A stretch of DNA of 64,000 nt from Microbulbifer hydrolyticus. GTDB taxonomy: Bacteria > Pseudomonadota > Gammaproteobacteria > Pseudomonadales > Cellvibrionaceae. Below, piece after piece: positions 1 through 64,000 of this stretch (its first letter is position 1; each line of letters begins with the position of its first letter). The stretch spans positions 1,687,501 to 1,751,500 of the forward strand of contig NZ_CP047491.1 of assembly GCF_009931115.1 (NCBI RefSeq), written 5' to 3'. The position numbers and the translations under genes were made by a program. Under the pieces are notes generated by a model that ran no database searches, was not told where the DNA came from, and saw nothing but the letters and a program-made list of their open reading frames with translations.

Positions 1-1819
1 GAAGCTGATGCTGGATATCCGCTACTACTGCCCACAAATGCAGCGCCCGGCGGAGGGCAAGGCCGGTAACAGCCACTGCGATCAGGCGGTGACGGCTCTG
101 CCTCAGGACCTGCGGCGCATGATCGCTGACAACGATATCGGCGGCATTATTCTGTTCGCTGATAATTTGGCAGATAGCGCGCAGATGGTGCGTCTCAACC
201 GTCAACTGCAGGGCGCGGCGGCCAGCGCCGCGAGCGGCCTGCCGCTGCTGATTGGTATCGACCAGGAGGGTGGACGTGTCAATCGTTTGCCGCGGAATGA
301 GGCTGCCGCTTTCGCCGGCAATATGGCTATTGGCGCAACCTATCCTCGTCACGGTGAACATTTCGCAGCAACCACTGCCACCGCGATGGCAGAGCAATTG
401 CAGGCACTTGGGTTCAATGTCAATTTTGCACCCACGCTGGATGTGAACAGTAATCCGCAGAACCCCGTGATCAATGTGCGCTCGTATGGTGAGTCGGCGC
501 CAATGGTTGCCGATCTCGGAACCGCTGCGGTGGCAGCGTTCCAGCAGCAGGGCATTGCCGCGACAGTCAAACACTTCCCCGGTCATGGTGATACCAGTGT
601 GGACAGCCACACCGGCTTGCCGCGGGTCGAGCGCACGCTGGAGGATGCCCACGCGATTGACTTGCTGCCGTTCAAGCAGGTGATAGCCAATGCGCAACCG
701 GCGCTGACCATGACCGCCCACATCCAGTATCCCGCGCTCGATGACACTGTCCTCAAGTCAAAAAATGGTGACGAAATTCTGGTGCCAGCGACCCTGTCGC
801 GAAAAATTTTGCACGGAATTCTGCGGAATGAAATGGGCTATCAAGGGGTTATCGTTACCGACTCGCTGAATATGGCCGGTATCAGCGACTATTTCTCTCC
901 TGAAGATGCGGTGGTGAAAACCTTTCAGGCCGGTGCCGATATTGCCTTGATGCCAATCAAAGTTCGCTATCCGGAAGATATTCCTCGTATTAGTGCTTTG
1001 ATTGAAGTTGTGGCGGAAGCGGTGGAGGCAGGTGAGCTCTCACAGCAGGAGCTGGATGAATCCTTCGCCCGTATACTGACGCTGAAGCAGATGTTCGCGC
1101 CGGCCACCAAAACAGAGCAGGACATCGAGACTGCGGTAGAGGCGGCACGCGTCGCGCTGTCAGCGCCGCAGCATCGTGCGCTCGCTTCCGAGCTGGCATC
1201 TGCGGCGCTGTCCAGCGTGTTCCCGCTATCGGCGTCGACACTCCCGGTAATAGACGAGCACGTTTCGCATATTCAGGTTTTGGCACCCAACCGGATGATC
1301 GGCGAAGCATTTCGTATCGCGCTGAAGGACGTGACCGAGGCGAACGTTTCTGTGCTTGAGCCCGAGAGCGCTGTCGCCGACATTGCCGCAGCCGCCGCAG
1401 ATGTGTTGTTGGTGGCCAGTATCGTGCCCGCGGAGAGTGCGGTTGAGCTCGGCGGTATGGAGGATTTGCAGACACTGCAGCGTCGCCAGTTGGACATTCC
1501 TTCGCTGTATGCGATCTACCGGCAGTCCCTGCTGTCTGCACGCGCCCAGGATGCGAAAACGGTCTTTATCTCCATGCGCTCTCCATACGAGTCTGCCGTG
1601 TTCGAATCCCTGGCGGATGTGCATCTCGCGAGCTTCGATTACAAGGCATTTGTAGGCCCGGATCAGAATCTCGAGGGGCCGGTTTATCACGCTATCGCCA
1701 GGGCGCTGGTAAATTCCGGTGAGCCGACAGGGCGGGTCCCGGTCACTGTCATGTCCGCGACAGAATTGCAGGCGCAGACTACTGATATGGATGGTGTCGA
1801 CATGTCCAGCGAAGGGTAG
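1..1819 (+). CDS. Two-domain GH3 beta-N-acetylglucosaminidase (NagZ-like), 5' partial
   Basis: Glycoside hydrolase family 3 enzyme that would remove GlcNAc from peptidoglycan fragments. The frame is open to the left edge and reads KLMLD into the first ATG (position 8), as inside GH3 proteins, so the true start and any signal peptide lie upstream. Counting from that ATG, the NagZ-type acid/base segment KHFPGHGDT..DSH is near residue 188 and the nucleophile segment VTDSLNM near 283 (Asp about 284). About 220 residues after the barrel form a second GH3 domain, as in the long secreted B. subtilis NagZ and unlike the short cytosolic E. coli enzyme. It is the first gene of a peptidoglycan-degradation locus. 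The family call is firm; substrate is inferred from motif and context. Confidence 0.88.
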   Translation, partial: KLMLDIRYYCPQMQRPAEGKAGNSHCDQAVTALPQDLRRMIADNDIGGIILFADNLADSAQMVRLNRQLQGAAASAASGLPLLIGIDQEGGRVNRLPRNEAAAFAGNMAIGATYPRHGEHFAATTATAMAEQLQALGFNVNFAPTLDVNSNPQNPVINVRSYGESAPMVADLGTAAVAAFQQQGIAATVKHFPGHGDTSVDSHTGLPRVERTLEDAHAIDLLPFKQVIANAQPALTMTAHIQYPALDDTVLKSKNGDEILVPATLSRKILHGILRNEMGYQGVIVTDSLNMAGISDYFSPEDAVVKTFQAGADIALMPIKVRYPEDIPRISALIEVVAEAVEAGELSQQELDESFARILTLKQMFAPATKTEQDIETAVEAARVALSAPQHRALASELASAALSSVFPLSASTLPVIDEHVSHIQVLAPNRMIGEAFRIALKDVTEANVSVLEPESAVADIAAAAADVLLVASIVPAESAVELGGMEDLQTLQRRQLDIPSLYAIYRQSLLSARAQDAKTVFISMRSPYESAVFESLADVHLASFDYKAFVGPDQNLEGPVYHAIARALVNSGEPTGRVPVTVMSATELQAQTTDMDGVDMSSEG

Positions 1820-1961
1820 GGCGAGCGCCCAGAGCGTTGGTATCAACGGCCAGATTTGCGTCGCTATTTCTATCGGTTGCGCCTGTGGTTAGTCATTTAA
1901 TTCTCACGGGCCCGTCGTTCACACTTGCGGGTATCGAAGTTAGAAAAATAACAGGTGCACC

Positions 1962-3404
1962 ATGCGAACGGATTTGTGTTACCTCGACGCCTGCGAAGTA
2001 CTGCAGCGCTATCAGCAGCGCGAAGTTTCTCCGGTAGAGGTACTGGCCGCGCAGATTGAACGCTTTGAGCAGATTGGTGGTGAAATCAACGCGTTCACCC
2101 GGAAAATGTTTGAGCGCGCGCGAGGGCAAGCCCGCGCTGCGGAGCAGGCATACATGGACGGTACTGCGCGCCCGCTGGAAGGCCTGATTGCCGCAATCAA
2201 GGATGAGACTTACATTCGTGGTGAAGTCACCACGAATGGATCGCATTTGCTCAAAGACAATGTGGCGGATGTTACCGATCCGGTGCCTGAGCGCTTGCTG
2301 GCAGCCGGGGCAATCTTTCACGCCCGCACCGCCACGCCGGAATTTTCGGTGGCTTCCTATACCTGGTCAGACTTGTGGGGCGTCACCCGCAATCCCTGGA
2401 ATACCGCTATCACTCCGGGTGGATCGTCTGGTGGCTCCGCCGCCGCATTAGCCGCTGGGCTCTGTACCATTGCCAATGGAACGGACATGGGTGGGTCTGT
2501 GCGAATTCCTGCCTCGCAATGTGGGCTGCTCGGGTTAAAGGCTTCACACGGAAGGATTCCGGAAATCCCGCCATATAATGTGGACCCCTATGTACATCAC
2601 GGCATGCTGACGCGAAGCGCACGTGACATGGTGATGCTCTACAACCTTCTTTCGGGCCCTCATTCGGTCGACCTCATGTCACAGCTGCCCAAAGAGGCGG
2701 TATCTGACACGCCGCTGGACTTGCGTGGGCTGCGTATTGGTCTGTCTCTCGACCTGGGCTTCTTCCAGCTCGATTCCGATGTACGTTTAAATACGCTGGC
2801 TTTTGCCAAGCGCCTGCGTGACCAGGGGGCGCAGGTGGATATGGTGGAGCTCGACTGGGACGAGCGCTGTATCCGCACGGCACAAATTCACCAGGGCGCA
2901 CAAATGGGGCAGATGTTGCGTGATAAATTTGATCACCCGCAATATCGTGAAAAGTTGACCAGCTACGTGCGCCACTACTTTTCACTCTCGTCGGCGGCTT
3001 CACCTCAGCGGATACTCGAGGCCAATGACTACGCCCAGCACATGTGGCAGTCGTTGGAGCAGGTGTTCCGTAACGTCGACTTCCTGCTTTGCCCGACCGT
3101 ATGTACTACCCGGGTCAAGGCAGACTTCGACTACAGTCGCGATCGGATCGAAATCGGTGGCGTCGAAGTCGATCCTGTAAAAGGCTGGTTTATGACGTAC
3201 CCCTTCAACACCCTGAGTCGGTGCCCGGTGCTTTCAATGCCCAGTGGTATTGCCGACAACGGCGTGCCTACGGGAGTGCAGTTGGTAGGCCACCCCTATG
3301 CAGATGGTGCCCTGCTGCAGCTGGGACTTGCTATCGAGTCTGCGCAGGGAATGTTTATCCGGGCGGACAATGCGCCGCTGTCAAAACAGGCAATCAGTGC
3401 ATGA
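1962..3404 (+). CDS. Amidase signature family enzyme
   Basis: 480-residue amidase signature hydrolase that cleaves an amide bond of unknown substrate. The Ser-cisSer-Lys triad is visible: Lys80 (AAIKDE), Ser155 in GGSSGGS and nucleophile Ser179 in GTDMGGSVRIPA. No signal peptide, so cytoplasmic. It opens a tightly packed operon; its stop overlaps the next start (ATGA at 3401). The partners are D-glutamate cyclase-type and 5-oxoprolinase-type proteins, so the substrate is probably a small amide or lactam of glutamate. That is inference; the family itself hydrolyses many amides. It should not be read as GatA: no gatB or gatC is present. Confidence 0.85.
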   Translation: MRTDLCYLDACEVLQRYQQREVSPVEVLAAQIERFEQIGGEINAFTRKMFERARGQARAAEQAYMDGTARPLEGLIAAIKDETYIRGEVTTNGSHLLKDNVADVTDPVPERLLAAGAIFHARTATPEFSVASYTWSDLWGVTRNPWNTAITPGGSSGGSAAALAAGLCTIANGTDMGGSVRIPASQCGLLGLKASHGRIPEIPPYNVDPYVHHGMLTRSARDMVMLYNLLSGPHSVDLMSQLPKEAVSDTPLDLRGLRIGLSLDLGFFQLDSDVRLNTLAFAKRLRDQGAQVDMVELDWDERCIRTAQIHQGAQMGQMLRDKFDHPQYREKLTSYVRHYFSLSSAASPQRILEANDYAQHMWQSLEQVFRNVDFLLCPTVCTTRVKADFDYSRDRIEIGGVEVDPVKGWFMTYPFNTLSRCPVLSMPSGIADNGVPTGVQLVGHPYADGALLQLGLAIESAQGMFIRADNAPLSKQAISA

Positions 3405-4210
3405 TCAAGCAGTGTGCGAAAGTGATTCGATCAGAAATACGTGCCGGTCGCTTCTGCGGTCCCACATCGGGACTGGCGGCGGGGTATGTCCAGGCAAATA
3501 TTGCAATAGTACCTGCGCAAGTTGCGGACGAATTTGCTGAATTCTGCGCGCTGAACAAGCGTGCCTGTGCACTTTTACACCGTGCGGATCCGGGGCAATT
3601 CCTGTTGCCTGCGCTGGGGGAGGGCATTGACATACGCACCGATGTACCCCGCTACCTGATTCATCGCGCCGGGGAGAGCGCACAGGAAGTGACCGACGTG
3701 CGCGACTACTGGCGCGAAGATCTGGTTACTTTTGCCCTGGGTTGCTCGTTCTCTTTTGAAGAGGCGTTGATTAGCGCAGGCCTTGAAGTGCGCAACATCA
3801 GCGAGGGTCGCAATGTTCCCATGTATCGCACCAACCGCAATTGCAGTGCTACTGAAAGGTTCCATGCGAATCTGGTGGTGAGCATGCGTCCGTTTAGTGG
3901 CGAAGGTATTGATCGTGCTTGCGAGGTATCTGGCCAGTACCCCCTGGTGCATGGTGCACCGGTGTACGCAGGAGACCCGGCTGCTCTCGGGATCCGGGAT
4001 ATCGCCGCGCCGGATTATGGCGACGCTGTCACGGTCAATCCGGGTGAGCTCACCGCGTTCTGGGCTTGTGGAGTGACCGCGATTGAAGCGCTGCGCAATG
4101 CAGGGCTGGATTTTTGTATCACGCATGCGCCGGGCCATATGTTGATTTCCGACCGACAAAACACGGAAATGGAGTCGGTAACGGACATCCGCGCGTTGGA
4201 CTGGCACTGA
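3401..4210 (+). CDS. DUF1445 / D-glutamate cyclase-type N-domain protein (putative hydro-lyase)
   Basis: 269-residue protein of the DUF1445 family, annotated in bacteria as putative hydro-lyase and forming one of the two domains of mammalian D-glutamate cyclase (D-Glu to 5-oxo-D-proline). Family-like segments are EGRNVPMYRTN near residue 145 and the C-terminal THAPGHMLISD. The reading frame is open further upstream to 3089, but that part overlaps the amidase; the ATG at 3401, coupled to the amidase stop, gives the usual family length. The other cyclase domain (DUF4392) is encoded three genes downstream at 5891, so the two polypeptides may form one enzyme. Cytoplasmic. Confidence 0.85.
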   Translation: MIKQCAKVIRSEIRAGRFCGPTSGLAAGYVQANIAIVPAQVADEFAEFCALNKRACALLHRADPGQFLLPALGEGIDIRTDVPRYLIHRAGESAQEVTDVRDYWREDLVTFALGCSFSFEEALISAGLEVRNISEGRNVPMYRTNRNCSATERFHANLVVSMRPFSGEGIDRACEVSGQYPLVHGAPVYAGDPAALGIRDIAAPDYGDAVTVNPGELTAFWACGVTAIEALRNAGLDFCITHAPGHMLISDRQNTEMESVTDIRALDWH

Positions 4211-4220
4211 GTGAGTCCAC

Positions 4221-4925
4221 ATGTTTCAGATTGTGGATGCCGGCGATACCTCGATTTGCGTCTATCTCGCTGAGCGCGCGGATGAATCCACGCTCACACG
4301 GGTACTCGCCTTTGTGGACAGGGCAAAAATGGCACTGGGAGACCTGCTGCTTGATGTAGTGCCTTCATACTGTAGTGTCACGGTGTACTTTGACCTGCTC
4401 CGTACCGACTACTTCAGTGTCTGCAGCGTGCTTCGCTCGATAGCGGACGACCTCCCCGTTGAGCCGCTGGCGCAAGCGGCCTCGGCTGACGGCAAGCTGA
4501 TCACATTGCCGGTTTACTATGGTGGTGATGTTGCACCCGATGCGTTGCGCGTGGCGCAGGCCGCCGGTATGTGTATTGAAGATGTAGCCCACCTGCACGC
4601 CGCCGAGACTTATCGGGTATTTGCTCTGGGTTTTCGTCCGGGGTTCGCATTTATGGGAAGCACTCCGGAACCGCTGCGGTTGCCTCGCCTGGACACCCCA
4701 CGCAAGCGGGTTCCGGCGGGTGCTGTCGCTATCGCTGGTACCCAGGCCGCAATTTACCCGTCGGCCAGTCCGGGCGGCTGGAATCTGATCGGACGCTGCC
4801 CCACACCACTGTTCTCATGCGTGAATGGCGCACCCAGTGTACTGCTCGCGGTCGGAGACCGGGTGCGATTCAAGCCGGTAGAAAGAGAGGAATACCTGGC
4901 CCTGGGAGGGCAGCTGGATGCGTGA
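4221..4925 (+). CDS. pxpB: 5-oxoprolinase subunit PxpB (KipI family)
   Basis: 234-residue KipI/PxpB protein. In E. coli PxpA, PxpB and PxpC together hydrolyse 5-oxoproline to glutamate with ATP; B and C form the kinase-like part. The family signature is the FRPGFAFMG stretch near residue 136, followed by PRKRVPAGAVAIAG and a C-terminal PGGWNLIGR. It starts 10 bases after the DUF1445 gene and overlaps pxpC by 8 bases, which indicates translational coupling. No pxpA (LamB/YcsF family) is found in this operon or elsewhere in the window. Cytoplasmic. Confidence 0.92.
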   Translation: MFQIVDAGDTSICVYLAERADESTLTRVLAFVDRAKMALGDLLLDVVPSYCSVTVYFDLLRTDYFSVCSVLRSIADDLPVEPLAQAASADGKLITLPVYYGGDVAPDALRVAQAAGMCIEDVAHLHAAETYRVFALGFRPGFAFMGSTPEPLRLPRLDTPRKRVPAGAVAIAGTQAAIYPSASPGGWNLIGRCPTPLFSCVNGAPSVLLAVGDRVRFKPVEREEYLALGGQLDA

Positions 4926-5898
4926 CGACACCGCAGAATCGAAAGCACAGGGTACCGTGCAAGTGATATCCCCGGGGCCGTTAGCAATGCTTCAGGATAA
5001 CGGACGCACTGGTTATCAGCATCTGGGCGTTGGCGTCGGCGGTGTTGCCGACAGCCATGCAGCGGGGTGGGCAAATCGGTTGCTGGGTAATGCAAGCGAC
5101 GCGGTTTTAGTGGAGATTTTTCTCGGCAACTTCCGTGTGCGTTTTGATTACGCCAGTGAATTTTCTGTTGCAGGTGCCGAAGTACAGTGGAGATTGGATG
5201 GGCGTCCCATCGCGAATTGGCAGTCTCACCGCGCGCAGCCGGGCAGCCTGCTGGAGGCATCGATGGCGAGCGCAGGGCTACGCGCCTATCTCGCGTTCCC
5301 TGGAGGTGTCGACGCACCGGGGATCTGCGGTAGCAGTGCGACCAGCGTGGGCGAGGGGCTGGGAGGGTTGCTTGGCAATGGAAGTCCGTTAAAGCAAGGG
5401 GACGTACTGAAGTTTTCACCCCACCAGGCTGCAGCGGGGGTAATCCGGCGGGTGCCCACGCAGTTTTGTCGTGTGTATGGCAATGCTATGCGGCTGCGGG
5501 TGGTGCCATCAAACCAGTTCAATAAATTTCCCCCAGCAAGTGTGCAGCAGTTCTTCGCTTCCCGCTTCCAGGTTGCCGCGGAGTCAGACCGTATGGGCGT
5601 ACGGCTACAGGGCCGTCCTTTGGAAAACCCACCGGGCAGCCTCACTTCGGAGGCGGTGAGTAGCGGAGCGATACAGGTCCCTGCCAGTGGCCTGCCTATC
5701 GTGCTGATGCAGGATTGCCAGACCATCGGTGGTTATCCAAAGCTCGGACATGTGTACCGGGTGGATCTGGACCTTTTGGCACAGGCCCGATCGGGTGTGG
5801 AAGTTCAGTTCTCACTTGGTGATGCGGCCGAGTCCCGACACGAATTACTACTGCAAAAACAGTTTTTTTGCCGATATAGAGAACGCAATTATGGATAA
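4918..5898 (+). CDS. pxpC: 5-oxoprolinase subunit PxpC (KipA family, biotin-dependent carboxyltransferase-like)
   Basis: 326-residue KipA/PxpC protein, partner of PxpB in ATP-dependent opening of 5-oxoproline. Recognisable segments are PGPLAMLQDNGR near the N-terminus, GVGVGGVADSHA, and QDCQTIGGYPKLG near residue 265. The ATG at 4918 follows a GGGAGGG ribosome site and overlaps the pxpB stop. The gene overlaps the next start by 8 bases. Members are sometimes annotated as allophanate hydrolase subunit 2 or urea amidolyase; the D-glutamate cyclase neighbours favour the 5-oxoproline role. Confidence 0.92.
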   Translation: MRDDTAESKAQGTVQVISPGPLAMLQDNGRTGYQHLGVGVGGVADSHAAGWANRLLGNASDAVLVEIFLGNFRVRFDYASEFSVAGAEVQWRLDGRPIANWQSHRAQPGSLLEASMASAGLRAYLAFPGGVDAPGICGSSATSVGEGLGGLLGNGSPLKQGDVLKFSPHQAAAGVIRRVPTQFCRVYGNAMRLRVVPSNQFNKFPPASVQQFFASRFQVAAESDRMGVRLQGRPLENPPGSLTSEAVSSGAIQVPASGLPIVLMQDCQTIGGYPKLGHVYRVDLDLLAQARSGVEVQFSLGDAAESRHELLLQKQFFCRYRERNYG

Positions 5899-6847
5899 TT
5901 TGGTTCTGGATAGGTTTCACCGTGCAGACACTATGCACCTCTCCGCGCAGCTGGAATCTTTAATGGTGGCGTGCAACCTGCGCGGAATGGGTACAATTCG
6001 CGACAGCGGATATCGGGGATATTTGCAGTCGGCCGTAGAGACACTATTGCGAGACCGGCAGCGAGTAGCGATTGTCAGTGGTTTCCCCATGGGCAACAGC
6101 TTTGAAACCGACGGACCGGCCGGGGCCATTGCTCTGGCGCACGGGCTGCGGAAGATAGGCTCGAAAGTTGCGCTGCTGGGTATCACCGAGTACGCGCAGG
6201 CGATGGCGAAGGCACTACCACAGGCAGTGCCGGATGGTGAAGGGCTGGCGGCCAGTATCTTTGCGGTTGATCCAAAGAACACAGCCGCTCAACTGAAAGC
6301 TTTCAGTGTTGATTTCCGCCCGACTCTGGTCATTTTTATTGAGGTGCCCGGCAGTGGATCTGATGGTCGCTACCGCAACATGCGCTTCGAAGACATCAGT
6401 GCGAGTACACTGGAGTGGGAGTTGCTACTGAGAGCGGTGGAATGTCCTACCCTGGCTATCGCCGATGGTGGCAATGAGCTCGGAATGGGAATGCTGCGGT
6501 GCAGGCTGGAAGATATGCCGATCGCCTGCGCTCATGCATCAACTGACGAGTTGGTGATTGCGGATGTGTCCAATTGGGGTGCATACGCGCTGCTGGCACA
6601 AGCGTCTGCTTGTGTAAGACGTCCGCTATTGGATGGTTTTTCCCTCGCACAGTGTCTGCAAGCATTGGTAATGGAGGGGGTGGTAGACGGGGTGACCGGA
6701 GCCGTCACGGCTACCGAAGATGGATTACCCTTGTCGCGCAGTCTTTCGTTTATAGAGGGGGTCAAGGCTCTGTCTCACCCATTCTGTGTGAGCGAAATTG
6801 AAAGCCCTGCCGTATCGCAAGACCCTTTGGCCGAGGCTCTGGCCTAA
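5891..6847 (+). CDS. DUF4392 / D-glutamate cyclase-like C-domain protein
   Basis: 318-residue protein of the DUF4392 family, the C-terminal domain of mammalian D-glutamate cyclase. It has an N-terminal helical part and a central GFPMGNSFETDGPAG segment near residue 60, followed by a GGNELGMG motif near residue 200; these look like nucleotide or acid-binding loops. The ATG at 5891 overlaps the pxpC stop; an upstream in-frame ATG at 5729 lies deep inside pxpC and is rejected. It is the last gene of the operon and converges on the amiD operon. With DUF1445 it would supply 5-oxoproline to PxpBC (inference). Confidence 0.82.
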   Translation: MDNLVLDRFHRADTMHLSAQLESLMVACNLRGMGTIRDSGYRGYLQSAVETLLRDRQRVAIVSGFPMGNSFETDGPAGAIALAHGLRKIGSKVALLGITEYAQAMAKALPQAVPDGEGLAASIFAVDPKNTAAQLKAFSVDFRPTLVIFIEVPGSGSDGRYRNMRFEDISASTLEWELLLRAVECPTLAIADGGNELGMGMLRCRLEDMPIACAHASTDELVIADVSNWGAYALLAQASACVRRPLLDGFSLAQCLQALVMEGVVDGVTGAVTATEDGLPLSRSLSFIEGVKALSHPFCVSEIESPAVSQDPLAEALA

Positions 6848-6869
6848 GCTCTCCGGTATTGCCTTTCTT

Positions 6870-6902
6870 CCGCCGGGACCACAACCGTGATGGCCCCGGC
6901 GG
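6870..6902. other. GC-rich hairpin between convergent operons
   Basis: CCGCCGGG (6870-6877) pairs with CCCGGCGG (6895-6902), and CCA/TGG extend the stem inside one mismatch. It sits in the 93-base gap between the convergent D-glutamate operon and amiD. Neither side has a run of T, so it is not a textbook intrinsic terminator. It may still stop or stabilise transcripts from either side. Confidence 0.5.
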
Positions 6903-6923
6903 ATATCACTATCGCACCTTTCT

Positions 6924-6944
6924 GTATCAGGTATCAGGTATCAG
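6924..6944. repeat. Three tandem GTATCAG 7-mers
   Basis: Three perfect copies of GTATCAG occupy 6924-6930, 6931-6937 and 6938-6944. The amiD stop codon lies in the third copy, so copy-number change would alter only the untranslated tail. Confidence 0.8.
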
Positions 6945-7924
6945 GAATCCTTCACCGCCAGTACCCTGGTGTTGATATCCGGGTAACCACTCAGCTTGTC
7001 CGGAAAATATTTTTCAAGCAGTGCAAGCAGGATGGCACGGGTTTGGTTGTCCACTTCACCGTCGACTTTCCACGGCCTGAAATGATACTGAAACGCACGC
7101 GTGTAGAGCGAAATCTCGTCTTCTGTCGCAGCTGCAGGGTCTATTCCGTAGCCATAATCCCGCAACCATTGTGCAAATCGCTGGCGTACACTATCGCGAT
7201 CACTGGTGGTGTTCCCGCTCAGATAATCCAGGTGTCGCTTGACGGTCTCGTCATCATACCAGGCGCCGATACCAGCCTCCGCCAGTTGTTGCCACGGAAA
7301 TTTGGGGCCCGGATCGATTTTCCATTGCGGGATGATATCGCCGTGACCAATAACCCGTGTCGGCGTTATGTCAGGGTAGCGGGCAAGAATATCCTTGGAT
7401 AGTGCCGTAACCAGCTCAATCTGTTTTGGATCAAAATCCGGAAAAAAGCAGACCGCTTCCTCCTCGGCTTCCGGAGTGGATTCTGCAGGAGGATGGCAGT
7501 GGCTCTTGTTTACGATCTCGATACCAATAGAGTGATCGTTCAGCTGACTGCGGTCTTCCCACAGGCTGGGCCCGGCATGCCAGGCGCGGCGGGTCTCGTC
7601 TACAAGCTGGTACACCCGAAGATCATCGTGGGGGTAGCTAGGATCGTCGCTTTCTGGCACCAGGTAATGTGAGCTTACCGGCGCCGAGCTCGGCTGGGTC
7701 AGTACCCGTAGGGAGGTGTCAAAGTCGATGGCCGTGAAATGCATAACCAGGAAGCGCACTCGCTCGCTGGCATTCTGGGATTTTACCACTTCGATCTCGT
7801 AGTCTTCACTTTCGTGGTTCAGGCCGGCACTGGTGCTGACACAGGCCGTCAATAATCCAGTGCTGGCAAATGCTGCGAGAAGGCCGGCGGCGCGCTGGAC
7901 GCCTTGCATTATTGGGTTTGACAT
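6941..7924 (-). CDS. amiD: AmiD-like N-acetylmuramoyl-L-alanine amidase lipoprotein
   Basis: 327-residue Amidase_2 enzyme that would cut the MurNAc-L-Ala bond and free stem peptides. The signal peptide ends in an LTAC lipobox, so it is membrane anchored. Zinc-ligand segments are FLVMHFTA near residue 60, the central H of RRAWHAGPS, and the C-terminal IGHGDI..KIDPGPKFPW. The C-terminus (about 250-315) resembles a peptidoglycan-binding domain (AFQYHFRP..DGEVDNQTRAIL), the same layout as E. coli AmiD. Its start overlaps the upstream lipoprotein gene by 16 bases, making it the last gene of a four-gene operon. Confidence 0.9.
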   Translation of the reverse strand: MSNPIMQGVQRAAGLLAAFASTGLLTACVSTSAGLNHESEDYEIEVVKSQNASERVRFLVMHFTAIDFDTSLRVLTQPSSAPVSSHYLVPESDDPSYPHDDLRVYQLVDETRRAWHAGPSLWEDRSQLNDHSIGIEIVNKSHCHPPAESTPEAEEEAVCFFPDFDPKQIELVTALSKDILARYPDITPTRVIGHGDIIPQWKIDPGPKFPWQQLAEAGIGAWYDDETVKRHLDYLSGNTTSDRDSVRQRFAQWLRDYGYGIDPAAATEDEISLYTRAFQYHFRPWKVDGEVDNQTRAILLALLEKYFPDKLSGYPDINTRVLAVKDS

Positions 7925-8526
7925 AGTGAGTCCTTCAGTCGAATACCAGAATCAAAGTCTGCAGTGGGAATGGAGTCAATCTTTACCAGTCCATCATTGG
8001 AAGTCATGCGGTGAATATAACGGCCATCGCCGAGTGCAATACCCACATGAGTGAGTACGCCTTCCGCCCAGTCACCGTAGGTGTTCTTAAGAAAAACCAG
8101 GTCACCCGCTTGCAGCGCATCAATGGCCTTCACCTTCTGCCCAAATTCATCGGATGCGAGAGAGTCAACATGTTCCGGTAACAGCTCATCCTCTGGCCCC
8201 AGCAGATGGCCGTCCCATGGGGATTCTGTTTCCAGAGTGGCAAAGTGTTCACCGCAGGCTGCGACCAGAATTTCCCGCGTCCAGTTCATGCACTGTTCTG
8301 CCTCGCCGATGCGATACTCTCTGTTTTCCCAGGGTAGGGCCTCCGCCACCAGCTTCTCCCCCAGGACAAGACGCGTTGACTGCTGGGGTGAAATTACGTC
8401 TGTCTGACCGGAAAGAGACGCTTTGGCCATATCGGCTGAGTGCTGTCGTTCAGCGATATCAGAGTCTTCACAGGCTGAGAGTTGCACTAGCCCGGCCAGG
8501 AAGAAAGGTAAGAACGCTCTATTCAT
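7909..8526 (-). CDS. NlpC/P60-like lipoprotein, probable peptidoglycan endopeptidase
   Basis: 205-residue lipoprotein (lipobox LSAC at residues 16-19). The C-terminal half has a papain-like cysteine peptidase outline: a Cys in EQCMNWTREIL near residue 79, then GDLVFLKN, and the His of THVGIALGDGRYIH near residue 165. This resembles NlpC/P60 or CHAP domains, which cut stem peptides. It is translationally coupled on both sides (4-base overlap with the M1 gene upstream, 16-base overlap with amiD). The sequence is divergent, so the exact family is less certain than the fold. Confidence 0.68.
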   Translation of the reverse strand: MNRAFLPFFLAGLVQLSACEDSDIAERQHSADMAKASLSGQTDVISPQQSTRLVLGEKLVAEALPWENREYRIGEAEQCMNWTREILVAACGEHFATLETESPWDGHLLGPEDELLPEHVDSLASDEFGQKVKAIDALQAGDLVFLKNTYGDWAEGVLTHVGIALGDGRYIHRMTSNDGLVKIDSIPTADFDSGIRLKDSLCQTQ

Positions 8527-10760
8527 GGTGTTTTAATTTCCACGCAATTATTGTTTCTTTGGGTATCCGGTAACAGCCAGAGTGGATCGATGCACACAGC
8601 ATCAAGTCTTTTCTCGAGTGGTAGCTGCAGGGTCAGCTGCTGGCGCTGTGCACGCATCCAGGCCTGTGCCGGTACCTTGAGGTCATGTCGTGAGCCATCT
8701 TCCAGCTCGAGCTGTAATGGAATCGGCAAGATCCCCCCGCCACGGTTCGCCAGCACTAATGTGTACCATTGGTGCTGGTCGCCAACGTTAAGGGAAAGCG
8801 GGGCATTCCTGGTAGGGATCGGGGGAAGTCCACGACTGTATTGATCTGCCAGAGTAGTATCGCGCTCGACCACGAATCCATTGATGCCGCCTACGGTAAG
8901 TGCCAGTGGCGGGGGCGGCGAAACGTCGGAGAAGGTGAGGGCGAGGTCTATGTCATCACTGCGGACATGTCTTATTGCCAGATCAATACTCGCACTTTCA
9001 TAAAACCAGCTGCGCCAGAACCAACTGAGATCGGTAGCTGCTGCTGTCTCCAGCGCCCGGAACAGGTCGCCCGGTACGGGACGCTTGCCCTGCCAGGCGT
9101 GGGCAAAGTCCGCAAGTGCCGCATCAAAAACTTCGGGCTCCAGTACCAGGTGCCGCAATATATTCAGAACGCTGGCGGTTTTGTTGTAGGCGTTGTCGAT
9201 CTTGCCGTGCAAACTATCAGCACTGCTCATGATCGGCTGGTGAATGGCGCTCGCGGTGTAGTCCACAATAGAGCGGGGCTCGCCATAGATTACGTCAAAA
9301 TTTGGTTCCCAGCTGTGCTCGGCGCGGTACTCGATAAAGCTCACCAGGCCCTCGTCCAGCCACGCCCACTCCCGTTCGTCAGTATTGATTTGCATGGGGA
9401 GATAGTTGTGGCCAACCTCGTGAATGACACTGCCGATAAAATCGTATTTGGTTAGCGCATCCCATGGTGGCCGCGCTGCAGTGGCGGAGACGCGCTCCGG
9501 GCGCGTGGCAATAGTTGCTAGCCCCGGGTATTCCATACCAATACCGGCCGCATTGACAATGCTCACGCTGGGCATTTGCAGTGGCGCCAGAGCGTGATCA
9601 AAAGTATCGAGTGTATGCGCTATTGCCGGTAGCCCGAATCTTTCCCACAGCGGTCCTGCTTCCACGGGAAAAAACTGCTGTAGTTTGCGTCCTTGTTGAT
9701 CGACGGTTAGCTGCCACTGGAATGCTGCAGAAGTTGCGAACGCGAAATCCCGCAAGTCCTCCCCGGAGAACTGCCAGCGCTTGCGGCCGTGACGATCCTT
9801 ACGCACGCGGTTTGCTATTGCCGCTTGTGGATCAATCATCCAGACGGGCGTTTGTGACTCGCTTTTCCATTGCTGTAACTGCACGTCGTCCAGTACTTGC
9901 GCTGCATTTTGCAGTATGCCGCTGGCTGCTACCGTATAGTGGCTGGGTGCTTCAATGGTAACCTGGTAGTTGCCAAATTCGGTGGAAAACTCTCCCTGCT
10001 GGAGAAACGGCTTGAGCTGCCAGCCAGCGTAATCCGTATACGCCAGTGCGCGCGGGAACCATTGTGCGGCGACAAAAATTCGGGCGCCATCTGCCAGCGA
10101 CTCGTAACCACTGCGGGCGCCGGTGGCGACTTTATCGGTAAGTGTTAGAGACCAGTCAATCTTGAGCGTTGTGGACTTTCCCGCATCCAGGGACTGGGGG
10201 AGAGATACTTGCAGTATCGTATCGCGAACATGCCATTCAAGAGGGTGACCCGCGCTATTGGTTACTGAAGAAACCTCGAAACCGCTCGCAGGCATGCGTG
10301 CCAGGCTGCGCTTGCGACTGCGTTCGTTTCCAGTCGCCAAAAGATTGTAAGCGGCTGCACTGTCCTCTTGCAGGGCATTGTGGTCGAGCGCAAAAAATAG
10401 CTGTGGTAGTTGATCCGGGGAGTTGTTCTGATAACGGATCTGGGCGCTGGCCCGGATTCGGTTGTGGGCAGGCTCCAGCGTGGCGGACAGTATGTAATCT
10501 ACCTGCTGCTGCCAGTAGTTTTCCGCTGGCAGACCATTGCGACTGCGATACACCCCGAGGCCCAAATCGGACTGTGTCAGTTTAGAGAAAGGATCCTTGG
10601 TCGCCAAAGGGGGTAGGGCGACTGACTTGTTTGCCCAGAAACCCGTGGCGGAAAGCAGCAATACGGGAACCAGAGCGCGCACGGCAACAAGGTGGGCCCT
10701 TGGTGGTGATGGTGTTACCGCAGTTGCTCGACCGTGTCGGCGCGCTCTGAATAGATTCAT
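8523..10760 (-). CDS. M1 family metallopeptidase, membrane-anchored
   Basis: 745-residue zinc peptidase. The M1 motif HEVGH is at residues 447-451 and the third ligand Glu follows after exactly 18 residues (WLDEGLVSF, Glu470). A basic N-terminus and one hydrophobic segment (about 24-45) suggest inner-membrane anchoring with the enzyme in the periplasm. It overlaps the MFS gene upstream and the NlpC-like gene downstream by 4 bases each. In context it could trim stem peptides or other imported peptides; M1 enzymes usually remove N-terminal residues, but many secreted members are uncharacterised. Confidence 0.88.
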   Translation of the reverse strand: MNLFRARRHGRATAVTPSPPRAHLVAVRALVPVLLLSATGFWANKSVALPPLATKDPFSKLTQSDLGLGVYRSRNGLPAENYWQQQVDYILSATLEPAHNRIRASAQIRYQNNSPDQLPQLFFALDHNALQEDSAAAYNLLATGNERSRKRSLARMPASGFEVSSVTNSAGHPLEWHVRDTILQVSLPQSLDAGKSTTLKIDWSLTLTDKVATGARSGYESLADGARIFVAAQWFPRALAYTDYAGWQLKPFLQQGEFSTEFGNYQVTIEAPSHYTVAASGILQNAAQVLDDVQLQQWKSESQTPVWMIDPQAAIANRVRKDRHGRKRWQFSGEDLRDFAFATSAAFQWQLTVDQQGRKLQQFFPVEAGPLWERFGLPAIAHTLDTFDHALAPLQMPSVSIVNAAGIGMEYPGLATIATRPERVSATAARPPWDALTKYDFIGSVIHEVGHNYLPMQINTDEREWAWLDEGLVSFIEYRAEHSWEPNFDVIYGEPRSIVDYTASAIHQPIMSSADSLHGKIDNAYNKTASVLNILRHLVLEPEVFDAALADFAHAWQGKRPVPGDLFRALETAAATDLSWFWRSWFYESASIDLAIRHVRSDDIDLALTFSDVSPPPPLALTVGGINGFVVERDTTLADQYSRGLPPIPTRNAPLSLNVGDQHQWYTLVLANRGGGILPIPLQLELEDGSRHDLKVPAQAWMRAQRQQLTLQLPLEKRLDAVCIDPLWLLPDTQRNNNCVEIKTP

Positions 10761-11950
10761 GCGGGGCTCACCGCTGGCTGTGCCACGGGAATTTGGCGGC
10801 GCTCAGTGATGGCTGCCATCATAAGCGTGAGAGCCATGCAGATAATGCCCAGTATCAGCACAGGTACAAAATTGTTGTTGATGATCAGGGCTGCCGCCAG
10901 GGGTGGCCCGACAATTTCTCCCACCTTGAAAGCGCTGGCGCACAGTACGATAAAACGCCCGGTATCATCCACACGGTTGAACTGATCCATCAGCAAAGGC
11001 AGCGAGAAACTCCAGAAGAACTGGAATACGATCGAAGTGGAGGCATAAAGCAGGTAGGCATCCAGGGTGTTGCCGCCGATCAGTGCGGCCATGGTGGCGA
11101 TCTGCAACATCATGGCTAAGGTAAGGGTGGGCACTCGGCCAATGCGAGCGGTCAGCCAGGGCGTCGCGAGAGAACCCAGACCACTGATGGCAAAACCAAT
11201 GCCGAGGAGGTCCCCGACGCGCGCGCTTTCAAGCCCCATTTCCAGTCCAATGCGCTCGAGATAGGCCCAAACCGCGGATACGCCGCAGTAATACACCACT
11301 GTGGTGCCGAATACGAGCAGTGAACGTCCATTTAACAGGGTGCCGAACACTGTCTCCTGCGGTAAGGCCTCGGGCTTTTGTGACCTGGGAAATGCCAGCA
11401 TACAGCTGAGCAGTGTCAGTACCAGCCAACCATTCAGGTAGTGAAAGAAGCCGTCGATCTGCAGTTGCGCCATGATGCGCGGCACCGCAAAAAAGCCCAC
11501 GGTGCCGAAAAATACCTGTGCCGCGACCATCAGGCCAAAAGCCATTTGCGGATTCCGGTGATCTCCGAGGGCGGCGAGCGCAACAGCGTAGGCAGAGCCA
11601 CACCCGATACCCGCGATGATGCGGATCGCCATCAGCGTGGTGAAATCCTCCGCGCCCAGACTGGCGAGGTTGCCCAGCAGGAAACATGTCAGGCCAGATA
11701 GGACGACGGCGCGCCACGGCACTTTGCGCACCCAGAAAATTGCCGACGCAGAGCTGACAAATATCCCAATCACATCAGCGGCGGCAAGCCAGCCGGTTTG
11801 TTGCTGAGTGAAAAGCCCCCTGTCGCTCAACCCTCCCACCCATAGTGGCAGCAAGGTGAGAATGGAAGCTCCCATCATCGCCACCAGTAGCAGGCTTGTG
11901 AGATTGGCGAAGCTGTCGGGACGGTATGAATGGCTGTCTTTGGTATGCAT
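10757..11950 (-). CDS. MFS transporter
   Basis: 397-residue major facilitator protein with about 12 hydrophobic segments and the inner loop between helices 2 and 3 (WVRKVPWRAVV). It is the first gene of a minus-strand operon with M1 peptidase, NlpC-like lipoprotein and AmiD, each start overlapping the previous stop. Uptake of a peptidoglycan fragment (muropeptide, peptide or amino sugar) is the natural inference, but it is not an obvious AmpG and nothing in the sequence fixes the substrate. Confidence 0.85.
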   Translation of the reverse strand: MHTKDSHSYRPDSFANLTSLLLVAMMGASILTLLPLWVGGLSDRGLFTQQQTGWLAAADVIGIFVSSASAIFWVRKVPWRAVVLSGLTCFLLGNLASLGAEDFTTLMAIRIIAGIGCGSAYAVALAALGDHRNPQMAFGLMVAAQVFFGTVGFFAVPRIMAQLQIDGFFHYLNGWLVLTLLSCMLAFPRSQKPEALPQETVFGTLLNGRSLLVFGTTVVYYCGVSAVWAYLERIGLEMGLESARVGDLLGIGFAISGLGSLATPWLTARIGRVPTLTLAMMLQIATMAALIGGNTLDAYLLYASTSIVFQFFWSFSLPLLMDQFNRVDDTGRFIVLCASAFKVGEIVGPPLAAALIINNNFVPVLILGIICMALTLMMAAITERRQIPVAQPAVSPA

Positions 11951-12024
11951 GGGTTGTGCTTATTTTTTGTGACGGTGCCGGATATCGGGCGGTGCAAGCT
12001 GACCGGTCAACACCGCAAATGTCC

Positions 12025-12047
12025 GGATCAATAAATGTGCGTGATCC
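12025..12047. promoter_or_regulatory. Inverted repeat GGATCA-N11-TGATCC upstream of the MFS operon
   Basis: Perfect 6-base arms at 12025-12030 and 12042-12047, about 75-100 bases upstream of the MFS start on the minus strand. Position fits an operator; no known regulator is assigned. Confidence 0.3.
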
Positions 12048-12674
12048 AGTGTACGAGTCAAAAAAAACAGAGCCAGTTATTGCCAATCGGCCTGGGCGAT
12101 AGGTGCACGTTTTTTTATGCAGTTGAAGGGCGTGCTTTGCCCTACAAGTGTTCCGTACCCCCGACTGGTTAAATTTCCTCCCGTATGTGATTGCAGGATA
12201 CGGGATTCAAGGTGGCGTAAAAAATGTGCTTTTAGGCCGTTTAATGCGCCGTGCTGTCAAATGCCTCCCCATTTTACAAATAAAAAATTCTTCGTGTGTG
12301 TTTTTCTTGGAATTTTTTAATTGGCGTTGAATGGTGCCCGGTCATACTTCCTACTTTCATCTTTTTTTCACCGCTGGATTGTGAAACCGGTGCAGAATTT
12401 ATTGCCCGGGTAGATGCATGTCGTCGGGGCGTGCGGTTATCGCCGTCCCGCATGGGGCGCGGTGTTTGGCGCATAATGCTTCTCGCATGCGGGAATATCT
12501 TCGATATTTTATTCGTTCCCTTTTTTTCCTCTGTCACCGTTCACTTCTCTCTTTGTTGGTATTCGCGCCATACAAGCTGTCAAAAGTGTCTTTTTGTCAT
12601 TTTCCGGATATTTTTTTGAATTTTTTATGATTATGTTCTCGCGTCAGAAGAATTTTTTCAGCAGAATGGCTTCA

Positions 12675-12689
12675 GGAATATCTTATTCC
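12675..12689. promoter_or_regulatory. Candidate RpiR operator GGAATA-TCT-TATTCC
   Basis: Perfect palindrome with 6-base arms and a 3-base spacer, 165 bases upstream of the TonB-dependent receptor. The same GAATA..TATTC pattern occurs upstream of the NlpC/P60 gene (16002), the serine hydrolase (21175) and the symporter/RpiR divergent promoter (40504), which suggests a shared regulator. Confidence 0.5.
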
Positions 12690-12715
12690 GTGCGGTAGGT
12701 GCCAAGGGTATAAAT

Positions 12716-12732
12716 TATCGGTTCGACCGATA
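12716..12732. promoter_or_regulatory. Inverted repeat TATCGGT-TCG-ACCGATA upstream of the TonB-dependent receptor
   Basis: Perfect 7-base arms around a TCG spacer, 121 bases upstream of the receptor start and overlapping an AT-rich TATAAATTAT stretch that could be a -10 region. Candidate operator for a second regulator; identity unknown. Confidence 0.4.
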
Positions 12733-12853
12733 GGTTGAGCGACTTTTCTAAAAAATAAGAGTGCACCACCGCTGGCGCTGATAGGGAGCTCCGGTCACAG
12801 ATCGAACGTTTCCCGATTGGGGACCAACACAATAAAAGCCTGGGAGGCCATCC

Positions 12854-15800
12854 ATGTTTCAGAAAACGAAATTGAGTTCCTCACTCCAGAGTGCAACCTC
12901 AACAACACTTTCACGCTCGGCTGCGGCAGTTGCAGGCGTGTTGTTCTCAGTGTCTGTTGCGGCTCAGCAGTCGGGGAGTATCGAGGGTACAGTTTACCTC
13001 GACGAAAATGTCGAAGCGGCTGGTGTGAAGATCACCGCAACCAGCCCGGTAATGCCGAAAAAAAGAACGGTTGAAACCGATGCTGACGGCGATTTCAGGC
13101 TGCCTGCCCTGATTCCCGGTACCTACACGCTTACTCTGACTACTGAAGACGGCATCACCCGCACGGTTAAAACCCGAGTGTTGCTGGATCAGCGCTCCAA
13201 TGTCCAAGTGATGATGGCACCGGACGCGACAGCCGAGGAAATGGAAGAGATTGCCGTGTTCGGCCAGCAGGTCGAAGTTGTAGGCGGGGGCGCATCAGTC
13301 TCCAACGCGATTGGGGCGGATGTAATTGGTGCGCTGCCGGTTGGCCAAAGCTATCGCGACCTGATGAAGCTGCTTCCCGGGGTGCAAGTTTCCCAAGACT
13401 CCGTCCGCGGTCCCAATGCGGGCGGCAGTGGCCAGGACAATACCTATGCGTTTGACGGCGTAAACGTGACGCTGCCAATGTTCGGTACGCTCGCTGCAGA
13501 GCCTTCAAGTCAGGACATTGAGCAGGTTGCGGTCGAGCGTGGCGGTGCCAGGGCGATTGGCTTTAACCGTGCCGGCGGTGTGAGCGTGGATACCAAGTCA
13601 AAATCTGGTACCAACGAATTTAAAGGCAGCGTTAATTACAGGTTTCAGCCTGCGAATCTGCGTGCAGAGACCGTTGACGGTGTGAGATCTCAAACCGAAT
13701 ATGACTGGACCACTGCAAATTTCAGCGGTCCGCTGGTCGAAGATACCCTGTTCTTCTACGGCTCTTATTACGGGCCCACCGTATCTCGTGATAACAAAGA
13801 AACCGCCTACGGTCCCACCAAAGACTATCTGAGCGAGCGTGACGAGTACTTCGGTAAGCTGACCTATGCGGTGACTGAGGATATTCTGCTGAATGCCAGC
13901 TACCGTACCTCAGAGCGAGTCGGTGAGGGTCTCTCAGTCGGGTTTAATGAGGCAGATTCAGTTTCCTCGGGTGAAAAATCCAATCAGGATATCATCACCT
14001 TTGATGGTTCGTGGATTATCAGCGACAGCACCACCTTTACTTTCCAGTACAGTGATTACGCTCTGGAGACGGTGGGTGGCCCGGATAATTACCTCTCAAT
14101 TCAGCCTACCTATGGCGCTGCTCTGGATTTAGCCCAGCTGGACCAGATGGGTTACTTCAGTGTTCCCAATCTGGATCCGGACAACCCCGACTACGACAAT
14201 GATCTGGCTCAGGATCTGATTGACGCATACGGTTATGTAAATGATGACGGTGAGCTTGTTGGTGGTGGCGGCGTTGGTGGCTATAGCTCCATCAATGATC
14301 AGTCCTTCTATCGCAAAGGCTTTGAAATGGCGCTGGAGCACAACTTTGACGTTGGCCCAACCAGTCATCAGCTGCATATGGGCTATCAGTGGTCCGAAGG
14401 TACAGAAGACCTGTCGCGGATGTCGAACGGCTGGGGTGCTATTTACTATGTCGGCGGTGAGGAAACCACCCCGGATGGTGACCCGATCTATTTCCAGTCT
14501 TACACCGAGCAGATGAGCCTCGTGGATGCGTCTGGCACTTCCGTGCCGAACATCGTATCGAGCACGGTAACTCACAACTTTGAGATCAATGACTCTATTG
14601 AGTGGAATGATTTCACCTTCAATGTTGGTTTCCTGATCAGCCAGGATACTTACTTCGGTCAGGGCTTGAAGAAGAATTCCAGCAACTATTCTGGCTTTGA
14701 AACTGCGCCGGGCAACAAGTACGAGATGTATGAGATCGACTGGAAGGATATGATCCAGCCTCGATTGGGCGTTACCTGGGCGTACAACGGGGAAGACACC
14801 GTATTTGCGAACTTTGCCCAGTACAACCCTGCTGCCAGCTCGCTGGCCCGCGCTGCCTCCTGGGATCGTAATTCCGCTCGCCAGTTGGATGTTTGGTGGG
14901 ATGAGGATGGCAATTACCTGGGTAACCAGGGCCGCAGAGGTTCATCCGGTAAGATCTTCCAGGACAATCTGACGCCGCGCCGTGTTGATGAGCTCACCAT
15001 CGGTACCACTAAAGCCTGGGGTGACAGTATCAATACTCGCGCGCATGTGCGTTACCGCGAAGGCTCCCACTTCTGGGAAGACGTTTGGAACTGGGCGCGT
15101 TCTGATGAGGGTTGCTACGGTGACTTCGATGGCGATGGCATCAATGAGCATTGTGTGCCTGCGGATATCGAAGCGCTCGGTCCGTATGTTCCTGACCTGC
15201 AGGAATACCGCGATGAGATTGGCGGCTCCTCTTACGTTATCGCGGAAATGGATGGCGCTTACACGAAGTACTGGGAGATGTCTCTGGAAGCGGAGTGGTA
15301 TGGCGAGCGTAGTTACCTGAATGCATCTTATGTATACAGTGAGTACACCGGTAATATCGACCAGGACAACACTTCCTTTACCAATGACCTCAACCTGTTC
15401 CTCGGCTCTTCGAGCTATGCGGATGATTACGGTCAGTACACCTGGGACCTGAAGGAAGGCACCATGCGTGGTGACAGGCCGCATCAGCTCAAAGTGTTTG
15501 GATACTACACTCTGGACTGGAATGCGAATGTCGGTGCGTTCCTGACCTATCAGTCTGGTCAGCCTTGGGAAGCGTGGGATGGCTCTATCTACGGACGTAG
15601 TTCTGACACCATGCGTTATGCAGAGCCTGCGGGCAGCCGTCGTACCGGTAGCCACTGGCAGATGGATTTGAACTATACCCAGGACTTCAAGGTGTTGAGT
15701 GATTACACCGTTAAGTTCAAAGCGGATATCTTTAATCTGTTCGATCGCCAGACTGGCTATAACCCGCAGCCTTCAGTGGATAGTGAGCTATTTGGTGAGC

Positions 15801-15856
15801 CGCGCAGTCGTTGGAGCCCGCGTCGAGTCCAGCTGTCGCTGGGTGTGGACTTCTAA
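12854..15856 (+). CDS. Oar-like TonB-dependent outer-membrane receptor
   Basis: 1000-residue receptor. A signal peptide ends near SVAAQQ (about residue 37). Residues about 40-115 form a carboxypeptidase-regulatory-like (CarboxypepD_reg) domain with DGDFRLPALIPGTYTL. The plug domain follows (SYRDLMKLLPGVQV near 175, then the NTYAFDGVNV stretch), then a large beta-barrel ending in the terminal LSLGVDF, with aromatic last residue as outer-membrane barrels have. A TGGGAGG ribosome site precedes the ATG. Oar-type receptors import large or peptide-like ligands; here the locus suggests peptidoglycan fragments. A strong terminator follows, so it is monocistronic. Confidence 0.93.
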   Translation: MFQKTKLSSSLQSATSTTLSRSAAAVAGVLFSVSVAAQQSGSIEGTVYLDENVEAAGVKITATSPVMPKKRTVETDADGDFRLPALIPGTYTLTLTTEDGITRTVKTRVLLDQRSNVQVMMAPDATAEEMEEIAVFGQQVEVVGGGASVSNAIGADVIGALPVGQSYRDLMKLLPGVQVSQDSVRGPNAGGSGQDNTYAFDGVNVTLPMFGTLAAEPSSQDIEQVAVERGGARAIGFNRAGGVSVDTKSKSGTNEFKGSVNYRFQPANLRAETVDGVRSQTEYDWTTANFSGPLVEDTLFFYGSYYGPTVSRDNKETAYGPTKDYLSERDEYFGKLTYAVTEDILLNASYRTSERVGEGLSVGFNEADSVSSGEKSNQDIITFDGSWIISDSTTFTFQYSDYALETVGGPDNYLSIQPTYGAALDLAQLDQMGYFSVPNLDPDNPDYDNDLAQDLIDAYGYVNDDGELVGGGGVGGYSSINDQSFYRKGFEMALEHNFDVGPTSHQLHMGYQWSEGTEDLSRMSNGWGAIYYVGGEETTPDGDPIYFQSYTEQMSLVDASGTSVPNIVSSTVTHNFEINDSIEWNDFTFNVGFLISQDTYFGQGLKKNSSNYSGFETAPGNKYEMYEIDWKDMIQPRLGVTWAYNGEDTVFANFAQYNPAASSLARAASWDRNSARQLDVWWDEDGNYLGNQGRRGSSGKIFQDNLTPRRVDELTIGTTKAWGDSINTRAHVRYREGSHFWEDVWNWARSDEGCYGDFDGDGINEHCVPADIEALGPYVPDLQEYRDEIGGSSYVIAEMDGAYTKYWEMSLEAEWYGERSYLNASYVYSEYTGNIDQDNTSFTNDLNLFLGSSSYADDYGQYTWDLKEGTMRGDRPHQLKVFGYYTLDWNANVGAFLTYQSGQPWEAWDGSIYGRSSDTMRYAEPAGSRRTGSHWQMDLNYTQDFKVLSDYTVKFKADIFNLFDRQTGYNPQPSVDSELFGEPRSRWSPRRVQLSLGVDF

Positions 15857-15899
15857 CTGCGAAAGTATCGACAAGAACTCTATTGGATCGTATGTACTT

Positions 15900-15926
15900 G
15901 CCCCGGCTTAGCCGGGGCTTTTTTTT
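15900..15926 (+). terminator. Intrinsic terminator after the TonB-dependent receptor
   Basis: GCCCCGGC-TTA-GCCGGGGC, an 8-base stem with a 3-base loop, followed by eight T (15919-15926). Confidence 0.95.
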
Positions 15927-16001
15927 GCGGCGCAAACACAGGAGGTCGCTGTGGTTTTGTGCTGCGGACTAAGCTGACTAAATAATTTTTGAGCGCGTGT
16001 A

Positions 16002-16021
16002 TTATTCTGAATAAATTATTC
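16002..16021. promoter_or_regulatory. Three alternating TTATTC/GAATAA half-sites upstream of the NlpC/P60 operon
   Basis: TTATTC (16002-16007), GAATAA (16009-16014) and TTATTC (16016-16021) are each separated by one base, forming two overlapping perfect palindromes. It lies 66-86 bases before the NlpC/P60 start, in a promoter position. The operon includes an RpiR regulator, a likely binder. Confidence 0.55.
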
Positions 16022-16087
16022 GTAATTGAGCGTCAAAGTGGATTAAAATGGCGCTATTCAGAGAAGAATAAGTAGTGGAGTTTTGGA

Positions 16088-17563
16088 TTGAGTCTGATGA
16101 ACAGCCTGAATTGGTTCGTGCGGGCAGCCAGTGCTGGACTGGTGGTCATTTCGCTTGTCGCGTGCGATACATCGACGGACAGCACGGCCTATTCCCGACA
16201 GTCCGTCGATGCGGAAAAGCCCGTTGATGCCGCCGTCGATTACGTCACAGATGTACCAATGTTGCGCGAGCCGATGCTGGCGGCAGCCTTCTGGCAGCAA
16301 CGGTTGCAAAGTGATGAGGTCAGGCTGGATGCAGCCGGGATCCGTGACCTGAATAGTATCAGCCTCGCCCGTGACCCAAACCTTCACAACCTGGATGAAT
16401 TTCCTTCGCACCTTTCACGAGAACAGGTGCTCACCCTGATTGATGGCATCAGCCGCTCCGCATCATCCCCGCGATATTTTTCCGACGGCCGTGAGGTGAG
16501 TGCTGAAGACTATGCGGCACTGGAGGCGTCTGTACATCGCTCCTCCGTGGAAGACTCGGTAGCCGTGCAATGGGGTGTGGTGGTGGAGCGTGCAAGTATG
16601 CGCAGCTACCCCACGGACGTCCGTGTGCTGAAAAGTGTGGAAGACCGGGATCTGGATCGCTTCCAGGAAACAGGTGTGTTCCCCGGTCAACGCCTGGCGA
16701 TTTTGCACGAAAGTGCTGATGGTGAATGGTGGTTTGCGGTGAACTATCACTACGCCGCGTGGCTGCCGAAGCGTGCCGTTGCCATCGGCGAGCGGGCGCA
16801 GATTAATCAGTGGTTCAATCGCTCGCCGCGGTTGACCGTCACCGGTGCACAAGTGCGTACCAACTTTAACCCGGACGACCCGCGTACATCGCAAGTCGTG
16901 CTGGATATGGGCGTATCACTGCCGGTGCTGAGTGCGGCGGAAGTCGGGCACCGGATAAACGGCCAGAACCCTCATGCCAGCCACATTGTCTCGCTGCCCG
17001 TGCGCACTGAAAGTGGTGCTTTGGAGTTTGAGCCGACACTGATCGGGCGTGCGCAGGACGTCACGCTGGGGCATCTGGAGTATCGTCCTTCTCTGGTGTT
17101 ACAGCAGGCGTTCAAGTTCCTCGGAGAGCGTTACGGCTGGGGCCATGATTACAACGGGCGCGACTGCACCGGCTTTGTGGGCGAAGTGTATAAATCTTTC
17201 GGTATTCTGATGCCGCGCAATTCCGGTCAGCAGGGAAACAGTGAATTCGCTCCGACCAAACGTTTTGCTGCGGATGATCACGTTGCGCGCCGCGAGGCGC
17301 TGGCGGAACTGTCGGTGGGGGATCTCATCTATATACCTGGCCATGTAATGATGTACCTGGGAGACGTAGAGGGTGAGCCGTATGTTATCCACGATGTAAC
17401 CGGCCTGAGTTATTACACCGAGGAAGCCGCTGCGGCCGCTGAAGAAGCAAGCTTTTACCGGGGCACTTTGTCGGGTGTCTCTATCACGCCATTGACGCCT
17501 TTGCATCTCTCCCGTGAGAAGAGCTTCGTAGAGGCAATTTACGCAATAAAATCCATTATCTGA
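16088..17563 (+). CDS. NlpC/P60 peptidoglycan endopeptidase lipoprotein with SH3-like domains
   Basis: 491-residue lipoprotein (LVAC lipobox near residue 25). The middle (about 160-330) resembles the bacterial SH3-type domains that precede NlpC/P60 catalytic domains in C40 peptidases such as dipeptidyl-peptidase VI. The catalytic Cys360 is in GRDCTGFVGEVY and His419 in GHVMMYLG. Such enzymes cut between D-Glu and the diamino acid, releasing L-Ala-D-Glu, which is exactly the substrate of the epimerase encoded 11 bases downstream. The ATG at 16097 is an alternative start. Confidence 0.9.
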   Translation: MSLMNSLNWFVRAASAGLVVISLVACDTSTDSTAYSRQSVDAEKPVDAAVDYVTDVPMLREPMLAAAFWQQRLQSDEVRLDAAGIRDLNSISLARDPNLHNLDEFPSHLSREQVLTLIDGISRSASSPRYFSDGREVSAEDYAALEASVHRSSVEDSVAVQWGVVVERASMRSYPTDVRVLKSVEDRDLDRFQETGVFPGQRLAILHESADGEWWFAVNYHYAAWLPKRAVAIGERAQINQWFNRSPRLTVTGAQVRTNFNPDDPRTSQVVLDMGVSLPVLSAAEVGHRINGQNPHASHIVSLPVRTESGALEFEPTLIGRAQDVTLGHLEYRPSLVLQQAFKFLGERYGWGHDYNGRDCTGFVGEVYKSFGILMPRNSGQQGNSEFAPTKRFAADDHVARREALAELSVGDLIYIPGHVMMYLGDVEGEPYVIHDVTGLSYYTEEAAAAAEEASFYRGTLSGVSITPLTPLHLSREKSFVEAIYAIKSII

Positions 17564-17574
17564 CCGGTATTGCC

Positions 17575-18669
17575 ATGAAAATAGTCGACGTAAAACTGGG
17601 TATGTTGCGAGTCCCGCTGGTGACTCCTTTCAAAACCGCGCTGCGCACGGTGGAAGCTGTGGAAGATGTGGTGGTCATGCTGGAAACGGATACCGGGCAC
17701 ATAGGCTACGGTAATGCACCTGCCACGGCTGTGATTACCGGGGATACCCACGGATCGGTAATCGAGGCCGTACGCACCGTTTTCACGCCGTTATTGCTGG
17801 AACAGAATGTCGCTGACCTTAACCGCCTCACCCGGCGGATCCAGGGCGCAATGATCAATAACACCAGTGCCAAGGCCGCGGTGGAAATCGCGCTTTACGA
17901 CTTGTTTGCCCAGAGTTACAAAACACCGCTATACCGCCTGCTGGGTGGGGGCGATAACAGTCTCACCACCGATATCACCATCAGCGTGGACTACATCGAC
18001 AAGATGGTGGCGGATGCTGAAAGCGCGGTTGAACGCGGGTTTGAAATCCTGAAATTGAAAGTTGGTAAAGATATCGGTCTGGATATCGAGCGTATCAAGG
18101 CAGTCTTTGCCGCTGTAAAAGGGCGCGCACTACTGCGGCTCGATGCCAATCAGGGCTGGAGTCCCAAGCAGGCAGTATTGGCGATCCGTGGTCTGGAAGA
18201 GGCCGGTGTGCTGCTGGAGCTCGTCGAGCAGCCAGTCAAGGCCAATAATCTCGAAGGTATGCGCTATATCGCTGAGCGTGTGCGGACACCGATCATGGCC
18301 GATGAAAGTGTTTTTGGGCCACGTGAGGTCATGCATGTAATCGATCGCCGCGCGGCAGATATTATCAATATCAAGCTGATGAAGACCGGTGGCATTTCGA
18401 ATGCGCTAAAAATCGCGGATATCGCGGATTTGCATGACCTGGAGTGTATGGTGGGCTGTATGCTGGAAACCAGTATTGGGGTCTCTGCTGCTGCGCACAT
18501 GGCTGCGGCCAAGGCGCCGGTTGTCTCCAAGCTGGACCTGGATGTACCCTCCCTGTGTAAGTTTGACCCCGTGGTCGGTGGCGCTGCATACAAGGATGCG
18601 GATATCATTCTGAACGAAACCCCGGGACTCGGTATCGAAAAGATCGAAGGCCTGCAGCTACTGGCGTGA
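17575..18669 (+). CDS. L-Ala-D/L-Glu epimerase (enolase superfamily)
   Basis: 364-residue muconate-lactonising-subgroup enolase enzyme that would convert L-Ala-D-Glu to L-Ala-L-Glu for ordinary peptidases. All catalytic positions are present: Lys160 and Lys162 (KLKVGK), metal ligands Asp190, Glu218 and Asp243, and Lys267 (NIKLMKTGG). The DLD of KLDLDVPS near residue 322 is the DxD motif that binds the dipeptide amino group in known epimerases. It lies between the NlpC/P60 gene that would make its substrate and an RpiR regulator. Cytoplasmic, so an importer is needed. Confidence 0.93.
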   Translation: MKIVDVKLGMLRVPLVTPFKTALRTVEAVEDVVVMLETDTGHIGYGNAPATAVITGDTHGSVIEAVRTVFTPLLLEQNVADLNRLTRRIQGAMINNTSAKAAVEIALYDLFAQSYKTPLYRLLGGGDNSLTTDITISVDYIDKMVADAESAVERGFEILKLKVGKDIGLDIERIKAVFAAVKGRALLRLDANQGWSPKQAVLAIRGLEEAGVLLELVEQPVKANNLEGMRYIAERVRTPIMADESVFGPREVMHVIDRRAADIINIKLMKTGGISNALKIADIADLHDLECMVGCMLETSIGVSAAAHMAAAKAPVVSKLDLDVPSLCKFDPVVGGAAYKDADIILNETPGLGIEKIEGLQLLA

Positions 18670-18687
18670 TCGCCGGCTTAACGCGGA

Positions 18688-19488
18688 GTGATACAGCACC
18701 CCATGACCTGTCTTTTGAAAATGCGCGCAATGCGCGACCAGATGTCGGTCAACGAGCGAAAGCTTGCGGATTTTATTCTGGAAAACACGCAGTTATTGCG
18801 CGACTACTCGTCTTCCCAGCTGGCGGATGCGGTGGGTGTAAGCCAATCCAGTGTGGTGAAGTTCTCACAAAAGCTCGGGTACCGTGGCTACCCCAGCCTG
18901 AAGCTGGCTGTATACGAATCATACGCCGGCGCGGGTATGGAAAAAGACGAGGAGCAGCCCCGTCATTTTACGCAGTCGGACAGCCCACTCAGTATCCTGG
19001 GTCAGAAGAAGCTCGAAGTATTGGAGAATACGGTCAGTATCAACGAATCGGAGCAGTTGGCGGAGGCGATCAAAGCGATCCGGAATGCGCGCTGTATCCA
19101 GATTTCCGCCTGTCCCGGTTCGGTTTCTGTCGCGCGCTATCTGACGCATCAGTTACTCGAGCTCGGATGTTGGGCGGTGTTCGATGAGGGTGGTCAGCTA
19201 CAGCACAGGATTGCGGACTCACTGCGCGATGAGGACCTGCTGTGCATTTTGTGTGATTTCGGTGGCGAGGAGTCGCTGGTAGATGTGGCCAATCGCGCAC
19301 GGGAACATGGCGTCAAAGTGTTGAGCCTGACGCGCTACAACTACAATGCGGCCAGTATTCACTCGGATATTCGACTGTACGTAGTGCCGTCAGAGGATGA
19401 CGAGGCCTTGCAGCGCCTGCTGTTCCGTTCTGCGCAATTGCATGTGATTGAGGGGCTGGTCAGCGGATTGCTGGAAAGTACCACCTAG
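18688..19488 (+). CDS. RpiR family regulator with an altered SIS domain
   Basis: HTH-SIS transcription factor, 266 residues. The N-terminal HTH has the recognition helix region GVSQSSVVKFSQKLGY, almost identical to the second RpiR protein at 40670. The SIS domain is unusual: the usual S-x-SG-x-T sugar-phosphate loop is replaced by CDFGGEE (about residue 190), and the first glycine loop by SACPGS. It may therefore sense something other than a sugar phosphate, for example a dipeptide. The start could be GTG 18688 or ATG 18703; GGAG at 18685 fits the latter at a long spacing. Third gene of the NlpC/P60-epimerase operon. Confidence 0.88.
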   Translation: MIQHPMTCLLKMRAMRDQMSVNERKLADFILENTQLLRDYSSSQLADAVGVSQSSVVKFSQKLGYRGYPSLKLAVYESYAGAGMEKDEEQPRHFTQSDSPLSILGQKKLEVLENTVSINESEQLAEAIKAIRNARCIQISACPGSVSVARYLTHQLLELGCWAVFDEGGQLQHRIADSLRDEDLLCILCDFGGEESLVDVANRAREHGVKVLSLTRYNYNAASIHSDIRLYVVPSEDDEALQRLLFRSAQLHVIEGLVSGLLESTT

Positions 19489-19510
19489 CTATCGGCGGGC
19501 ACCGCCAAAA

Positions 19511-19547
19511 GAAAAAGGCCGCCCGGCTTTGCCCGGCGGCCTTTTTT
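19511..19547. terminator. Bidirectional intrinsic terminator
   Basis: GGCCGCC (19517-19523) pairs with GGCGGCC (19535-19541), with an inner GGC/GCC pair. Five A precede and six T follow, so it can serve both the rpiR gene and the convergent transglutaminase-like gene. Confidence 0.93.
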
Positions 19548-19580
19548 ATCCGTGCGATCTGGAGCGGGAGGGTAATGGGG

Positions 19581-21092
19581 CTAGTTGCCGGCGGTGTTCA
19601 GGTTTTCCCGTGGTGTCCACTGCATCTCGTAGTCCCACTGATCGAAATACAGGTTGCCGCCGCGCCATTCCACTTCTCCACGCTGGCTGTCGACGGTTTC
19701 CGAGCGGAAGTGCTGTTTGGCAGGAACGAAAGTGCGGCTGTAATCTGTGTTGAAAATCAGTCGATAGCTATCCAGTCCGCCAAGATAGAACCAGCGTAGC
19801 GCTTCATCATCGCTGTCGAGTAGACCGTGGGTGACATCCATTGGAAGCCAGCCATAAGGGGCCAGGTAGAACTCGCCCCAGTCATGCATGGTGTCGAAAG
19901 TCTCCGGTGAGAACTCCCAGCCAGACTGCCAGCGGGCAGGGATGCCATTCATCCGCATCAGGGTAATCAACAGTAGCGTTTGCTGGCCGCAATCTGCATG
20001 CCCCGCCTGTGCGGCATACTGGCTGATATTGCGAATGGTGGAATACTCCCGGGCGCCGGCCCAGGGAATCTGATCCACGTGTGCGAAAAGCTTCTGCGCG
20101 ATGCGATACGGATTGGACTCGTTACCGACAATGCGCTCCGAGAGTGCGCGTAGCTCGGGTGTGAACTGGATGTGAGGGGGGCGCTCGGACTTGAATGGTG
20201 CGAGGGCTTTGTCCTCAACCGATGTAACAGCGGCCGCATCAATGCGCGTGTGGCGGGACAGGCTGTCGAACGCGTACTGCACTTCAAATTTTGTAGGGGT
20301 GCCGGCTTGCGCAGTCTTTTCAAGGTAAATGGTGCGCTGTGGCGTCGCAGTCGGGGCGAGAACATGCTTGGCGGGCTTGCTGTCTATCAGGCGGACATTC
20401 TCCTGGCGTCCTCGCAGCTCCTTGGGAAAGGGTAGCCAGGCACGTACGGTTTCGCCGGCAGGTACTGCGTCAGCGTCTACGGTCAGTGAGTAGGTGATTT
20501 CCAGGTGCTTGCGCAAAGGGGTCGCGCCGTCTTTATGGGCGGCGATCACGGCCGAGTGATGCGGGTGCAAACTGTAAAGCGGTGCCTTGTCGGTGAACCG
20601 GCGGTAGTCGCTGGTGCGCGCCGCGGCGGCATCGGAGATATGGACCAGGTTATATGCAGCCTTGTTGAAATAGCGCTGCTCACCGTCAATGATTTTGTAC
20701 TCGAGAAGCCCGGCTTTGTTCCAGCGCGCCACATCCTCTTCGGAAGCGTCGGGAATATATCGCTGGATCGAGGCGAGTAAATCTTCTGGTTTGATGGTGA
20801 ATTCCATCTCGATACGGCGCATGCGCTCCGATTCAAATGCGAGCGCTTTGCTGTCCGGGGCGTCCGGTGATTGTTGTTGCATTGCATTGATGTCCAGTTT
20901 TGCCTGCCGGAACTCCCCCTGGTCTACGTGTGCCTGGATAGACGGCAAGCTGCTTTGCGCGGACTGCGCAAGCGGAGCGCTCGATACGCCAGTTGCGCTG
21001 ATAAGTGCGCTGGCGAGCAGGCAGAGGGAGAAAGTTGAGCGGCGGGGCCGGTTGGTTCTGGCCGTTTTGGGTCGATGCACGGTGCGCTCCAT
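19581..21092 (-). CDS. Secreted transglutaminase-like protein
   Basis: 503-residue protein with a basic N-terminus and hydrophobic signal (about 20-40). The C-terminal half is a transglutaminase-like (papain-fold) domain with Cys368 (GHADCGQQ), His403 (MHDWGEF) and Asp419 (LPMDVTHG) in the expected order. The N-terminal 200 residues contain a helical region and are not recognised. Bacterial members are often peptidases or amidases rather than cross-linkers. It is encoded divergently from the serine hydrolase operon and shares its candidate operator, so a role in stem-peptide processing is plausible but inferred. Confidence 0.82.
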   Translation of the reverse strand: MERTVHRPKTARTNRPRRSTFSLCLLASALISATGVSSAPLAQSAQSSLPSIQAHVDQGEFRQAKLDINAMQQQSPDAPDSKALAFESERMRRIEMEFTIKPEDLLASIQRYIPDASEEDVARWNKAGLLEYKIIDGEQRYFNKAAYNLVHISDAAAARTSDYRRFTDKAPLYSLHPHHSAVIAAHKDGATPLRKHLEITYSLTVDADAVPAGETVRAWLPFPKELRGRQENVRLIDSKPAKHVLAPTATPQRTIYLEKTAQAGTPTKFEVQYAFDSLSRHTRIDAAAVTSVEDKALAPFKSERPPHIQFTPELRALSERIVGNESNPYRIAQKLFAHVDQIPWAGAREYSTIRNISQYAAQAGHADCGQQTLLLITLMRMNGIPARWQSGWEFSPETFDTMHDWGEFYLAPYGWLPMDVTHGLLDSDDEALRWFYLGGLDSYRLIFNTDYSRTFVPAKQHFRSETVDSQRGEVEWRGGNLYFDQWDYEMQWTPRENLNTAGN

Positions 21093-21174
21093 TTATTACC
21101 GGTAACTGATACCGTCGAAGAAAGTGGCTTCTCGATTTGGGGAGTGCAGAGTTGAGCTCGGCCTCCCAAATTTA

Positions 21175-21221
21175 GGAATAGTTTATTATTTACTTAAAGA
21201 TTCATGGTTGATAAATTATTC
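21175..21221. promoter_or_regulatory. Two imperfect copies of the GGAATA-N3-TATTCC motif in a divergent promoter
   Basis: GGAATAGTTTATTAT (21175-21189) keeps the whole left arm and TATT of the right; TGATAAATTATTC (21209-21221) matches 11 of 13 bases of the 16009 site. They lie in the 194-base gap between the transglutaminase-like gene (minus) and the serine hydrolase (plus). Confidence 0.42.
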
Positions 21222-21286
21222 TGATGAGCGCGCCGCGTCAAGCGTGCGCTGATATGAGATCGCGCTAATAAGGAGACATTTGTCAC

Positions 21287-22894
21287 ATGGGCCGTATCAA
21301 CGCAACTGCTGTATTTATCTGTTGGGCAATCGGCCTGAGCCTGATGGTGGGTTGCCAGCGGGAGCCCTTGAGTGCGAGTGAAGCTGCGACTTACGTACAG
21401 CGTGTAATAGCAGAAGAGCAGGTGCCCGGAGCGGCCGTGGCCATCTGGCATCGGGGGGAGCCGGTGCTTTTGCGCGGTTTCGGTGTGACCAATGTGGAAG
21501 ACCCCAGACCAGTCGATGGCGATACACTGTTTAAACTCGCATCGACGACAAAGGCGTTCACCACGGCCGGGTTGGGTCTTTTGGTGGAAGAGGGCAAGCT
21601 GGAGTGGGAAGGGCGTGTAGTGGATTACTTGCCGCAATTCCGCTTGGGCGACCCCTGGATCAGTGCCGAGTTTCGTGTGGTGGACCTGCTCACGCACCGC
21701 TCCGGACTGGGCCCCGGCGCTGGCGACCTGATGCTGTGGCCCCAGCCCAATGCTTACACCCGTGCGGATGTGCTGAATAGTCTTGCGCACCTGCCGATTA
21801 CCCGCAGCTTTCGCGCGGACTATGCCTACGACAACCTGCTGTACATTGTCGCCGGCGAGTTGATCGCCGAAGTGTCCGGCCTGTCCTATGAGGATTTTGT
21901 TCAGCAGAGACTGCTCGCCCCAATGGGCCTCGAGCATTGTTATGCGGGACCGGTTCCTGCCGAAGCGCGCACAAACCTGGCTGACCCACACCGACTCGAG
22001 TCTGAAGGTCTGGTGGTGGATACCCCCAATCTAGCGGGACATGATCCCATTGTCCTCGCGGCAGCTGGCGGCATGCATTGCAGCGCCGCAGATATGCTCA
22101 CCTGGCTGCAGGTTTTGCTGGCCGGTGGGGAGTTGGCTGATGGCAAGCGTCTGTTCAGCGAGCAGACTCGCGACCGGCTATGGCGGCCGGAAACCCTGAT
22201 GCCGTTCTCCCGTGAGCGTGCCGAGCGTGATGGTGGTCATTTTTACGCCTACGCATTGGGGTGGCGGGTACAGGACATGCATGGCAAAAAAGTCATCCAC
22301 CACACCGGCTCGCTGTCGGGCATGTACGCCTGGGCAGCGGTGGTGCCGGAGGAGGAGCTGGCGGTCGTGGTGTTGATGAACCGCAGCGCGGGTGCCGCCA
22401 GGCAGGCACTTATTTACGGATTGCTGAAACCTTACCTGGGCGCACCTGAGCGGGACTGGCTGGCTTACTTCCAGGATCTGTATGGTACGCCCGCCGAGGC
22501 GGTAGAGCCGGAAGCGTTGGCGGCCCCGGTCGGCTTTGCCCGGGTGACAGATGAGGTGCTTGCGGGGCGCTACCGCGACCCCTGGTTCGGGGATATCCAG
22601 ATCTCCCATGATGGCGATGCGCTGCGCTGGCGCGCGCTCAAGTCGCCGCGGCTTACCGGAACGCTCACCGCGGCCAGTGACGGCGTATGGGCTCTGCATT
22701 GGGATGACCGTAGCCTGAATGCGGATGCCTGGGTGGTAGCGGACCGCAGTGAAGCCGGTGCATTGCTACTTACCATGCAGGCAAAGTCCCGCGGGACCGA
22801 TTTCAGCTACGACTTCCACGACCTGCGCTTTGAAAAACTTGAGCAAGCGGTGCAGGCTGAAAGTGAAGCGCTTGCCGGTGCCATCAAACAATAA
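21287..22894 (+). CDS. Serine hydrolase, beta-lactamase class C / DD-peptidase family, lipoprotein
   Basis: 535-residue penicillin-binding-fold serine hydrolase. The lipobox is MVGC (Cys23). The active-site motifs are SxxK at 86-89 (STTK), YxN at 181-183 (YDN) and HTG at 339-341. A C-terminal domain (about 440-520) resembles DUF3471. First gene of a long plus-strand run with LdcA, NhaC, decarboxylase, VanX-NamZ, NagX and GlcDEF. Neighbours favour a D,D-peptidase, D-aminopeptidase or esterase acting on peptidoglycan fragments; there is no sequence reason to call it a resistance beta-lactamase. Confidence 0.87.
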   Translation: MGRINATAVFICWAIGLSLMVGCQREPLSASEAATYVQRVIAEEQVPGAAVAIWHRGEPVLLRGFGVTNVEDPRPVDGDTLFKLASTTKAFTTAGLGLLVEEGKLEWEGRVVDYLPQFRLGDPWISAEFRVVDLLTHRSGLGPGAGDLMLWPQPNAYTRADVLNSLAHLPITRSFRADYAYDNLLYIVAGELIAEVSGLSYEDFVQQRLLAPMGLEHCYAGPVPAEARTNLADPHRLESEGLVVDTPNLAGHDPIVLAAAGGMHCSAADMLTWLQVLLAGGELADGKRLFSEQTRDRLWRPETLMPFSRERAERDGGHFYAYALGWRVQDMHGKKVIHHTGSLSGMYAWAAVVPEEELAVVVLMNRSAGAARQALIYGLLKPYLGAPERDWLAYFQDLYGTPAEAVEPEALAAPVGFARVTDEVLAGRYRDPWFGDIQISHDGDALRWRALKSPRLTGTLTAASDGVWALHWDDRSLNADAWVVADRSEAGALLLTMQAKSRGTDFSYDFHDLRFEKLEQAVQAESEALAGAIKQ

Positions 22895-22932
22895 TATTTA
22901 TTAGAAAGACGTTTTCATCAGAGGAGCCTGAT

Positions 22933-24015
22933 ATGCAGCGGCGCACATTGATCCAATCCCTACTGTCGGCACCATTACTGGGTGCGGCTGCAGCCAGTGC
23001 CGGAAGCAAAGTTCGCCCTCTGGCTTCCAACGGCTACAGCCAGGGGGGTGCCGATGACGGCAGTCAGCTGTTGCGCCCGCGTAGACTTGAGCAGGGGATG
23101 ACCGTGGGGCTGGTGACGCCCGCCAGCAATGCCTGGGAGGACGAGGATATCCGTTTCGCGGGTGACGTGGTGCGCTCTCTCGGGTTTGAAGTCAAGGAAG
23201 GTAAGCACCTGTACCGGCGTACCCAGTATCTTGCCGGCCCGGATGAGGCACGGGCGGAAGATATGAATTACATGTTTGCCGACCCGGATGTGGACGCGGT
23301 GTTCTGTCTGCGCGGTGGTTACGGTACCCCGCGTATTTTGCCCATGCTCGACTACCAGCTGATTCGCAACAACCCGAAGGTGCTGTTGGGATACAGCGAT
23401 ATCACTGCGCTACTCAATGCGATCTATCATCGCAGTGGCATGGTGACTTTCCACGGGCCCATTGCCGCACAAAACTTTACCGATTACACCCTGGCAGAAT
23501 ATCAAAAGGTGCTGGTGCACGGCGAACGGCCGGTGCCGCTGGGTACACCGCCACCTTTCGAGGCTGCGCCTGGTCGTGTTGAAAACCGCAACCGGATTAC
23601 GCGCTTCGCCGGTGGCCGTGCCCAGGGGCGCCTGATTGGTGGCAACCTGTCGCTGATGGTAAGCCTCGTTGGTACGCCATTCGAGCCGGATTACCGCGGA
23701 AAAATCCTGTTTCTGGAAGATGTGGGTGAGGCACCTTATCGGGTGGACCGGATGCTTACCCAGTTATGGCTTGCGGGGAAACTGCAGCAGGTGGCGGGGA
23801 TTGTATTTGGCAAGTTCACCGAGGCCGATAGTGACGGTAATACGTTCAGTATGGAACATGTCTTGCGCGAGCGCACCGCAGACCTTGGTGTGCCGGTAGT
23901 GCGTGGGCTGATGATCGGTCACGTGAAAGATCAGACTGTAGTACCTGTGGGCGCGTTGGCGGAACTTGACGGCGACGCTGGTACACTGCTGTTGCGTGAC
24001 GCGGTGGTTTCCTGA
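22933..24015 (+). CDS. LD-carboxypeptidase (S66 family), exported
   Basis: 360-residue S66 peptidase that removes the terminal D-Ala from tetrapeptide stems. The catalytic triad is Ser155 (LGYSDIT), Glu262 (FLEDVGE) and His330 (MIGHVKD). Unlike cytosolic E. coli LdcA it begins with a signal peptide MQRRTLIQSLL...ASA, with a twin-arginine look (QRRTLIQ), so it probably acts in the periplasm. A clear GAGGAG ribosome site lies 7 bases before the ATG. It follows the serine hydrolase by 38 bases. Confidence 0.92.
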   Translation: MQRRTLIQSLLSAPLLGAAAASAGSKVRPLASNGYSQGGADDGSQLLRPRRLEQGMTVGLVTPASNAWEDEDIRFAGDVVRSLGFEVKEGKHLYRRTQYLAGPDEARAEDMNYMFADPDVDAVFCLRGGYGTPRILPMLDYQLIRNNPKVLLGYSDITALLNAIYHRSGMVTFHGPIAAQNFTDYTLAEYQKVLVHGERPVPLGTPPPFEAAPGRVENRNRITRFAGGRAQGRLIGGNLSLMVSLVGTPFEPDYRGKILFLEDVGEAPYRVDRMLTQLWLAGKLQQVAGIVFGKFTEADSDGNTFSMEHVLRERTADLGVPVVRGLMIGHVKDQTVVPVGALAELDGDAGTLLLRDAVVS

Positions 24016-24194
24016 TCTGCTTCCCGCTGTTTCACACTTCGATGGTGCCATGGCTTTGCTTCCTGCTCAGGGGCGCCTTTGCACGGCGGCTATCGGTCGC
24101 GGCGATAACTGCCGCCATTTCTCCGTGGGCGACAACTGCTAGCATGGTGCAAGCGGCCGCCTGATCACAAATATAACAATAGCTAGACCTTCGT

Positions 24195-25589
24195 ATGACA
24201 GAACTCTCTTGGCTCACACTGCTGCCCCCGTTTATCGCCATTGGCCTTGCGCTGCTGACGCGCCAGGTATATCTCGCGCTGTTTGCCGGGATCTGGCTGG
24301 GATTTTTCCTTCTGAATGATTCCGGCTTTTTCCCATCCCTGGCACAGGCACTGGATGGTGTGCTGGCGGTATTGGCGAACCCCGGAGATGCCCGGGTAGT
24401 GATGTTCACCCTGGTGATTGGTGCTTTTATTATCACCCTGGAGCGCAGTGGTGCAGTCAGTGGTTTTGTGCGGTTCCTCGAACGCAGTCGCTGGGTCACC
24501 AATGGCAAGCGTGCACAGTGGATGGCGTGGCTCATCGGTATCGTTATCTTTATCGAGTCAAACATTACCGTTCTGGTCGCTGGTACCGTTTCCCGTCCAT
24601 TATTTGACCGGTTTCGGGTTGCAAGGGAAAAGCTGGCGTACATCATTGACTCCACCTCCGCGCCGGTATGCATGCTGATTCCACTGAATGCCTGGGGCGC
24701 TTTCAATCTCGGGTTGCTCGATGGTCTCGGAGTTGAGGACCCTCTGAAAGTGCTGCTTGCCAGCATTCCGCTGAATTTGTATGCCATCAGCGCGGTGGCA
24801 TTGACGGCGTATACCATTGCGCGGGACTACAACCCTGGACCCATGGCAAAGGTTCAGGGACGCACCAGTGGCGGCAAGCTGGATGGGCTCGATATCAGCG
24901 CGAGCACTGGGGAGAAAAGCCACATCAAGCCGCGTGCAGTCAATATGCTGCTGCCGGTTCTGGTTTTGATTCTGGCGATGCCGCTCAGCCTGTGGATTAC
25001 CGGTGAAGGAAAGATCTTCCAGGGCTCTGGTTCTACATCGGTACTTTGGGCCTCGCTCGCGGCTCTTACCTGTATATCGGTGATGGTGTTATTGCAGCGC
25101 AGTATGTCGTTGGATGAGTTAAGCCACACATGGATGGAAGGCGCCGGACGCATGCTGCCACTGGCGATCATTCTGGTGCTTGCGCTTGCACTGGGCTCCA
25201 TCTCGAAAACCCTGGGTACCGGGCAGTACGTAGCGGGACTCGTAGGGGATTCGATTCCTCTGGCCCTGCTGCCTACTGTTATTTTTCTGGTATCCGGGGT
25301 GATTGCGTTTTCAGTGGGTTCCAGCTGGGGGACCTTTAGCATCATGCTGCCCATTGCCATTCCGGTAGCCAGTGCCCTGGGCGCGGAGCCCGCCCTGTTT
25401 GTTGCGGCGGTATTGTCCGGAGGAATCTTTGGCGATCACAGCTCGCCCATTTCCGATACCACCATCGTATCGTCGCTGGCCTCGGGCACCGAGCACATCG
25501 ACCATGTGCGTACCCAGATTCCCTATGCATTGCGTGCGGGTTTGGTGAGCGCCCTTGGCTTTGTTGCGCTCGGTTATCTGATGCTGTAA
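24195..25589 (+). CDS. NhaC family sodium/proton antiporter-type transporter
   Basis: 464-residue inner-membrane protein with about 11-12 hydrophobic segments and the family signature SGGIFGDHSSPISDTTIVSS near residue 410. NhaC relatives exchange Na+ for H+ or for organic ions such as lysine, tyrosine or malate. It stands 180 bases after ldcA and 72 bases before an Orn/Lys/Arg-type decarboxylase, the arrangement expected for an amino-acid/amine exchanger, so transport of a peptidoglycan amino acid is possible. The ribosome site is weak. Confidence 0.85.
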   Translation: MTELSWLTLLPPFIAIGLALLTRQVYLALFAGIWLGFFLLNDSGFFPSLAQALDGVLAVLANPGDARVVMFTLVIGAFIITLERSGAVSGFVRFLERSRWVTNGKRAQWMAWLIGIVIFIESNITVLVAGTVSRPLFDRFRVAREKLAYIIDSTSAPVCMLIPLNAWGAFNLGLLDGLGVEDPLKVLLASIPLNLYAISAVALTAYTIARDYNPGPMAKVQGRTSGGKLDGLDISASTGEKSHIKPRAVNMLLPVLVLILAMPLSLWITGEGKIFQGSGSTSVLWASLAALTCISVMVLLQRSMSLDELSHTWMEGAGRMLPLAIILVLALALGSISKTLGTGQYVAGLVGDSIPLALLPTVIFLVSGVIAFSVGSSWGTFSIMLPIAIPVASALGAEPALFVAAVLSGGIFGDHSSPISDTTIVSSLASGTEHIDHVRTQIPYALRAGLVSALGFVALGYLML

Positions 25590-25661
25590 AGCTCGGGAAC
25601 AACTCGCGTATTCAAGATTTTAAATAATTGACCGACATGGTCTGAGCGTAATGACTCTGGA

Positions 25662-27782
25662 ATGGCATTGATGAAGAAAAGTCCCTGTGAAATCGTGTTG
25701 CTGACCGCGGACAGCGGGTTTGCCAACCGCTGGGTTTCCGAGCTGGGCCCATTGGCCGAGCACGATACCGGCGCGCCAGTGTCGCTGACATTTTCCTACA
25801 CCGACGGCGACGGGCTGACAGGTACACTGCAGCGCGGCACAGTGCAGATTCTGGTGGTGGATGACTGCGGGCTTTCCGCGAGCGACGTCGCAAGCACCAT
25901 GGCCGCAGCTCGTCAGCAGCGCGCCGAGGTTGATGCCGTTTTATTGACTGGTGCCGATGAGGCCAGCGGCAAGGGCTTTGAATGTGTTATTTCGCGCGGG
26001 GAGTCCAATTACGGTGTTGTGTACCGTACTTTGCGGCGGATAATACTTGAGCGAATTGCCACTCCCTTCGCCGATGCACTACGGGAATATGTCTACGCGG
26101 CAAGGGATTCCTGGCATACCCCGGGACATTCCAGTGGCGACAGCCTGAGTACCAGTCCCTGGATCGCAGATTTCTACCGGTTTATGGGCGAGCATATTTT
26201 TAATACGGATCTATCGGTCAGCGTAAAGATGCTGGACTCTTTAATGGATCCCATCAGCGTGATCCGGCAGGCGCAACAGCTCACCGCAAAAACGTTCGGC
26301 GCCCGCCACAGTTATTTTGTCACCAACGGTACCTCTACCTCGAACAAGATTGTTTTGCAGCACCTGTTGCGACATGGCGATCGGGTGATCGTTGATCGCA
26401 ACTGCCACAAATCAGTACATCACGCGATGATTATGAGTGGCGCGCTGCCGGTATACCTGGAGTCCGCTGTCAATCAGCACTATGGGATATATGGGCCGGT
26501 GCCGCGTCAGCAAATCTTTTCCGCCATCGACGCCAATCCCGGCGCCCGTTTGCTAGTGCTGACCTCCTGTACCTATGACGGATTACGTTACGACCTGCGG
26601 CCAATCATTGAATATGCTCACCGCGCGGGTCTCTTCGTGCTGATTGACGAGGCCTGGTATGCACACGGCCGCTTTCACCCCGAGCTACGCCCGACGGCAC
26701 TGGAATGTGGCGCGGACTTTGTAACCCAATCCACGCACAAAATGCTCTCGGCCTTCTCTCAGGCCAGCATGATTCATGTGGGGGATTTTTCCTGGCGACA
26801 ATCCGGCCACGGCGAGGCCGATGATCGGTCTTGCTTCGCACTTGGCACAGGTACCGGTGTCAGTGATTTTGATGCGGCCGGTTTCCGCGAAGATATCAAC
26901 ATGCATACCTCCACCAGTCCCCAGTACGGAATGATTGCCAGCCTGGATGTGGCGCGCAAGCAGATGAGCATCGAAGGGTATACGGTGCTCGACCGCACGC
27001 TGGGGTTTGCCGAAGAGATCCGTGGCTTTGTCGACCAGTGTACGGCATTCCGTAGCCTTGGCGTGGCGGACCTGTGTGACACCGTGCTGGCACAGGACGG
27101 TATTCGACTGGATCCCACCAAGGTAACCATTGATGTCGGTTGTGCGGGCCTGAGTGCCCCGTCTGCGCAAGCGCGGCTGTTTACCGGGTTTGGTATTCAG
27201 GTAGAGAAGAACACGCATAACACGCTGTCTTTTCTTGTAACCATCGGCACTACCGAAAGCAAGGTGCTGCGCTTGAAGCAGGCCTTGCGCCAGCTCTCGC
27301 AGGAGGCACCGGGCAGGTCAGAGGGTGCGAGTACCGACGCAGTCACCGGCGCTGCGGATATGCACGGGCAGGAACTGCCGGCGCTAAGCGATATCGTTGC
27401 ACTTCCGCGTACTGCATATTTTTCTCGTGGAGAAAAGCTCAGCTGGCATGGGGTGGGGCGCGAGGCTCTGGTGGGGCGGGTTGCGTGCGATGAAGTCGTC
27501 CCATATCCACCGGGAATTCCATTGTTGGTGCCGGGGCAAGTGATTACTGCAGAAATTCTCGATTCGATTATCGCTTTTACCAGCGAGCGTGCGGATCTGG
27601 AGATGCACGGCCTGCGACAGGTTGGTGCCACACCGGCACTGCGTGTATTGACGAAAGCAGAGGCAGCCGCCGCTGCGATGGAGTTTCAAGCATTATTCGA
27701 ATCTGCGTCGTCGAATCCGCCCTTATCACCCAGAGGTACATCGGCATCGTGTGTACTGGACAATGCTCAGGAGGCGTTATGA
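25662..27782 (+). CDS. Orn/Lys/Arg decarboxylase-type PLP enzyme
   Basis: 706-residue fold-type I decarboxylase with the three-part layout of inducible bacterial Lys/Arg/Orn decarboxylases: an N-terminal receiver-like wing (about 1-125), the PLP domain starting at DSWHTPGHS, and a C-terminal domain. The PLP lysine is in STHKMLSAFSQ near residue 358; LIDEAWYAHG carries the Asp that contacts the cofactor. The substrate cannot be read from sequence. Its place amid peptidoglycan genes points to meso-DAP or a lysine-like product. ATG 25671 is an alternative start with a GGA 9 bases upstream. It overlaps the next gene (ATGA). Confidence 0.88.
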   Translation: MALMKKSPCEIVLLTADSGFANRWVSELGPLAEHDTGAPVSLTFSYTDGDGLTGTLQRGTVQILVVDDCGLSASDVASTMAAARQQRAEVDAVLLTGADEASGKGFECVISRGESNYGVVYRTLRRIILERIATPFADALREYVYAARDSWHTPGHSSGDSLSTSPWIADFYRFMGEHIFNTDLSVSVKMLDSLMDPISVIRQAQQLTAKTFGARHSYFVTNGTSTSNKIVLQHLLRHGDRVIVDRNCHKSVHHAMIMSGALPVYLESAVNQHYGIYGPVPRQQIFSAIDANPGARLLVLTSCTYDGLRYDLRPIIEYAHRAGLFVLIDEAWYAHGRFHPELRPTALECGADFVTQSTHKMLSAFSQASMIHVGDFSWRQSGHGEADDRSCFALGTGTGVSDFDAAGFREDINMHTSTSPQYGMIASLDVARKQMSIEGYTVLDRTLGFAEEIRGFVDQCTAFRSLGVADLCDTVLAQDGIRLDPTKVTIDVGCAGLSAPSAQARLFTGFGIQVEKNTHNTLSFLVTIGTTESKVLRLKQALRQLSQEAPGRSEGASTDAVTGAADMHGQELPALSDIVALPRTAYFSRGEKLSWHGVGREALVGRVACDEVVPYPPGIPLLVPGQVITAEILDSIIAFTSERADLEMHGLRQVGATPALRVLTKAEAAAAAMEFQALFESASSNPPLSPRGTSASCVLDNAQEAL

Positions 27783-29641
27783 AACAGGTATGGGTACAGT
27801 GCGTGGCACTGATCATGTCGAGTATTGCGCTGGGCGCCTGCCAGGAACGTATCGACCAGCCGCTGCGGGCTGAATCGAACGACCCTGAATTCGTTGCAGT
27901 CAGCGGTGATCACCTGAAAATCGCCATGCGCTATGTCACCCCGGAAAACCTGGTGGGACAGCCGCTGGACGGGTATCGCGAGAACCTCTGTATGCTGACG
28001 CCGGTAGCGGCGGAAGCACTGAAAGAGGTGGCTGCGAACCTGGCACAGGACGGGCTGGGCCTGGAATTGTTCGATTGCTATCGTCCTCAGCGCGCGGTCG
28101 ATCACTTTGTGCGCTGGGCGGCCGCACCGGAAGATCACACCACCAAAGCGGATTTCTATCCGCGTGAAGAAAAGTCCAGGATGTTCGAGCGCGGCTATAT
28201 CGCCGAGCGCTCCGGCCATAGCCGGGGCGCCACCGTGGACCTGACCCTCTATCGGCTCGATAGTGGTGAGGCTCTGGATATGGGCACCGGGTTCGATTTT
28301 ATGGACGAACGCTCAGCCACGGAGTATCCGCTGAGCGACACTACTGCGCGGGCCAATCGTCTGCGCTTGCGCGCGGCGATGGAGGCGGAAGGCTTCACCA
28401 ATTATGCCCAGGAGTGGTGGCACTATACCTTCAAGCCTGAGCCCTATCCGGATACATACTTTGATGTGCCCGTGACGAAAACATCGCTGACCGGGGAGGT
28501 ATCACCAGCACAGCGGGATGAGCCTATCGCTCGCGCTGACAGGTTGCGCGTGGGTGCCGAGCAGCCGGAACAGTATTTGCCACTACTGCGCAACCAGAGC
28601 GTGGGTCTGGTCGTCAACCAGACTTCCCGTGTGGGAGCGTCACACCTGATCGATTTTCTGCGCGAACGTCGGGTGGGCCTTGAAAAGGTATTCGCACTTG
28701 AGCACGGCGTACGCGGTAACGTTGAGAATGGTGGCAAGGTAGATGACGGGATCGACGGCCCCAGTGGGCTACCCATCGTTTCCCTGTACGGCGGACAATA
28801 TGCCCCGGCAGCGGAGGATCTTGCCGGCCTGGATTGGCTGGTGTTCGATATTCAGGATGTGGGGGTGCGCTTTTACACCTATATAAGCTCACTGCATTAC
28901 CTGATGCAGGCCTGCGCGGACCATCAGGTGCCGCTGCTGGTGCTGGACCGCCCCAACCCCAACGGCGACTACATTGATGGGCCGGTGCTGGAAAAAGAAT
29001 TCCAGAGTTTTGTCGGCATGCACCCGATACCGTTGGTGCATGGAATGACAGTGGGTGAGCTGGCGCAGATGATTAATGGCGAGGGCTGGCTCGAGGACGG
29101 TGCGCAATGTGCACTTACCGTAATCCCGGTGGCCGGCTATCGCAAAAATATGGCATACAGCCTGCCGGTACGTCCGTCTCCCAACCTTCCCAATGATCTT
29201 TCCATTCGCCTTTACCCCTCCCTGGGCTTGTTTGAGGGAACAACGGTGAGCGTAGGGCGGGGCACCGAATTTCCGTTTCAAGCATTGGGACACCCGTCGG
29301 ATAGCCTTGGCGAGTTTGCGTTTATTCCGGCGCCGGTCGCTGGCGCCAGTGAAAATCCCAAGCACAATGGCAAGCAGTTGCACGGGGATGATCTGCGCGA
29401 GGCAAGCCCAGACATCCGGTTCACTCTCGAACCGCTGGTGTCCTGGTCCCGGCGCACCAATGAGTCTCCCGAGATGTTTTTTTCCCGTGCAGATTTTTTC
29501 GACAAACTCGCGGGTACTGATCAATTGCGCGAGGCGGTAATGGCCGGGTCGAGTGCCAAGCAAATTCGTGCATCCTGGCAGCCTGGCCTGGTGGCATTTC
29601 GCCAACAGCGCCAGCCCTATCTTCTGTACCCGGAGGACTGA
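27779..29641 (+). CDS. Fusion lipoprotein: VanX-like D-Ala-D-Ala dipeptidase + NamZ (DUF1343) exo-muramidase
   Basis: 620-residue lipoprotein (LGAC lipobox, Cys21). Residues about 35-225 are a VanX/DdpX-type D-Ala-D-Ala dipeptidase: zinc motif SGHSRGATVD (145-154; His147, Asp154) and EWWH (212-215; Glu212, His215). Residues about 255-620 are NamZ/DUF1343 (GH171), the exo-beta-N-acetylmuramidase that frees MurNAc: GLVVNQTSRVG, LEHGVRGN, DIQDVGVRFYTY and LDRPNPNGDY are family hallmarks. The frame is uninterrupted through both. A GGAGG ribosome site precedes ATG 27779; the frame open from 27749 lacks one. Predicted to work in the periplasm. Confidence 0.93.
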   Translation: MKQVWVQCVALIMSSIALGACQERIDQPLRAESNDPEFVAVSGDHLKIAMRYVTPENLVGQPLDGYRENLCMLTPVAAEALKEVAANLAQDGLGLELFDCYRPQRAVDHFVRWAAAPEDHTTKADFYPREEKSRMFERGYIAERSGHSRGATVDLTLYRLDSGEALDMGTGFDFMDERSATEYPLSDTTARANRLRLRAAMEAEGFTNYAQEWWHYTFKPEPYPDTYFDVPVTKTSLTGEVSPAQRDEPIARADRLRVGAEQPEQYLPLLRNQSVGLVVNQTSRVGASHLIDFLRERRVGLEKVFALEHGVRGNVENGGKVDDGIDGPSGLPIVSLYGGQYAPAAEDLAGLDWLVFDIQDVGVRFYTYISSLHYLMQACADHQVPLLVLDRPNPNGDYIDGPVLEKEFQSFVGMHPIPLVHGMTVGELAQMINGEGWLEDGAQCALTVIPVAGYRKNMAYSLPVRPSPNLPNDLSIRLYPSLGLFEGTTVSVGRGTEFPFQALGHPSDSLGEFAFIPAPVAGASENPKHNGKQLHGDDLREASPDIRFTLEPLVSWSRRTNESPEMFFSRADFFDKLAGTDQLREAVMAGSSAKQIRASWQPGLVAFRQQRQPYLLYPED

Positions 29642-29644
29642 GCA

Positions 29645-30832
29645 GTGCAGCGACATATCAGGGATATCCTGGATCAGGTTCCCAGTGGTCGCCTGATGTC
29701 GGTGGATCTGCTGCGGGGGCTGGCGATTGCGGCTATGGTTCTGGTCAACAATCCAGGCAGCTGGTCCTATGTGTATGCGCCCATGGCACACGCGCAGTGG
29801 CATGGCTGGACGCCTACCGACGTGATTTTCCCGCTGTTCCTGTTCGTCGTTGGTTTGTCGATGGTACTTTCCTGTGGCCGCGGTAAGCCATTTCCTGCGG
29901 TGGGGTGGGCGCAGTGGAGTCGGGCACTGAAGCTTTTCGCACTGGGGCTTTTCCTGGCAGTGTTCTTTTACAATTTCCGCGATGATTCCTACAGTTGGCT
30001 ACAGGACCGTGTGGAAGGTATCCGTTGGATGGGGGTATTGCAGCGGATTGCACTGGTATACCTCTTCTGTAGCTATCTGGTGTACTGGTTGCGGGCCCCC
30101 GGTTTGATTGTCGCTGCGGTGTTGTGCACCCTGGTTCCATGGTTGCTAATGTTGTTTGTTCCCTACCAGACTGCAGCGGGGGAAACTTTTCAGGGGCAAC
30201 TGGTGTTTGGCAATCACTTTTCCGCCTGGCTGGATCAATGGTTGCTGGGCGCTGATCACCTGTATTACCGAGCTGCCGAACCTCTCGCGTTTGACCCGGA
30301 GGGGATTCTCACTACGTTTTCTGCTGCCTCCACCTGTCTCCTGGGAGTGCTTGCCGGCCTTGCCTGGAAACACAGTAAAACCGATGCCGTAGCGCAACTT
30401 CGGCTGTGCCGCGATTGGTCGCTGGCCGGCGGAGTGATGTTGATACTCGGGCAGCTGTTGCACCCGTGGGTTCCAATTAACAAGGCGCTTTGGTCACCCA
30501 GTTTTGTATTGGTTACCGCCGGTGTATCGGCGCTACTGCTGGCCGGGCTTTTCTACCTGGTCGATATTCGCGAACGTCGCCGGGCATTCGCGCCACTACT
30601 GGTCTTCGGGGTCAATGCGATCGCACTGTTTATGCTGGCCGGTGTGGTGGGACGGCTGCTAATTATGGTTCCCGTGGGCGATACCACGCTCAAAGGGTGG
30701 CTCTTCCAAACTGTATTCCAACCCTTGTTCGGCAATTACGCTGGCTCTCTGGCGTTTGCCGTCGCCAGCCTGGCGGTGTTCTACCTGGTGATGTGGCAGA
30801 TGTATCGCCGCCGAATATTCTGGAAAGTGTGA
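29645..30832 (+). CDS. NagX-like membrane protein (heparan-alpha-glucosaminide N-acetyltransferase family)
   Basis: 395-residue membrane protein with about 10 hydrophobic segments and the family opening SVDLLRGLAIAAMVLVNNPG. NagX is a recurrent member of GlcNAc utilisation regulons in marine gammaproteobacteria, where its function is unsettled (transport or transmembrane acyl transfer on amino sugars). The start is GTG 29645, three bases after the previous stop; ATG 29696 (MSVDLLRG) is an alternative. Its presence after the NamZ fusion supports an amino-sugar role for this operon. Confidence 0.82.
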   Translation: MQRHIRDILDQVPSGRLMSVDLLRGLAIAAMVLVNNPGSWSYVYAPMAHAQWHGWTPTDVIFPLFLFVVGLSMVLSCGRGKPFPAVGWAQWSRALKLFALGLFLAVFFYNFRDDSYSWLQDRVEGIRWMGVLQRIALVYLFCSYLVYWLRAPGLIVAAVLCTLVPWLLMLFVPYQTAAGETFQGQLVFGNHFSAWLDQWLLGADHLYYRAAEPLAFDPEGILTTFSAASTCLLGVLAGLAWKHSKTDAVAQLRLCRDWSLAGGVMLILGQLLHPWVPINKALWSPSFVLVTAGVSALLLAGLFYLVDIRERRRAFAPLLVFGVNAIALFMLAGVVGRLLIMVPVGDTTLKGWLFQTVFQPLFGNYAGSLAFAVASLAVFYLVMWQMYRRRIFWKV

Positions 30833-30882
30833 GATCGGGTACATGCGAATTTTTCATTTGCGGATTGGGGGATGAGCATGTG

Positions 30883-32334
30883 ATGGGGCTTCCGGACGCC
30901 AGTCGCGAGTCATTCCTGACGGCGCTGCGCAAAATTTTTCCCGGGGAAAGGCTTCTCTGCGGGCGCGAAACGATCGCGCCTTATGAGTGCGATGCACTTC
31001 CAGTCTACTGTGAGCGGCCATTGGCGGTGGCGCTTGCGGCGAGTGAGGAAGAGGTGGCCTCGGCGCTGCGTTTGTGCCATCAGTTTGGCGTACCGCTGGT
31101 ATCCCGGGGTGCCGGAACCGGTCTCTCTGCTGGCGCCAAGCCAATGGCGCAGGGCCTGTTGCTGGTGACTGCACCAATGAACCGGATTCTCGACCTGGAT
31201 CCACAGGCGATGACTGCGCGGGTGCAGCCCGGTGTCATCAACCAGCAGATTTCCACGGCGGCAGCTCCCCTCGGCCTGTATTACGCGCCGGACCCCTCGT
31301 CACAGATTGCCTGCTCCATTGGGGGCAACGTGGCAGAAAATGCGGGCGGCGTGCACTGCCTTAAGTACGGCGTTACTGTTCACAATGTGCTGTCGGTACG
31401 CCTGGTCTCAGCCTCTGCTGAATGCGTCGGAGAGATTCTCACCCTTGGTGGCGATTGTCTCAGCCAGCCGGGGTATGACCTGCTGGCGCTGGTACATGGC
31501 AGTGAGGGGGGGCTCGGCGTGATCACCGAGGTAACCGTCAAGTTGACCCCGATACCTGAGCAGACGCGAACCCTGATGGCGGATTTTGCCAGTGTGCGGG
31601 CAGCGGCAGATGCGGTTTCTGCCATCGTGCGTGCGGGTGTCATTCCCGCGGCACTGGAGATGATGGACAAGCTTGCGATCTCCGCCACCGAAGCGTTCTG
31701 CCACGCTGGATACGATCTTGAGGCCGCCGCGATTTTATTGATTGACCTGGATGGGCACCCGCAGGAAGTGGACGTGGAGCTGGCTGTTGTCGAGCAGGTA
31801 TTGAAAGTGTCCGGGGCGACTCGCGTGCAGCGTGCCGCGGACGATGGGCAACGTGCGCGCTGGTGGAAAGGGCGTAAAAGCGCCTTCCCGGCCATTGGTC
31901 GACTCAGCCCCGATTACTACTGCATTGATGGCACCGTTCCGCGGCATCGCATCGGCGAAGTGCTTGAAGCCACGGAGCGCTTCTCCGAGAAATACGGTTT
32001 ACGTGTGGCCAATGTATTCCATGCTGGTGACGGCAACCTGCACCCGATCATTATGTTTGATGGCTCAGAGCCCGATGCGCTTGCGCGCACAGAGAAACTG
32101 GCCGCGGATATCCTCGAGTACTGTATCGCCGTGGGTGGCACCATTACCGGGGAGCATGGTGTGGGTCTCGAAAAAATCAACCAGATGGCAGTGCAGTTCA
32201 ACGATGCGGAACTGGAACAGTTCCGCGCGATCAAGCGTGCCCTCGATCCCTCCGGACTTCTCAATCCTGACAAACAGATTCCCACCCTGGCCCGTTGTCA
32301 GGAATACCGTGCATTGAGGCGATCCGGTGACTGA
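30883..32334 (+). CDS. glcD: GlcD-type FAD-linked 2-hydroxyacid oxidase subunit
   Basis: 483-residue FAD-binding protein of the glycolate / D-lactate oxidase family: FAD-binding 4 domain with SRGAGTGLSAGA near residue 84 and VAENAGGVHCLKYG near 150, and a C-terminal FAD-oxidase domain with FHAGDGNLHP and GGTITGEHGVG. The frame is open back to 30490 inside nagX, but the ATG at 30883, after GGGGGATGAG, gives the family start (SRESFLTALRKIFP). Forms a complex with GlcE and GlcF. Since MurQ makes D-lactate from MurNAc-6-phosphate, D-lactate may be the true substrate here. Confidence 0.93.
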   Translation: MGLPDASRESFLTALRKIFPGERLLCGRETIAPYECDALPVYCERPLAVALAASEEEVASALRLCHQFGVPLVSRGAGTGLSAGAKPMAQGLLLVTAPMNRILDLDPQAMTARVQPGVINQQISTAAAPLGLYYAPDPSSQIACSIGGNVAENAGGVHCLKYGVTVHNVLSVRLVSASAECVGEILTLGGDCLSQPGYDLLALVHGSEGGLGVITEVTVKLTPIPEQTRTLMADFASVRAAADAVSAIVRAGVIPAALEMMDKLAISATEAFCHAGYDLEAAAILLIDLDGHPQEVDVELAVVEQVLKVSGATRVQRAADDGQRARWWKGRKSAFPAIGRLSPDYYCIDGTVPRHRIGEVLEATERFSEKYGLRVANVFHAGDGNLHPIIMFDGSEPDALARTEKLAADILEYCIAVGGTITGEHGVGLEKINQMAVQFNDAELEQFRAIKRALDPSGLLNPDKQIPTLARCQEYRALRRSGD

Positions 32335-33415
32335 GAATTTTCACGCGCTAGCAGCGCAGGACCATGCAGAACCGCTTGCTGCGCAGGTTGGGGTGCTGTA
32401 TGCAGCAGCCCTAAATGATGACCTGCCTGGGCGACACCTTACGCTCGGTGGTAATGGCAGTCGCGCCACCTTTGGCCTGCCGACGGGGGCAACCCTTGCC
32501 CTGGGTGCACACCGCGGCGTGGTGGATTATCAGCCGGAAGAACTCACCCTTTGTGCCCGCGCGGGTACGCCCCTGAGTGAGCTCGAAGCACTGCTCGCTG
32601 GGCACAACCAGAGCTTTGCCGCTGAGCTACCGCAGCCATCGGCACAGAGTACGCTCGGCGGTGCCATAGCCACAGGCTGGGACGGCCCTGCGCGCGCTTT
32701 TGGCATGTCGTTGCGGGACAGTGTTCTGGGCTGCCGTGTAATCAATGGTCGCGGTGAAATTGTGCGTTTCGGTGGCCAGGTAATGAAAAATGTCGCGGGC
32801 TATGATCTGGCCCGGCTTCAAGTTGGCGCGCTCGGAACCCTGGGTGCGATTCTGGATGTCACACTGCGGCTGCAACCCCGCGCCGAACACAGGGCGGCGA
32901 TAAGTTTCGAGATCGCCCCCTCTGAGCTACCACAGTGGTGGCAGCGCACCCGTGCGTTGCGCCCGCTACTTTCCGGTACCTGTTATCTGGATGGGAAGCT
33001 GCATCTGCGCTTTAGCGGCCGCGCTGTCGCGGTGCATGATTCGGTGAGGGAGTTGGGCGGCGATGCCTCGGACCTTGACTGGACGGCACTGACGAATTTG
33101 CAGCTGCCATTTTTTGGTGGCGATCGCCTGGCCTATGCGTGCTTGCCGCGGTTTTCCCAGTTGCCGCTCAGCACTGGCGAGGGATTGATTGAGTGGGAGG
33201 GGGCACGCGTGTGGGTGCGCGATGGCGATCACCACGCGTTGGCACGAGACGCCGCCCGACTTGGTGGCTTTGTGCGGGTACTGCGGGGGCCCGGTGTTCC
33301 CTCCCTGGTGGATGCACCCGGCTGGCACCGTGGACTGCGCGCCGCGCTCGACCCTCTCGGGCTGTTTAACCCGGTGCAGTTCAAGGCGGTATTCTGTGCT
33401 GCGGAGGACCGCTGA
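32327..33415 (+). CDS. glcE: GlcE-type FAD-binding subunit
   Basis: 362-residue FAD-binding protein, second subunit of a GlcDEF oxidase. The N-terminal half holds the FAD-binding fold (TLGGAIATGWDGPARAFG near residue 105, VMKNVAGYDLARLQVGALGTLG near 155). GTG start overlapping the glcD stop by 8 bases; its own stop overlaps the glcF start (TGATG), so the three subunits are translationally coupled. Confidence 0.92.
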   Translation: MTENFHALAAQDHAEPLAAQVGVLYAAALNDDLPGRHLTLGGNGSRATFGLPTGATLALGAHRGVVDYQPEELTLCARAGTPLSELEALLAGHNQSFAAELPQPSAQSTLGGAIATGWDGPARAFGMSLRDSVLGCRVINGRGEIVRFGGQVMKNVAGYDLARLQVGALGTLGAILDVTLRLQPRAEHRAAISFEIAPSELPQWWQRTRALRPLLSGTCYLDGKLHLRFSGRAVAVHDSVRELGGDASDLDWTALTNLQLPFFGGDRLAYACLPRFSQLPLSTGEGLIEWEGARVWVRDGDHHALARDAARLGGFVRVLRGPGVPSLVDAPGWHRGLRAALDPLGLFNPVQFKAVFCAAEDR

Positions 33416-34737
33416 TGCAGGTTAATTTGATTGAGGGGCTATTGCCGCAGACGGAGATGCGGCGCGCGGAGGAGGTCTTGAACGCTTGCGTGCACTGTGG
33501 CTTTTGCACGGCTACCTGCCCTACGTATTTGCAGGGCGGCAATGAGCTGGACAGTCCGCGCGGGCGCATTTATCTGATCAAGGAAATGCTGGAGCAGGGC
33601 AGCGCCTCGGCAGTCACGCGTACCCACCTTGACCGCTGTGTGACCTGCCTTAGCTGTGAAACGACCTGCCCATCCGGAGTGGAGTATCACAAACTGGTCG
33701 CCATCGGCCGCAGTGCCAGTGAGCGGCTTGCACCACGCGGGCTGTGGCAGCGGGGGCTGCGTTGGGGGCTGCGTAAATTGCTGGTGACTCGAGGCTTGTT
33801 CGCGGCATTGATCAGGATGGGGCGCTGGTTTTCGGTTCTGTTACCCGCCCGAGTCCGTCGGGTGTATTTTCCGGTGGGTGCACACCAGTTTACCCGCCCC
33901 CGAAACCACACTCGCTCTAACGGGCAATCGACCCCGGTGCAGCCCGGGCTCCGCTCCGGTACATTCACGCAACAAGTTGAAGCCGGGACGGTCCTGCTGG
34001 TGCGCGGGTGCGTACAGCCATCCCTGCGTCCACAGACTGATGTGGCGCTGGAGAAAATACTGCAACACAGCGGTATTCCCGTGCTGCACAGTTCCGCTGC
34101 AAACTGCTGCGGTGCGGCCAGTTTTCATACCAGCGGAGAAGCGGAGGCGCGCGATCTTGCCCGCACAAACATCGATGCGTGGTGGCCCTTATACCAGCAG
34201 GGGCAGGATGGAAATACGTCCTTGCGCGCTATCGTATCCACCGCATCCGGTTGCGGTGTACACCTGAAAGATTACCCGCACTTGCTGGTGGATGACCCAG
34301 AATACCGTGAAAAAGCGGCAATACTGGCAGCATTGATCTGTGATCCTGTGGAATTACTGGAAAGGGTTTTTGCTGAAGTGCCCCCCGTGTTTGGCAACAG
34401 GTTGCGCGACCTGGACCTGGTGTTCCACTGTCCCTGCACCCTGCAGCACGGGCAGGGGCTCAGTGGCCGGGTTGAGAGGCTGTTGCAGGGGCTCGGTATA
34501 ACACTTCCGCCGGTGACAGACAGCCACCTGTGCTGCGGGTCGGCGGGCACATACTCGATCCTACAAGCGGGCATGTCCAAACGCCTGCGTAGTGAAAAAC
34601 TGCGACATTTGCAGGAGCATGACCCAAAATCCATTATCACTGCCAATATCGGATGCCAGCTGTATTTACAGGGGGGTACCGACAAACCCGTGTGTCACTG
34701 GCTGGAAATTCTGGCGGATGCTCTGCCGGATTCCTGA
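33415..34737 (+). CDS. glcF: GlcF-type iron-sulfur subunit
   Basis: 440-residue iron-sulfur protein that passes electrons from the GlcDE flavins towards the quinone pool. Two 4Fe-4S motifs are visible, CVHCGFCTATCP (residues 25-36) and CVTCLSCETTCP (about 73-84), followed by CCG-type cysteine motifs (NCCGAA near 225, HLCCGSAG near 365). Last gene of the run that starts at 21287; a probable terminator follows. Confidence 0.94.
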   Translation: MQVNLIEGLLPQTEMRRAEEVLNACVHCGFCTATCPTYLQGGNELDSPRGRIYLIKEMLEQGSASAVTRTHLDRCVTCLSCETTCPSGVEYHKLVAIGRSASERLAPRGLWQRGLRWGLRKLLVTRGLFAALIRMGRWFSVLLPARVRRVYFPVGAHQFTRPRNHTRSNGQSTPVQPGLRSGTFTQQVEAGTVLLVRGCVQPSLRPQTDVALEKILQHSGIPVLHSSAANCCGAASFHTSGEAEARDLARTNIDAWWPLYQQGQDGNTSLRAIVSTASGCGVHLKDYPHLLVDDPEYREKAAILAALICDPVELLERVFAEVPPVFGNRLRDLDLVFHCPCTLQHGQGLSGRVERLLQGLGITLPPVTDSHLCCGSAGTYSILQAGMSKRLRSEKLRHLQEHDPKSIITANIGCQLYLQGGTDKPVCHWLEILADALPDS

Positions 34738-34824
34738 GTGGCACATCACGTTTTTCCGGTAAATACCGGGTCTCTGCGCGCAAACCTTTACGACCATAGC
34801 CCTGACCGATACCTGCCAACTGGT

Positions 34825-34868
34825 CGGGTCCATCATGAGCCGCTGTGATGGACCCGTGATGCGTTTTT
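34825..34868 (+). terminator. Probable terminator after glcF
   Basis: Perfect 11-base stem CGGGTCCATCA (34825-34835) / TGATGGACCCG (34846-34856) with a 10-base loop. Five T start seven bases later (34864-34868), so the layout is slightly loose. Confidence 0.6.
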
Positions 34869-34897
34869 CTCTCCCCGTTCTAGAGAGTGCATTACCC

Positions 34898-34910
34898 AAC
34901 AATAATTGTT
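34898..34910. promoter_or_regulatory. Palindrome AACAAT-A-ATTGTT in the leader of the C39-like gene
   Basis: Perfect 6-base arms, 13 bases upstream of ATG 34924 and just before the ribosome site. A regulator bound here would block initiation; identity unknown. Confidence 0.35.
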
Positions 34911-34923
34911 AACAGGTAATCAC

Positions 34924-36792
34924 ATGTCTTTACGTAATTTACTTTTGTTGCCCCTGCTGGCACTGGGGGCGCTTGGATCGATGCAGGCCGATGCGTTGTG
35001 CCCGGATGGTAGCAGTTTCGATGCCGGCCTGGATTTTTGTGCTAATGAAGTGGACGTATTTGGCCCTTTTACCGGTCAAATGGTGGAAGGGTGTGTCAGC
35101 TATGGTGGCGGGAGTGCCTGTACCAATAGCTATACCTACCCGGTGCAGGGCACGAATATCCAGGTGCTGCGGTGGTCTCGGTCTTTTGCTCAGAATCTGC
35201 GCGGCAATGGTGATTGTCCGGCTGGCTCTGTGCGCTCCGCCACATATGGTAACCATTGCTATGAAGAGGTGGCTGGAGCGGAAAACAATATATATGGCAA
35301 TTTTTCGCAAGCGGAGGTCAGCGCCTGCCAAAGCCTCAGTGGCGGCACGGCGTGTTTCACCAACCGCTGGTCTGCGGGATTTTATCTATCGGTAAAAGAG
35401 GAAATGAATCAGCAGCCGGGTGTTCTCACGAACAAATTTGGTGCCTGGCTATGGTATATCGATGAGCAGGGGGTGAATCGCACCCATGCGCAGCTGGCGG
35501 ATGAGCTGGCGGCCTTGGGAGTAAAGCGTATTTTTATCAAGATTGCCGACGGTACACAGAACTGTAACCTGTTTGCTGACGCCTGCTCTTCGACAACCAC
35601 AGATATCTATAAAAGCCGCGGAATCGAGCCCTGGGCGTGGGCGTATAATTATCCCAATAATTATTCCGCACAGGCGGATGCACTATATTACGCGGCACAA
35701 TATGGCTACGTGGGCTTCGTATCTGATGTGGAAGTAGAGTTCAATAACACCACCACGGCATTGCACAGCCTGTTTCAGGCATTCACCGATGCCCGGATAG
35801 ACGCCCAGAATAACGGTTACACTGATAGCAGTTTCGCCATCGGTGCCACCACCTGGGGCAATCCTGCAGACCAGGGCATGAATGTCGGCATTATTGATCA
35901 ATATGTAGATTTTCATATGCCGCAAACCTACGTCGAAGTTTGGGGCGGCAGTTACATGGCGGACCCGGCCTACTGGATCGAAGTAGGGGACTGTGAATAC
36001 CGGCAGCTGGGCGCGCAGAAGCCGATCTGGCATATAGTCTCTACCGAGTACAACCAGATTACGCCGGCGCAAATCGAGGCCTTTATGTCTGCCGCCGGTC
36101 CCAATGCCAGTATCTGGCGCGTACCTGGTGGCTCCGTTCCCCAGGCTGTGTGGAGTGACTGGGGCAATTTGGATTGGGAGCGTGTGAGTTTTACTCCGGG
36201 CAATTGCAGTGCGGGCAATAACGACCTGACGGATCGCCTTGATGATGCTGGAGACCCTCCGCCGCCACAGGTATCGGTTCCTTACTGGAATCAGCTGGAT
36301 AACTATTACGACCCGTACGGCACCTGCTCGGTGACTTCCCTGGCGATGATCACAGACTATTTTGGTATCACCGACCCCGGTGAGGTTGGCCGTACGCCGG
36401 ATTATATTTACGAGCGCTTCAATGGCGTATTGCAGACAGTGTCGGCACTGAAGAGCGGATTCAACACCCTGGCACAGGAAGCTGGCAGTGCTATCCGTAA
36501 TGTAGGCAAAGAGAACGGTACTATTGCTGAGCTGCGCGCACTGGCGTCACAGGGCACTCCAACCATTGTGCACGGGTGGTTTACCCAGCCGGGCCACATC
36601 ATGGTGGTCACCGGGTTTGACGGTGAGTACTACACCGTGAATGACCCCTTCGGGAAATGGAACCTGCAGAAGTGGGGCAGCTATGACACAAGTGTTTCGG
36701 GAGAAGGGCAGCGTTATCCGAAGGATGCTTTTGAATACGCGATCAATGACAATGGAACCGGCGATGATTTGTGGATCCACATCTTTGAGTAA
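34924..36792 (+). CDS. Secreted protein: duplicated Cys-rich module, glycosidase-like barrel and C39-like peptidase domain
   Basis: 622 residues. A signal peptide ends near residue 25. Residues 26-75 and 98-150 are two copies of a cysteine module (C-x-G ... C, then GxF ... C-x-S-x-x-GG-x-x-C). Residues about 165-425 look like a TIM-barrel glycosidase (AWLWYIDEQG, KRIFIKIADG, EPWAWAYNY, GFVSDVEVEF, DFHMPQTYVEVWGG); DVE and WGG suggest a GH25-like or related barrel, but I do not recognise the exact family. Residues 450-622 are a C39-like cysteine peptidase: Cys468 (GTCSVTSLAMI), His558 (PGHIMVVTG), Asp574 (VNDPFG). ATG 34924 is chosen over an upstream in-frame codon. Confidence 0.72.
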   Translation: MSLRNLLLLPLLALGALGSMQADALCPDGSSFDAGLDFCANEVDVFGPFTGQMVEGCVSYGGGSACTNSYTYPVQGTNIQVLRWSRSFAQNLRGNGDCPAGSVRSATYGNHCYEEVAGAENNIYGNFSQAEVSACQSLSGGTACFTNRWSAGFYLSVKEEMNQQPGVLTNKFGAWLWYIDEQGVNRTHAQLADELAALGVKRIFIKIADGTQNCNLFADACSSTTTDIYKSRGIEPWAWAYNYPNNYSAQADALYYAAQYGYVGFVSDVEVEFNNTTTALHSLFQAFTDARIDAQNNGYTDSSFAIGATTWGNPADQGMNVGIIDQYVDFHMPQTYVEVWGGSYMADPAYWIEVGDCEYRQLGAQKPIWHIVSTEYNQITPAQIEAFMSAAGPNASIWRVPGGSVPQAVWSDWGNLDWERVSFTPGNCSAGNNDLTDRLDDAGDPPPPQVSVPYWNQLDNYYDPYGTCSVTSLAMITDYFGITDPGEVGRTPDYIYERFNGVLQTVSALKSGFNTLAQEAGSAIRNVGKENGTIAELRALASQGTPTIVHGWFTQPGHIMVVTGFDGEYYTVNDPFGKWNLQKWGSYDTSVSGEGQRYPKDAFEYAINDNGTGDDLWIHIFE

Positions 36793-36906
36793 GGAGCTGA
36801 AATAGTCAGCCGGTTTTTGCTCTTCTGTGGCACTGGGAGGGGAGTAGATCCCCCCCTTTCAGAGTATTGGATGGGCTTGTTCTGCTTAATTTCTAAAAAG
36901 CACTGG

Positions 36907-37893
36907 TTATACCGCCGGCTCCTCGTCCTTTAGTGCGGTACATTGACGGGGCCCGGAGGTATTTGTATCAGAGGCATCGCGTATCTCTTGCAACGCCCGA
37001 CGCAGGAAGCCCTGAGATTTTGCCAGTGCCTCTTCCGCCTTGCTGCGCTCAAGGCCACTCAGAATCATCATGATGGCAAGTTTTGCGTTGTGATCGCAGC
37101 TTTGCAGTACGCGGTCTGCTTCGTCGAGCCCGACCCCGGTAGTTTCCATTACTATGCGACGCGTGCGGCTGACCAGCTTTTCGTTGGTGGCTTTTACGTC
37201 AACCATCAGGTTGTAAAAACTTTTCCCGATACGAATCATACTGGCGGTAGTCAGCATGTTCAGTACCAGCTTTTGTGCCGTACCTGCTTTCATACGTGTG
37301 GAGCCGGTGAGAATTTCCGGCCCCACTTCCGGGAGGATGGCGATATCCGCTTCCTCGGCAATCGCTGCGGATTTATTGCATGAAACGGCTATGGTTGTGC
37401 AGCCGAGTGCACGGGCGTAGCGCAAGCCTCCAATCACGTATGGCGTACGACCGCTGGCCGCGATCCCGACCACGACATCATTTTCGCTCAGGTTGATATT
37501 GCGTAGATCCTCGCCGCCCAGCGTCAAACTGTCTTCGGCACCTTCCTGGGCTCTGTAAATAGCCTCCTCGCCACCGGCAATCAACGCCACCACCATATCT
37601 TCGCTGACGCCGAAGGTTGGGGGACACTCAACCGCATCGAGAATACCAAGCCGGCCGCTGGTTCCGGCTCCCATATAAATAAGGCGTGCACCAGATTTAA
37701 ATGCTTCGGCGATTGCGTCCACCGCGCGGGTAATGTTTGGTAACTCCCGGTATACGGCCTCTGGAACTTCCCGATCCGCATTGTTGATTTTCGTTAGAAT
37801 TTCTTCGCTAGACAGCAGGTCAATGTCGAGCGTGTCCGGGTTGCGGGCTTCGCTGGCCAGGGATGCCAGTTCGTTGAGCAGTTGTACGTTCAT
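36907..37893 (-). CDS. murQ: N-acetylmuramic acid 6-phosphate etherase MurQ
   Basis: Cleaves the lactyl ether of MurNAc-6-phosphate to GlcNAc-6-phosphate and D-lactate in the cytoplasm. 328 residues; the SIS domain carries [23 protein letters not shown] and [14 protein letters not shown], and [17 protein letters not shown] is a MurQ hallmark. The frame is open upstream to 38151 inside the kinase gene, but ATG 37893 (MNVQLLNEL) gives near-standard length. It follows the kinase by 73 bases in a minus-strand operon. The C-terminal 20 residues extend beyond the usual family end. Confidence 0.96.
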
Positions 37894-37966
37894 GGCTGAG
37901 TAGGACTCCAATGTCTTCGCCAGGATGTGATCAGAAAAATTTTGGCTGGACGATTGCAAAATGGGT

Positions 37967-38854
37967 TTACGAGGGTTGATGTAAGCTGAGCTTCTGTGCA
38001 GTACTTCTTGCCAGCATGCAGGCGCCATCCAGCGCCGTTCCCAGCGCTGGAATCTGCCTTCGCTGGTAATCGGGGTGCAGATGTGGTCTGAGCTTTTCTG
38101 CCAGACCGCCAAGAATCGCCAGAGGAAGTGCGTCACCATCACTGGCTGCACGGATAAGTCGGTCTACCTCCGCCGCGGTTTTGGCAATAATGTCGCGGGC
38201 CAGCGGGCAACTTGGGTAGTGAGCGAAAACTGCTGGTGCCAATGCAGCATATTCCCGAGATCCTGCGCGCTGCAGCCAGGGCAGTATTTGAGAACGAACC
38301 TCACCCACTTCCCGCATGATCTGTCGACACAAGGGGCTAATCACTTTTCCGTGCTTATCCAGTTCCCAAAGCAGGGCGCGCACTGCGCTCTTGCCGATTG
38401 CCGCGCCACTACCTTCGTCCCCGACCGCCAGGCCCCAGCCGCCGTATTGGCGGATTACACCATCGCGCCCTAGCCGCATGGCGACAGAGCCCGTACCGAT
38501 AGCAACCATGACGATCGGGGTCCCGGCACCGGCGCCCAGCAGGGAGGTTTGTGCATCCGATGTAACTTCGACACTGAGAAAGCCCAGTTTCCGCAAACTT
38601 TGTCGAAGCTTCTCGGCAGCGACCGGGTTCCCGGCGCCAGCGACACCGCAAGCGAGGTGGACACAGCCGGGCTGAATTCTTTGCCGGGCAACGATTTGCC
38701 GGCTGAGTTCGGCGATAGTCTGTATCGCACCGTCGAGATCCTGCGTGAGCGAGCTCGCGCCGGCTTTCAGTGTGAGCAGTGCGCCCGTTGAGTCCTCAAG
38801 ACGCGCCAGGGTCTTGGTTCCTCCGCCGTCTATCCCTAGAAAAAAAGCACTCAT
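37967..38854 (-). CDS. BadF/BadG-type amino-sugar kinase (probable GlcNAc/MurNAc kinase)
   Basis: 295-residue ASKHA-fold kinase with the phosphate loop GIDGGGTKT (8-16) and a second loop [13 protein letters not shown] near residue 118, [13 protein letters not shown] near 138 and a C-terminal LGGLAEKL. This family includes eukaryotic GlcNAc kinase and clostridial MurK, which phosphorylates both GlcNAc and MurNAc at position 6. Its place directly before murQ makes MurNAc a likely substrate. It lies 15 bases after the symporter gene. No PTS component (MurP) is present, consistent with kinase-based entry. Confidence 0.88.
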
Positions 38855-38869
38855 ATATGGTGTTCTTGT

Positions 38870-40459
38870 CTATCCGTTTGCTTGGGTCTGGTTGGGGGTA
38901 ACTGTGAAGTCCTGTGTACTTTCCGGTACCGGTTTGCCCAGATTACATACTGCAAATGACGCCAGAGTGCCCAGGCATAGCTGCCAAGGGAAGGCGATAA
39001 CCAGTGGTTCATTGGTATCGGTAAGCAGAGTGATCATCCACGGTTGCTGTAGCAGGGTAACCACAAATCCGACAGCCAATGCCCACCCCACACTGCTGGC
39101 ATTACCGCGTCTGGTAAGTAGTACTGTGAAAAACACACCGAGTAGGCCCGAGTAGGCAAATACCATTACGGACAGGGCAAACGTTATCAGTGGCAGATCG
39201 CTGATCTGCTGCCAGAAAAAGCAGAGTATTGCCATGCCCCCCAAAGCGCTCGCCACCAGAGCCATGCCCCAGCGTCCAGCGCGTACAAAGTGCGCTGCTG
39301 GTCGGTGGATGCCGCGCACTCGCAGCCAGTGGCGGTACAGGTCCTCAGTGAGAACGCTTGCCATTGAATTGAGGCTGGAATTAAGGGTGGAAAGGGCGGC
39401 GGCAATGACTCCAATCGTCACCAGACCGCGTAAACCGGCGGGCATTTCGTTAAGCACATAGTGCATAAACACTGTGACATCTCCGCCGCTGGGCGCGGAT
39501 ACACTGGTCCCGGCCATCAGCTGAGGATTCTGGTAAAAAATATGCAGCAAAAGGCCGATGCCCATGAATACGGCCATTACCGGTACCACCATGACAACGG
39601 AAAACAGTACTGCTCTGGCTCCATCGCGTGGGGTTTTACAGGTGAGGATCCGCTGCGTAACATCCTGATCCAGGCCAAAGGCAGCAATATTCAGCAATAC
39701 GAAGCCGGTCAGGGTTGCCCACAGGTTGAACGGATCGCTCAGATCCCAGCTGGTATCCACGAGAGTTAACTTGGAGGCTTCACCACCCGGAGGCGTATTC
39801 AATGCCGCAAAAAGCTGGCCCATATCTGCGGGAATTTGCCAAAGAAGCACCGCGACTACGGCGACGGCTGCACTGACGTAAACGATGCACTGCAGCACAT
39901 CGCTCTGAATCACGGAGCGTACGCCACCGATTAGTGTCTGTAGTAGTCCTGCCGCGGTGAGCAGAATGACGGCCGCTATCACATGATTGGCGGCGATATC
40001 ATTGAACAGAATCATCGATACAGCGATGGCGGCCATATACAGCCGCGCGCCACTGGCAAAAACTCGCCCAAGAAGATAGATTCCACCAGCGCGATTTTTA
40101 GCCTTTTCGCCAAAACGGGACTGCAACAACTCGTACACGGTGGTAACGCGATGGGCATAAAAGCGTGGAATGAGGAAACGGGCGACAACAATCGCGGCGA
40201 TGACGGCTCCCACATTGGTAAACAGATAAGTGAGGTCCCCGCGGTAACCGAGATCCGGTCCGCCGAGGAAGGTGGCGGCAGACTGCGTGGTAGCGAGGGT
40301 AGAAATCGCCACCATCCACATCGGCATGCTGTTGCCGGCAAGAAAATAGTCCCGACTGTTATTCGCTCGGTTTTGACTGAAGTACCAGCCGGATGCGGCC
40401 AGGACCCCGAGGTAGAGAGCAAATATTCCCCAGTCCAACCCGGTAAACTGCAGTTCCAT
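38870..40459 (-). CDS. Sodium:solute symporter (SSS family)
   Basis: 529-residue symporter with about 13-14 hydrophobic segments, the opening DYFLAGNSMPMWMVAIS, GGPDLGYRGDLTY, and the sodium-binding helix region AALSTLNSSLNSMASVLTEDLYR near residue 350. It is the first gene of the symporter-kinase-murQ operon and faces the rpiR gene across a 210-base divergent promoter. By context it probably imports MurNAc and/or GlcNAc; other SSS members carry sialic acid, sugars or amino acids. Confidence 0.9.
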   Translation of the reverse strand: MELQFTGLDWGIFALYLGVLAASGWYFSQNRANNSRDYFLAGNSMPMWMVAISTLATTQSAATFLGGPDLGYRGDLTYLFTNVGAVIAAIVVARFLIPRFYAHRVTTVYELLQSRFGEKAKNRAGGIYLLGRVFASGARLYMAAIAVSMILFNDIAANHVIAAVILLTAAGLLQTLIGGVRSVIQSDVLQCIVYVSAAVAVVAVLLWQIPADMGQLFAALNTPPGGEASKLTLVDTSWDLSDPFNLWATLTGFVLLNIAAFGLDQDVTQRILTCKTPRDGARAVLFSVVMVVPVMAVFMGIGLLLHIFYQNPQLMAGTSVSAPSGGDVTVFMHYVLNEMPAGLRGLVTIGVIAAALSTLNSSLNSMASVLTEDLYRHWLRVRGIHRPAAHFVRAGRWGMALVASALGGMAILCFFWQQISDLPLITFALSVMVFAYSGLLGVFFTVLLTRRGNASSVGWALAVGFVVTLLQQPWMITLLTDTNEPLVIAFPWQLCLGTLASFAVCNLGKPVPESTQDFTVTPNQTQANG

Positions 40460-40503
40460 CAGATGTCACTCATTCTGTTTGCTCGGCCCGCACTTCCATG
40501 GGG

Positions 40504-40550
40504 CTAATTAATTATTCCTGTTATTCCTTGCAATTGGTATCATTTATTCT
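40504..40550. promoter_or_regulatory. TATTC half-site array in the symporter/RpiR divergent promoter
   Basis: CTAATTAATTATTCC (40504-40518) keeps the right arm of the GGAATA-N3-TATTCC motif and part of the left; TTATTCC recurs at 40521-40527 and TTTATTCT near 40543-40550. Spacing and place fit autoregulation by the adjacent RpiR protein. Confidence 0.42.
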
Positions 40551-40669
40551 TTGTGTAAGCAAAGTATTTTCCATCGGTAGTACCGATGGCGACTGCACTG
40601 GCTGCCGGATAAGCGCGCGGAATTAACGCCGCGGCAAGCAGCACCACGTTCACTCACTCCGGGATAAAT

Positions 40670-41524
40670 ATGGGTTCATTGGCTAAAATTCGTGCGATGC
40701 GCGATTCCATGTCCAACCACGAGCGGCGCATTGCCGACTTTCTGTTGGATAAAGTGGAAACAGTGCGCACGCACTCGTCAAAGTCACTGGCAGAAATGGT
40801 GGGAGTATCCCAATCCAGCGTCGTTAAATTCAGCCAGAAGTTGGGATACAAGGGATATTCCGATTTTAAGCTGTCGCTGACTGAGTCCGTGGCACGCTCG
40901 ACGATGATGCCGCAGGCCGCCATCCACGGAGATATTGCCTTTGATGATGATCTTGCCACTGTGGCGCAAAAACTGATCAGCCGAAAGAATCTCGCTTTGA
41001 GCGAAACGGTCATGGCGAATTCTGAAGAGGCACTGATGCAGTCGGCGCAGGCTTTGCGCGGAGCCAAACGCATCCTGTTGTTCGGGGTAGGGGCGTCTTC
41101 GCTGGTTGCACGGGACCTGGCCTACAAGTTGATGAAGCTGGGTAGGTCCGTGCTGATTGAAGGGGATACACATGTACAGGTTGCCAATGCGGCAACGCTG
41201 GGCCCTGGGGACCTCATTTTTGCGATCTCCGAGTCCGGGTTAACCCGCGAGGTGATCCGGGTTGCGGAAACCGGTGCGGCACAGGGGGCCGAGGTGCTTT
41301 CTCTCACACGCTTCACCCGCAACCCGCTTACAGAGCTGTCTACTTACCGCCTCTACTGTGTCGCCAACGAGGCTGAGGCGCGCAGCTCGTCGATTCTCGC
41401 GCGCACCGCGCAATTGATGGTGACCGATCTGCTGTTTATTTTGACGTCGCAAAAGGACGATAAAGCCAACGAGCTGTTCGAGCGTAGCCGGAAGGCAGTG
41501 GAAGTACTCCGCGGCAGGGGATAG
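40670..41524 (+). CDS. RpiR family regulator (MurR-like) with intact SIS domain
   Basis: 284-residue HTH-SIS regulator. The HTH contains GVSQSSVVKFSQKLGYKGY (about residues 45-63), shared almost exactly with the RpiR protein at 18688. The SIS domain keeps the sugar-phosphate loops: FGVGASSLVARDL near 143 and ISESGLTREV near 187. It is divergent from the symporter-kinase-murQ operon, the layout of E. coli murR and murQP, so MurNAc-6-phosphate is the probable ligand. GGGA precedes the ATG by 6 bases. I withhold the symbol murR because the ligand is inferred. Confidence 0.9.
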   Translation: MGSLAKIRAMRDSMSNHERRIADFLLDKVETVRTHSSKSLAEMVGVSQSSVVKFSQKLGYKGYSDFKLSLTESVARSTMMPQAAIHGDIAFDDDLATVAQKLISRKNLALSETVMANSEEALMQSAQALRGAKRILLFGVGASSLVARDLAYKLMKLGRSVLIEGDTHVQVANAATLGPGDLIFAISESGLTREVIRVAETGAAQGAEVLSLTRFTRNPLTELSTYRLYCVANEAEARSSSILARTAQLMVTDLLFILTSQKDDKANELFERSRKAVEVLRGRG

Positions 41525-41692
41525 GCGCTATTTTTCTCTTTTTCGACAGATTCGAAGTAAAGGGTTGAATCTCAATTGGGGGAATATTATATTCCTAACT
41601 GCTCGATGCTTTTGGAATTTATATTTCACTGATGGCTGAGGGCAATTCACCTTGTACTTCCAATTCTGATTTCCTTTTTCGTTGAATTGGCT

Positions 41693-41719
41693 TTGGAGCC
41701 CTCGGGCTCCAATTTTTTT
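41693..41719 (+). terminator. Intrinsic terminator downstream of the second rpiR gene
   Basis: TTGGAGCC-CTCG-GGCTCCAA, an 8-base stem, followed by seven T (41713-41719). It lies 169 bases after the rpiR stop; the stretch between shows no gene. Confidence 0.9.
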
Positions 41720-41805
41720 GTAAGACGCCCAGCCATTTTCCCCGCTCGTGAATATTGGTGTTTCAACCAAAGTCCATACCGCGAGCGGGAAACCCACCCA
41801 GGTGC

Positions 41806-44800
41806 TTATCGTGCCGGCGTACCGGTTGCAGGATCCGCTTGTGTACCGCCAGCGCTGCCAGTCAGCCCACGTTTCAAACCTGAGGCCCGATGACGAATAT
41901 CCATGCCGATGCCGTAAAGAGCCGGAACCAGTAGCAAGGTGACAAAAAAGGCCACGAAAACGCCAAATGCCAGTGCGACCACGATGGGTTGCAGGAACGC
42001 GGCCTGGATACTGCGTTCCAGCATCATTGGCAGCAGGCCGACGATGGTGGTGACCGTGGTCAACAGAATCGGGCGGAAGCGGGCAACACCGGCCTCTACC
42101 ACGGCCTTCAGTGGCGCCATGCCTTTTTCGCGCAATCGATTGCAGTGATCCATCAGCACCAGGTTGTCGTTGACGACGACCCCGGCCGCTGCGGCAATGC
42201 CAAAGTAACTGAAGATGGCCATGGTCATGCCGGTGACGGCGTGGCCGAAGATGGCGCCGACGAATGCAAACGGGATGGCGATCAGGATCAGGATCGGTTG
42301 CGAGTAACTGCGGAACGCAACCGCCAGCAGGCTGTACATGCCGAAGAAGGCCATGATGTACAAGCCCAGCACTTCCTGAATAAAGCGCTTTTCACCCTCG
42401 GCCTGGCCTACGGCACCGCGGATTATTCCCGGGTAGCGCTTTTCCCAGGTGGGGAAAAAGTTCTCATCCAGGTCCTTCATGATCTCGCCGCGTACATCGT
42501 CCTTCAGGTCTGCCATCACCCGGGCCGCGCGGTTGCCGTTCCAGCGCTGGATACGTTTGATTCCCGGCGCATAGTGCAGGTCGGCGACGGCGAGCAGGGG
42601 TACCTCGCGACCGTCGGTAGTGCGTACGCGGAAGTCTTTCAGGCTCTCGATGGAGCGGCGGGACTCCAGCGGGTAGCGCACCATCACCTTCACGTCCTGG
42701 CCAGCCCGAGGCAGTCGCTGTACTTCCTCACCGAAATACGCCTGGTGTACCTGGCGGTTTACTTGCGCGAGGGTGAGACCGAGCTTGGTTGCACCGGGCT
42801 TCAATTCGATGCGGATTTCCTCGGAGGCTCCCTCGAGATTGTTGCGTACGTCGTACAGGCTTTCGTAAGAGCGCAGTTGCTCCTCCAGGTCAGCAGTCGC
42901 TGCCCGCAGCACGTCCAGATCCGGATGGCGGATGGAGAGTTCGAAACCCGGACCGCCATTGTTGAATGAGTACTGTACCGATACTTCTTTCGCGTCCGGG
43001 ATATCGCCGAGCAGTTCCCGCAGTCGCAGGGCTGCGTCTTTGGCGGACATATCGCGCAGTTCCGGCGGAGCCAGTTTGACGATGGCCATGACGCTGTCGC
43101 GACGGGAGCGGGTATACCAGTTTTCAATCAGTACCCCTTTGCCGTCTGTGCGCTCATTCACTTCTGCTTCCAGGCGCTTCTCTGCGTCCTGCAGTTGTGC
43201 CAGTACTTCCAGTGCCCGGCTATAGGGGGCGCCTTCGGGCATGACGACATTGACGATTACTTCGTCAGACTCGATTTCAGGCATGAAGCCTTTTTTCACC
43301 CAGCCACTGCCGAACATGCCGAAGCCAATCATCATCACTGCGATAAAAATACTCAGTGTCAGGTAGCGGCGATCAACGGCCCACTGGCCGATACGACGAT
43401 AGTGGTTTTGGGCAAAATAGATAATGCGGTCGGCAATACTCTTCTGAATGCGACCAAAGCGGCCGAGGGTATTTTCGGCTTCGCTGCGCGGCTTCAGGTT
43501 GCGCAGGTGCGCCGGCAAAATAAACAGGGACTCGATCAGTGAGAACAGCAGCGCGAGAATCACCACCCAGGTGATATGACGGGTAAATTCACTGGTGGAG
43601 CCGCTGATGAATATCCATGGCAAGAACGCGAAGATGGTCGTCACCACTGCGAAGATCACCGGTTTGGCGACCAGCTGGGTACCGAGCACCGCCGCCGCCA
43701 GGCGACCTTTTTCGTCATCCCCGTGCTCGGGGTTATGAGATTCCGTATGAATACTTTCGCCAACCACAATCGCATCATCCACCACGATGCCGAGAACCAG
43801 CAGGAAGGCAAAGGTGGACAGCATGTTGAGGGAAACCCCCATGCTGGGCAGCAGAACAAAGGCACCGGCATAGGCAGTGGCAATACCGAAGGCGACCCAG
43901 AACGCGACTTTGGGACGCAGACTGAAGACCAGCACCAGCAGTACCAGGATCAGGCCCATCAACGCGGATGAACCGATGGTTTCCAGGCGCCCCTTGAAGT
44001 CCACCGCGTTGTCGGTCCAGAGCGTGAGTTTCGCCCCGGCAGGCAGCGTTTCGCTACGCTTGGCGATCCAGTTGCGGATGGATTCAGAGGCCGTGAGGAT
44101 ATCCATGGTCTCGGTGCTCATCACCTGCAGCAGCACTGCCGGCTCCCCGTTCAGGGTTGCGAGGATTTCATTGTCCTCAAACCCGTCCACCACGTTGGCC
44201 ACGTCCGCGACACGAATGGTTCCGCCATCGGCGGTCTGGCGCACGATGACATTGCCGAACTCCTGTGCGGAGTCGGCCTGGTTGCGCACCTTCAGCTGGT
44301 ACGTGCCCACCTCGGTGCGCACGGTGCCTGCAGACTGGTTGATGGAGCTGGTACGGATCGCGTCGGCCACCTGTTGAAAGGTCATGCCGTAGCGGCGAAG
44401 AGCCTCTTCGCTCACCTCGATAGAGACTTCCTCCATGCGGGTGCCAAACAGGTTCACCACCGACACCGCGGGCAGGGTGGCGGCCTCGCGCCGCAGTTGT
44501 TCCGCCAGCCGCTTCAGTTCGCGCTCGCCGAGGTCGCCGTGCACCGCAACCCGGATAAATTCCTGACGGTTTACCCACTGGTGTACCTGCGGTGGTTCAA
44601 TATCCCGGGGAAACGACGAGATACCGTCGACACGGATTTTCACGTCATTCATAAAACGGGAAAAGTCCACGTTGCTCTCGGCCAGGATATAGACCTCGCC
44701 GGAGCCCTCGGAAGAGGAAGAGCGTACCCACTCGATATTGTCCATGTCGCTGACCGCTTCTTCGATGCGGGCGACAATCTGCTCTTCCACTTCCTGGGGC

Positions 44801-44967
44801 GCCGCGCTGGGCCAGGAAACCCGGATCTCCAGGCCGGGGAAGCGCACCTGCGGGTCCATCTCACGTTCCATGCTGAAAAAGCCGATCAGGCCCGCCACGA
44901 AAATGCCAATCATGGCGAGGTTGGCGGCGACAGGATTGCGCGCCCACCATGCAATCAAATTGTTCAT
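41806..44967 (-). CDS. RND family efflux pump, inner-membrane transporter
   Basis: 1053-residue AcrB-superfamily proton/drug antiporter with 12 transmembrane segments and two large periplasmic loops. The TM4 proton-relay aspartates are in LGIVVDDAIVVGE near residue 397. It begins WWARNPVAANLAMIG and the first loop contains RVSWPSAAPQEVEEQI. Partner adaptor encoded 12 bases upstream. No outer-membrane channel gene is adjacent, so a TolC-like protein from elsewhere would complete it. Unrelated in theme to the peptidoglycan genes. Confidence 0.95.
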   Translation of the reverse strand: MNNLIAWWARNPVAANLAMIGIFVAGLIGFFSMEREMDPQVRFPGLEIRVSWPSAAPQEVEEQIVARIEEAVSDMDNIEWVRSSSSEGSGEVYILAESNVDFSRFMNDVKIRVDGISSFPRDIEPPQVHQWVNRQEFIRVAVHGDLGERELKRLAEQLRREAATLPAVSVVNLFGTRMEEVSIEVSEEALRRYGMTFQQVADAIRTSSINQSAGTVRTEVGTYQLKVRNQADSAQEFGNVIVRQTADGGTIRVADVANVVDGFEDNEILATLNGEPAVLLQVMSTETMDILTASESIRNWIAKRSETLPAGAKLTLWTDNAVDFKGRLETIGSSALMGLILVLLVLVFSLRPKVAFWVAFGIATAYAGAFVLLPSMGVSLNMLSTFAFLLVLGIVVDDAIVVGESIHTESHNPEHGDDEKGRLAAAVLGTQLVAKPVIFAVVTTIFAFLPWIFISGSTSEFTRHITWVVILALLFSLIESLFILPAHLRNLKPRSEAENTLGRFGRIQKSIADRIIYFAQNHYRRIGQWAVDRRYLTLSIFIAVMMIGFGMFGSGWVKKGFMPEIESDEVIVNVVMPEGAPYSRALEVLAQLQDAEKRLEAEVNERTDGKGVLIENWYTRSRRDSVMAIVKLAPPELRDMSAKDAALRLRELLGDIPDAKEVSVQYSFNNGGPGFELSIRHPDLDVLRAATADLEEQLRSYESLYDVRNNLEGASEEIRIELKPGATKLGLTLAQVNRQVHQAYFGEEVQRLPRAGQDVKVMVRYPLESRRSIESLKDFRVRTTDGREVPLLAVADLHYAPGIKRIQRWNGNRAARVMADLKDDVRGEIMKDLDENFFPTWEKRYPGIIRGAVGQAEGEKRFIQEVLGLYIMAFFGMYSLLAVAFRSYSQPILILIAIPFAFVGAIFGHAVTGMTMAIFSYFGIAAAAGVVVNDNLVLMDHCNRLREKGMAPLKAVVEAGVARFRPILLTTVTTIVGLLPMMLERSIQAAFLQPIVVALAFGVFVAFFVTLLLVPALYGIGMDIRHRASGLKRGLTGSAGGTQADPATGTPAR

Positions 44968-44979
44968 CGACGGGCTCCG

Positions 44980-46164
44980 TTAGTTTCTGGCCAGGTGGGT
45001 AATTGGTTGTACTTTCATGCCGTCCACCGCGTTGGCTACGGTGGAGGTGACCACGCGCTCGCCATCGGCAATACCCGCTGCGAGTACCACGCGGTTTTCT
45101 GACGTCGAAAGTATGTCAACGGTGCGGATGTTCAGCTCATCGTTTTCATCGACCACATATACCTTGTCGGCGCTGCGCAATGCCGAGCGGGGAACGACCA
45201 CCGCCAGCTGTTCCTGCTCGCTTTCCGCTTCGGCGGTGACAAACAGGCCTACTGCCAGTGGCGTACCGTGACTGGCGCCCGTGCCGTAGGGGTCTTCCAC
45301 TTCTGCTACGGCGTAGATCAGGCGTGTCTGTTGATCCACCGCCGCCTGGGTACGGACGATTCGCCCCTGCCAGAAATGTTGTTGCGCACCAATTTGTGCG
45401 GACAGCGTCACTGCGGGACCAGATTCCTTGTCACTGGCTTCAAAGCCCATGGGGAGGTTCAGTTCCAGCAGCTGGGAGTCGGTTAGCGGAAGACGTATTT
45501 CAACGCGGTCAGTGGCGAATACTCGACCGAGTACAGTACTTGGTGTCACGTACTGACCGATGCCGATATCGCGACTGGCTACCCGCCCGCGAAACGGCAA
45601 GCGGATTTTGGTGCGCGCGAGATTCAGTTTGGCGTCGGCGAGCTCGGCCTTGGCGGAGCGGAGATTCGCTTCTGCTTCCAGTACCTGCGGTTTGTTCACC
45701 TGCAGTGGGGAAGGGTGTTTGTTCGGATTTAGCTCGAGCCACTGCTGACGCTTGATCTTGGCTGCGGCCTGGGCCTGAAGGAGCAAGACCTCCGCCTGTG
45801 CCACGCCGGCCTCGGCGCGCGCAAAAGCGAGGCGGTAGTCTGAGTCATCCAACTGGATCAGGGCTTCACCTGATTCAAACCCCGCGCCCTCGGCAAAGCT
45901 GCTTGCCACAGATATAACGCGTCCGGAAACCTCCGGCGTCAGTTCGATTTCTGTATGCGCGCGTACCTCCCCCTGAGTGGTTACCGCGAGATGCACGGCT
46001 TGCTGTCTGGCCTCCGTGTAGACGAGTGATACCGGCCGTTGCTCTTCTACTTTTTTTTCTGGTGCCGGCTTGGAGGCAGACATAAGTTGTACAGCGCCAA
46101 ACCCCAGTGTAAGTACGATCACTGGCGCGGCAGCCTTCATGATTCGTTTCTTCATTGCTCTCAT
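44980..46164 (-). CDS. RND efflux periplasmic adaptor (membrane fusion protein)
   Basis: 394-residue HlyD/AcrA-type adaptor linking the RND pump to an outer-membrane channel. An N-terminal hydrophobic anchor (about 10-28) is followed by a split lipoyl domain (TQGEVRAHTEIELTPEVSGRVISVA), an alpha-hairpin (about 100-190) and beta-barrel domains ending IADGERVVTSTVANAVDGM. First gene of a two-gene operon. Start could also be the in-frame ATG at 46155. Confidence 0.92.
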   Translation of the reverse strand: MRAMKKRIMKAAAPVIVLTLGFGAVQLMSASKPAPEKKVEEQRPVSLVYTEARQQAVHLAVTTQGEVRAHTEIELTPEVSGRVISVASSFAEGAGFESGEALIQLDDSDYRLAFARAEAGVAQAEVLLLQAQAAAKIKRQQWLELNPNKHPSPLQVNKPQVLEAEANLRSAKAELADAKLNLARTKIRLPFRGRVASRDIGIGQYVTPSTVLGRVFATDRVEIRLPLTDSQLLELNLPMGFEASDKESGPAVTLSAQIGAQQHFWQGRIVRTQAAVDQQTRLIYAVAEVEDPYGTGASHGTPLAVGLFVTAEAESEQEQLAVVVPRSALRSADKVYVVDENDELNIRTVDILSTSENRVVLAAGIADGERVVTSTVANAVDGMKVQPITHLARN

Positions 46165-46539
46165 CCTGCCTGATTCGAATTAATCGCCAACAGTCCCGTT
46201 GGTGTATGGGTGATAAAACCACGGAATTGCGAAGCCTTGCCACGGCCCAGAGTCGAGAGGAGCTGGATCCGCGGTAAATGGTCTGTGTATCTGGTTTATT
46301 GACAACCTGAGGTGCGCGTTTGGATGCGTGGGGGAAAAATAATTTTTTCTGAGTGAATTTCAGGCTCCGCGCGAGGAGCTGACCGGGTGGGGGAAGGGCG
46401 GCCATGATCGACCTGTTACTGGCTGCGGGGGATGATCGAAACGGTATCCCGTACGGTGCTTTGATCCGGTGACTGGCAGCCGAGAGGTGGCTGGGTTATT
46501 TTGGGTGGCACAACACGTCAACGAATAGCGGAATATGTG
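46165..46539. other. 375-base divergent intergenic region
   Basis: Separates the RND adaptor (minus) from the isoaspartyl peptidase (plus) and must hold both promoters. I see no gene and no strong promoter or terminator match. An ATTCGAAT palindrome lies about 10 bases upstream of the adaptor start. Confidence 0.5.
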
Positions 46540-47589
46540 ATGAAAACTCTTCTCTGTATGACCTCCTGCCTGCTGTGGCTTTCGTTGGGTGCCCAGGCAT
46601 CTGAACCGGCGAAGTTTGCCATTGCGATTCATGGCGGCGCGGGCACCATTGAAAAGTCAAAAATGACGCCAGAAAAAGAAGCGGCCTACAGGGCCAAACT
46701 GGAGGAGGCGTTGAATGCCGGATACCTGGTATTGGAAAAGGGCGGCGCCAGTCTCGATGCGGTAGTGGCAGCAATCAATGTGATGGAAAATTCGCCGCTG
46801 TTTAACGCGGGTAAGGGCGCGGTGTATACCTACGAGGGTGCGCACGAGCTGGATGCCTCTATCATGGACGGCCGTGATCGGCAGGCGGGCGCGGTGGCCG
46901 GAGTAAAACGGGTAGCCAACCCCATTAACCTGGCGCGTATGGTAATGGAGGATTCTCCGTTTGTGATGCTGGCCGGGGAGGGCGCGGAGGCGTTTGCCAG
47001 GAGCCGCAATGTGCCAATGGTCGATAACAAAAGCTTTGATACCGAACAGCGCCGGCAGCAGCTGGAGCGCGCGAAGGAAAAGCTCGACAAGGAAAACAGG
47101 CAGGACAAGGACTACCGCGCGGCTGTGGAGAACCTGCCAATCCCCTTTCGGGTAGGTACGGTGGGAGCGGTGGCCCTGGACAAACAGGGCAACCTGGCCG
47201 CTGGCACATCGACCGGCGGCATGACCGCCAAGCGCTATGGCCGTATTGGCGACGCCCCGGTGATTGGTGCGGGCACCTTTGCCGATAACCGCTCCTGCGC
47301 GGTATCGGCAACCGGTCATGGCGAGTTCTTTATCCGTTACAACGTCGCCGCCGATATTTGCACCCGCGTGGATTACCAGGGCAAAAGTGTCGCGCAGGCG
47401 GCGGACGAGGTAATCAACCAGGTGCTGCTTCCTGTTGGGGGAACCGGCGGGGTGATTGTGCTGGATGCCAAGGGCAATATCGCACTGACGTTCAATACAA
47501 AGGGCATGTACCGGGGCAGACGGGTTGCGGGCGAACCGGCAGAAGTTGCCATTTTCGGGGCGGATCAAGCGGCACCCGCCGCTCCATAA
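46540..47589 (+). CDS. Isoaspartyl peptidase / L-asparaginase type III (Ntn-hydrolase), exported
   Basis: 349-residue Ntn-hydrolase precursor that would self-cleave before Thr207 (GTVGAVALD) to give alpha and beta chains. Family hallmarks: IAIHGGAGTI near residue 29, NAGKGAVYT near 89, ELDASIMDG near 103, and STGGMTAKRYGR after the nucleophile. A signal peptide (MKTLLCMTS...GAQA, 1-20) places it in the periplasm. It hydrolyses isoaspartyl dipeptides and some asparagine. ATG 46540 is chosen; an open frame from TTG 46501 lacks a ribosome site. Confidence 0.92.
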   Translation: MKTLLCMTSCLLWLSLGAQASEPAKFAIAIHGGAGTIEKSKMTPEKEAAYRAKLEEALNAGYLVLEKGGASLDAVVAAINVMENSPLFNAGKGAVYTYEGAHELDASIMDGRDRQAGAVAGVKRVANPINLARMVMEDSPFVMLAGEGAEAFARSRNVPMVDNKSFDTEQRRQQLERAKEKLDKENRQDKDYRAAVENLPIPFRVGTVGAVALDKQGNLAAGTSTGGMTAKRYGRIGDAPVIGAGTFADNRSCAVSATGHGEFFIRYNVAADICTRVDYQGKSVAQAADEVINQVLLPVGGTGGVIVLDAKGNIALTFNTKGMYRGRRVAGEPAEVAIFGADQAAPAAP

Positions 47590-47654
47590 GGCAGTCGGGA
47601 AAGCTTGCCCCCCCGGGCTGGGCTCGGACCACCAGCCCGGTGTCATTGACTGCC
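47590..47654. other. Nested hairpin between convergent genes
   Basis: Outer arms GGCAGTC (47590-47596) / GACTGCC (47648-47654) enclose inner arms CCGGGCTGG (47613-47621) / CCAGCCCGG (47632-47640). It begins right after the isoaspartyl peptidase stop and ends just before the end of the convergent oxygenase gene. There is no T run, so termination is possible but unproven. Confidence 0.45.
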
Positions 47655-47665
47655 GGGAAAGGTGA

Positions 47666-48355
47666 TCAGTTGGCGGTGGCGCCGCTGCCGCCACCCCAGC
47701 CAAACAGGGATTTCAATTTTTGCGCAAACCGGCCGCGCTTGGCTTTGCGTGCCTTGTCTTTTGCGCTCACAAGCCATGCCACCTGGATGACGAGCCGCTC
47801 CCCGGCAAAGGGGAGGTGTCCGTGGAAGGAGTTGTCCGCGCGCTTGAAAGCGGCCAGCGTGCCGTACTCAGGGCGGATCTCCGGGACAACGGTATCCTCG
47901 AAGTCATCAATACGGTTGAGAAAGCGCAGGCAGCCGTCACTGGTTGCTGGCCAGTCGCTGTTCAGGTAGAGCAGGGCGGTGGCAATCTTGGACTGGCCGT
48001 CAGTGTGGATGTTGCCATGCCGCTTTTTCAGGCTTCGTGAAATGGAGATAAAGGTGGGGTACTGGGCCAGGTTATCGATGCCGAGCTGTTGGCCCAACGC
48101 GTTGGCAAAATCGGGCGCGGTCATATACTCGATCAACTGGTTGATTTTCTCCCCGCACTGTTCCTTTTCATAAGGCAGGTAGCCCGCGCCTTTCAGGCGG
48201 GGGAAGTGTTCCTGCAGGTCCTGCATCAAGTGTGCCGGGAGTACATTTTTGGCAACCAGGAAGGAAAATGGATCCGAGCGGACAAGGGTGGTGTCCTTTT
48301 GCAGGGCGGAGGCCGCAAGCCATGGAGCAGCATCTGAGGTGGCGACGGTTGTCAT
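47666..48355 (-). CDS. 2-oxoglutarate/Fe(II) oxygenase-like protein
   Basis: 229-residue protein with the double-stranded beta-helix signature of 2OG-Fe(II) oxygenases: HxD at 117-119 (NIHTDGQ), distal His at 178 or 180 (NSFHGHLPFAGE) and a following Arg187 for 2-oxoglutarate. No signal peptide. Substrate unknown; some relatives sit in polysaccharide clusters. It converges on the isoaspartyl peptidase gene and appears monocistronic. Confidence 0.75.
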   Translation of the reverse strand: MTTVATSDAAPWLAASALQKDTTLVRSDPFSFLVAKNVLPAHLMQDLQEHFPRLKGAGYLPYEKEQCGEKINQLIEYMTAPDFANALGQQLGIDNLAQYPTFISISRSLKKRHGNIHTDGQSKIATALLYLNSDWPATSDGCLRFLNRIDDFEDTVVPEIRPEYGTLAAFKRADNSFHGHLPFAGERLVIQVAWLVSAKDKARKAKRGRFAQKLKSLFGWGGGSGATAN

Positions 48356-48694
48356 TATTATGTCCCTTATTTAGATAAGTGTTCGATCGTTCCTAACGAA
48401 ACCTTTGCATATCTATTCGTGAAAGTAACAAAGCCGGCAGGCTCGGCCAAGCGGCAATGCAGGGGTTGGCAGGATGCTGTGTATTTTTTGACCTTCGGCT
48501 TTGGGGGCCTGATCCTGGTGTCAGACAAGGCCATCGGCGGCACCTGGAGGGACGGCAATAGATTGCATTACCCATGGTTGGTGGCGTCGTGTCTGTTTTG
48601 TAGCGGGTTGGATTGATTGCTGAGCAAAAATTGATAAAAAGTGATTCAAAGCAGAGGGTTAGTAGTTGGTGGTGGGGGAGCTTGGATGGAAAGC
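48356..48694. other. 339-base intergenic region without a recognised gene
   Basis: Lies between the oxygenase-like gene and tRNA-Arg, both on the minus strand. Short open frames here overlap on both strands and show no family resemblance. It must contain the oxygenase promoter. Confidence 0.5.
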
Positions 48695-48770
48695 TGGCGC
48701 CCCCGGGTGGACTCGAACCACCAGTCCGGACTTAGGAGGTCCGTGGTTTATCCTGTTAACCGACGGGGGC
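48695..48770 (-). tRNA. tRNA-Arg(CCT)
   Basis: 76-base cloverleaf on the minus strand: acceptor GCCCCCG/CGGGGGC, D-stem GGTT/AACC, anticodon stem CGGAC/GTCCG with loop CTCCTAA (anticodon CCT, reads AGG), T-arm GGTGG-TTCGAGT-CCACC, discriminator G and encoded CCA. Confidence 0.95.
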
Positions 48771-49342
48771 CGGTGGAAGGGCGCCTATTCTAGCGGCTGA
48801 TACCGCGCCTGTCACCGCAATGACTTTCGCACGGCTGTGGGTGGTTGCAAATCAGTCAGGGGTAACCCAGTGGCAGGGTGGGTTCTTCCGCTGTGCGCCC
48901 GGTTTACGCTGAGCTTTCAGTACGGTATTTCTAACCTCAGGTCCGCCCGTCTTTTTTGTACCCAATCTCACCGGAAGTGCCAACCTCTTCCATCTTAAGC
49001 TCGGCACTGTCACCAACGGTAACGTCCGGTGTTGTCGGGTTACAGGCGTTCGTCATTAAGTCCGTCGCGACCCGCCATCTTTCCTGTCCATATATTTGAG
49101 GAAAACTGTCGCGAATTGGTAACTATATGCAGGTATTTTGGCGCCAGCTGCAGGCTGTCGGGGAGAGGTTTTTCCCCAGTGGGAATTGGCTGCCGTGTGC
49201 GCAGTGTAACCCCGATAAAAAACTTGTTTCCGCAGTAAAAAAGATGCTTGACCGGTGAAGTCGGAGCTGGCTAATCTGCGGTTGCACAACAAAAACAGAC
49301 AAAGTGTTTCTGCCTTGGCAGATCGAGATTATGGAGTTTTCT
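48771..49342. other. 572-base intergenic region with the tRNA-Arg promoter
   Basis: No gene recognised. The first 45 bases hold the tRNA promoter (minus strand). The rest, up to the PA3496-family gene, has no clear terminator or repeat. Confidence 0.5.
48787..48815 (-). promoter_or_regulatory. Sigma-70 promoter of tRNA-Arg
   Basis: On the minus strand -35 GTGACA (48810-48815) and -10 TAGAAT (48787-48792) are separated by 17 bases, with the tRNA 5' end 17 bases beyond the -10. Confidence 0.65.
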
Positions 49343-49516
49343 ATGAGCGGCAACGTTATCGAAAATGACATGGATTTTGATGAAAGCGATTCCTCAGTGG
49401 CAGAGGAGCTGCTGTATACGCCCCAGAACCCCAGAGATGCTCGCCGGATGGTCGAAGACCGGTTGGAGGAGATGCGTCTCAGGCGGGAACTGATGGACTA
49501 TCAGTACGAATTCTAA
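49343..49516 (+). CDS. PA3496-family small acidic protein
   Basis: 57-residue protein with an acidic N-terminus (IENDMDFDESDSS) and a charged C-terminal helix ARRMVEDRLEEMRLRRELMDY. This pattern matches the PA3496 family of small proteins, annotated as putative envelope integrity proteins in Pseudomonas; molecular function unknown. ATG 49343 is chosen because GGAG lies 6 bases upstream; ATG 49331 is an alternative. A terminator follows. Confidence 0.75.
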   Translation: MSGNVIENDMDFDESDSSVAEELLYTPQNPRDARRMVEDRLEEMRLRRELMDYQYEF

Positions 49517-49634
49517 GCCGACGGGAGTCATCTAGCCTTTTAACACCAACCGGGGTACTTCCGGGTTTATCAGTAAAAGAAACTGCCCGATCGCCATGAG
49601 CAACGTGTCTCTGGGAACTGTGGCAGGCCCAAAG

Positions 49635-49658
49635 AAGGGTGCCTTTGGCACCCTTTTT
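49635..49658 (+). terminator. Intrinsic terminator after the PA3496-family gene
   Basis: GGGTGCC (49637-49643) / GGCACCC (49647-49653) with a TTT loop and five T after it; A-rich bases on the left could let it work both ways. Confidence 0.93.
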
Positions 49659-49785
49659 CATTGGTGGATTACCGTGCGAGCGGCGGGGAAGGTTTCCGGC
49701 CGAGCCCCCGCCAGTTTGCACGCCTCCCGGTGGCGTGTATATTGGGACGCAATGGTCAGGAAAGGGAAGGAAAAGGGACCTTCAG

Positions 49786-50130
49786 ATGGTAGTTTCCGAC
49801 AGGTTTGATAGCAGGGTGACCTCACAGGTTTCCGATGGCGGAGATGCGCTGGTGATTCGCGTTGCCGGTAACTTCGATTTCAATATGCACCGGGAATTCC
49901 AGAGGGCGTACCGCAATGTGTCGCCGCCTCCCAGGGCCTTCCTGGTAGACCTCTCGGAAACCGATCACCTGGATAGCGCGGCGCTTGGCATGCTACTGCT
50001 ATTGCGTGACTACTGCGTGGAAGTGGGGGGTGACGGACCCCAGCCCACTGTCGAGCTGATGAATGCCAATGCACACGTTTCCCACATTCTCTCCGTTTCC
50101 AACTTTGATCGAATTTTCAGCATACGCTGA
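49786..50130 (+). CDS. STAS-domain anti-anti-sigma factor (HsbA-like)
   Basis: 114-residue single STAS domain, the switchable partner in sigma-factor or c-di-GMP partner-switching systems. The phosphorylatable serine segment is ETDHLDSAALGMLLLLRD (Ser near residue 66). The gene stands 15 bases before a protein that carries both a PP2C phosphatase and a HATPase kinase domain, as HsbA stands with HsbR in Pseudomonas. The frame is open upstream to 49639 but the ATG at 49786 gives the proper STAS N-terminus. Confidence 0.88.
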   Translation: MVVSDRFDSRVTSQVSDGGDALVIRVAGNFDFNMHREFQRAYRNVSPPPRAFLVDLSETDHLDSAALGMLLLLRDYCVEVGGDGPQPTVELMNANAHVSHILSVSNFDRIFSIR

Positions 50131-50145
50131 GGGTCCCGGCTTCTG

Positions 50146-51921
50146 ATGCCCGTCTTCCGCGTCCTGATTGTCGAGAGTGATGCCAGCGAGGCGGAAGAGC
50201 TGCGGGACCTGGTCCAGTGCTGTGAGTGCACCACCTCCACGGGAGCAATGGTGCCCGTGGCCACTCATTCTGTTCAGAGTGCTGCCATGGCTCAGGAGGC
50301 GTACCGGGAATTCCCCCCCAGTCTGGTCATCTTCGGGCCTGTGGCGGCGGCGAAGGTATCTGATGTTGAGATACGCCGGCTGCGCCAGAGCAGTGGGGTT
50401 GAACTGGTCCCTATTCTGTTTGTGCAGGATCTGACGGGCCAGGAGACGCCGCCTGCGCCGCCGACCATCTGTGACGATATCCTTGCCAAACCCTACAGTC
50501 TGCCACTGGTGGAACTCAAGCTCGCGTCCATCCGGCGCTTCAGTGACTTCAGTCGTTCCCTGATCGCACAGCGCGACCGCTTGCGCCGGCATTATGCGGA
50601 TTTTTTACACGAGCAGGCCAGCGCGCGCGAGATATTCGGCAACCTCGGTAATGAAAGTTGTCTGGATGATACCTCGGCAATTCGCTACCACCTTTCTCCG
50701 CGGGCGGTACTGAACGGGGACCTGCTCGCGGCAACCTATACACCGGACGGCAAACTGGTGCTGATGCTGGGGGATTTTTCTGGCCACGGGCTGGCGGCGG
50801 CCGTCGGCGCAGTGCCGCTCACTTCCATTTTCTATTCGATGATGCCGCGCGGCTTTTCCATGAGCCGGGTACTGCGGGAGATCAACCGCAAACTCTACGG
50901 CATCCTTCCCCGGCAGATGTTCTGTTGTCTGGTAATGCTGGAGCTGGACCCGCGCCGCAGTCACCTGCGTGTCCTCAATGCCGGTATGCCAAGCCCCTGT
51001 CTCAAGCGCAGCAATGGCGAATTGCGCCTCCTCGAATCTCGGCACCTGCCGTTTGGGGTTCTCTCCTCGGACCAGATTGACACCGCCATCGTCAACCTGA
51101 GGGTACTCCCGGGGGATCGGCTGTTCCTATGGAGTGACGGCATTCACGAAGCACGGAATAGCAAGGGCGAACATTTTGGTGAAGAAAGGCTGCTGGAACT
51201 GTTGCGTGCTGCTGGCGGGTCAGATCACGCGTTTGACCAGATCCTGATGGCAGTGAATGCGCATGCTGCTGAACAGCACGATGACCTGTCGCTGGTCGAG
51301 CTTGATCTAAGCGATACCTCGTTGCGCAAGAGCGGCGGCCCAGAGCTAGACCAGGCCGGTGATCGCAAGGGTAGCCGCATCGGCAACTGGTCGATACGCC
51401 TGCAGTTGTCGCAGGAGGAGTTGCGGACGTCCGACCCGCTGCCTCATCTGCTCAGTGTGCTGGTGCAGATGCCGGGCGCAGCGCGCTTTCAGGAAGACCT
51501 CGCCACGGCGCTCGGCGAGCTGTTCCGCAATGCACTGGAGCACGGGGTGCTGGGGCTGGACTCTTCCATTAAGACAACCGACGACGGTTTTGTACGCTAT
51601 TACGATTTGTTGGCTGAACGTCGCAGTCGCCTTAAAGAGGGGTGGGTGAGTATTTCACTCAGTTGTAGTGAGAGTGAAGACCGTGGCACCCTGGTGCTGG
51701 TGGTCGAGGATAGCGGCTCTGGTTTTGCCGAAACCCGGGAGCCCCCCAGCATCTACGCAGGCAGAGGGCTCAACCTGCTGCAGACGGTGTGCGATGAGGT
51801 GAACTATTTGCCGGGCAGCAGTAAGGTGGAGGCCGTTATTCGCTGGAGCAAGGCCGCAGAAGAGCAGGATATGGCCGAGGGACACGTTAATGCCATGCAA
51901 AACCCGCCGCTACCGGTATAA
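50146..51921 (+). CDS. Receiver-like + PP2C/SpoIIE phosphatase + HATPase partner-switching protein (HsbR-like)
   Basis: 591 residues in three parts. Residues 1-135 resemble a response-regulator receiver, but the usual phospho-acceptor Asp is absent (SLVIFGP), so it is probably a pseudo-receiver. Residues about 175-390 are a SpoIIE/PP2C phosphatase (NGDLLAATY, MLGDFSGHGLAAA, LFLWSDGIHEA, HDDLSLVEL). Residues about 410-575 are a GHKL ATPase like anti-sigma kinases: N-box ELFRNALEHG and G-box EDSGSGF..GRGLNLL. It would both phosphorylate and dephosphorylate the STAS partner encoded just upstream. Confidence 0.9.
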   Translation: MPVFRVLIVESDASEAEELRDLVQCCECTTSTGAMVPVATHSVQSAAMAQEAYREFPPSLVIFGPVAAAKVSDVEIRRLRQSSGVELVPILFVQDLTGQETPPAPPTICDDILAKPYSLPLVELKLASIRRFSDFSRSLIAQRDRLRRHYADFLHEQASAREIFGNLGNESCLDDTSAIRYHLSPRAVLNGDLLAATYTPDGKLVLMLGDFSGHGLAAAVGAVPLTSIFYSMMPRGFSMSRVLREINRKLYGILPRQMFCCLVMLELDPRRSHLRVLNAGMPSPCLKRSNGELRLLESRHLPFGVLSSDQIDTAIVNLRVLPGDRLFLWSDGIHEARNSKGEHFGEERLLELLRAAGGSDHAFDQILMAVNAHAAEQHDDLSLVELDLSDTSLRKSGGPELDQAGDRKGSRIGNWSIRLQLSQEELRTSDPLPHLLSVLVQMPGAARFQEDLATALGELFRNALEHGVLGLDSSIKTTDDGFVRYYDLLAERRSRLKEGWVSISLSCSESEDRGTLVLVVEDSGSGFAETREPPSIYAGRGLNLLQTVCDEVNYLPGSSKVEAVIRWSKAAEEQDMAEGHVNAMQNPPLPV

Positions 51922-51922
51922 T
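51917..51922 (+). promoter_or_regulatory. Candidate -10 (TATAAT) for the ccm operon
   Basis: Perfect TATAAT overlapping the stop codon of the HsbR-like gene, 35 bases before the ccmA GTG. The -35 region is weak. Confidence 0.45.
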
Positions 51923-51957
51923 GCCGGCTAGTTTTTCATCAACTGCGGTGGGCAATC

Positions 51958-52644
51958 GTGCCTGGACAATCGGATACAGCAACAGACCCTGTGCGAGACC
52001 TCGCCCTCTGTGCGCGTGCGCTGACCTGTGAGCGTGACGGACGAGTCCTGTTCGAAGGTCTTGAATTTGTCCTCACGCCGGGGGCTGCGATCCAGATTGA
52101 AGGTGCCAACGGCGCCGGCAAGAGCACCCTTATCCGCACCCTGATCGGCACCGCATCAGACTACACCGGTGATATCTTCTGGAAGGGCCGCTCCCTCCCG
52201 AATGCGCTTCCCGCGCTTCGCGCATCGCTGTTGTATATTGGCCACAATGCCGGTGTCCGGCGCGGGCTGACTCCGCTGGAAAATCTGGCCTGGTACGGTG
52301 CCAGCGGCACCGATGCGATGGCGGCGCTGGATGCCGTGGGCCTTTTTGGGTTCGAAGATGTGCTGTGCCAACAGCTGTCCGCCGGGCAAAATCGCCGGGT
52401 GGCACTGGCGCGGCTGTACCTGTCCGATTCCCCCGCATTGTGGATTCTCGACGAACCGCTGGCGGCGCTGGATGTGGCCGGGGTTGCCAGTCTGGAAGCG
52501 CAGATGAACCAGCATCTGCAACGCGGTGGAAGTGTGCTGCTCACATCCCATCAACCGGTAGCGATCGCGCCGCTGACCAAGGTCAGCCTTGCGGATTTCC
52601 AGCCACTTCTGGATGCGTCAGCGGAGCAGGCCTATGCGGGCTGA
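51958..52644 (+). CDS. ccmA: Heme ABC exporter ATP-binding protein CcmA
   Basis: 228-residue ABC ATPase that powers release of holo-CcmE in system I cytochrome c maturation. Walker A GANGAGKST near residue 46, signature LSAGQNRRVALARL near 140, Walker B LWILDEPLAALD near 160. GTG start. It overlaps ccmB by 11 bases and begins the ccmABCDEFG run. Confidence 0.95.
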   Translation: MPGQSDTATDPVRDLALCARALTCERDGRVLFEGLEFVLTPGAAIQIEGANGAGKSTLIRTLIGTASDYTGDIFWKGRSLPNALPALRASLLYIGHNAGVRRGLTPLENLAWYGASGTDAMAALDAVGLFGFEDVLCQQLSAGQNRRVALARLYLSDSPALWILDEPLAALDVAGVASLEAQMNQHLQRGGSVLLTSHQPVAIAPLTKVSLADFQPLLDASAEQAYAG

Positions 52645-53368
52645 GACCATGCGTTCATCCACTGACATTGCCGAGGCGGTGAAAGTCGGCCCGTCGCGTG
52701 CGCCCGGTTTTTACACCCTGTTCCGAACCGAATTTACGCTGGCGGTACGGCGGCGTTCGGATATCGTCAATCCGCTGCTGTTCTTTGTTACCGTGCTGGC
52801 GATGATGCCACTCGGCATCGGTCCGGATCCGGAAATGCTCGCGCGCATGGCGGCGGGGCTGATCTGGGTGATGGCTTTGCTGGCGACCCTGTTGTCTCAG
52901 GAGTCACTGTTTCGCGGTGACTTTGAAGATGGCTCCCTGGAGCAGCTGGCACTGCAGCCTCAGCCCCTGTATTTCCCGGTCATGGCCAAGGTGCTGGTGC
53001 ACTGGCTGGTGACCGGGCTGCCACTGGCACTGCTGTCGCCACTGCTGGGGATGATGCTCAACCTCGGAGAGACAGGTTATTGGCCGCTGTTTGTGTCCCT
53101 GGCAATGGGCACGGCGAGCCTCAGTCTTATTGGTGCGGTGGGTGCGGCTTTGACGGTGGCCCTGCGGCGACCGGGCCTTCTGCTGGCGCTGATTATTATG
53201 CCGCTTTATGTGCCCGTGTTAATCTTCGGCACCGGAACGGTGCAGGCGGCGCTGGATGGCTATAGCTACGCGCCGCAACTGGCAATCCTTGGTGCCATTC
53301 TGGCCGCAGCGGCGGCGCTGGCGCCACTGGCGGCCGCGGGTGCCATCCGTATCAGTCTCGAAAACTGA
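52634..53368 (+). CDS. ccmB: Heme exporter membrane subunit CcmB
   Basis: 244-residue membrane protein with six hydrophobic segments; FRTEFTLAVRRRSDIVNPLLFF and LSQESLFRGDFEDGSLEQL are CcmB hallmarks. The ATG at 52634 follows GGAGCAGG and overlaps the ccmA stop; ATG 52649 is also possible. Works with CcmA and CcmC. Confidence 0.94.
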   Translation: MRAETMRSSTDIAEAVKVGPSRAPGFYTLFRTEFTLAVRRRSDIVNPLLFFVTVLAMMPLGIGPDPEMLARMAAGLIWVMALLATLLSQESLFRGDFEDGSLEQLALQPQPLYFPVMAKVLVHWLVTGLPLALLSPLLGMMLNLGETGYWPLFVSLAMGTASLSLIGAVGAALTVALRRPGLLLALIIMPLYVPVLIFGTGTVQAALDGYSYAPQLAILGAILAAAAALAPLAAAGAIRISLEN

Positions 53369-53436
53369 CCCTTCTGCATACATTTCACAACCCTGGTGGG
53401 GGAAATGGGTAAGAGAAGGGCGTAGGAGTACATATT

Positions 53437-54195
53437 TTGTCCTGGCAATGGTTTCACAGATTGGGATCGCCGCGCTGGTTTTACCAGAAAACCGGTGCTT
53501 GGCTGCCGTGGCTGGGTGCCGCAAGCGTTCTGCTCCTCACCGTCGGTATCGTCTGGGGGCTCGGCTTTGCACCGCAAGACGCGAAGCAGGGCAACAGCTA
53601 CCGCATCATCTATATTCACGTCCCCGCCGCGTTTCTCGCGCTCGCCGGCTACTACATCATGGCCATTTGCGGTGCGATCGGCCTGATCTGGAAGATGAAG
53701 CTGTCTTTTGTGGTCATGCGGGCGGCGGCACCGATCGGTGCTGCACTCACATTTATTTCACTGTTTACCGGTGCAGTGTGGGGTAAGCCGACCTGGGGCG
53801 CATACTGGGTGTGGGATGCCCGTATCACGTCCATGCTGATCCTGTTTTTCCTGTATCTCGGGGTAATGGCGCTTTCCGGGGCGTTTTCCCGGGAGCAGTC
53901 GGGCGATAAGGCCAGTGCTCTGCTGGCACTGGTGGGTACCGTCAATATCCCGATCATCTACAAATCCGTCGACTGGTGGTTCACGCTACACCAGCCCGCC
54001 ACGATCAAGCTCACCCAGGCCAGCACCATTGACCCGAGCATGTTCTATCCGCTGATTACCATGATCGCCGGTTTTTACCTGTTCTACGCCTGGGTGCTCA
54101 CTTTGCACACGCGCAGCCTGATACTGCAGCGGGAGTGGCGTACCCAATGGGTGCGCGAATTGTTCGGGCCTTCTGTGCCTGCGGCCAAGGCTTGA
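53437..54195 (+). CDS. ccmC: Heme handling protein CcmC
   Basis: 252-residue, six-helix membrane protein that loads heme on CcmE. The tryptophan-rich heme motif is WGAYWVWDARITS near residue 123, with periplasmic histidines in YIHVPAAF and FTLHQPATIK. The start is a TTG at 53437, supported by a TAGGAG site 8 bases upstream and by homology from the first residues (SWQWFHRLGSP). Confidence 0.95.
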   Translation: MSWQWFHRLGSPRWFYQKTGAWLPWLGAASVLLLTVGIVWGLGFAPQDAKQGNSYRIIYIHVPAAFLALAGYYIMAICGAIGLIWKMKLSFVVMRAAAPIGAALTFISLFTGAVWGKPTWGAYWVWDARITSMLILFFLYLGVMALSGAFSREQSGDKASALLALVGTVNIPIIYKSVDWWFTLHQPATIKLTQASTIDPSMFYPLITMIAGFYLFYAWVLTLHTRSLILQREWRTQWVRELFGPSVPAAKA

Positions 54196-54205
54196 GGGGG
54201 CGACC

Positions 54206-54439
54206 ATGCAATTCCAGTTTGAAGATTTCGCCAGTTTTCTCGCCATGAATGGTCACGGCCCCTTCGTGTGGGCCGCCTATGGTGTAGCCCTGCTGGTTCT
54301 CGGAGCGTTGGTGGCCTTACCGCTATTGCGCCAGAAAAAGCTGCGCCGGGAATTTGACCGCCAGCTGCGTCAGGAAGAGGCCCGTCGCCGCGCGGCAGTG
54401 CAGCGTCAGGAACGCCCGGAGCCCGCGACAGCCGATTGA
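54206..54439 (+). CDS. ccmD: Heme exporter protein CcmD
   Basis: 77-residue single-pass protein: short periplasmic head (MNGHGPFVWAAYG), one transmembrane helix (about 22-42) and a basic/glutamate-rich cytoplasmic tail. CcmD stabilises the CcmABC-CcmE complex. Position between ccmC and ccmE confirms it. Confidence 0.92.
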   Translation: MQFQFEDFASFLAMNGHGPFVWAAYGVALLVLGALVALPLLRQKKLRREFDRQLRQEEARRRAAVQRQERPEPATAD

Positions 54440-54488
54440 GGCTCGCTAGCACCCGTAACCGTTTTTATAGATTGATAACAGGTCAACC

Positions 54489-54938
54489 ATGCATCCAGCC
54501 CGTAAACAACGCCTGATTCTGGTGGTACTTCTGGTGGCACTTTCCAGTGCTGCCGTGGGGTTTGTCGCCTACGCAATGCGATCGAACATGGACTACTTCT
54601 ACGCGCCTACCGCTTTTGCCGCCGGTGAAGTTCCATTTGAAAAGCGTATCCGCGCCGGTGGCTGCGTTGTCCCGGGCAGCATCGTGCGCGACGACGATTC
54701 CCTCGACGTGCGTTTTGCGCTCACTGATGGTGACGCCGAGCTGGAAGTGGTATTCGACAAGATCCTTCCCGACCTCTTTGCAGAAGGGGAAGCCGCGGTA
54801 GTGACCGGAAAGCTGCAGCAGGGCGGTTATGTGCGTGCTGACCAGGTGCTGGCCAAGCACGACGAATCGTACACGCCGCCGGAAGTGGCAGATTCCATGC
54901 GCGGTAAGGCGGATTGCCAGGGAGACGCCAAGATATGA
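54489..54938 (+). CDS. ccmE: Cytochrome c maturation heme chaperone CcmE
   Basis: 149-residue membrane-anchored OB-fold heme chaperone. N-terminal helix (about 8-28), then the beta-barrel; the heme-binding His124 and Tyr128 lie in AKHDESYTPPEV. Its stop overlaps the ccmF start (ATGA). Confidence 0.95.
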   Translation: MHPARKQRLILVVLLVALSSAAVGFVAYAMRSNMDYFYAPTAFAAGEVPFEKRIRAGGCVVPGSIVRDDDSLDVRFALTDGDAELEVVFDKILPDLFAEGEAAVVTGKLQQGGYVRADQVLAKHDESYTPPEVADSMRGKADCQGDAKI

Positions 54939-56944
54939 GTCCTGAACTGGGCCACTTTGCCCTGATTGTCGGCCTGCTGCTATCGGTCGCGCTGTCCGTG
55001 ATACCGATGCTCGGAACCTATACCGGCCGGGTGCTGTGGATGGATACCGCGCGACCACTGTCTCTGGGGGTGCTCGCATTCACGTCGCTGGCTTTTGTGT
55101 GCCTGACAATGGCCTTTGTAAACAGCGATTTTTCCGTTGCCTACGTAGCGCAAAATTCCAATAGTATTTTGCCGATGATCTACAAGATTACGGCTGTGTG
55201 GGGTGGTCACGAAGGTTCGATCCTGCTGTGGCTATTGATGCTGGCGGGCTGGACCGCAGCCGTTGCCCTGTTCAGCCGGCAGCTGCCGGATGTGCTGGTG
55301 GCACGGGTATTGTCGGTGCTCGGCATGCTGCTGATCGGCTTCTTCCTGTTTATCCTGCTTACCTCGAACCCATTCGACCGCCTCCTGCCGTTCCCGCCGA
55401 GCGACGGTGGCGACCTGAACCCGCTGCTGCAAGACCCGGGGATGATCATTCACCCGCCGCTGCTCTACATGGGGTATGTCGGCTTCGCTGTCGCTTTCTC
55501 GTTTGCGATTGCGGCATTGCTGGAGGGGCGGCTGGACAGTGCCTGGGCCCGTTGGGCGCGACCGTGGACGGCGGTGGCCTGGTCGTTCCTTACCCTCGGT
55601 ATCGCTCTTGGTAGCTGGTGGGCCTATTACGAGCTGGGCTGGGGCGGCTGGTGGTTCTGGGACCCGGTGGAAAACGCCTCCTTTATGCCCTGGCTGGTAG
55701 GTACCGCGCTGCTGCATTCTCTCGCTGTGACTGAAAAGCGCGGGCTTTTCCGCAGCTGGACTATCCTGCTTTCTATTTTTGCGTTCAGCCTCAGCCTTCT
55801 GGGCACCTTCCTGGTGCGCTCCGGGGTGCTGACCTCCGTGCATGCGTTTGCCACCGACCCGCTGCGCGGCGGCTTTATCCTGGCGTTCCTGGCGGTGGTT
55901 GTTGGTCTGTCCCTGCTGTTGTTTGCACTGCGCGCACCGGCGGTCAGTGCGGGTAGTGTGTTCTCCGTGCGCTCCCGGGAAACCTTCCTGCTCGGTAACA
56001 ATATTATTCTTGTGCTGATCATGGCGGTGGTGATTACCGGTACCCTGTACCCGCTCCTCGCGGATGCGCTGAACTGGGGCAAAATCAGCGTGGGCCCGCC
56101 GTTTTTCAATATGTTCTTTGTGCCGCTGATGCTCGTGCTGAGCCTGCTGCTGGGGCTGGGAATACATTCGAATTGGAAAGACAGCCAGATGGGCAAGTTG
56201 GCGAAGACCTGGGGGGCACCGGCGTTGATTGCTGCAATTGGTGCGCCACTGGTCACCTTGTTGGCCGGAGATTTCCACTGGGGCGCCATGCTGGGTGTGT
56301 TTGCCGGTCTGTGGGTGGTTGCCTCGAGTGTGGCGGACATGCTGGCAAAATCCCGCAATGCCGACTCGCTTTGGGCGGGGCTCAAGCGCCAGCGTGCGAG
56401 TTACTATGGCATGCACCTTGGTCATATCGGACTTGCCATCTCTGTGCTCGGGGTGGCGCTCACCACGGTGTACAGTGTTGAGAAAGACCTGCGCATGTCG
56501 CCGGGGCAGAGCGCCCAGCTGGCCGGTTACGAGTTCACTTTTGAAGGTGTGCGCCAGGTGCCGGGCCCCAACTACCGGGCGTCAGAGGGTGTGCTGGTTG
56601 TGCGCAAGAATGGCCGTCAGGTTGGCGAGCTGCTGCCCCAGAAGCGCAGTTACCTTTCCGGTGGAAACATCATGACGGAAGCCGCCATCGACAGTGGCCT
56701 GTTTCGCGATCTGTACGTCGCGCTGGGCGATCCCATGGATAAAAGCAATCTGGGGGGCGACTGGGCCGTGCGCCTGCAGTACAAGGCGTTCGTGATCTGG
56801 ATATGGCTGGGTGCGGCGCTGATGGCGCTCGGCGGAGCCATCGCCGTAGCGGACAAACGCTATCGTAAAGTAAAGGCGGCACATACCGGCAAGGGCAAGT
56901 CGCCTGCTGCTGATGCTTCAGCCCCCTCTCTGGCCGGGACCTGA
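54935..56944 (+). CDS. ccmF: Cytochrome c heme lyase subunit CcmF
   Basis: 669-residue membrane protein with about 15 helices that, with CcmH and CcmI, attaches heme to apocytochrome c. The WWD heme domain reads GGWWFWDPVENASFMPW near residue 240, preceded by WGGHEGSILLW and PPLLYMGYVGF. ATG 54935 is coupled to the ccmE stop; the frame is open 21 bases further but the extra codons are not conserved in character. Confidence 0.96.
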   Translation: MSPELGHFALIVGLLLSVALSVIPMLGTYTGRVLWMDTARPLSLGVLAFTSLAFVCLTMAFVNSDFSVAYVAQNSNSILPMIYKITAVWGGHEGSILLWLLMLAGWTAAVALFSRQLPDVLVARVLSVLGMLLIGFFLFILLTSNPFDRLLPFPPSDGGDLNPLLQDPGMIIHPPLLYMGYVGFAVAFSFAIAALLEGRLDSAWARWARPWTAVAWSFLTLGIALGSWWAYYELGWGGWWFWDPVENASFMPWLVGTALLHSLAVTEKRGLFRSWTILLSIFAFSLSLLGTFLVRSGVLTSVHAFATDPLRGGFILAFLAVVVGLSLLLFALRAPAVSAGSVFSVRSRETFLLGNNIILVLIMAVVITGTLYPLLADALNWGKISVGPPFFNMFFVPLMLVLSLLLGLGIHSNWKDSQMGKLAKTWGAPALIAAIGAPLVTLLAGDFHWGAMLGVFAGLWVVASSVADMLAKSRNADSLWAGLKRQRASYYGMHLGHIGLAISVLGVALTTVYSVEKDLRMSPGQSAQLAGYEFTFEGVRQVPGPNYRASEGVLVVRKNGRQVGELLPQKRSYLSGGNIMTEAAIDSGLFRDLYVALGDPMDKSNLGGDWAVRLQYKAFVIWIWLGAALMALGGAIAVADKRYRKVKAAHTGKGKSPAADASAPSLAGT

Positions 56945-57005
56945 TCCCGGCCGGTTGCGCTTTACATTCTCAAGCCGGATTGAACTAGAAGGATTGCTAC
57001 CCTTG

Positions 57006-57587
57006 ATGGCCAGGCTGAAACTGTTTCTTCCTCTCATCATTTTTGCCGCGCTGGCATTATTATTCTGGCGCGGACTCTCCCTGAATCCGCAGGACATGCC
57101 TTCTGCGCTGGTCAACAAGCCGGTGCCGGAATTCGCGCTGCTGGATGTGGAGTCCAACCGCGAACTCAAAAAGTCGGACCTTCCCAAGAAGCCTCTGCTG
57201 CTGAACGTGTGGGCGACCTGGTGTGTTTCCTGTCGAGTGGAGCATCCGTACCTCAACGATCTCGCGGCGGGCGGCGTACCGATCGTTGGTATCAACCTGA
57301 AGGATGATAATGAGGCTGCACAGAAGTGGCTGGAGAAATTCCACAACCCGTACCTGTTTTCCGTTTCCGATGTAGAGGGAAGGCTGGCCATGGATCTGGG
57401 TGTCTTCGGTGCGCCGGAGACGTTCCTGGTCGATGCGGGGGGCACCATCCGTTGCAAGCATGTGGGCGTGGTGGACGACAAAGTCTGGCAGACCAAACTG
57501 CAACCGCTTTACGAGCGTTTACAGAATCAGGAATGGGACAGTTTTTCTGGTGACTTATCAGATTCCCTGCTCGCCCGTTGTCACTGA
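57006..57587 (+). CDS. ccmG: Periplasmic thioredoxin-like protein CcmG/DsbE
   Basis: 193-residue membrane-anchored thioredoxin that keeps apocytochrome CxxCH cysteines reduced. N-terminal anchor (about 5-22), active site WCVSC (Cys73, Cys76) and the cis-Pro loop GVFGAPETFLVD. The reading frame continues about 20 residues past the usual family end, and this tail overlaps the yigZ start. Unusually, ccmH does not follow directly. Confidence 0.94.
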   Translation: MARLKLFLPLIIFAALALLFWRGLSLNPQDMPSALVNKPVPEFALLDVESNRELKKSDLPKKPLLLNVWATWCVSCRVEHPYLNDLAAGGVPIVGINLKDDNEAAQKWLEKFHNPYLFSVSDVEGRLAMDLGVFGAPETFLVDAGGTIRCKHVGVVDDKVWQTKLQPLYERLQNQEWDSFSGDLSDSLLARCH

Positions 57588-58155
57588 GACGGAAGAAAAA
57601 AAGAGCCGCTTTATCTGCTGGCTGGGGCCAGTATCCGATAAAGCGGCTTTTTTGCGTGAGCTCGAGACAATGCGCGCACGTTACCCGGATGCATCCCATC
57701 ACTGCACGGCACTGGTTATTGGCAACCCTGCCAATCCCGATGTAATGCAGTCCGATGACGACGGTGAGCCCGGCGGTAGCGCTGGTCGCCCGATGCTCGA
57801 GCTGCTGCTGAAGCAGGAGGTTGGCAATGTCGGGGCGATCGTGACGCGCTATTTCGGTGGAACCAAGTTGGGGGTGGGTGGGCTGATGCGTGCCTACCGT
57901 GGTGCCGTGGGCGCTGCTTTGCAGGCTGCCGAACTAGAAACATTTGTTCCTACGCTGGCAGTGCGGATTGTCTGCGGTTTTGCCGCGGAGTCCCGCGTGC
58001 GTTTTCTGGTGGCGCAACGCAGTGGTGTATGTGAAGACGCCAGCTACACCGACCAGGTAACCATGCCGGTTCAGCTTCCCCTGAATCAGTGGCCCGAGCT
58101 GAAAGTCCAGTTGGAGGCGGAAGGAATCTGCTGTCAGGAGTTAAGCCAGGATTAA
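57550..58155 (+). CDS. yigZ: YigZ / IMPACT family protein
   Basis: 201-residue UPF0029 family protein of unknown biochemical role. Family motifs: EKKSRFICWLGPV near residue 17, DASHHCTALVIG, SDDGEPGGSAGRPML and VTRYFGGTKLGVGGLMRAYRG. The start is taken as GTG 57550, which begins MTYQIPCSP as in homologues and overlaps ccmG by 38 bases. It interrupts the ccm gene order. Confidence 0.92.
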   Translation: MTYQIPCSPVVTETEEKKSRFICWLGPVSDKAAFLRELETMRARYPDASHHCTALVIGNPANPDVMQSDDDGEPGGSAGRPMLELLLKQEVGNVGAIVTRYFGGTKLGVGGLMRAYRGAVGAALQAAELETFVPTLAVRIVCGFAAESRVRFLVAQRSGVCEDASYTDQVTMPVQLPLNQWPELKVQLEAEGICCQELSQD

Positions 58156-58194
58156 CTCCTTGCTCCCTCGTTTGCCGTCGCGCTAGCGATTATG

Positions 58195-58383
58195 TCATCT
58201 ACCTTCATACCCTCTCCGAGCATCTTTGCCCCTCCCGGTATAACCCGTACTGGCCAGTCGCCAGATTGGAGGAAGCGGGAGATCAACGTGTATGTAGCGG
58301 CGGAACGTCTGTAGTCCGGGCTGCTGAAGCGCACTAAGATCGGCAATGGCGCCGCGATAGGGTTCGTCAGTGATATTGGGCAT
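58195..58383 (-). CDS. Possible small protein of unknown function
   Basis: 62-codon frame preceded by a strong GGGAGAAGG ribosome site 2 bases before ATG 58383. No family recognised. A second minus-strand frame over the same bases runs to 58152 and ends in KMLGEGMKVDDIIASATANEGARS, which looks at least as protein-like, so either frame, a frameshifted remnant or no gene are all possible. Confidence 0.25.
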   Translation of the reverse strand: MPNITDEPYRGAIADLSALQQPGLQTFRRYIHVDLPLPPIWRLASTGYTGRGKDARRGYEGR

Positions 58384-58449
58384 AGCCTTCTCCCACGGTA
58401 TCGGAGAAATACCAGGGTCATGTGGGTAAAGTCGTTAACCGGGGAAAAC

Positions 58450-58482
58450 AAAAAAGGCCCACACTTTCGTGTGAGCCTTTTC
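58450..58482 (-). terminator. Terminator of the tRNA-Val/tRNA-Asp operon
   Basis: Stem AAGGCCCACAC (58454-58464) / GTGTGAGCCTT (58469-58479), loop of 4. On the minus strand the one imperfect pair becomes G-U and a T-rich tail follows, so it favours that direction; it could also stop yigZ transcripts. Confidence 0.88.
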
Positions 58483-58488
58483 TGTATA

Positions 58489-58565
58489 TGGCGGACCGGA
58501 CGGGACTCGAACCCGCGACCTCCGGCGTGACAGGCCGGCATTCTAACCAACTGAACTACCGGTCC
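58489..58565 (-). tRNA. tRNA-Asp(GTC)
   Basis: 77-base cloverleaf on the minus strand: acceptor GGACCGG/CCGGTCC, D-arm TAGTTCAGTTGGTTAGAA, anticodon loop CTGTCAC (GTC), T-loop TTCGAGT, discriminator G, encoded CCA. Confidence 0.97.
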
Positions 58566-58614
58566 GCATTCCTGACTTTCCTTTGAAAAATCTGCCGGGC
58601 AGATGAAAGGATAG

Positions 58615-58690
58615 TGGTGGGTGGTACAGGGGTCGAACCTGTGACCTACGCCTTGTAAGGGCGCCGCTCTACCAACTGAGCTAACCACCC
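58615..58690 (-). tRNA. tRNA-Val(TAC)
   Basis: 76-base cloverleaf on the minus strand: acceptor GGGTGGT/ACCACCC, D-arm TAGCTCAGTTGGTAGAGC, anticodon loop CTTACAA (TAC), T-loop TTCGACC, discriminator A, encoded CCA. First gene of the two-tRNA operon. Confidence 0.97.
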
Positions 58691-58707
58691 CGCGTCAGGA
58701 GCTGCGT

Positions 58708-58735
58708 ATAGTAATGATATTTTTTTGGGCGTCAA
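58708..58735 (-). promoter_or_regulatory. Promoter of the tRNA-Val/tRNA-Asp operon
   Basis: Minus strand -35 TTGACG (58730-58735) and -10 TACTAT (58708-58713), 16-base spacer, with the tRNA-Val 5' end 18 bases beyond the -10. Confidence 0.65.
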
Positions 58736-58840
58736 CGCTTTTTGAAAATATTTTTGAGATTCAATGAGTTAAGCCCGCGAGCGGGTGAAAAGCGGCGGCT
58801 GTGTGGCACTTGCCGCGAGGCGTGTAGGGACGCCGTGGCG

Positions 58841-58849
58841 CTGCTATAA
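58841..58849 (+). promoter_or_regulatory. Extended -10 promoter for ccmH-ccmI
   Basis: TGC-TATAAT, an extended -10 with a perfect hexamer, 29 bases upstream of the ccmH GTG. The -35 is weak, as allowed for extended -10 promoters. It would let ccmHI be transcribed independently of ccmABCDEFG. Confidence 0.6.
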
Positions 58850-58877
58850 TCCGCGCACTTTCCACCGGAGAAATTCA

Positions 58878-59408
58878 GTGCCGAACAAAATTCACAGGAC
58901 GCCGCTTATCGCCACCTTGACCTTGCTGGTCGCTGTGGTCATGCCTATTGCAGTTGCCCGCGCCTCTGTGGAGGTGGAGCCGCTGTCCAGCCGGGAGCTA
59001 CAGGCGCGCTATGAGGTGCTCATCGAAGAGATGCGTTGCCCCAAATGCCAGAATCAGAATCTCGCCGGTTCGGACTCCATGGTGGCTACGGATCTCCGTC
59101 GGGAAATCCGGCGTCTGCTGGAGGAGGGTTTCAGCGATCGGGAAATCAACGACTACATGGTCGCCCGTTACGGGGATTTCGTGCTTTATCGCCCGCCGCT
59201 GCAGCGCAACACCCTGGCGCTATGGCTGGCACCGGGTGTATTTGCCGCGCTCGGGCTGTTGACTCTGATCATGATCGTGGTGCGCTCTCGCAGCGGCCGT
59301 GGCGGGCAGCAGGGTGAGGCGTCCGACGAGCTGAGTGTGGAAGAGCAGCGGCGTCTTGCGCAGTTGCTGAATGCGGATGAACAGGGCGGAAGCAAGAACA
59401 ATGATTGA
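58878..59408 (+). CDS. ccmH: Cytochrome c maturation protein CcmH (CcmL-type)
   Basis: 176-residue thiol protein of the heme lyase complex. Signal/anchor (about 8-28), redox motif RCPKCQNQNL (Cys54, Cys57), C-terminal transmembrane helix (about 105-125) and a charged tail. GTG 58878 with a CGGAG site 7 bases upstream. It overlaps ccmI by 8 bases but is separated from ccmG by yigZ and two opposing tRNA genes. Confidence 0.94.
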   Translation: MPNKIHRTPLIATLTLLVAVVMPIAVARASVEVEPLSSRELQARYEVLIEEMRCPKCQNQNLAGSDSMVATDLRREIRRLLEEGFSDREINDYMVARYGDFVLYRPPLQRNTLALWLAPGVFAALGLLTLIMIVVRSRSGRGGQQGEASDELSVEEQRRLAQLLNADEQGGSKNND

Positions 59409-60717
59409 TCTCTGGCTGATATTGGCACTGCTGTTGTTGCCCCTTGCGGCATTTGTGGCCTGGCCCCTGATTCGCAACAAGCAGGGAATTACGGAAAACC
59501 AGCGCGTCGGCGCAGCGGACGTAGACGCAAGTGATGAGGGCGCGAGTGCCCAGGCGCTGTTGTATCGGGAGCATCTTGCAGAGCTCGATGCGTCCCGGGT
59601 CAGCGGCGCAGTGGATGAAGCCCAATACGCGTCATTGAAAACCGAGCTGGGTCGCAAGCTGCTGGCAGAGCAGGGCGAGGCCTATCGGCTTTCGGCGGCT
59701 CGTAACGGTGGACGCGGGCTGCTGGTCGCGCTCGCACTTGCGGTGCCTTTCACCGCAGTGGGCCTGTACTTCTCTTGGGGCGCGCACGACGACCTGGCGT
59801 TGTACCGTGACATTGCAGCCAGTCATTCCGGTGAGTCCGACATGGTGGTCGAGGCCCGTATCACCCAGCAACTGCAGGAGCGCGCGAAGACGCATCCTCA
59901 GGATCTTACCAGTCGCTATGCGCTCGCCCAGCGCCTGTTGGTAAGCAATGACCTGCCGGGCGCAGTAGCGCAGTATCGCTATATCGTGGCCCGCGAGCCT
60001 CAGGCTGCAAACGTCCGCGCGGAATTGGCCCAGGCCCTGTTTTTTGCCAATGGTTCACAGATGTCCCCCGAAGTGGTCAGTGAAGTGAATCAGGTGCTGG
60101 AAATCCAGCCAGACAATACCACCGCTCTCGGGCTGGCTGGCATCGCCGCGTATGACCGCAAAGATTACGCCGGGGCAAAATCATACTGGCAGCGCGCCCT
60201 GGCGCAGATGACACCTGGCTCCAATGCGTCGCAGGCGCTGGCGGCCGGGGTTGCGCGTGCCGAGAGGGCGCTTTCCGAGTCGGGCGGCCAGGTGGCTGTG
60301 GGGGAGGCGTCAGCAGGTGAGCCGCAATCGGCGGCACAATCCGTGGCGCAGGACGGCAAAGGCACCGCCGGTGATGCGGGCAACCGTATCTCCGTGAAAG
60401 TCACGCTCCCTGACAGCATCCAGACATCTCCAGACACCCCGGTGTTCATTTATGCGCGTACGGGCGAGAGCCCCATGCCGCTGGCTATCGTGCGACTGAA
60501 GGCGGCAGACTTACCGGCCGACGTGGTGCTGGACGAATCGCGCGCGATGATGCCCGGCCGTAGCCTGAAAACCGTGGATGAGGTGCAGCTGGTTGCGCGC
60601 CTCGCGATTGGCGGTAACGCGCGCCCGGCACCCGGGGACTGGCAGGGCGAAATCAAGAAGCTGCCGCGCGCGGAGTGGGGCAAGCCCGTTCATATCGCTA
60701 TCGATCATAAAATCTGA
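59401..60717 (+). CDS. ccmI: Cytochrome c maturation protein CcmI
   Basis: 438-residue apocytochrome c chaperone. Two N-terminal transmembrane helices (about 3-22 and 98-118), TPR-type helices from about 150 to 280 (DLTSRYALAQRLL, NTTALGLAGIAAYDRKDYAGA), and a C-terminal beta domain (ISVKVTLPDSI..PVFIYAR). ATG 59401 overlaps the ccmH stop. Equivalent to the C-terminal half of E. coli CcmH. Confidence 0.93.
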   Translation: MIDLWLILALLLLPLAAFVAWPLIRNKQGITENQRVGAADVDASDEGASAQALLYREHLAELDASRVSGAVDEAQYASLKTELGRKLLAEQGEAYRLSAARNGGRGLLVALALAVPFTAVGLYFSWGAHDDLALYRDIAASHSGESDMVVEARITQQLQERAKTHPQDLTSRYALAQRLLVSNDLPGAVAQYRYIVAREPQAANVRAELAQALFFANGSQMSPEVVSEVNQVLEIQPDNTTALGLAGIAAYDRKDYAGAKSYWQRALAQMTPGSNASQALAAGVARAERALSESGGQVAVGEASAGEPQSAAQSVAQDGKGTAGDAGNRISVKVTLPDSIQTSPDTPVFIYARTGESPMPLAIVRLKAADLPADVVLDESRAMMPGRSLKTVDEVQLVARLAIGGNARPAPGDWQGEIKKLPRAEWGKPVHIAIDHKI

Positions 60718-60944
60718 CGCGAGTTGGTTTTTCGCCGTATCCCGCCGCGCCCTGCGGGTGTCGGTGGGTCGGTCAAAAATAGCGCTGAAACCGCGCCCGC
60801 AGCCATGTACAATCGGCGGTTTGCAAAGACAAATCGGCGATTTGGCTGCACCGCAGCCGGATCCCTCCTGAGATTACAACGAAGAGCGTTCGGCGGCGGC
60901 AAATGTGACCGCACGGACGCCGGGTATTACCGAGTTTCAAGACC

Positions 60945-63900
60945 ATGCGTTTGAAGTGCATCAAGCTGGCCGGATTCAAATCCTTTGTAGATCCGACCAC
61001 CGTCTACTTCCCCTCCAACCTCAGCGCCGTGGTCGGCCCCAATGGTTGTGGCAAGTCCAACACCATCGATGCGGTGCGCTGGGTGATGGGTGAATCCTCC
61101 GCGAAAAACCTCCGCGGCGACTCCATGACCGACGTCATTTTCAATGGCTCCAGCGGTCGCAAGCCTGTGGGCCAGGCCTCCATCGAACTGGTATTCGATA
61201 ACTCCGAGGGCAAGCTGACCGGAGAGTATGCTGCGTTCAGTGAAATCTCCGTCAAGCGCAAGGTGACCCGCGACGCCCAGAACAACTACTACCTGAACGG
61301 CGAGAAGTGCCGTCGCCGGGATGTGACCGACCTGTTCCTGGGTACCGGTCTCGGCCCGCGCAGTTACGCCATCATCGAACAGGGCATGATCTCCAAGTTG
61401 ATCGAGGCCAAGCCGGAAGAGTTGCGGGTTTTCATCGAGGAAGCGGCGGGCATTTCCAAGTACAAGGAGCGCCGGCGCGATACCGAAAACCGTATGCGTC
61501 GCACCAAGGAAAACCTGGAGCGTCTCACCGATATCCGCGACGAGCTGGACCGGCAGCTGGCACGCCTGGAGCGGCAGTCTGCGGCTGCGGAAAAATACAG
61601 CCGCTTCAAGGACGAGGAGCGCACGCACAAAGCGCACCTGCAGGCACTCAAATACAAAGACCTCGACGATCAGGCCAAGGCCAAGCAGCAGCAGATTGGC
61701 GAGCTGGAACTCACCGTGGAAGAGCTGGTCACCCGTCAGGTGAGTTGCGATACCGGTATCGAAGAGCAGCGCGTGGCCTACCACGACCTGTCCGACGCAT
61801 TTAACGAGGTGCAGGGCCGCTTCTACTCCGTAGGTGCGGACATCGCGCGTCTGGAACAGAGCATTTCCCACGCGCGCGAGCGCAACACCCAGCTACAGAC
61901 CGATTATTCCCGCACCGAGCAGGAATACAGCGAGTCCCAGTCCCTGCTCGCAGCAGACGAGGAAAAGGCGGTGGAGTTCGATGCGGAACTCGAAGTCATC
62001 GTGCCGGATCTTGAGATGGTGCAGGCTGCCGAAGAAGAGTCGGCGCAAACGCTGCTGACCGCCGAAGATCAGATGCGCGATTGGCAGAATGAGTGGGACC
62101 AGTTCAACCAGGGCGCGTCCGGCTCGCGCCAGAAGGCGGAAGTCCAGCAGTCCCGCATCCAGCACCTGGAAACCTCTACCCAGCGCCTGCAGGATCGCAT
62201 CAGCAAGCTGCAGGGCGAGCGCGAGAGTCTGTCTGCCTCCGGTGACGACAGTGAACTCGAGCAGCAGAATGAAGAGCTGGCGGAGTTGGAAATGCAGCTG
62301 GCGGAACTCCGCGAGTCCATTTCCGAGCAGGTAGAGCAGCTGGCCGAATTGCGCCGGCAGGAAACCGACGTCGCCGCCGAACTGGATAAAGAACGCCTGC
62401 AACTGCAGACCAGTCGCGGCCGCCAGGCCTCTTTGGAAGCGCTGCAGCAGGCTGCCATGGGGCAGGGCAAATCCGTAGCCAGCTGGCTGGAGCAGCAGGG
62501 GCTGCACGATCGCCCGCGCCTGGCGGAGCAGATCAGTGCCCGGAGCGGGTGGGAAACAGCGGTGGAAACCGTACTCGGCACCCAGCTGCAGGCGGTATGC
62601 ATTGACCAGATCGAGTCCCTGAAAGAATCCCTCGCCAGCTTCGATGGCGGCCAGGCCGTGTTTGTCGATGGTCACAGCGTTGCGCCGGCCTCTACAGGCA
62701 GCCTGCCCAAGTTGGCCGACGTGATAGATGGGCCCGGGTCCCTAAGCGGACTGGTGGACGGTATCTATACCGCGGAAGACCTGAACGCAGCACTGGCCCA
62801 GCGCGACCAGCTGCGCGCGGGCGAATCCATTGTTACCCGCGACGGCCTCTGGCTCGGCCCCAACTGGTTGCGTGTCAGCCGCGGCGCCGATGCCGAAGCC
62901 GGCGTGCTCGCGCGCAAGCAGGAACTGGAAAGCCTGGAGCAGTCCCTGGCCGAATGCGAAGCGCGCATCGAAGAATTCTCTGAGCAGCGCGAACAGCTGC
63001 GCACCCGCGCTGGTGAGCTGGAGTCGGGAATAGAGCAGTCCCGCAACAACGCGGAGCAGTTGAATCGCCGCGCCGGCGACCTGCGCAGCCAGCTCTCGGC
63101 ACAGCGCGCGCGTCAGGAGCAGATGGACGAGCGTCGCCGTCGCATCGAGCAGGAAATAACCGAAGTCAAAGAACAGAAAGAGATGGAGTCCGAAGCCATC
63201 TCTGAGGCGCGGATTGAGCTGCAGGAAGCGGTTGAGGCTATGAGCGACGACACCGATCGTCGCGAGTCCCTGCTTGCCCGCCGCGAAGAGCTGCGCGAAG
63301 CACTGGATGCCGCACGCCAGCGTGCCCGTGAAGATAAAGATCGTGCTCACGAGCTGGCGATGCGCGAACAGTCTGTACGTACCCAGAAAGTATCCCTTGA
63401 ACGCACGCTACAGGTTCTGCGCGAGCAGGTAGAGCGCCTGCAGGAGCGCCGTGAGCAGCTGAAACTGCAGATGGAGGAGGCGCAGGACCCGTCGCAGGAC
63501 TTTCAGGCCGAGCTCGAGGAAAAACTTGCGCAGCGTATCGAGGTGGAAAACGAACTCGGCGAAGCGCGCAAAAAACTCGAAGAAGTGGAGTCCGGCCTGC
63601 GCAACCAGGAGCAGGAACGGCACAAAGCGGAGTCCGCGCTGCAGGGCGTACGGGCCCAGCTGGAACAGCAGCGCCTGGTTGCCCAGACCCTGGAAACCCA
63701 GCGCGGCGGCCTGGTAGAGCAATTGCGTGAAGCGGATCACGATGTGGAAGCACTTCTCGAGGAACTCCCGGAAGAGCTGACCATCGAAGCAGTACAACAG
63801 GATATCGAGCTGGTGGCTGCGCGTATCTCCCGTCTTGGTCCGATCAACCTGGCGGCTATCGACGAATACAAGCAGGAATCCGAGCGCAAGCACTACCTGG

Positions 63901-64000
63901 ATCGTCAGTATGCCGACCTGACCGATGCGCTGGAGACGCTGGAAAACGCGATCCGCCGTATTGATAAAGAAACCCGCACCCGATTCAAGGAGACCTTCGA
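60945..64000 (+). CDS. smc: Chromosome segregation ATPase Smc (3' partial)
   Basis: SMC condensin subunit, 1018 codons visible before the right edge. MRLKCIKLAGFKSFVDPT opens the head domain; Walker A GPNGCGKSN is near residue 32. A long coiled coil follows from about 165, the hinge lies near 515-660 (WLEQQGLHDRPRLAEQI, GIYTAEDLNAAL), then the second coiled coil up to LAAIDEYKQESERKHYLD. The C-terminal ATPase half is outside the window. The frame has no stop, so it runs through the edge. The 227 bases before it hold no gene. Confidence 0.96.
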   Translation, partial: MRLKCIKLAGFKSFVDPTTVYFPSNLSAVVGPNGCGKSNTIDAVRWVMGESSAKNLRGDSMTDVIFNGSSGRKPVGQASIELVFDNSEGKLTGEYAAFSEISVKRKVTRDAQNNYYLNGEKCRRRDVTDLFLGTGLGPRSYAIIEQGMISKLIEAKPEELRVFIEEAAGISKYKERRRDTENRMRRTKENLERLTDIRDELDRQLARLERQSAAAEKYSRFKDEERTHKAHLQALKYKDLDDQAKAKQQQIGELELTVEELVTRQVSCDTGIEEQRVAYHDLSDAFNEVQGRFYSVGADIARLEQSISHARERNTQLQTDYSRTEQEYSESQSLLAADEEKAVEFDAELEVIVPDLEMVQAAEEESAQTLLTAEDQMRDWQNEWDQFNQGASGSRQKAEVQQSRIQHLETSTQRLQDRISKLQGERESLSASGDDSELEQQNEELAELEMQLAELRESISEQVEQLAELRRQETDVAAELDKERLQLQTSRGRQASLEALQQAAMGQGKSVASWLEQQGLHDRPRLAEQISARSGWETAVETVLGTQLQAVCIDQIESLKESLASFDGGQAVFVDGHSVAPASTGSLPKLADVIDGPGSLSGLVDGIYTAEDLNAALAQRDQLRAGESIVTRDGLWLGPNWLRVSRGADAEAGVLARKQELESLEQSLAECEARIEEFSEQREQLRTRAGELESGIEQSRNNAEQLNRRAGDLRSQLSAQRARQEQMDERRRRIEQEITEVKEQKEMESEAISEARIELQEAVEAMSDDTDRRESLLARREELREALDAARQRAREDKDRAHELAMREQSVRTQKVSLERTLQVLREQVERLQERREQLKLQMEEAQDPSQDFQAELEEKLAQRIEVENELGEARKKLEEVESGLRNQEQERHKAESALQGVRAQLEQQRLVAQTLETQRGGLVEQLREADHDVEALLEELPEELTIEAVQQDIELVAARISRLGPINLAAIDEYKQESERKHYLDRQYADLTDALETLENAIRRIDKETRTRFKETF

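Follow-up and report, generated by a model that had tools for sequence, protein, structure and literature searches.

Gene content and extent of the locus

Does a run of genes about 41 kb long in the window (the whole 64,000-nucleotide stretch of Microbulbifer hydrolyticus DNA analysed) form one system for feeding on murein? The cluster and its TonB-dependent receptor are very probably a murein utilisation regulon, predicted to be under two MurR/RpiR-type regulators that likely act through a shared operator, GGAATANNNTATTCC. Its predicted role, judged from gene families, is the dismantling, import and use of bacterial peptidoglycan. All 29 genes exceed Pfam cut-offs and most match a step of murein breakdown (Table 1); the roles in transport, regulation and growth that we assign to them are likewise predictions.

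The proteins named by the original prediction were all recovered, namely GH3, Amidase_2 (AmiD/AmpD type), two NlpC/P60, C39-like, transglutaminase-like, S66 and VanX-NamZ proteins, MFS, SSS and NhaC transporters, an L-Ala-D/L-Glu epimerase, a BadF-type sugar kinase, MurQ, GlcDEF, a D-glutamate cyclase, PxpB and PxpC. Unlisted there were a class-C beta-lactamase-type serine hydrolase, an Orn/Lys/Arg-type decarboxylase, a NagX-like acetyltransferase, a PF01425 amidase, an M1-like metallopeptidase and the two MurR/RpiR regulators. Its statement that nearly every gene fits a murein step is right for most of them; the decarboxylase, NagX, the amidase and the M1-like protein have no demonstrated murein role. 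The gene content between positions 1 and 41,524 stands, but both of these proposed ends move: the ATG of the first gene lies at -145, and an RNA-like element 3' of the second regulator takes the right end to about 41,720. Because a second TonB receptor lies further left, outside the window (L002:17289-19709), the locus need not begin at base 1.

Table 1. Features of the predicted murein utilisation locus (positions in the window; negative values lie left of its first base)
Feature	Position	Strand	Evidence and remarks
GH3 exo-beta-N-acetylglucosaminidase (NagZ type), predicted lipoprotein	1..1819, ATG at -145	+	PF00933; NagZ signature KHFPGHGDTSVDSH; lipobox by eye in full frame
Operator-like site 5' of GH3	-194..-180		2 mismatches
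PF01425 amidase (D module)	1962..3404	+	
D-glutamate cyclase domain protein, counterpart of one half of mammalian DGLUCY	3401..4210	+	PF07286
PxpB-type 5-oxoprolinase subunit	4221..4925	+	PF02682; TIGR00370 145.1 bits, slightly below 145.55 cut-off
PxpC-type 5-oxoprolinase subunit	4918..5898	+	PF02626; TIGR00724 above cut-off
GLUCM-like_C protein, counterpart of C-terminal half of mammalian DGLUCY	5891..6847	+	PF14336
Amidase_2 N-acetylmuramoyl-L-alanine amidase, predicted lipoprotein	6941..7924	-	PF01510; lipobox
NlpC/P60 endopeptidase, predicted lipoprotein	7909..8526	-	PF00877; lipobox
M1-like metallopeptidase, probably exported	8523..10760	-	PF01433; HEVGH motif
MFS transporter, first gene of Amidase_2 operon	10757..11950	-	PF07690
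Perfect operator GGAATATCTTATTCC, 165 bp 5' of TonB receptor	12675..12689		One of two perfect genome copies
TonB-dependent outer-membrane receptor (Oar-like), predicted murein-fragment importer	12854..15856	+	PF13620; TBDT fold (Foldseek); linkage to NamZ
Operator-like site TGAATAAATTATTCG before NlpC-epimerase operon	16008..16022		2 mismatches; site with ≤2 in 17/17 orthologous regions (not independent of the consensus)
SH3b-NlpC/P60 gamma-D-Glu-diamino-acid endopeptidase, predicted lipoprotein	16088..17563	+	PF12913, PF00877; matches 3m1u and 3h41; lipobox
L-Ala-D/L-Glu epimerase, no signal peptide seen	17575..18669	+	Full-length match 1jpm/1tkk, 341 bits
MurR/RpiR regulator A	18688..19488	+	PF01418, PF01380; SQSSVVKFSQKLGY identical in regulator B
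Transglutaminase-like peptidase, probably exported	19581..21092	-	PF01841
Operator-like site GGAATAGTTTATTAT in the intergenic region of divergent genes 19581-21092 and 21287-22894	21175..21189		Orthologues: ≤2 mismatches 9/17, ≤3 15/17
Class-C beta-lactamase-type serine hydrolase, predicted lipoprotein	21287..22894	+	PF00144; STTK, YDN, HTG motifs; lipobox
S66 LD-carboxypeptidase, N-terminal RR signal	22933..24015	+	PF02016, PF17676; N-terminus
NhaC-family transporter	24195..25589	+	PF03553; travels with epimerase
Orn/Lys/Arg-type decarboxylase, locus-specific paralogue	25662..27782	+	PF01276
VanX D-Ala-D-Ala dipeptidase fused to NamZ exo-muramidase, predicted lipoprotein	27749..29641	+	PF01427, PF07075, PF20732; 1r44, 4jja; lipobox
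NagX/HGSNAT-like transmembrane acetyltransferase	29645..30832	+	PF07786; NF046061 below cut-off
GlcD-type FAD oxidase, start uncertain	30829..32334	+	Family match
GlcE-type subunit	32327..33415	+	Family match
GlcF-type iron-sulphur subunit	33415..34737	+	Family match
C39-like peptidase, probably exported	34906..36792	+	PF13529
MurQ MurNAc-6-phosphate etherase, start uncertain (frame open to 38151)	36907..37911	-	TIGR00274 407 bits, above cut-off
BadF-type MurNAc/GlcNAc kinase	37967..38854	-	PF01869; matches 1zc6 and MurNAc/GlcNAc kinase 8zo3
SSS symporter, predicted MurNAc importer	38870..40459	-	PF00474; accompanies kinase and MurQ outside the genus as well
Operator-like site GGGCTAATTAATTATTCC between SSS and regulator B	40501..40518		2 mismatches; best of seven genome matches to 18-bp pattern
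MurR/RpiR regulator B	40670..41524	+	PF01418, PF01380
Promoter-like TTGAAT-N17-TATATT	41565..41595	+	-10 inside perfect operator GGAATATTATATTCC (41581-41595)
Predicted small RNA, start assumed	41599..41719	+	5' hairpin, conserved TCACCTTG, CCAATTC/GAATTGG hairpin, terminator

Predicted degradation, import and catabolism

In the working order that we propose, the gene families are observed and their activities are what we infer from them. Ten proteins of murein-hydrolase type are probably exported: six predicted lipoproteins with lipoboxes (the NagZ-type GH3, Amidase_2, both NlpC proteins, the beta-lactamase-type hydrolase and VanX-NamZ) and four others. Together they would cut glycan, MurNAc-L-Ala, D-Glu-diamino-acid, LD and D-Ala-D-Ala bonds, the beta-lactamase-type hydrolase possibly as an AmiE-type amidase or a D-peptidase. 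An arsenal of this size might instead be a weapon that lyses competitors, with uptake secondary; we regard this as very improbable, since the six lipoproteins should be cell-bound, importers and catabolic branches for sugar, peptide and D-Glu are present, and no toxin delivery family was recognised by Pfam among the 29 genes.

For murein as food, the Oar-like receptor would import fragments through the outer membrane. In the sugar branch the SSS symporter would import MurNAc, the BadF-type kinase phosphorylate it, and MurQ split the product into GlcNAc-6-P and D-lactate; the latter is the likely substrate of the GlcD-type oxidase and would be oxidised by GlcDEF. In the peptide branch the NhaC-family transporter is a candidate importer of L-Ala-D-Glu, which the cytoplasmic epimerase would convert to L-Ala-L-Glu. 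The decarboxylase may act on a diamino acid. A split DGLUCY-type cyclase, working together with PxpB and PxpC, would send free D-Glu through 5-oxoproline. Near-diagnostic matches exist for the epimerase (1jpm/1tkk), VanX (1r44), NamZ (4jja), NlpC (3m1u) and MurQ (equivalog), and for the receptor at the level of its fold.

Two narrower assignments were tried and rejected. MurNAc specificity of the kinase was sought in the S133-P134-L135 patch of Tannerella forsythia MurK, as given in PMC10465942; in alignments read by eye the kinase has GGW there, as do NagK and the MurNAc/GlcNAc kinase 8zo3, so our claim is limited to a MurNAc/GlcNAc kinase. The D module is not a complete PxpABC system: PxpB and PxpC are present, whereas PxpA is absent from the window and has its single genome match at C1:3427952.

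Conservation and modularity of the cluster

The original prediction had tied its reading to conserved co-occurrence in related genomes, and such co-occurrence was found. NamZ occurs in 19 of 37 Microbulbifer genomes, and the TonB receptor in 18 of these 19 (G031 has NamZ and no receptor) and in none of the 18 that lack NamZ (Fisher p ~1e-9, kinship among genomes ignored); in six genomes the receptor lies away from the cluster. Gene order is largely kept across related species. Among 69 receptor loci of other genera, 44 carry two or more of the seven core murein genes no further than 10 kb away, the remaining 25, some of them on short contigs, having fewer; Amidase_2 lies near the receptor in 36. 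Conserved neighbourhoods occur in Pseudoalteromonas, Paraglaciecola, Thalassotalea, Kangiellaceae, Robiginitomaculum and Lysobacterales.

This distribution bears on whether the cluster recycles the cell's own murein, the receptor retrieving fragments shed by the cell itself. Related enzyme classes do serve Gram-negative recycling (PMC13046382). Yet recycling would be expected to be general, not confined to about half of the congeners; moreover, the hydrolases look exported rather than cytoplasmic, a TonB receptor accompanies them, and the genome has another MurQ beside a HAD phosphatase, a methyltransferase and an SDR. Recycling therefore appears improbable to us. We take the gene order around that other MurQ to recall mupP-type recycling loci.

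The original prediction also took the genes, by inference, as one system. Co-occurrence, gene order and the shared operator speak for unity, but the cluster is built of modules and is not a single fixed unit. The S66 carboxypeptidase, epimerase and SH3b-NlpC endopeptidase form a conserved unit, three genomes have the peptide module without NamZ, and the locus-type decarboxylase, found in 16 of the 19 NamZ-bearing genomes, has a paralogue (53-58%) in all 37 Microbulbifer. On another reading, independent systems are co-located: a murein core beside operons for amino acids, 5-oxoproline and a decarboxylase that have nothing to do with it. The genes for the D module, decarboxylase, M1-like protein and MFS transporter are indeed patchy and in other genera seldom or never seen close to the receptor, and none of four regions before the first gene of the D operon (the amidase) has an operator site with ≤2 mismatches. 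However, the D-glutamate cyclase is limited to NamZ-bearing congeners (13/19 vs 0/18); outside the genus it lies by the receptor with PxpB, PxpC and GLUCM at L102 and L105 (sister receptors) and with GLUCM at L111; PxpA joins the cluster in seven relatives; and the D operon starts 142 bp 3' of GH3, which has an operator-like site. Independent systems are thus unlikely in our estimation, though a more serious contender than recycling.

The outer-membrane receptor

In Pfam the main receptor gives only a carboxypeptidase-regulatory domain (PF13620) and does not reach the Plug and barrel models. A sequence comparison with the PDB yielded one meaningless match, and the fold was used instead. The predicted model (pLDDT 71.8, pTM 0.73, N-terminus at low confidence) was compared with the PDB by Foldseek, and the best 50 listed matches are all TBDT-type outer-membrane receptors (E 1.7e-24 to 3.2e-18). 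By its modelled plug-and-barrel fold the protein is thus predicted to be a TonB-dependent transporter. Among the matches listed from a search of open-licence literature, we saw none that described a characterised receptor for taking up murein across the outer membrane.

A shared operator and two regulators

The palindromic operator GGAATANNNTATTCC recurs 5' of several operons, among them those of the receptor, NagZ and NlpC, and only two perfect copies exist in the 4.21-Mb genome, both at this locus; five one-mismatch sites lie elsewhere, four of them L182, L183, L185 and L186. Upstream of orthologous receptors a site with 0-2 mismatches is present in 18 of 18, and receptors unlinked to NamZ have a perfect copy in 6 of 6 genomes, although counts at the receptor, GH3 and NlpC genes are not independent of the consensus, which was drawn by eye from their sites. 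Motif searches returned the same palindrome from four of nine gene sets and other palindromes from five; all nine sets beat their own shuffles, and the evidence therefore lies only in one word coming back repeatedly. One of these searches found a second palindrome, taATTGATATCAATta, 5' of SSS/RpiRb. Of 14 Pseudoalteromonas loci, 13 carry a perfect copy 5' of the SSS operon side.

The signal has gaps. Only 5 of 18 SSS sites have ≤2 mismatches, the carriers G005 and G008 have no perfect site, and the 25 receptor loci with fewer than two core genes yield four near-operator sites, in three loci. No site with ≤2 mismatches was found at the start regions of NamZ, MurQ, NagX, GlcD, S66, NhaC, the epimerase or RpiRa, which fits genes that lie inside operons or are controlled separately.

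The presumed recognition helix is the same in both regulators (Table 1), and its SQSSV core occurs in 34 of 38 regulator matches from 80 loci. The operons, unlinked receptors included, are predicted to be tied together by the operator. The two regulators would keep the promoters of the receptor, NagZ, NlpC, Amidase_2, beta-lactamase, SSS and the small RNA shut, and the appearance of a murein sugar-phosphate would release them.

A predicted small RNA

One perfect operator overlaps a promoter-like site before a predicted structured RNA, which is present in 16 genomes (NamZ-lacking congeners lay outside the RNA-model search), with the TTG of that site at the same spacing in all 16. The RNA model had no match in the 80 receptor loci, where Microbulbifer loci mostly end short of the RNA position. 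At the gathering score Rfam does not match the RNA and finds only three tRNAs in the window, and the best Rfam score of the G018 copy is 17.2 bits to suhB/mmgR against 41 needed; from sequence, the RNA appears to be new and unlike known families. RNAalifold covariation is weak for the 5' hairpins because their arms align badly, and per-copy folds replaced it there. An encoded peptide was rejected: no reading frame was seen to be conserved, and 5 of 16 copies lack any frame of at least 10 codons. Duplexes of the RNA with the start regions of locus genes have energies close to those of shuffles, giving no clear target there; its proposed targets, which it would retune, lie elsewhere in the cell.

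Comparison with known systems

Murein-scavenging operons are already known, and this locus is a variant of them. The Gram-positive Bacillus subtilis nagZ-amiE-namZ-murR-murP-murQ cluster uses a PTS importer, MurP. Its NagZ signature, NamZ, MurQ and MurR-type regulator are all matched here, and the PF00144 hydrolase may, we assume, correspond to AmiE; in contrast, no PTS protein occurs among the 29 genes, which have SSS and a kinase, a TonB receptor and a peptide branch. The B. subtilis murein-peptide operon ykfABCD shares the S66 carboxypeptidase, epimerase (best PDB match 1jpm/1tkk) and SH3b-NlpC endopeptidase; it has an ABC peptide importer subunit, whereas the 29 genes include no ABC protein but an NhaC-family gene and a TonB receptor.

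The ybbC of the T. forsythia operon ampG-ybbC-murTKQ is presumably of NamZ type. In this Gram-negative scavenger a NamZ-family protein, a MurNAc importer, a BadF-type kinase and MurQ occur together, according to PMC5388701 and PMC10465942. The likeness, in sequence, is a NamZ-family protein and a BadF-type kinase beside MurQ and a predicted importer. There AmpG imports muropeptides, whereas the MFS gene here matches no AmpG model (Pfam, NCBIfam); added here are the TonB receptor, VanX fusion, epimerase, NlpC, S66, D-Glu and lactate branches and RpiR control.

The resemblance to a polysaccharide utilisation locus that the original prediction drew is loose. As in such TBDT loci of marine bacteria, a TonB receptor accompanies hydrolases and catabolism for one polymer, but unlike the Bacteroidota-type SusC-SusD pair no SusD family is recognised among the 29 genes, the predicted substrate is murein, and the predicted control is of RpiR type. 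Co-regulation of the hydrolases and transporters, as in such loci, is predicted from the shared operator. A peptidoglycan TBDT has been predicted from gene context in Pedobacter heparinus (PMC3400609).

Mammalian DGLUCY is a fusion of PF07286 and PF14336 halves; here both are separate genes around PxpB and PxpC. A table in PMC11580864 gives counts of split homologues in microbes.

Significance

Judged by titles and abstract starts among the matches listed, the open-licence literature yielded no account of this locus. We advance tentatively, at less than even confidence, that marine Proteobacteria have a TonB-powered murein-eating regulon that combines a murein-dedicated Oar-like receptor family, an NhaC importer of L-Ala-D-Glu, a D-Glu route through split DGLUCY and 5-oxoprolinase, paired MurR/RpiR repressors reading one operator kept across orders, and a small RNA from a new family, gated by the repressors, through which other uptake genes are adjusted while the cell feeds on murein.

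In the sea, peptidoglycan and its D-amino acids make up a large store of organic matter that is consumed slowly. One cultivable marine genus offers a predicted receptor family for it, with an operator, a candidate dipeptide importer, a D-glutamate pathway and a predicted new small RNA tied to nutrient choice, and the receptors that lie away from the cluster with its operator make the regulon directly testable.

The locus and its genes

In the source genome, a single 4.21-Mb contig with the window at 1,687,501-1,751,500, every protein that the original prediction assigned to peptidoglycan (murein) utilisation is present, and all 29 genes of the locus exceed curated Pfam cut-offs. The nearest named proteins belong to Microbulbifer. 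Packing is operon-like, with neighbouring genes overlapping or almost touching in five groups (Table). Residue checks find the NagZ signature in the GH3 protein and both SxHxxGxxxD and EWWH in VanX; the epimerase aligns along its entire length with B. subtilis 1jpm/1tkk, and the SH3b-NlpC protein matches structure 3m1u, a putative gamma-D-glutamyl-L-diamino-acid endopeptidase. B. subtilis AmiE is a beta-lactamase-fold amidase. A lipobox pattern and visual inspection mark six hydrolases as probable lipoproteins and another four as probably exported, so that murein breakdown is predicted to be extracytoplasmic; no signal is seen in the epimerase, MurQ or kinase. VanX and NamZ are fused into a single predicted lipoprotein in six genomes; another six have them as adjacent genes. 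The Orn/Lys/Arg-type decarboxylase is a second, locus-specific copy of a gene whose paralogue occurs in 37/37 Microbulbifer; murein's diamino acid is a possible substrate. The genome also holds a MurQ paralogue among gyrA, amidohydrolase, methyltransferase, HAD phosphatase and SDR genes, a neighbourhood that we take to resemble mupP-type recycling neighbourhoods.

The 1000-aa receptor matches only carboxypeptidase-regulatory models in Pfam. Its structural model (30-sequence alignment, pLDDT 71.8) matches TonB-dependent transporters (TBDTs) in the PDB, several relatives carry barrel domain PF25183, and one is named Oar-like by one source. A second TonB-dependent receptor lies directly left of GH3, and its 46% relative in genome G002 (stretch L181) heads a separate cluster of D module, Amidase_2, NlpCa, M1-like, MFS and VanX genes, so the locus may be a merger of two receptor-headed clusters.

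Both halves of mammalian DGLUCY have counterparts here, encoded by separate genes flanking PxpBC, and the product may be 5-oxo-D-proline; a table in PMC11580864 gives counts of split microbial DGLUCY homologues. PxpA lies within the cluster in seven relatives and near the separate D cluster of G002; in this genome it occurs elsewhere only. In other genera of the order, PxpA and D-glutamate cyclase are adjacent or a few kb apart (Table), which suggests a general pathway of cyclase plus 5-oxoprolinase.

Table. Positions and composition of features (window positions unless a stretch or genome is named; negative values lie left of the window)
Feature	Position	Composition or remark
Whole locus	-145 to 41,524	29 genes
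Second TonB-dependent receptor	L002:17289-19709	about -2711 to -291
D operon		amidase-D-Glu cyclase-PxpB-PxpC-GLUCM
Amidase_2 operon		MFS-M1-like-NlpC-Amidase_2
NlpCa	7909..8526	
Perfect operators	12,675; 41,581	GGAATANNNTATTCC
Receptor (TBDT)	12854..15856 (+)	
NlpC operon		NlpC-epimerase-RpiR A
NlpC	16088..17563	SH3b-NlpC
Regulator A	18688..19488	MurR/RpiR family
Peptide module		NlpC-epimerase-RpiR A-transglutaminase-beta-lactamase-S66-NhaC
NamZ operon		decarboxylase-VanX/NamZ-NagX-GlcDEF
Decarboxylase	25662-27782	
VanX-NamZ	27749-29641	
SSS operon		SSS-kinase-MurQ
Further palindrome	40459-40670	taATTGATATCAATta
Regulator B	40670..41524	MurR/RpiR family
Predicted operator-controlled small RNA	41565-41719	conserved in 16 Microbulbifer genomes
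MurQ paralogue	L184 (C1:2538001-2553000), at 7488-8621	own genome
PxpA + D-glutamate cyclase	G045 C1:756281-757777	
PxpA + D-glutamate cyclase	G037 C57:14253-15783	
PxpA + D-glutamate cyclase	G049 C212:4408-7578	
PxpA + D-glutamate cyclase	G054 C14:446590-454462	

Distribution within Microbulbifer

We compared 37 Microbulbifer genomes (this one and 36 others; one NamZ-lacking genome is 80% complete) and 21 genomes from other genera of the order. NamZ is present in 19/37. The receptor occurs in 18/19 NamZ-bearing versus 0/18 NamZ-lacking genomes (E 1e-40; Fisher p 1e-9), D-Glu cyclase in 13/19 versus 0/18 (p 1e-5) and the epimerase in 18/19 versus 3/18 (p 1e-6), all three p values ignoring shared ancestry. 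Receptor and NamZ are more than 600 kb apart in G019 and G036 and on different contigs in G011, G012, G022 and G035, with no other cluster gene in the 40 kb around any of these six receptors; co-occurrence thus persists with unlinked receptors, and physical proximity cannot by itself account for it.

Gene order is mostly kept in stretches from 17 relatives, and modules come and go. G001, G023 and G034 carry the peptide module in the absence of NamZ, and a different beta-barrel receptor, weakly similar to the locus receptor, adjoins the module; in G001 a perfect operator (see below) lies 5' of it. Peptide and sugar modules are split between contigs in G005. G031 retains NamZ and MurQ, lacks receptor and epimerase, and in the 40 kb examined has no SSS or kinase and VanX as a fragment only. 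The cluster adjoins mutS in several carriers; two control stretches beside mutS (G003, G021) gave no cluster-gene match.

Receptor loci in other genera

A collection of 84,980 species was searched with an alignment of the receptor; 172 loci were confirmed, and the best 80 (11 Microbulbifer, 69 others) were analysed. Within 10 kb of the receptor in those 69 lie Amidase_2 (36), beta-lactamase-type and NlpC (32 each), epimerase and NamZ (31 each), MurQ (30), SSS (27), kinase (24), NhaC (21) and D-Glu cyclase (3); NlpCa, M1-like, MFS and decarboxylase genes were seen in none of them. At least two of seven core genes accompany 44 of the 69, and fewer accompany 25, some on short contigs. Mapped onto a tree of 81 receptors, murein linkage requires 10 changes, versus 24.9 in shuffles.

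A common predicted operator

Palindrome searches in the start regions of nine genes, each gene set run separately, gave a common core, GAATAAT..ATTATTC, in four sets (receptor, NlpC, beta-lactamase-type, GH3) and different palindrome words in the other five; all nine beat shuffles, as expected of related sequences. The consensus GGAATANNNTATTCC was drawn by eye from the sites found, and this genome has two perfect copies, both within the locus. An earlier 18-bp pattern, at up to three mismatches, had seven genome sites, three at the locus (binomial p 3e-5, post hoc). Sites with at most two mismatches precede the receptor in 18/18 cases (15 perfect, including all six unlinked receptors), GH3 in 12/12 and NlpC in 17/17, and occur in 9/17 beta-lactamase/transglutaminase intergenic regions and in 8/18 Amidase_2, 4/8 MFS and 5/18 SSS start regions, the shuffled expectation being 0.1-0.3 per set. 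All eight Amidase_2 sites come from genomes without MFS-M1-NlpC genes; in these, Amidase_2 would be the first gene of the operon.

Across 58 genomes, perfect sites number 26 in 16/19 NamZ-bearing genomes (20/26 at the cluster or receptor, coordinates read by eye), 5 in 4/18 NamZ-lacking Microbulbifer and 4 in 4/21 genomes of other genera; the reversed control pattern gave 2 in total. Thirteen of 14 closely related Pseudoalteromonas receptor loci carry a perfect site, which in the two that were mapped lies 26-29 bp 5' of the SSS match. The 30 murein-linked loci outside Pseudoalteromonas hold 14 sites with at most one mismatch, in 13 loci (control 1), and the 25 loci not murein-linked hold 4 in 3 loci (control 0). 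A site with one or two mismatches precedes an RpiR gene in two Rheinheimera, one Kangiellaceae and one Enterobacterales locus.

The same stretch, SQSSVVKFSQKLGY, is present in regulators A and B, and from its position in the protein we infer it to be the recognition helix of both; its SQSSV core occurs in 34/38 regulator matches of the 80 loci, the other four falling outside the search pattern. The simplest reading is that both regulators would read one predicted operator. In Microbulbifer, the region separating SSS from regulator B also conserves a further palindrome, taATTGATATCAATta.

A predicted small RNA

Directly 3' of the 41,581 operator lie a conserved element and a terminator, found 3' of regulator B in 16 of the 17 genomes with that gene (exception G005). 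All 16 copies have a TTG at a fixed distance 5' of the operator, such that the operator-internal TATATT would serve as -10; for an assumed start, the predicted transcript measures 121 nt in this genome and 161-187 nt in the 15 others. Folding z averages -3.45 (range -1.2 to -5.9) against dinucleotide shuffles. Two 5' hairpins occupy the same places in 15/16 copies, with arm sequences varying between lineages; this genome's copy is missing the second. TCACCTTG is invariant in 16/16 and is left unpaired by most single-copy folds but not by every one. No reading frame is conserved in the element, no Rfam family reaches its gathering score, and we predict an unregistered small RNA family. Eight extra matches to the loose pattern that recovered the 16 copies, unsupported by the RNA model, were set aside.

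Relation to known systems

Peptidoglycan was predicted by context as a TBDT substrate in Pedobacter heparinus (PMC3400609). Among the systems these sources describe, the nearest studied scavenging operon is Tannerella ampG-ybbC-murTKQ (PMC5388701, PMC7670621, PMC10465942). In the account of Caulobacter recycling, MurQ is absent and GlcNAc is taken up through a TonB receptor (PMC13046382).

Conserved co-occurrence holds within Microbulbifer and in outside loci among the best 80 of 172, and the unity of the system, originally offered as inference, is now backed by co-occurrence, gene order, other genera and a common operator. The locus itself is real, comparative evidence supports its unity well, and we strongly predict that it would work as a murein-feeding regulon.
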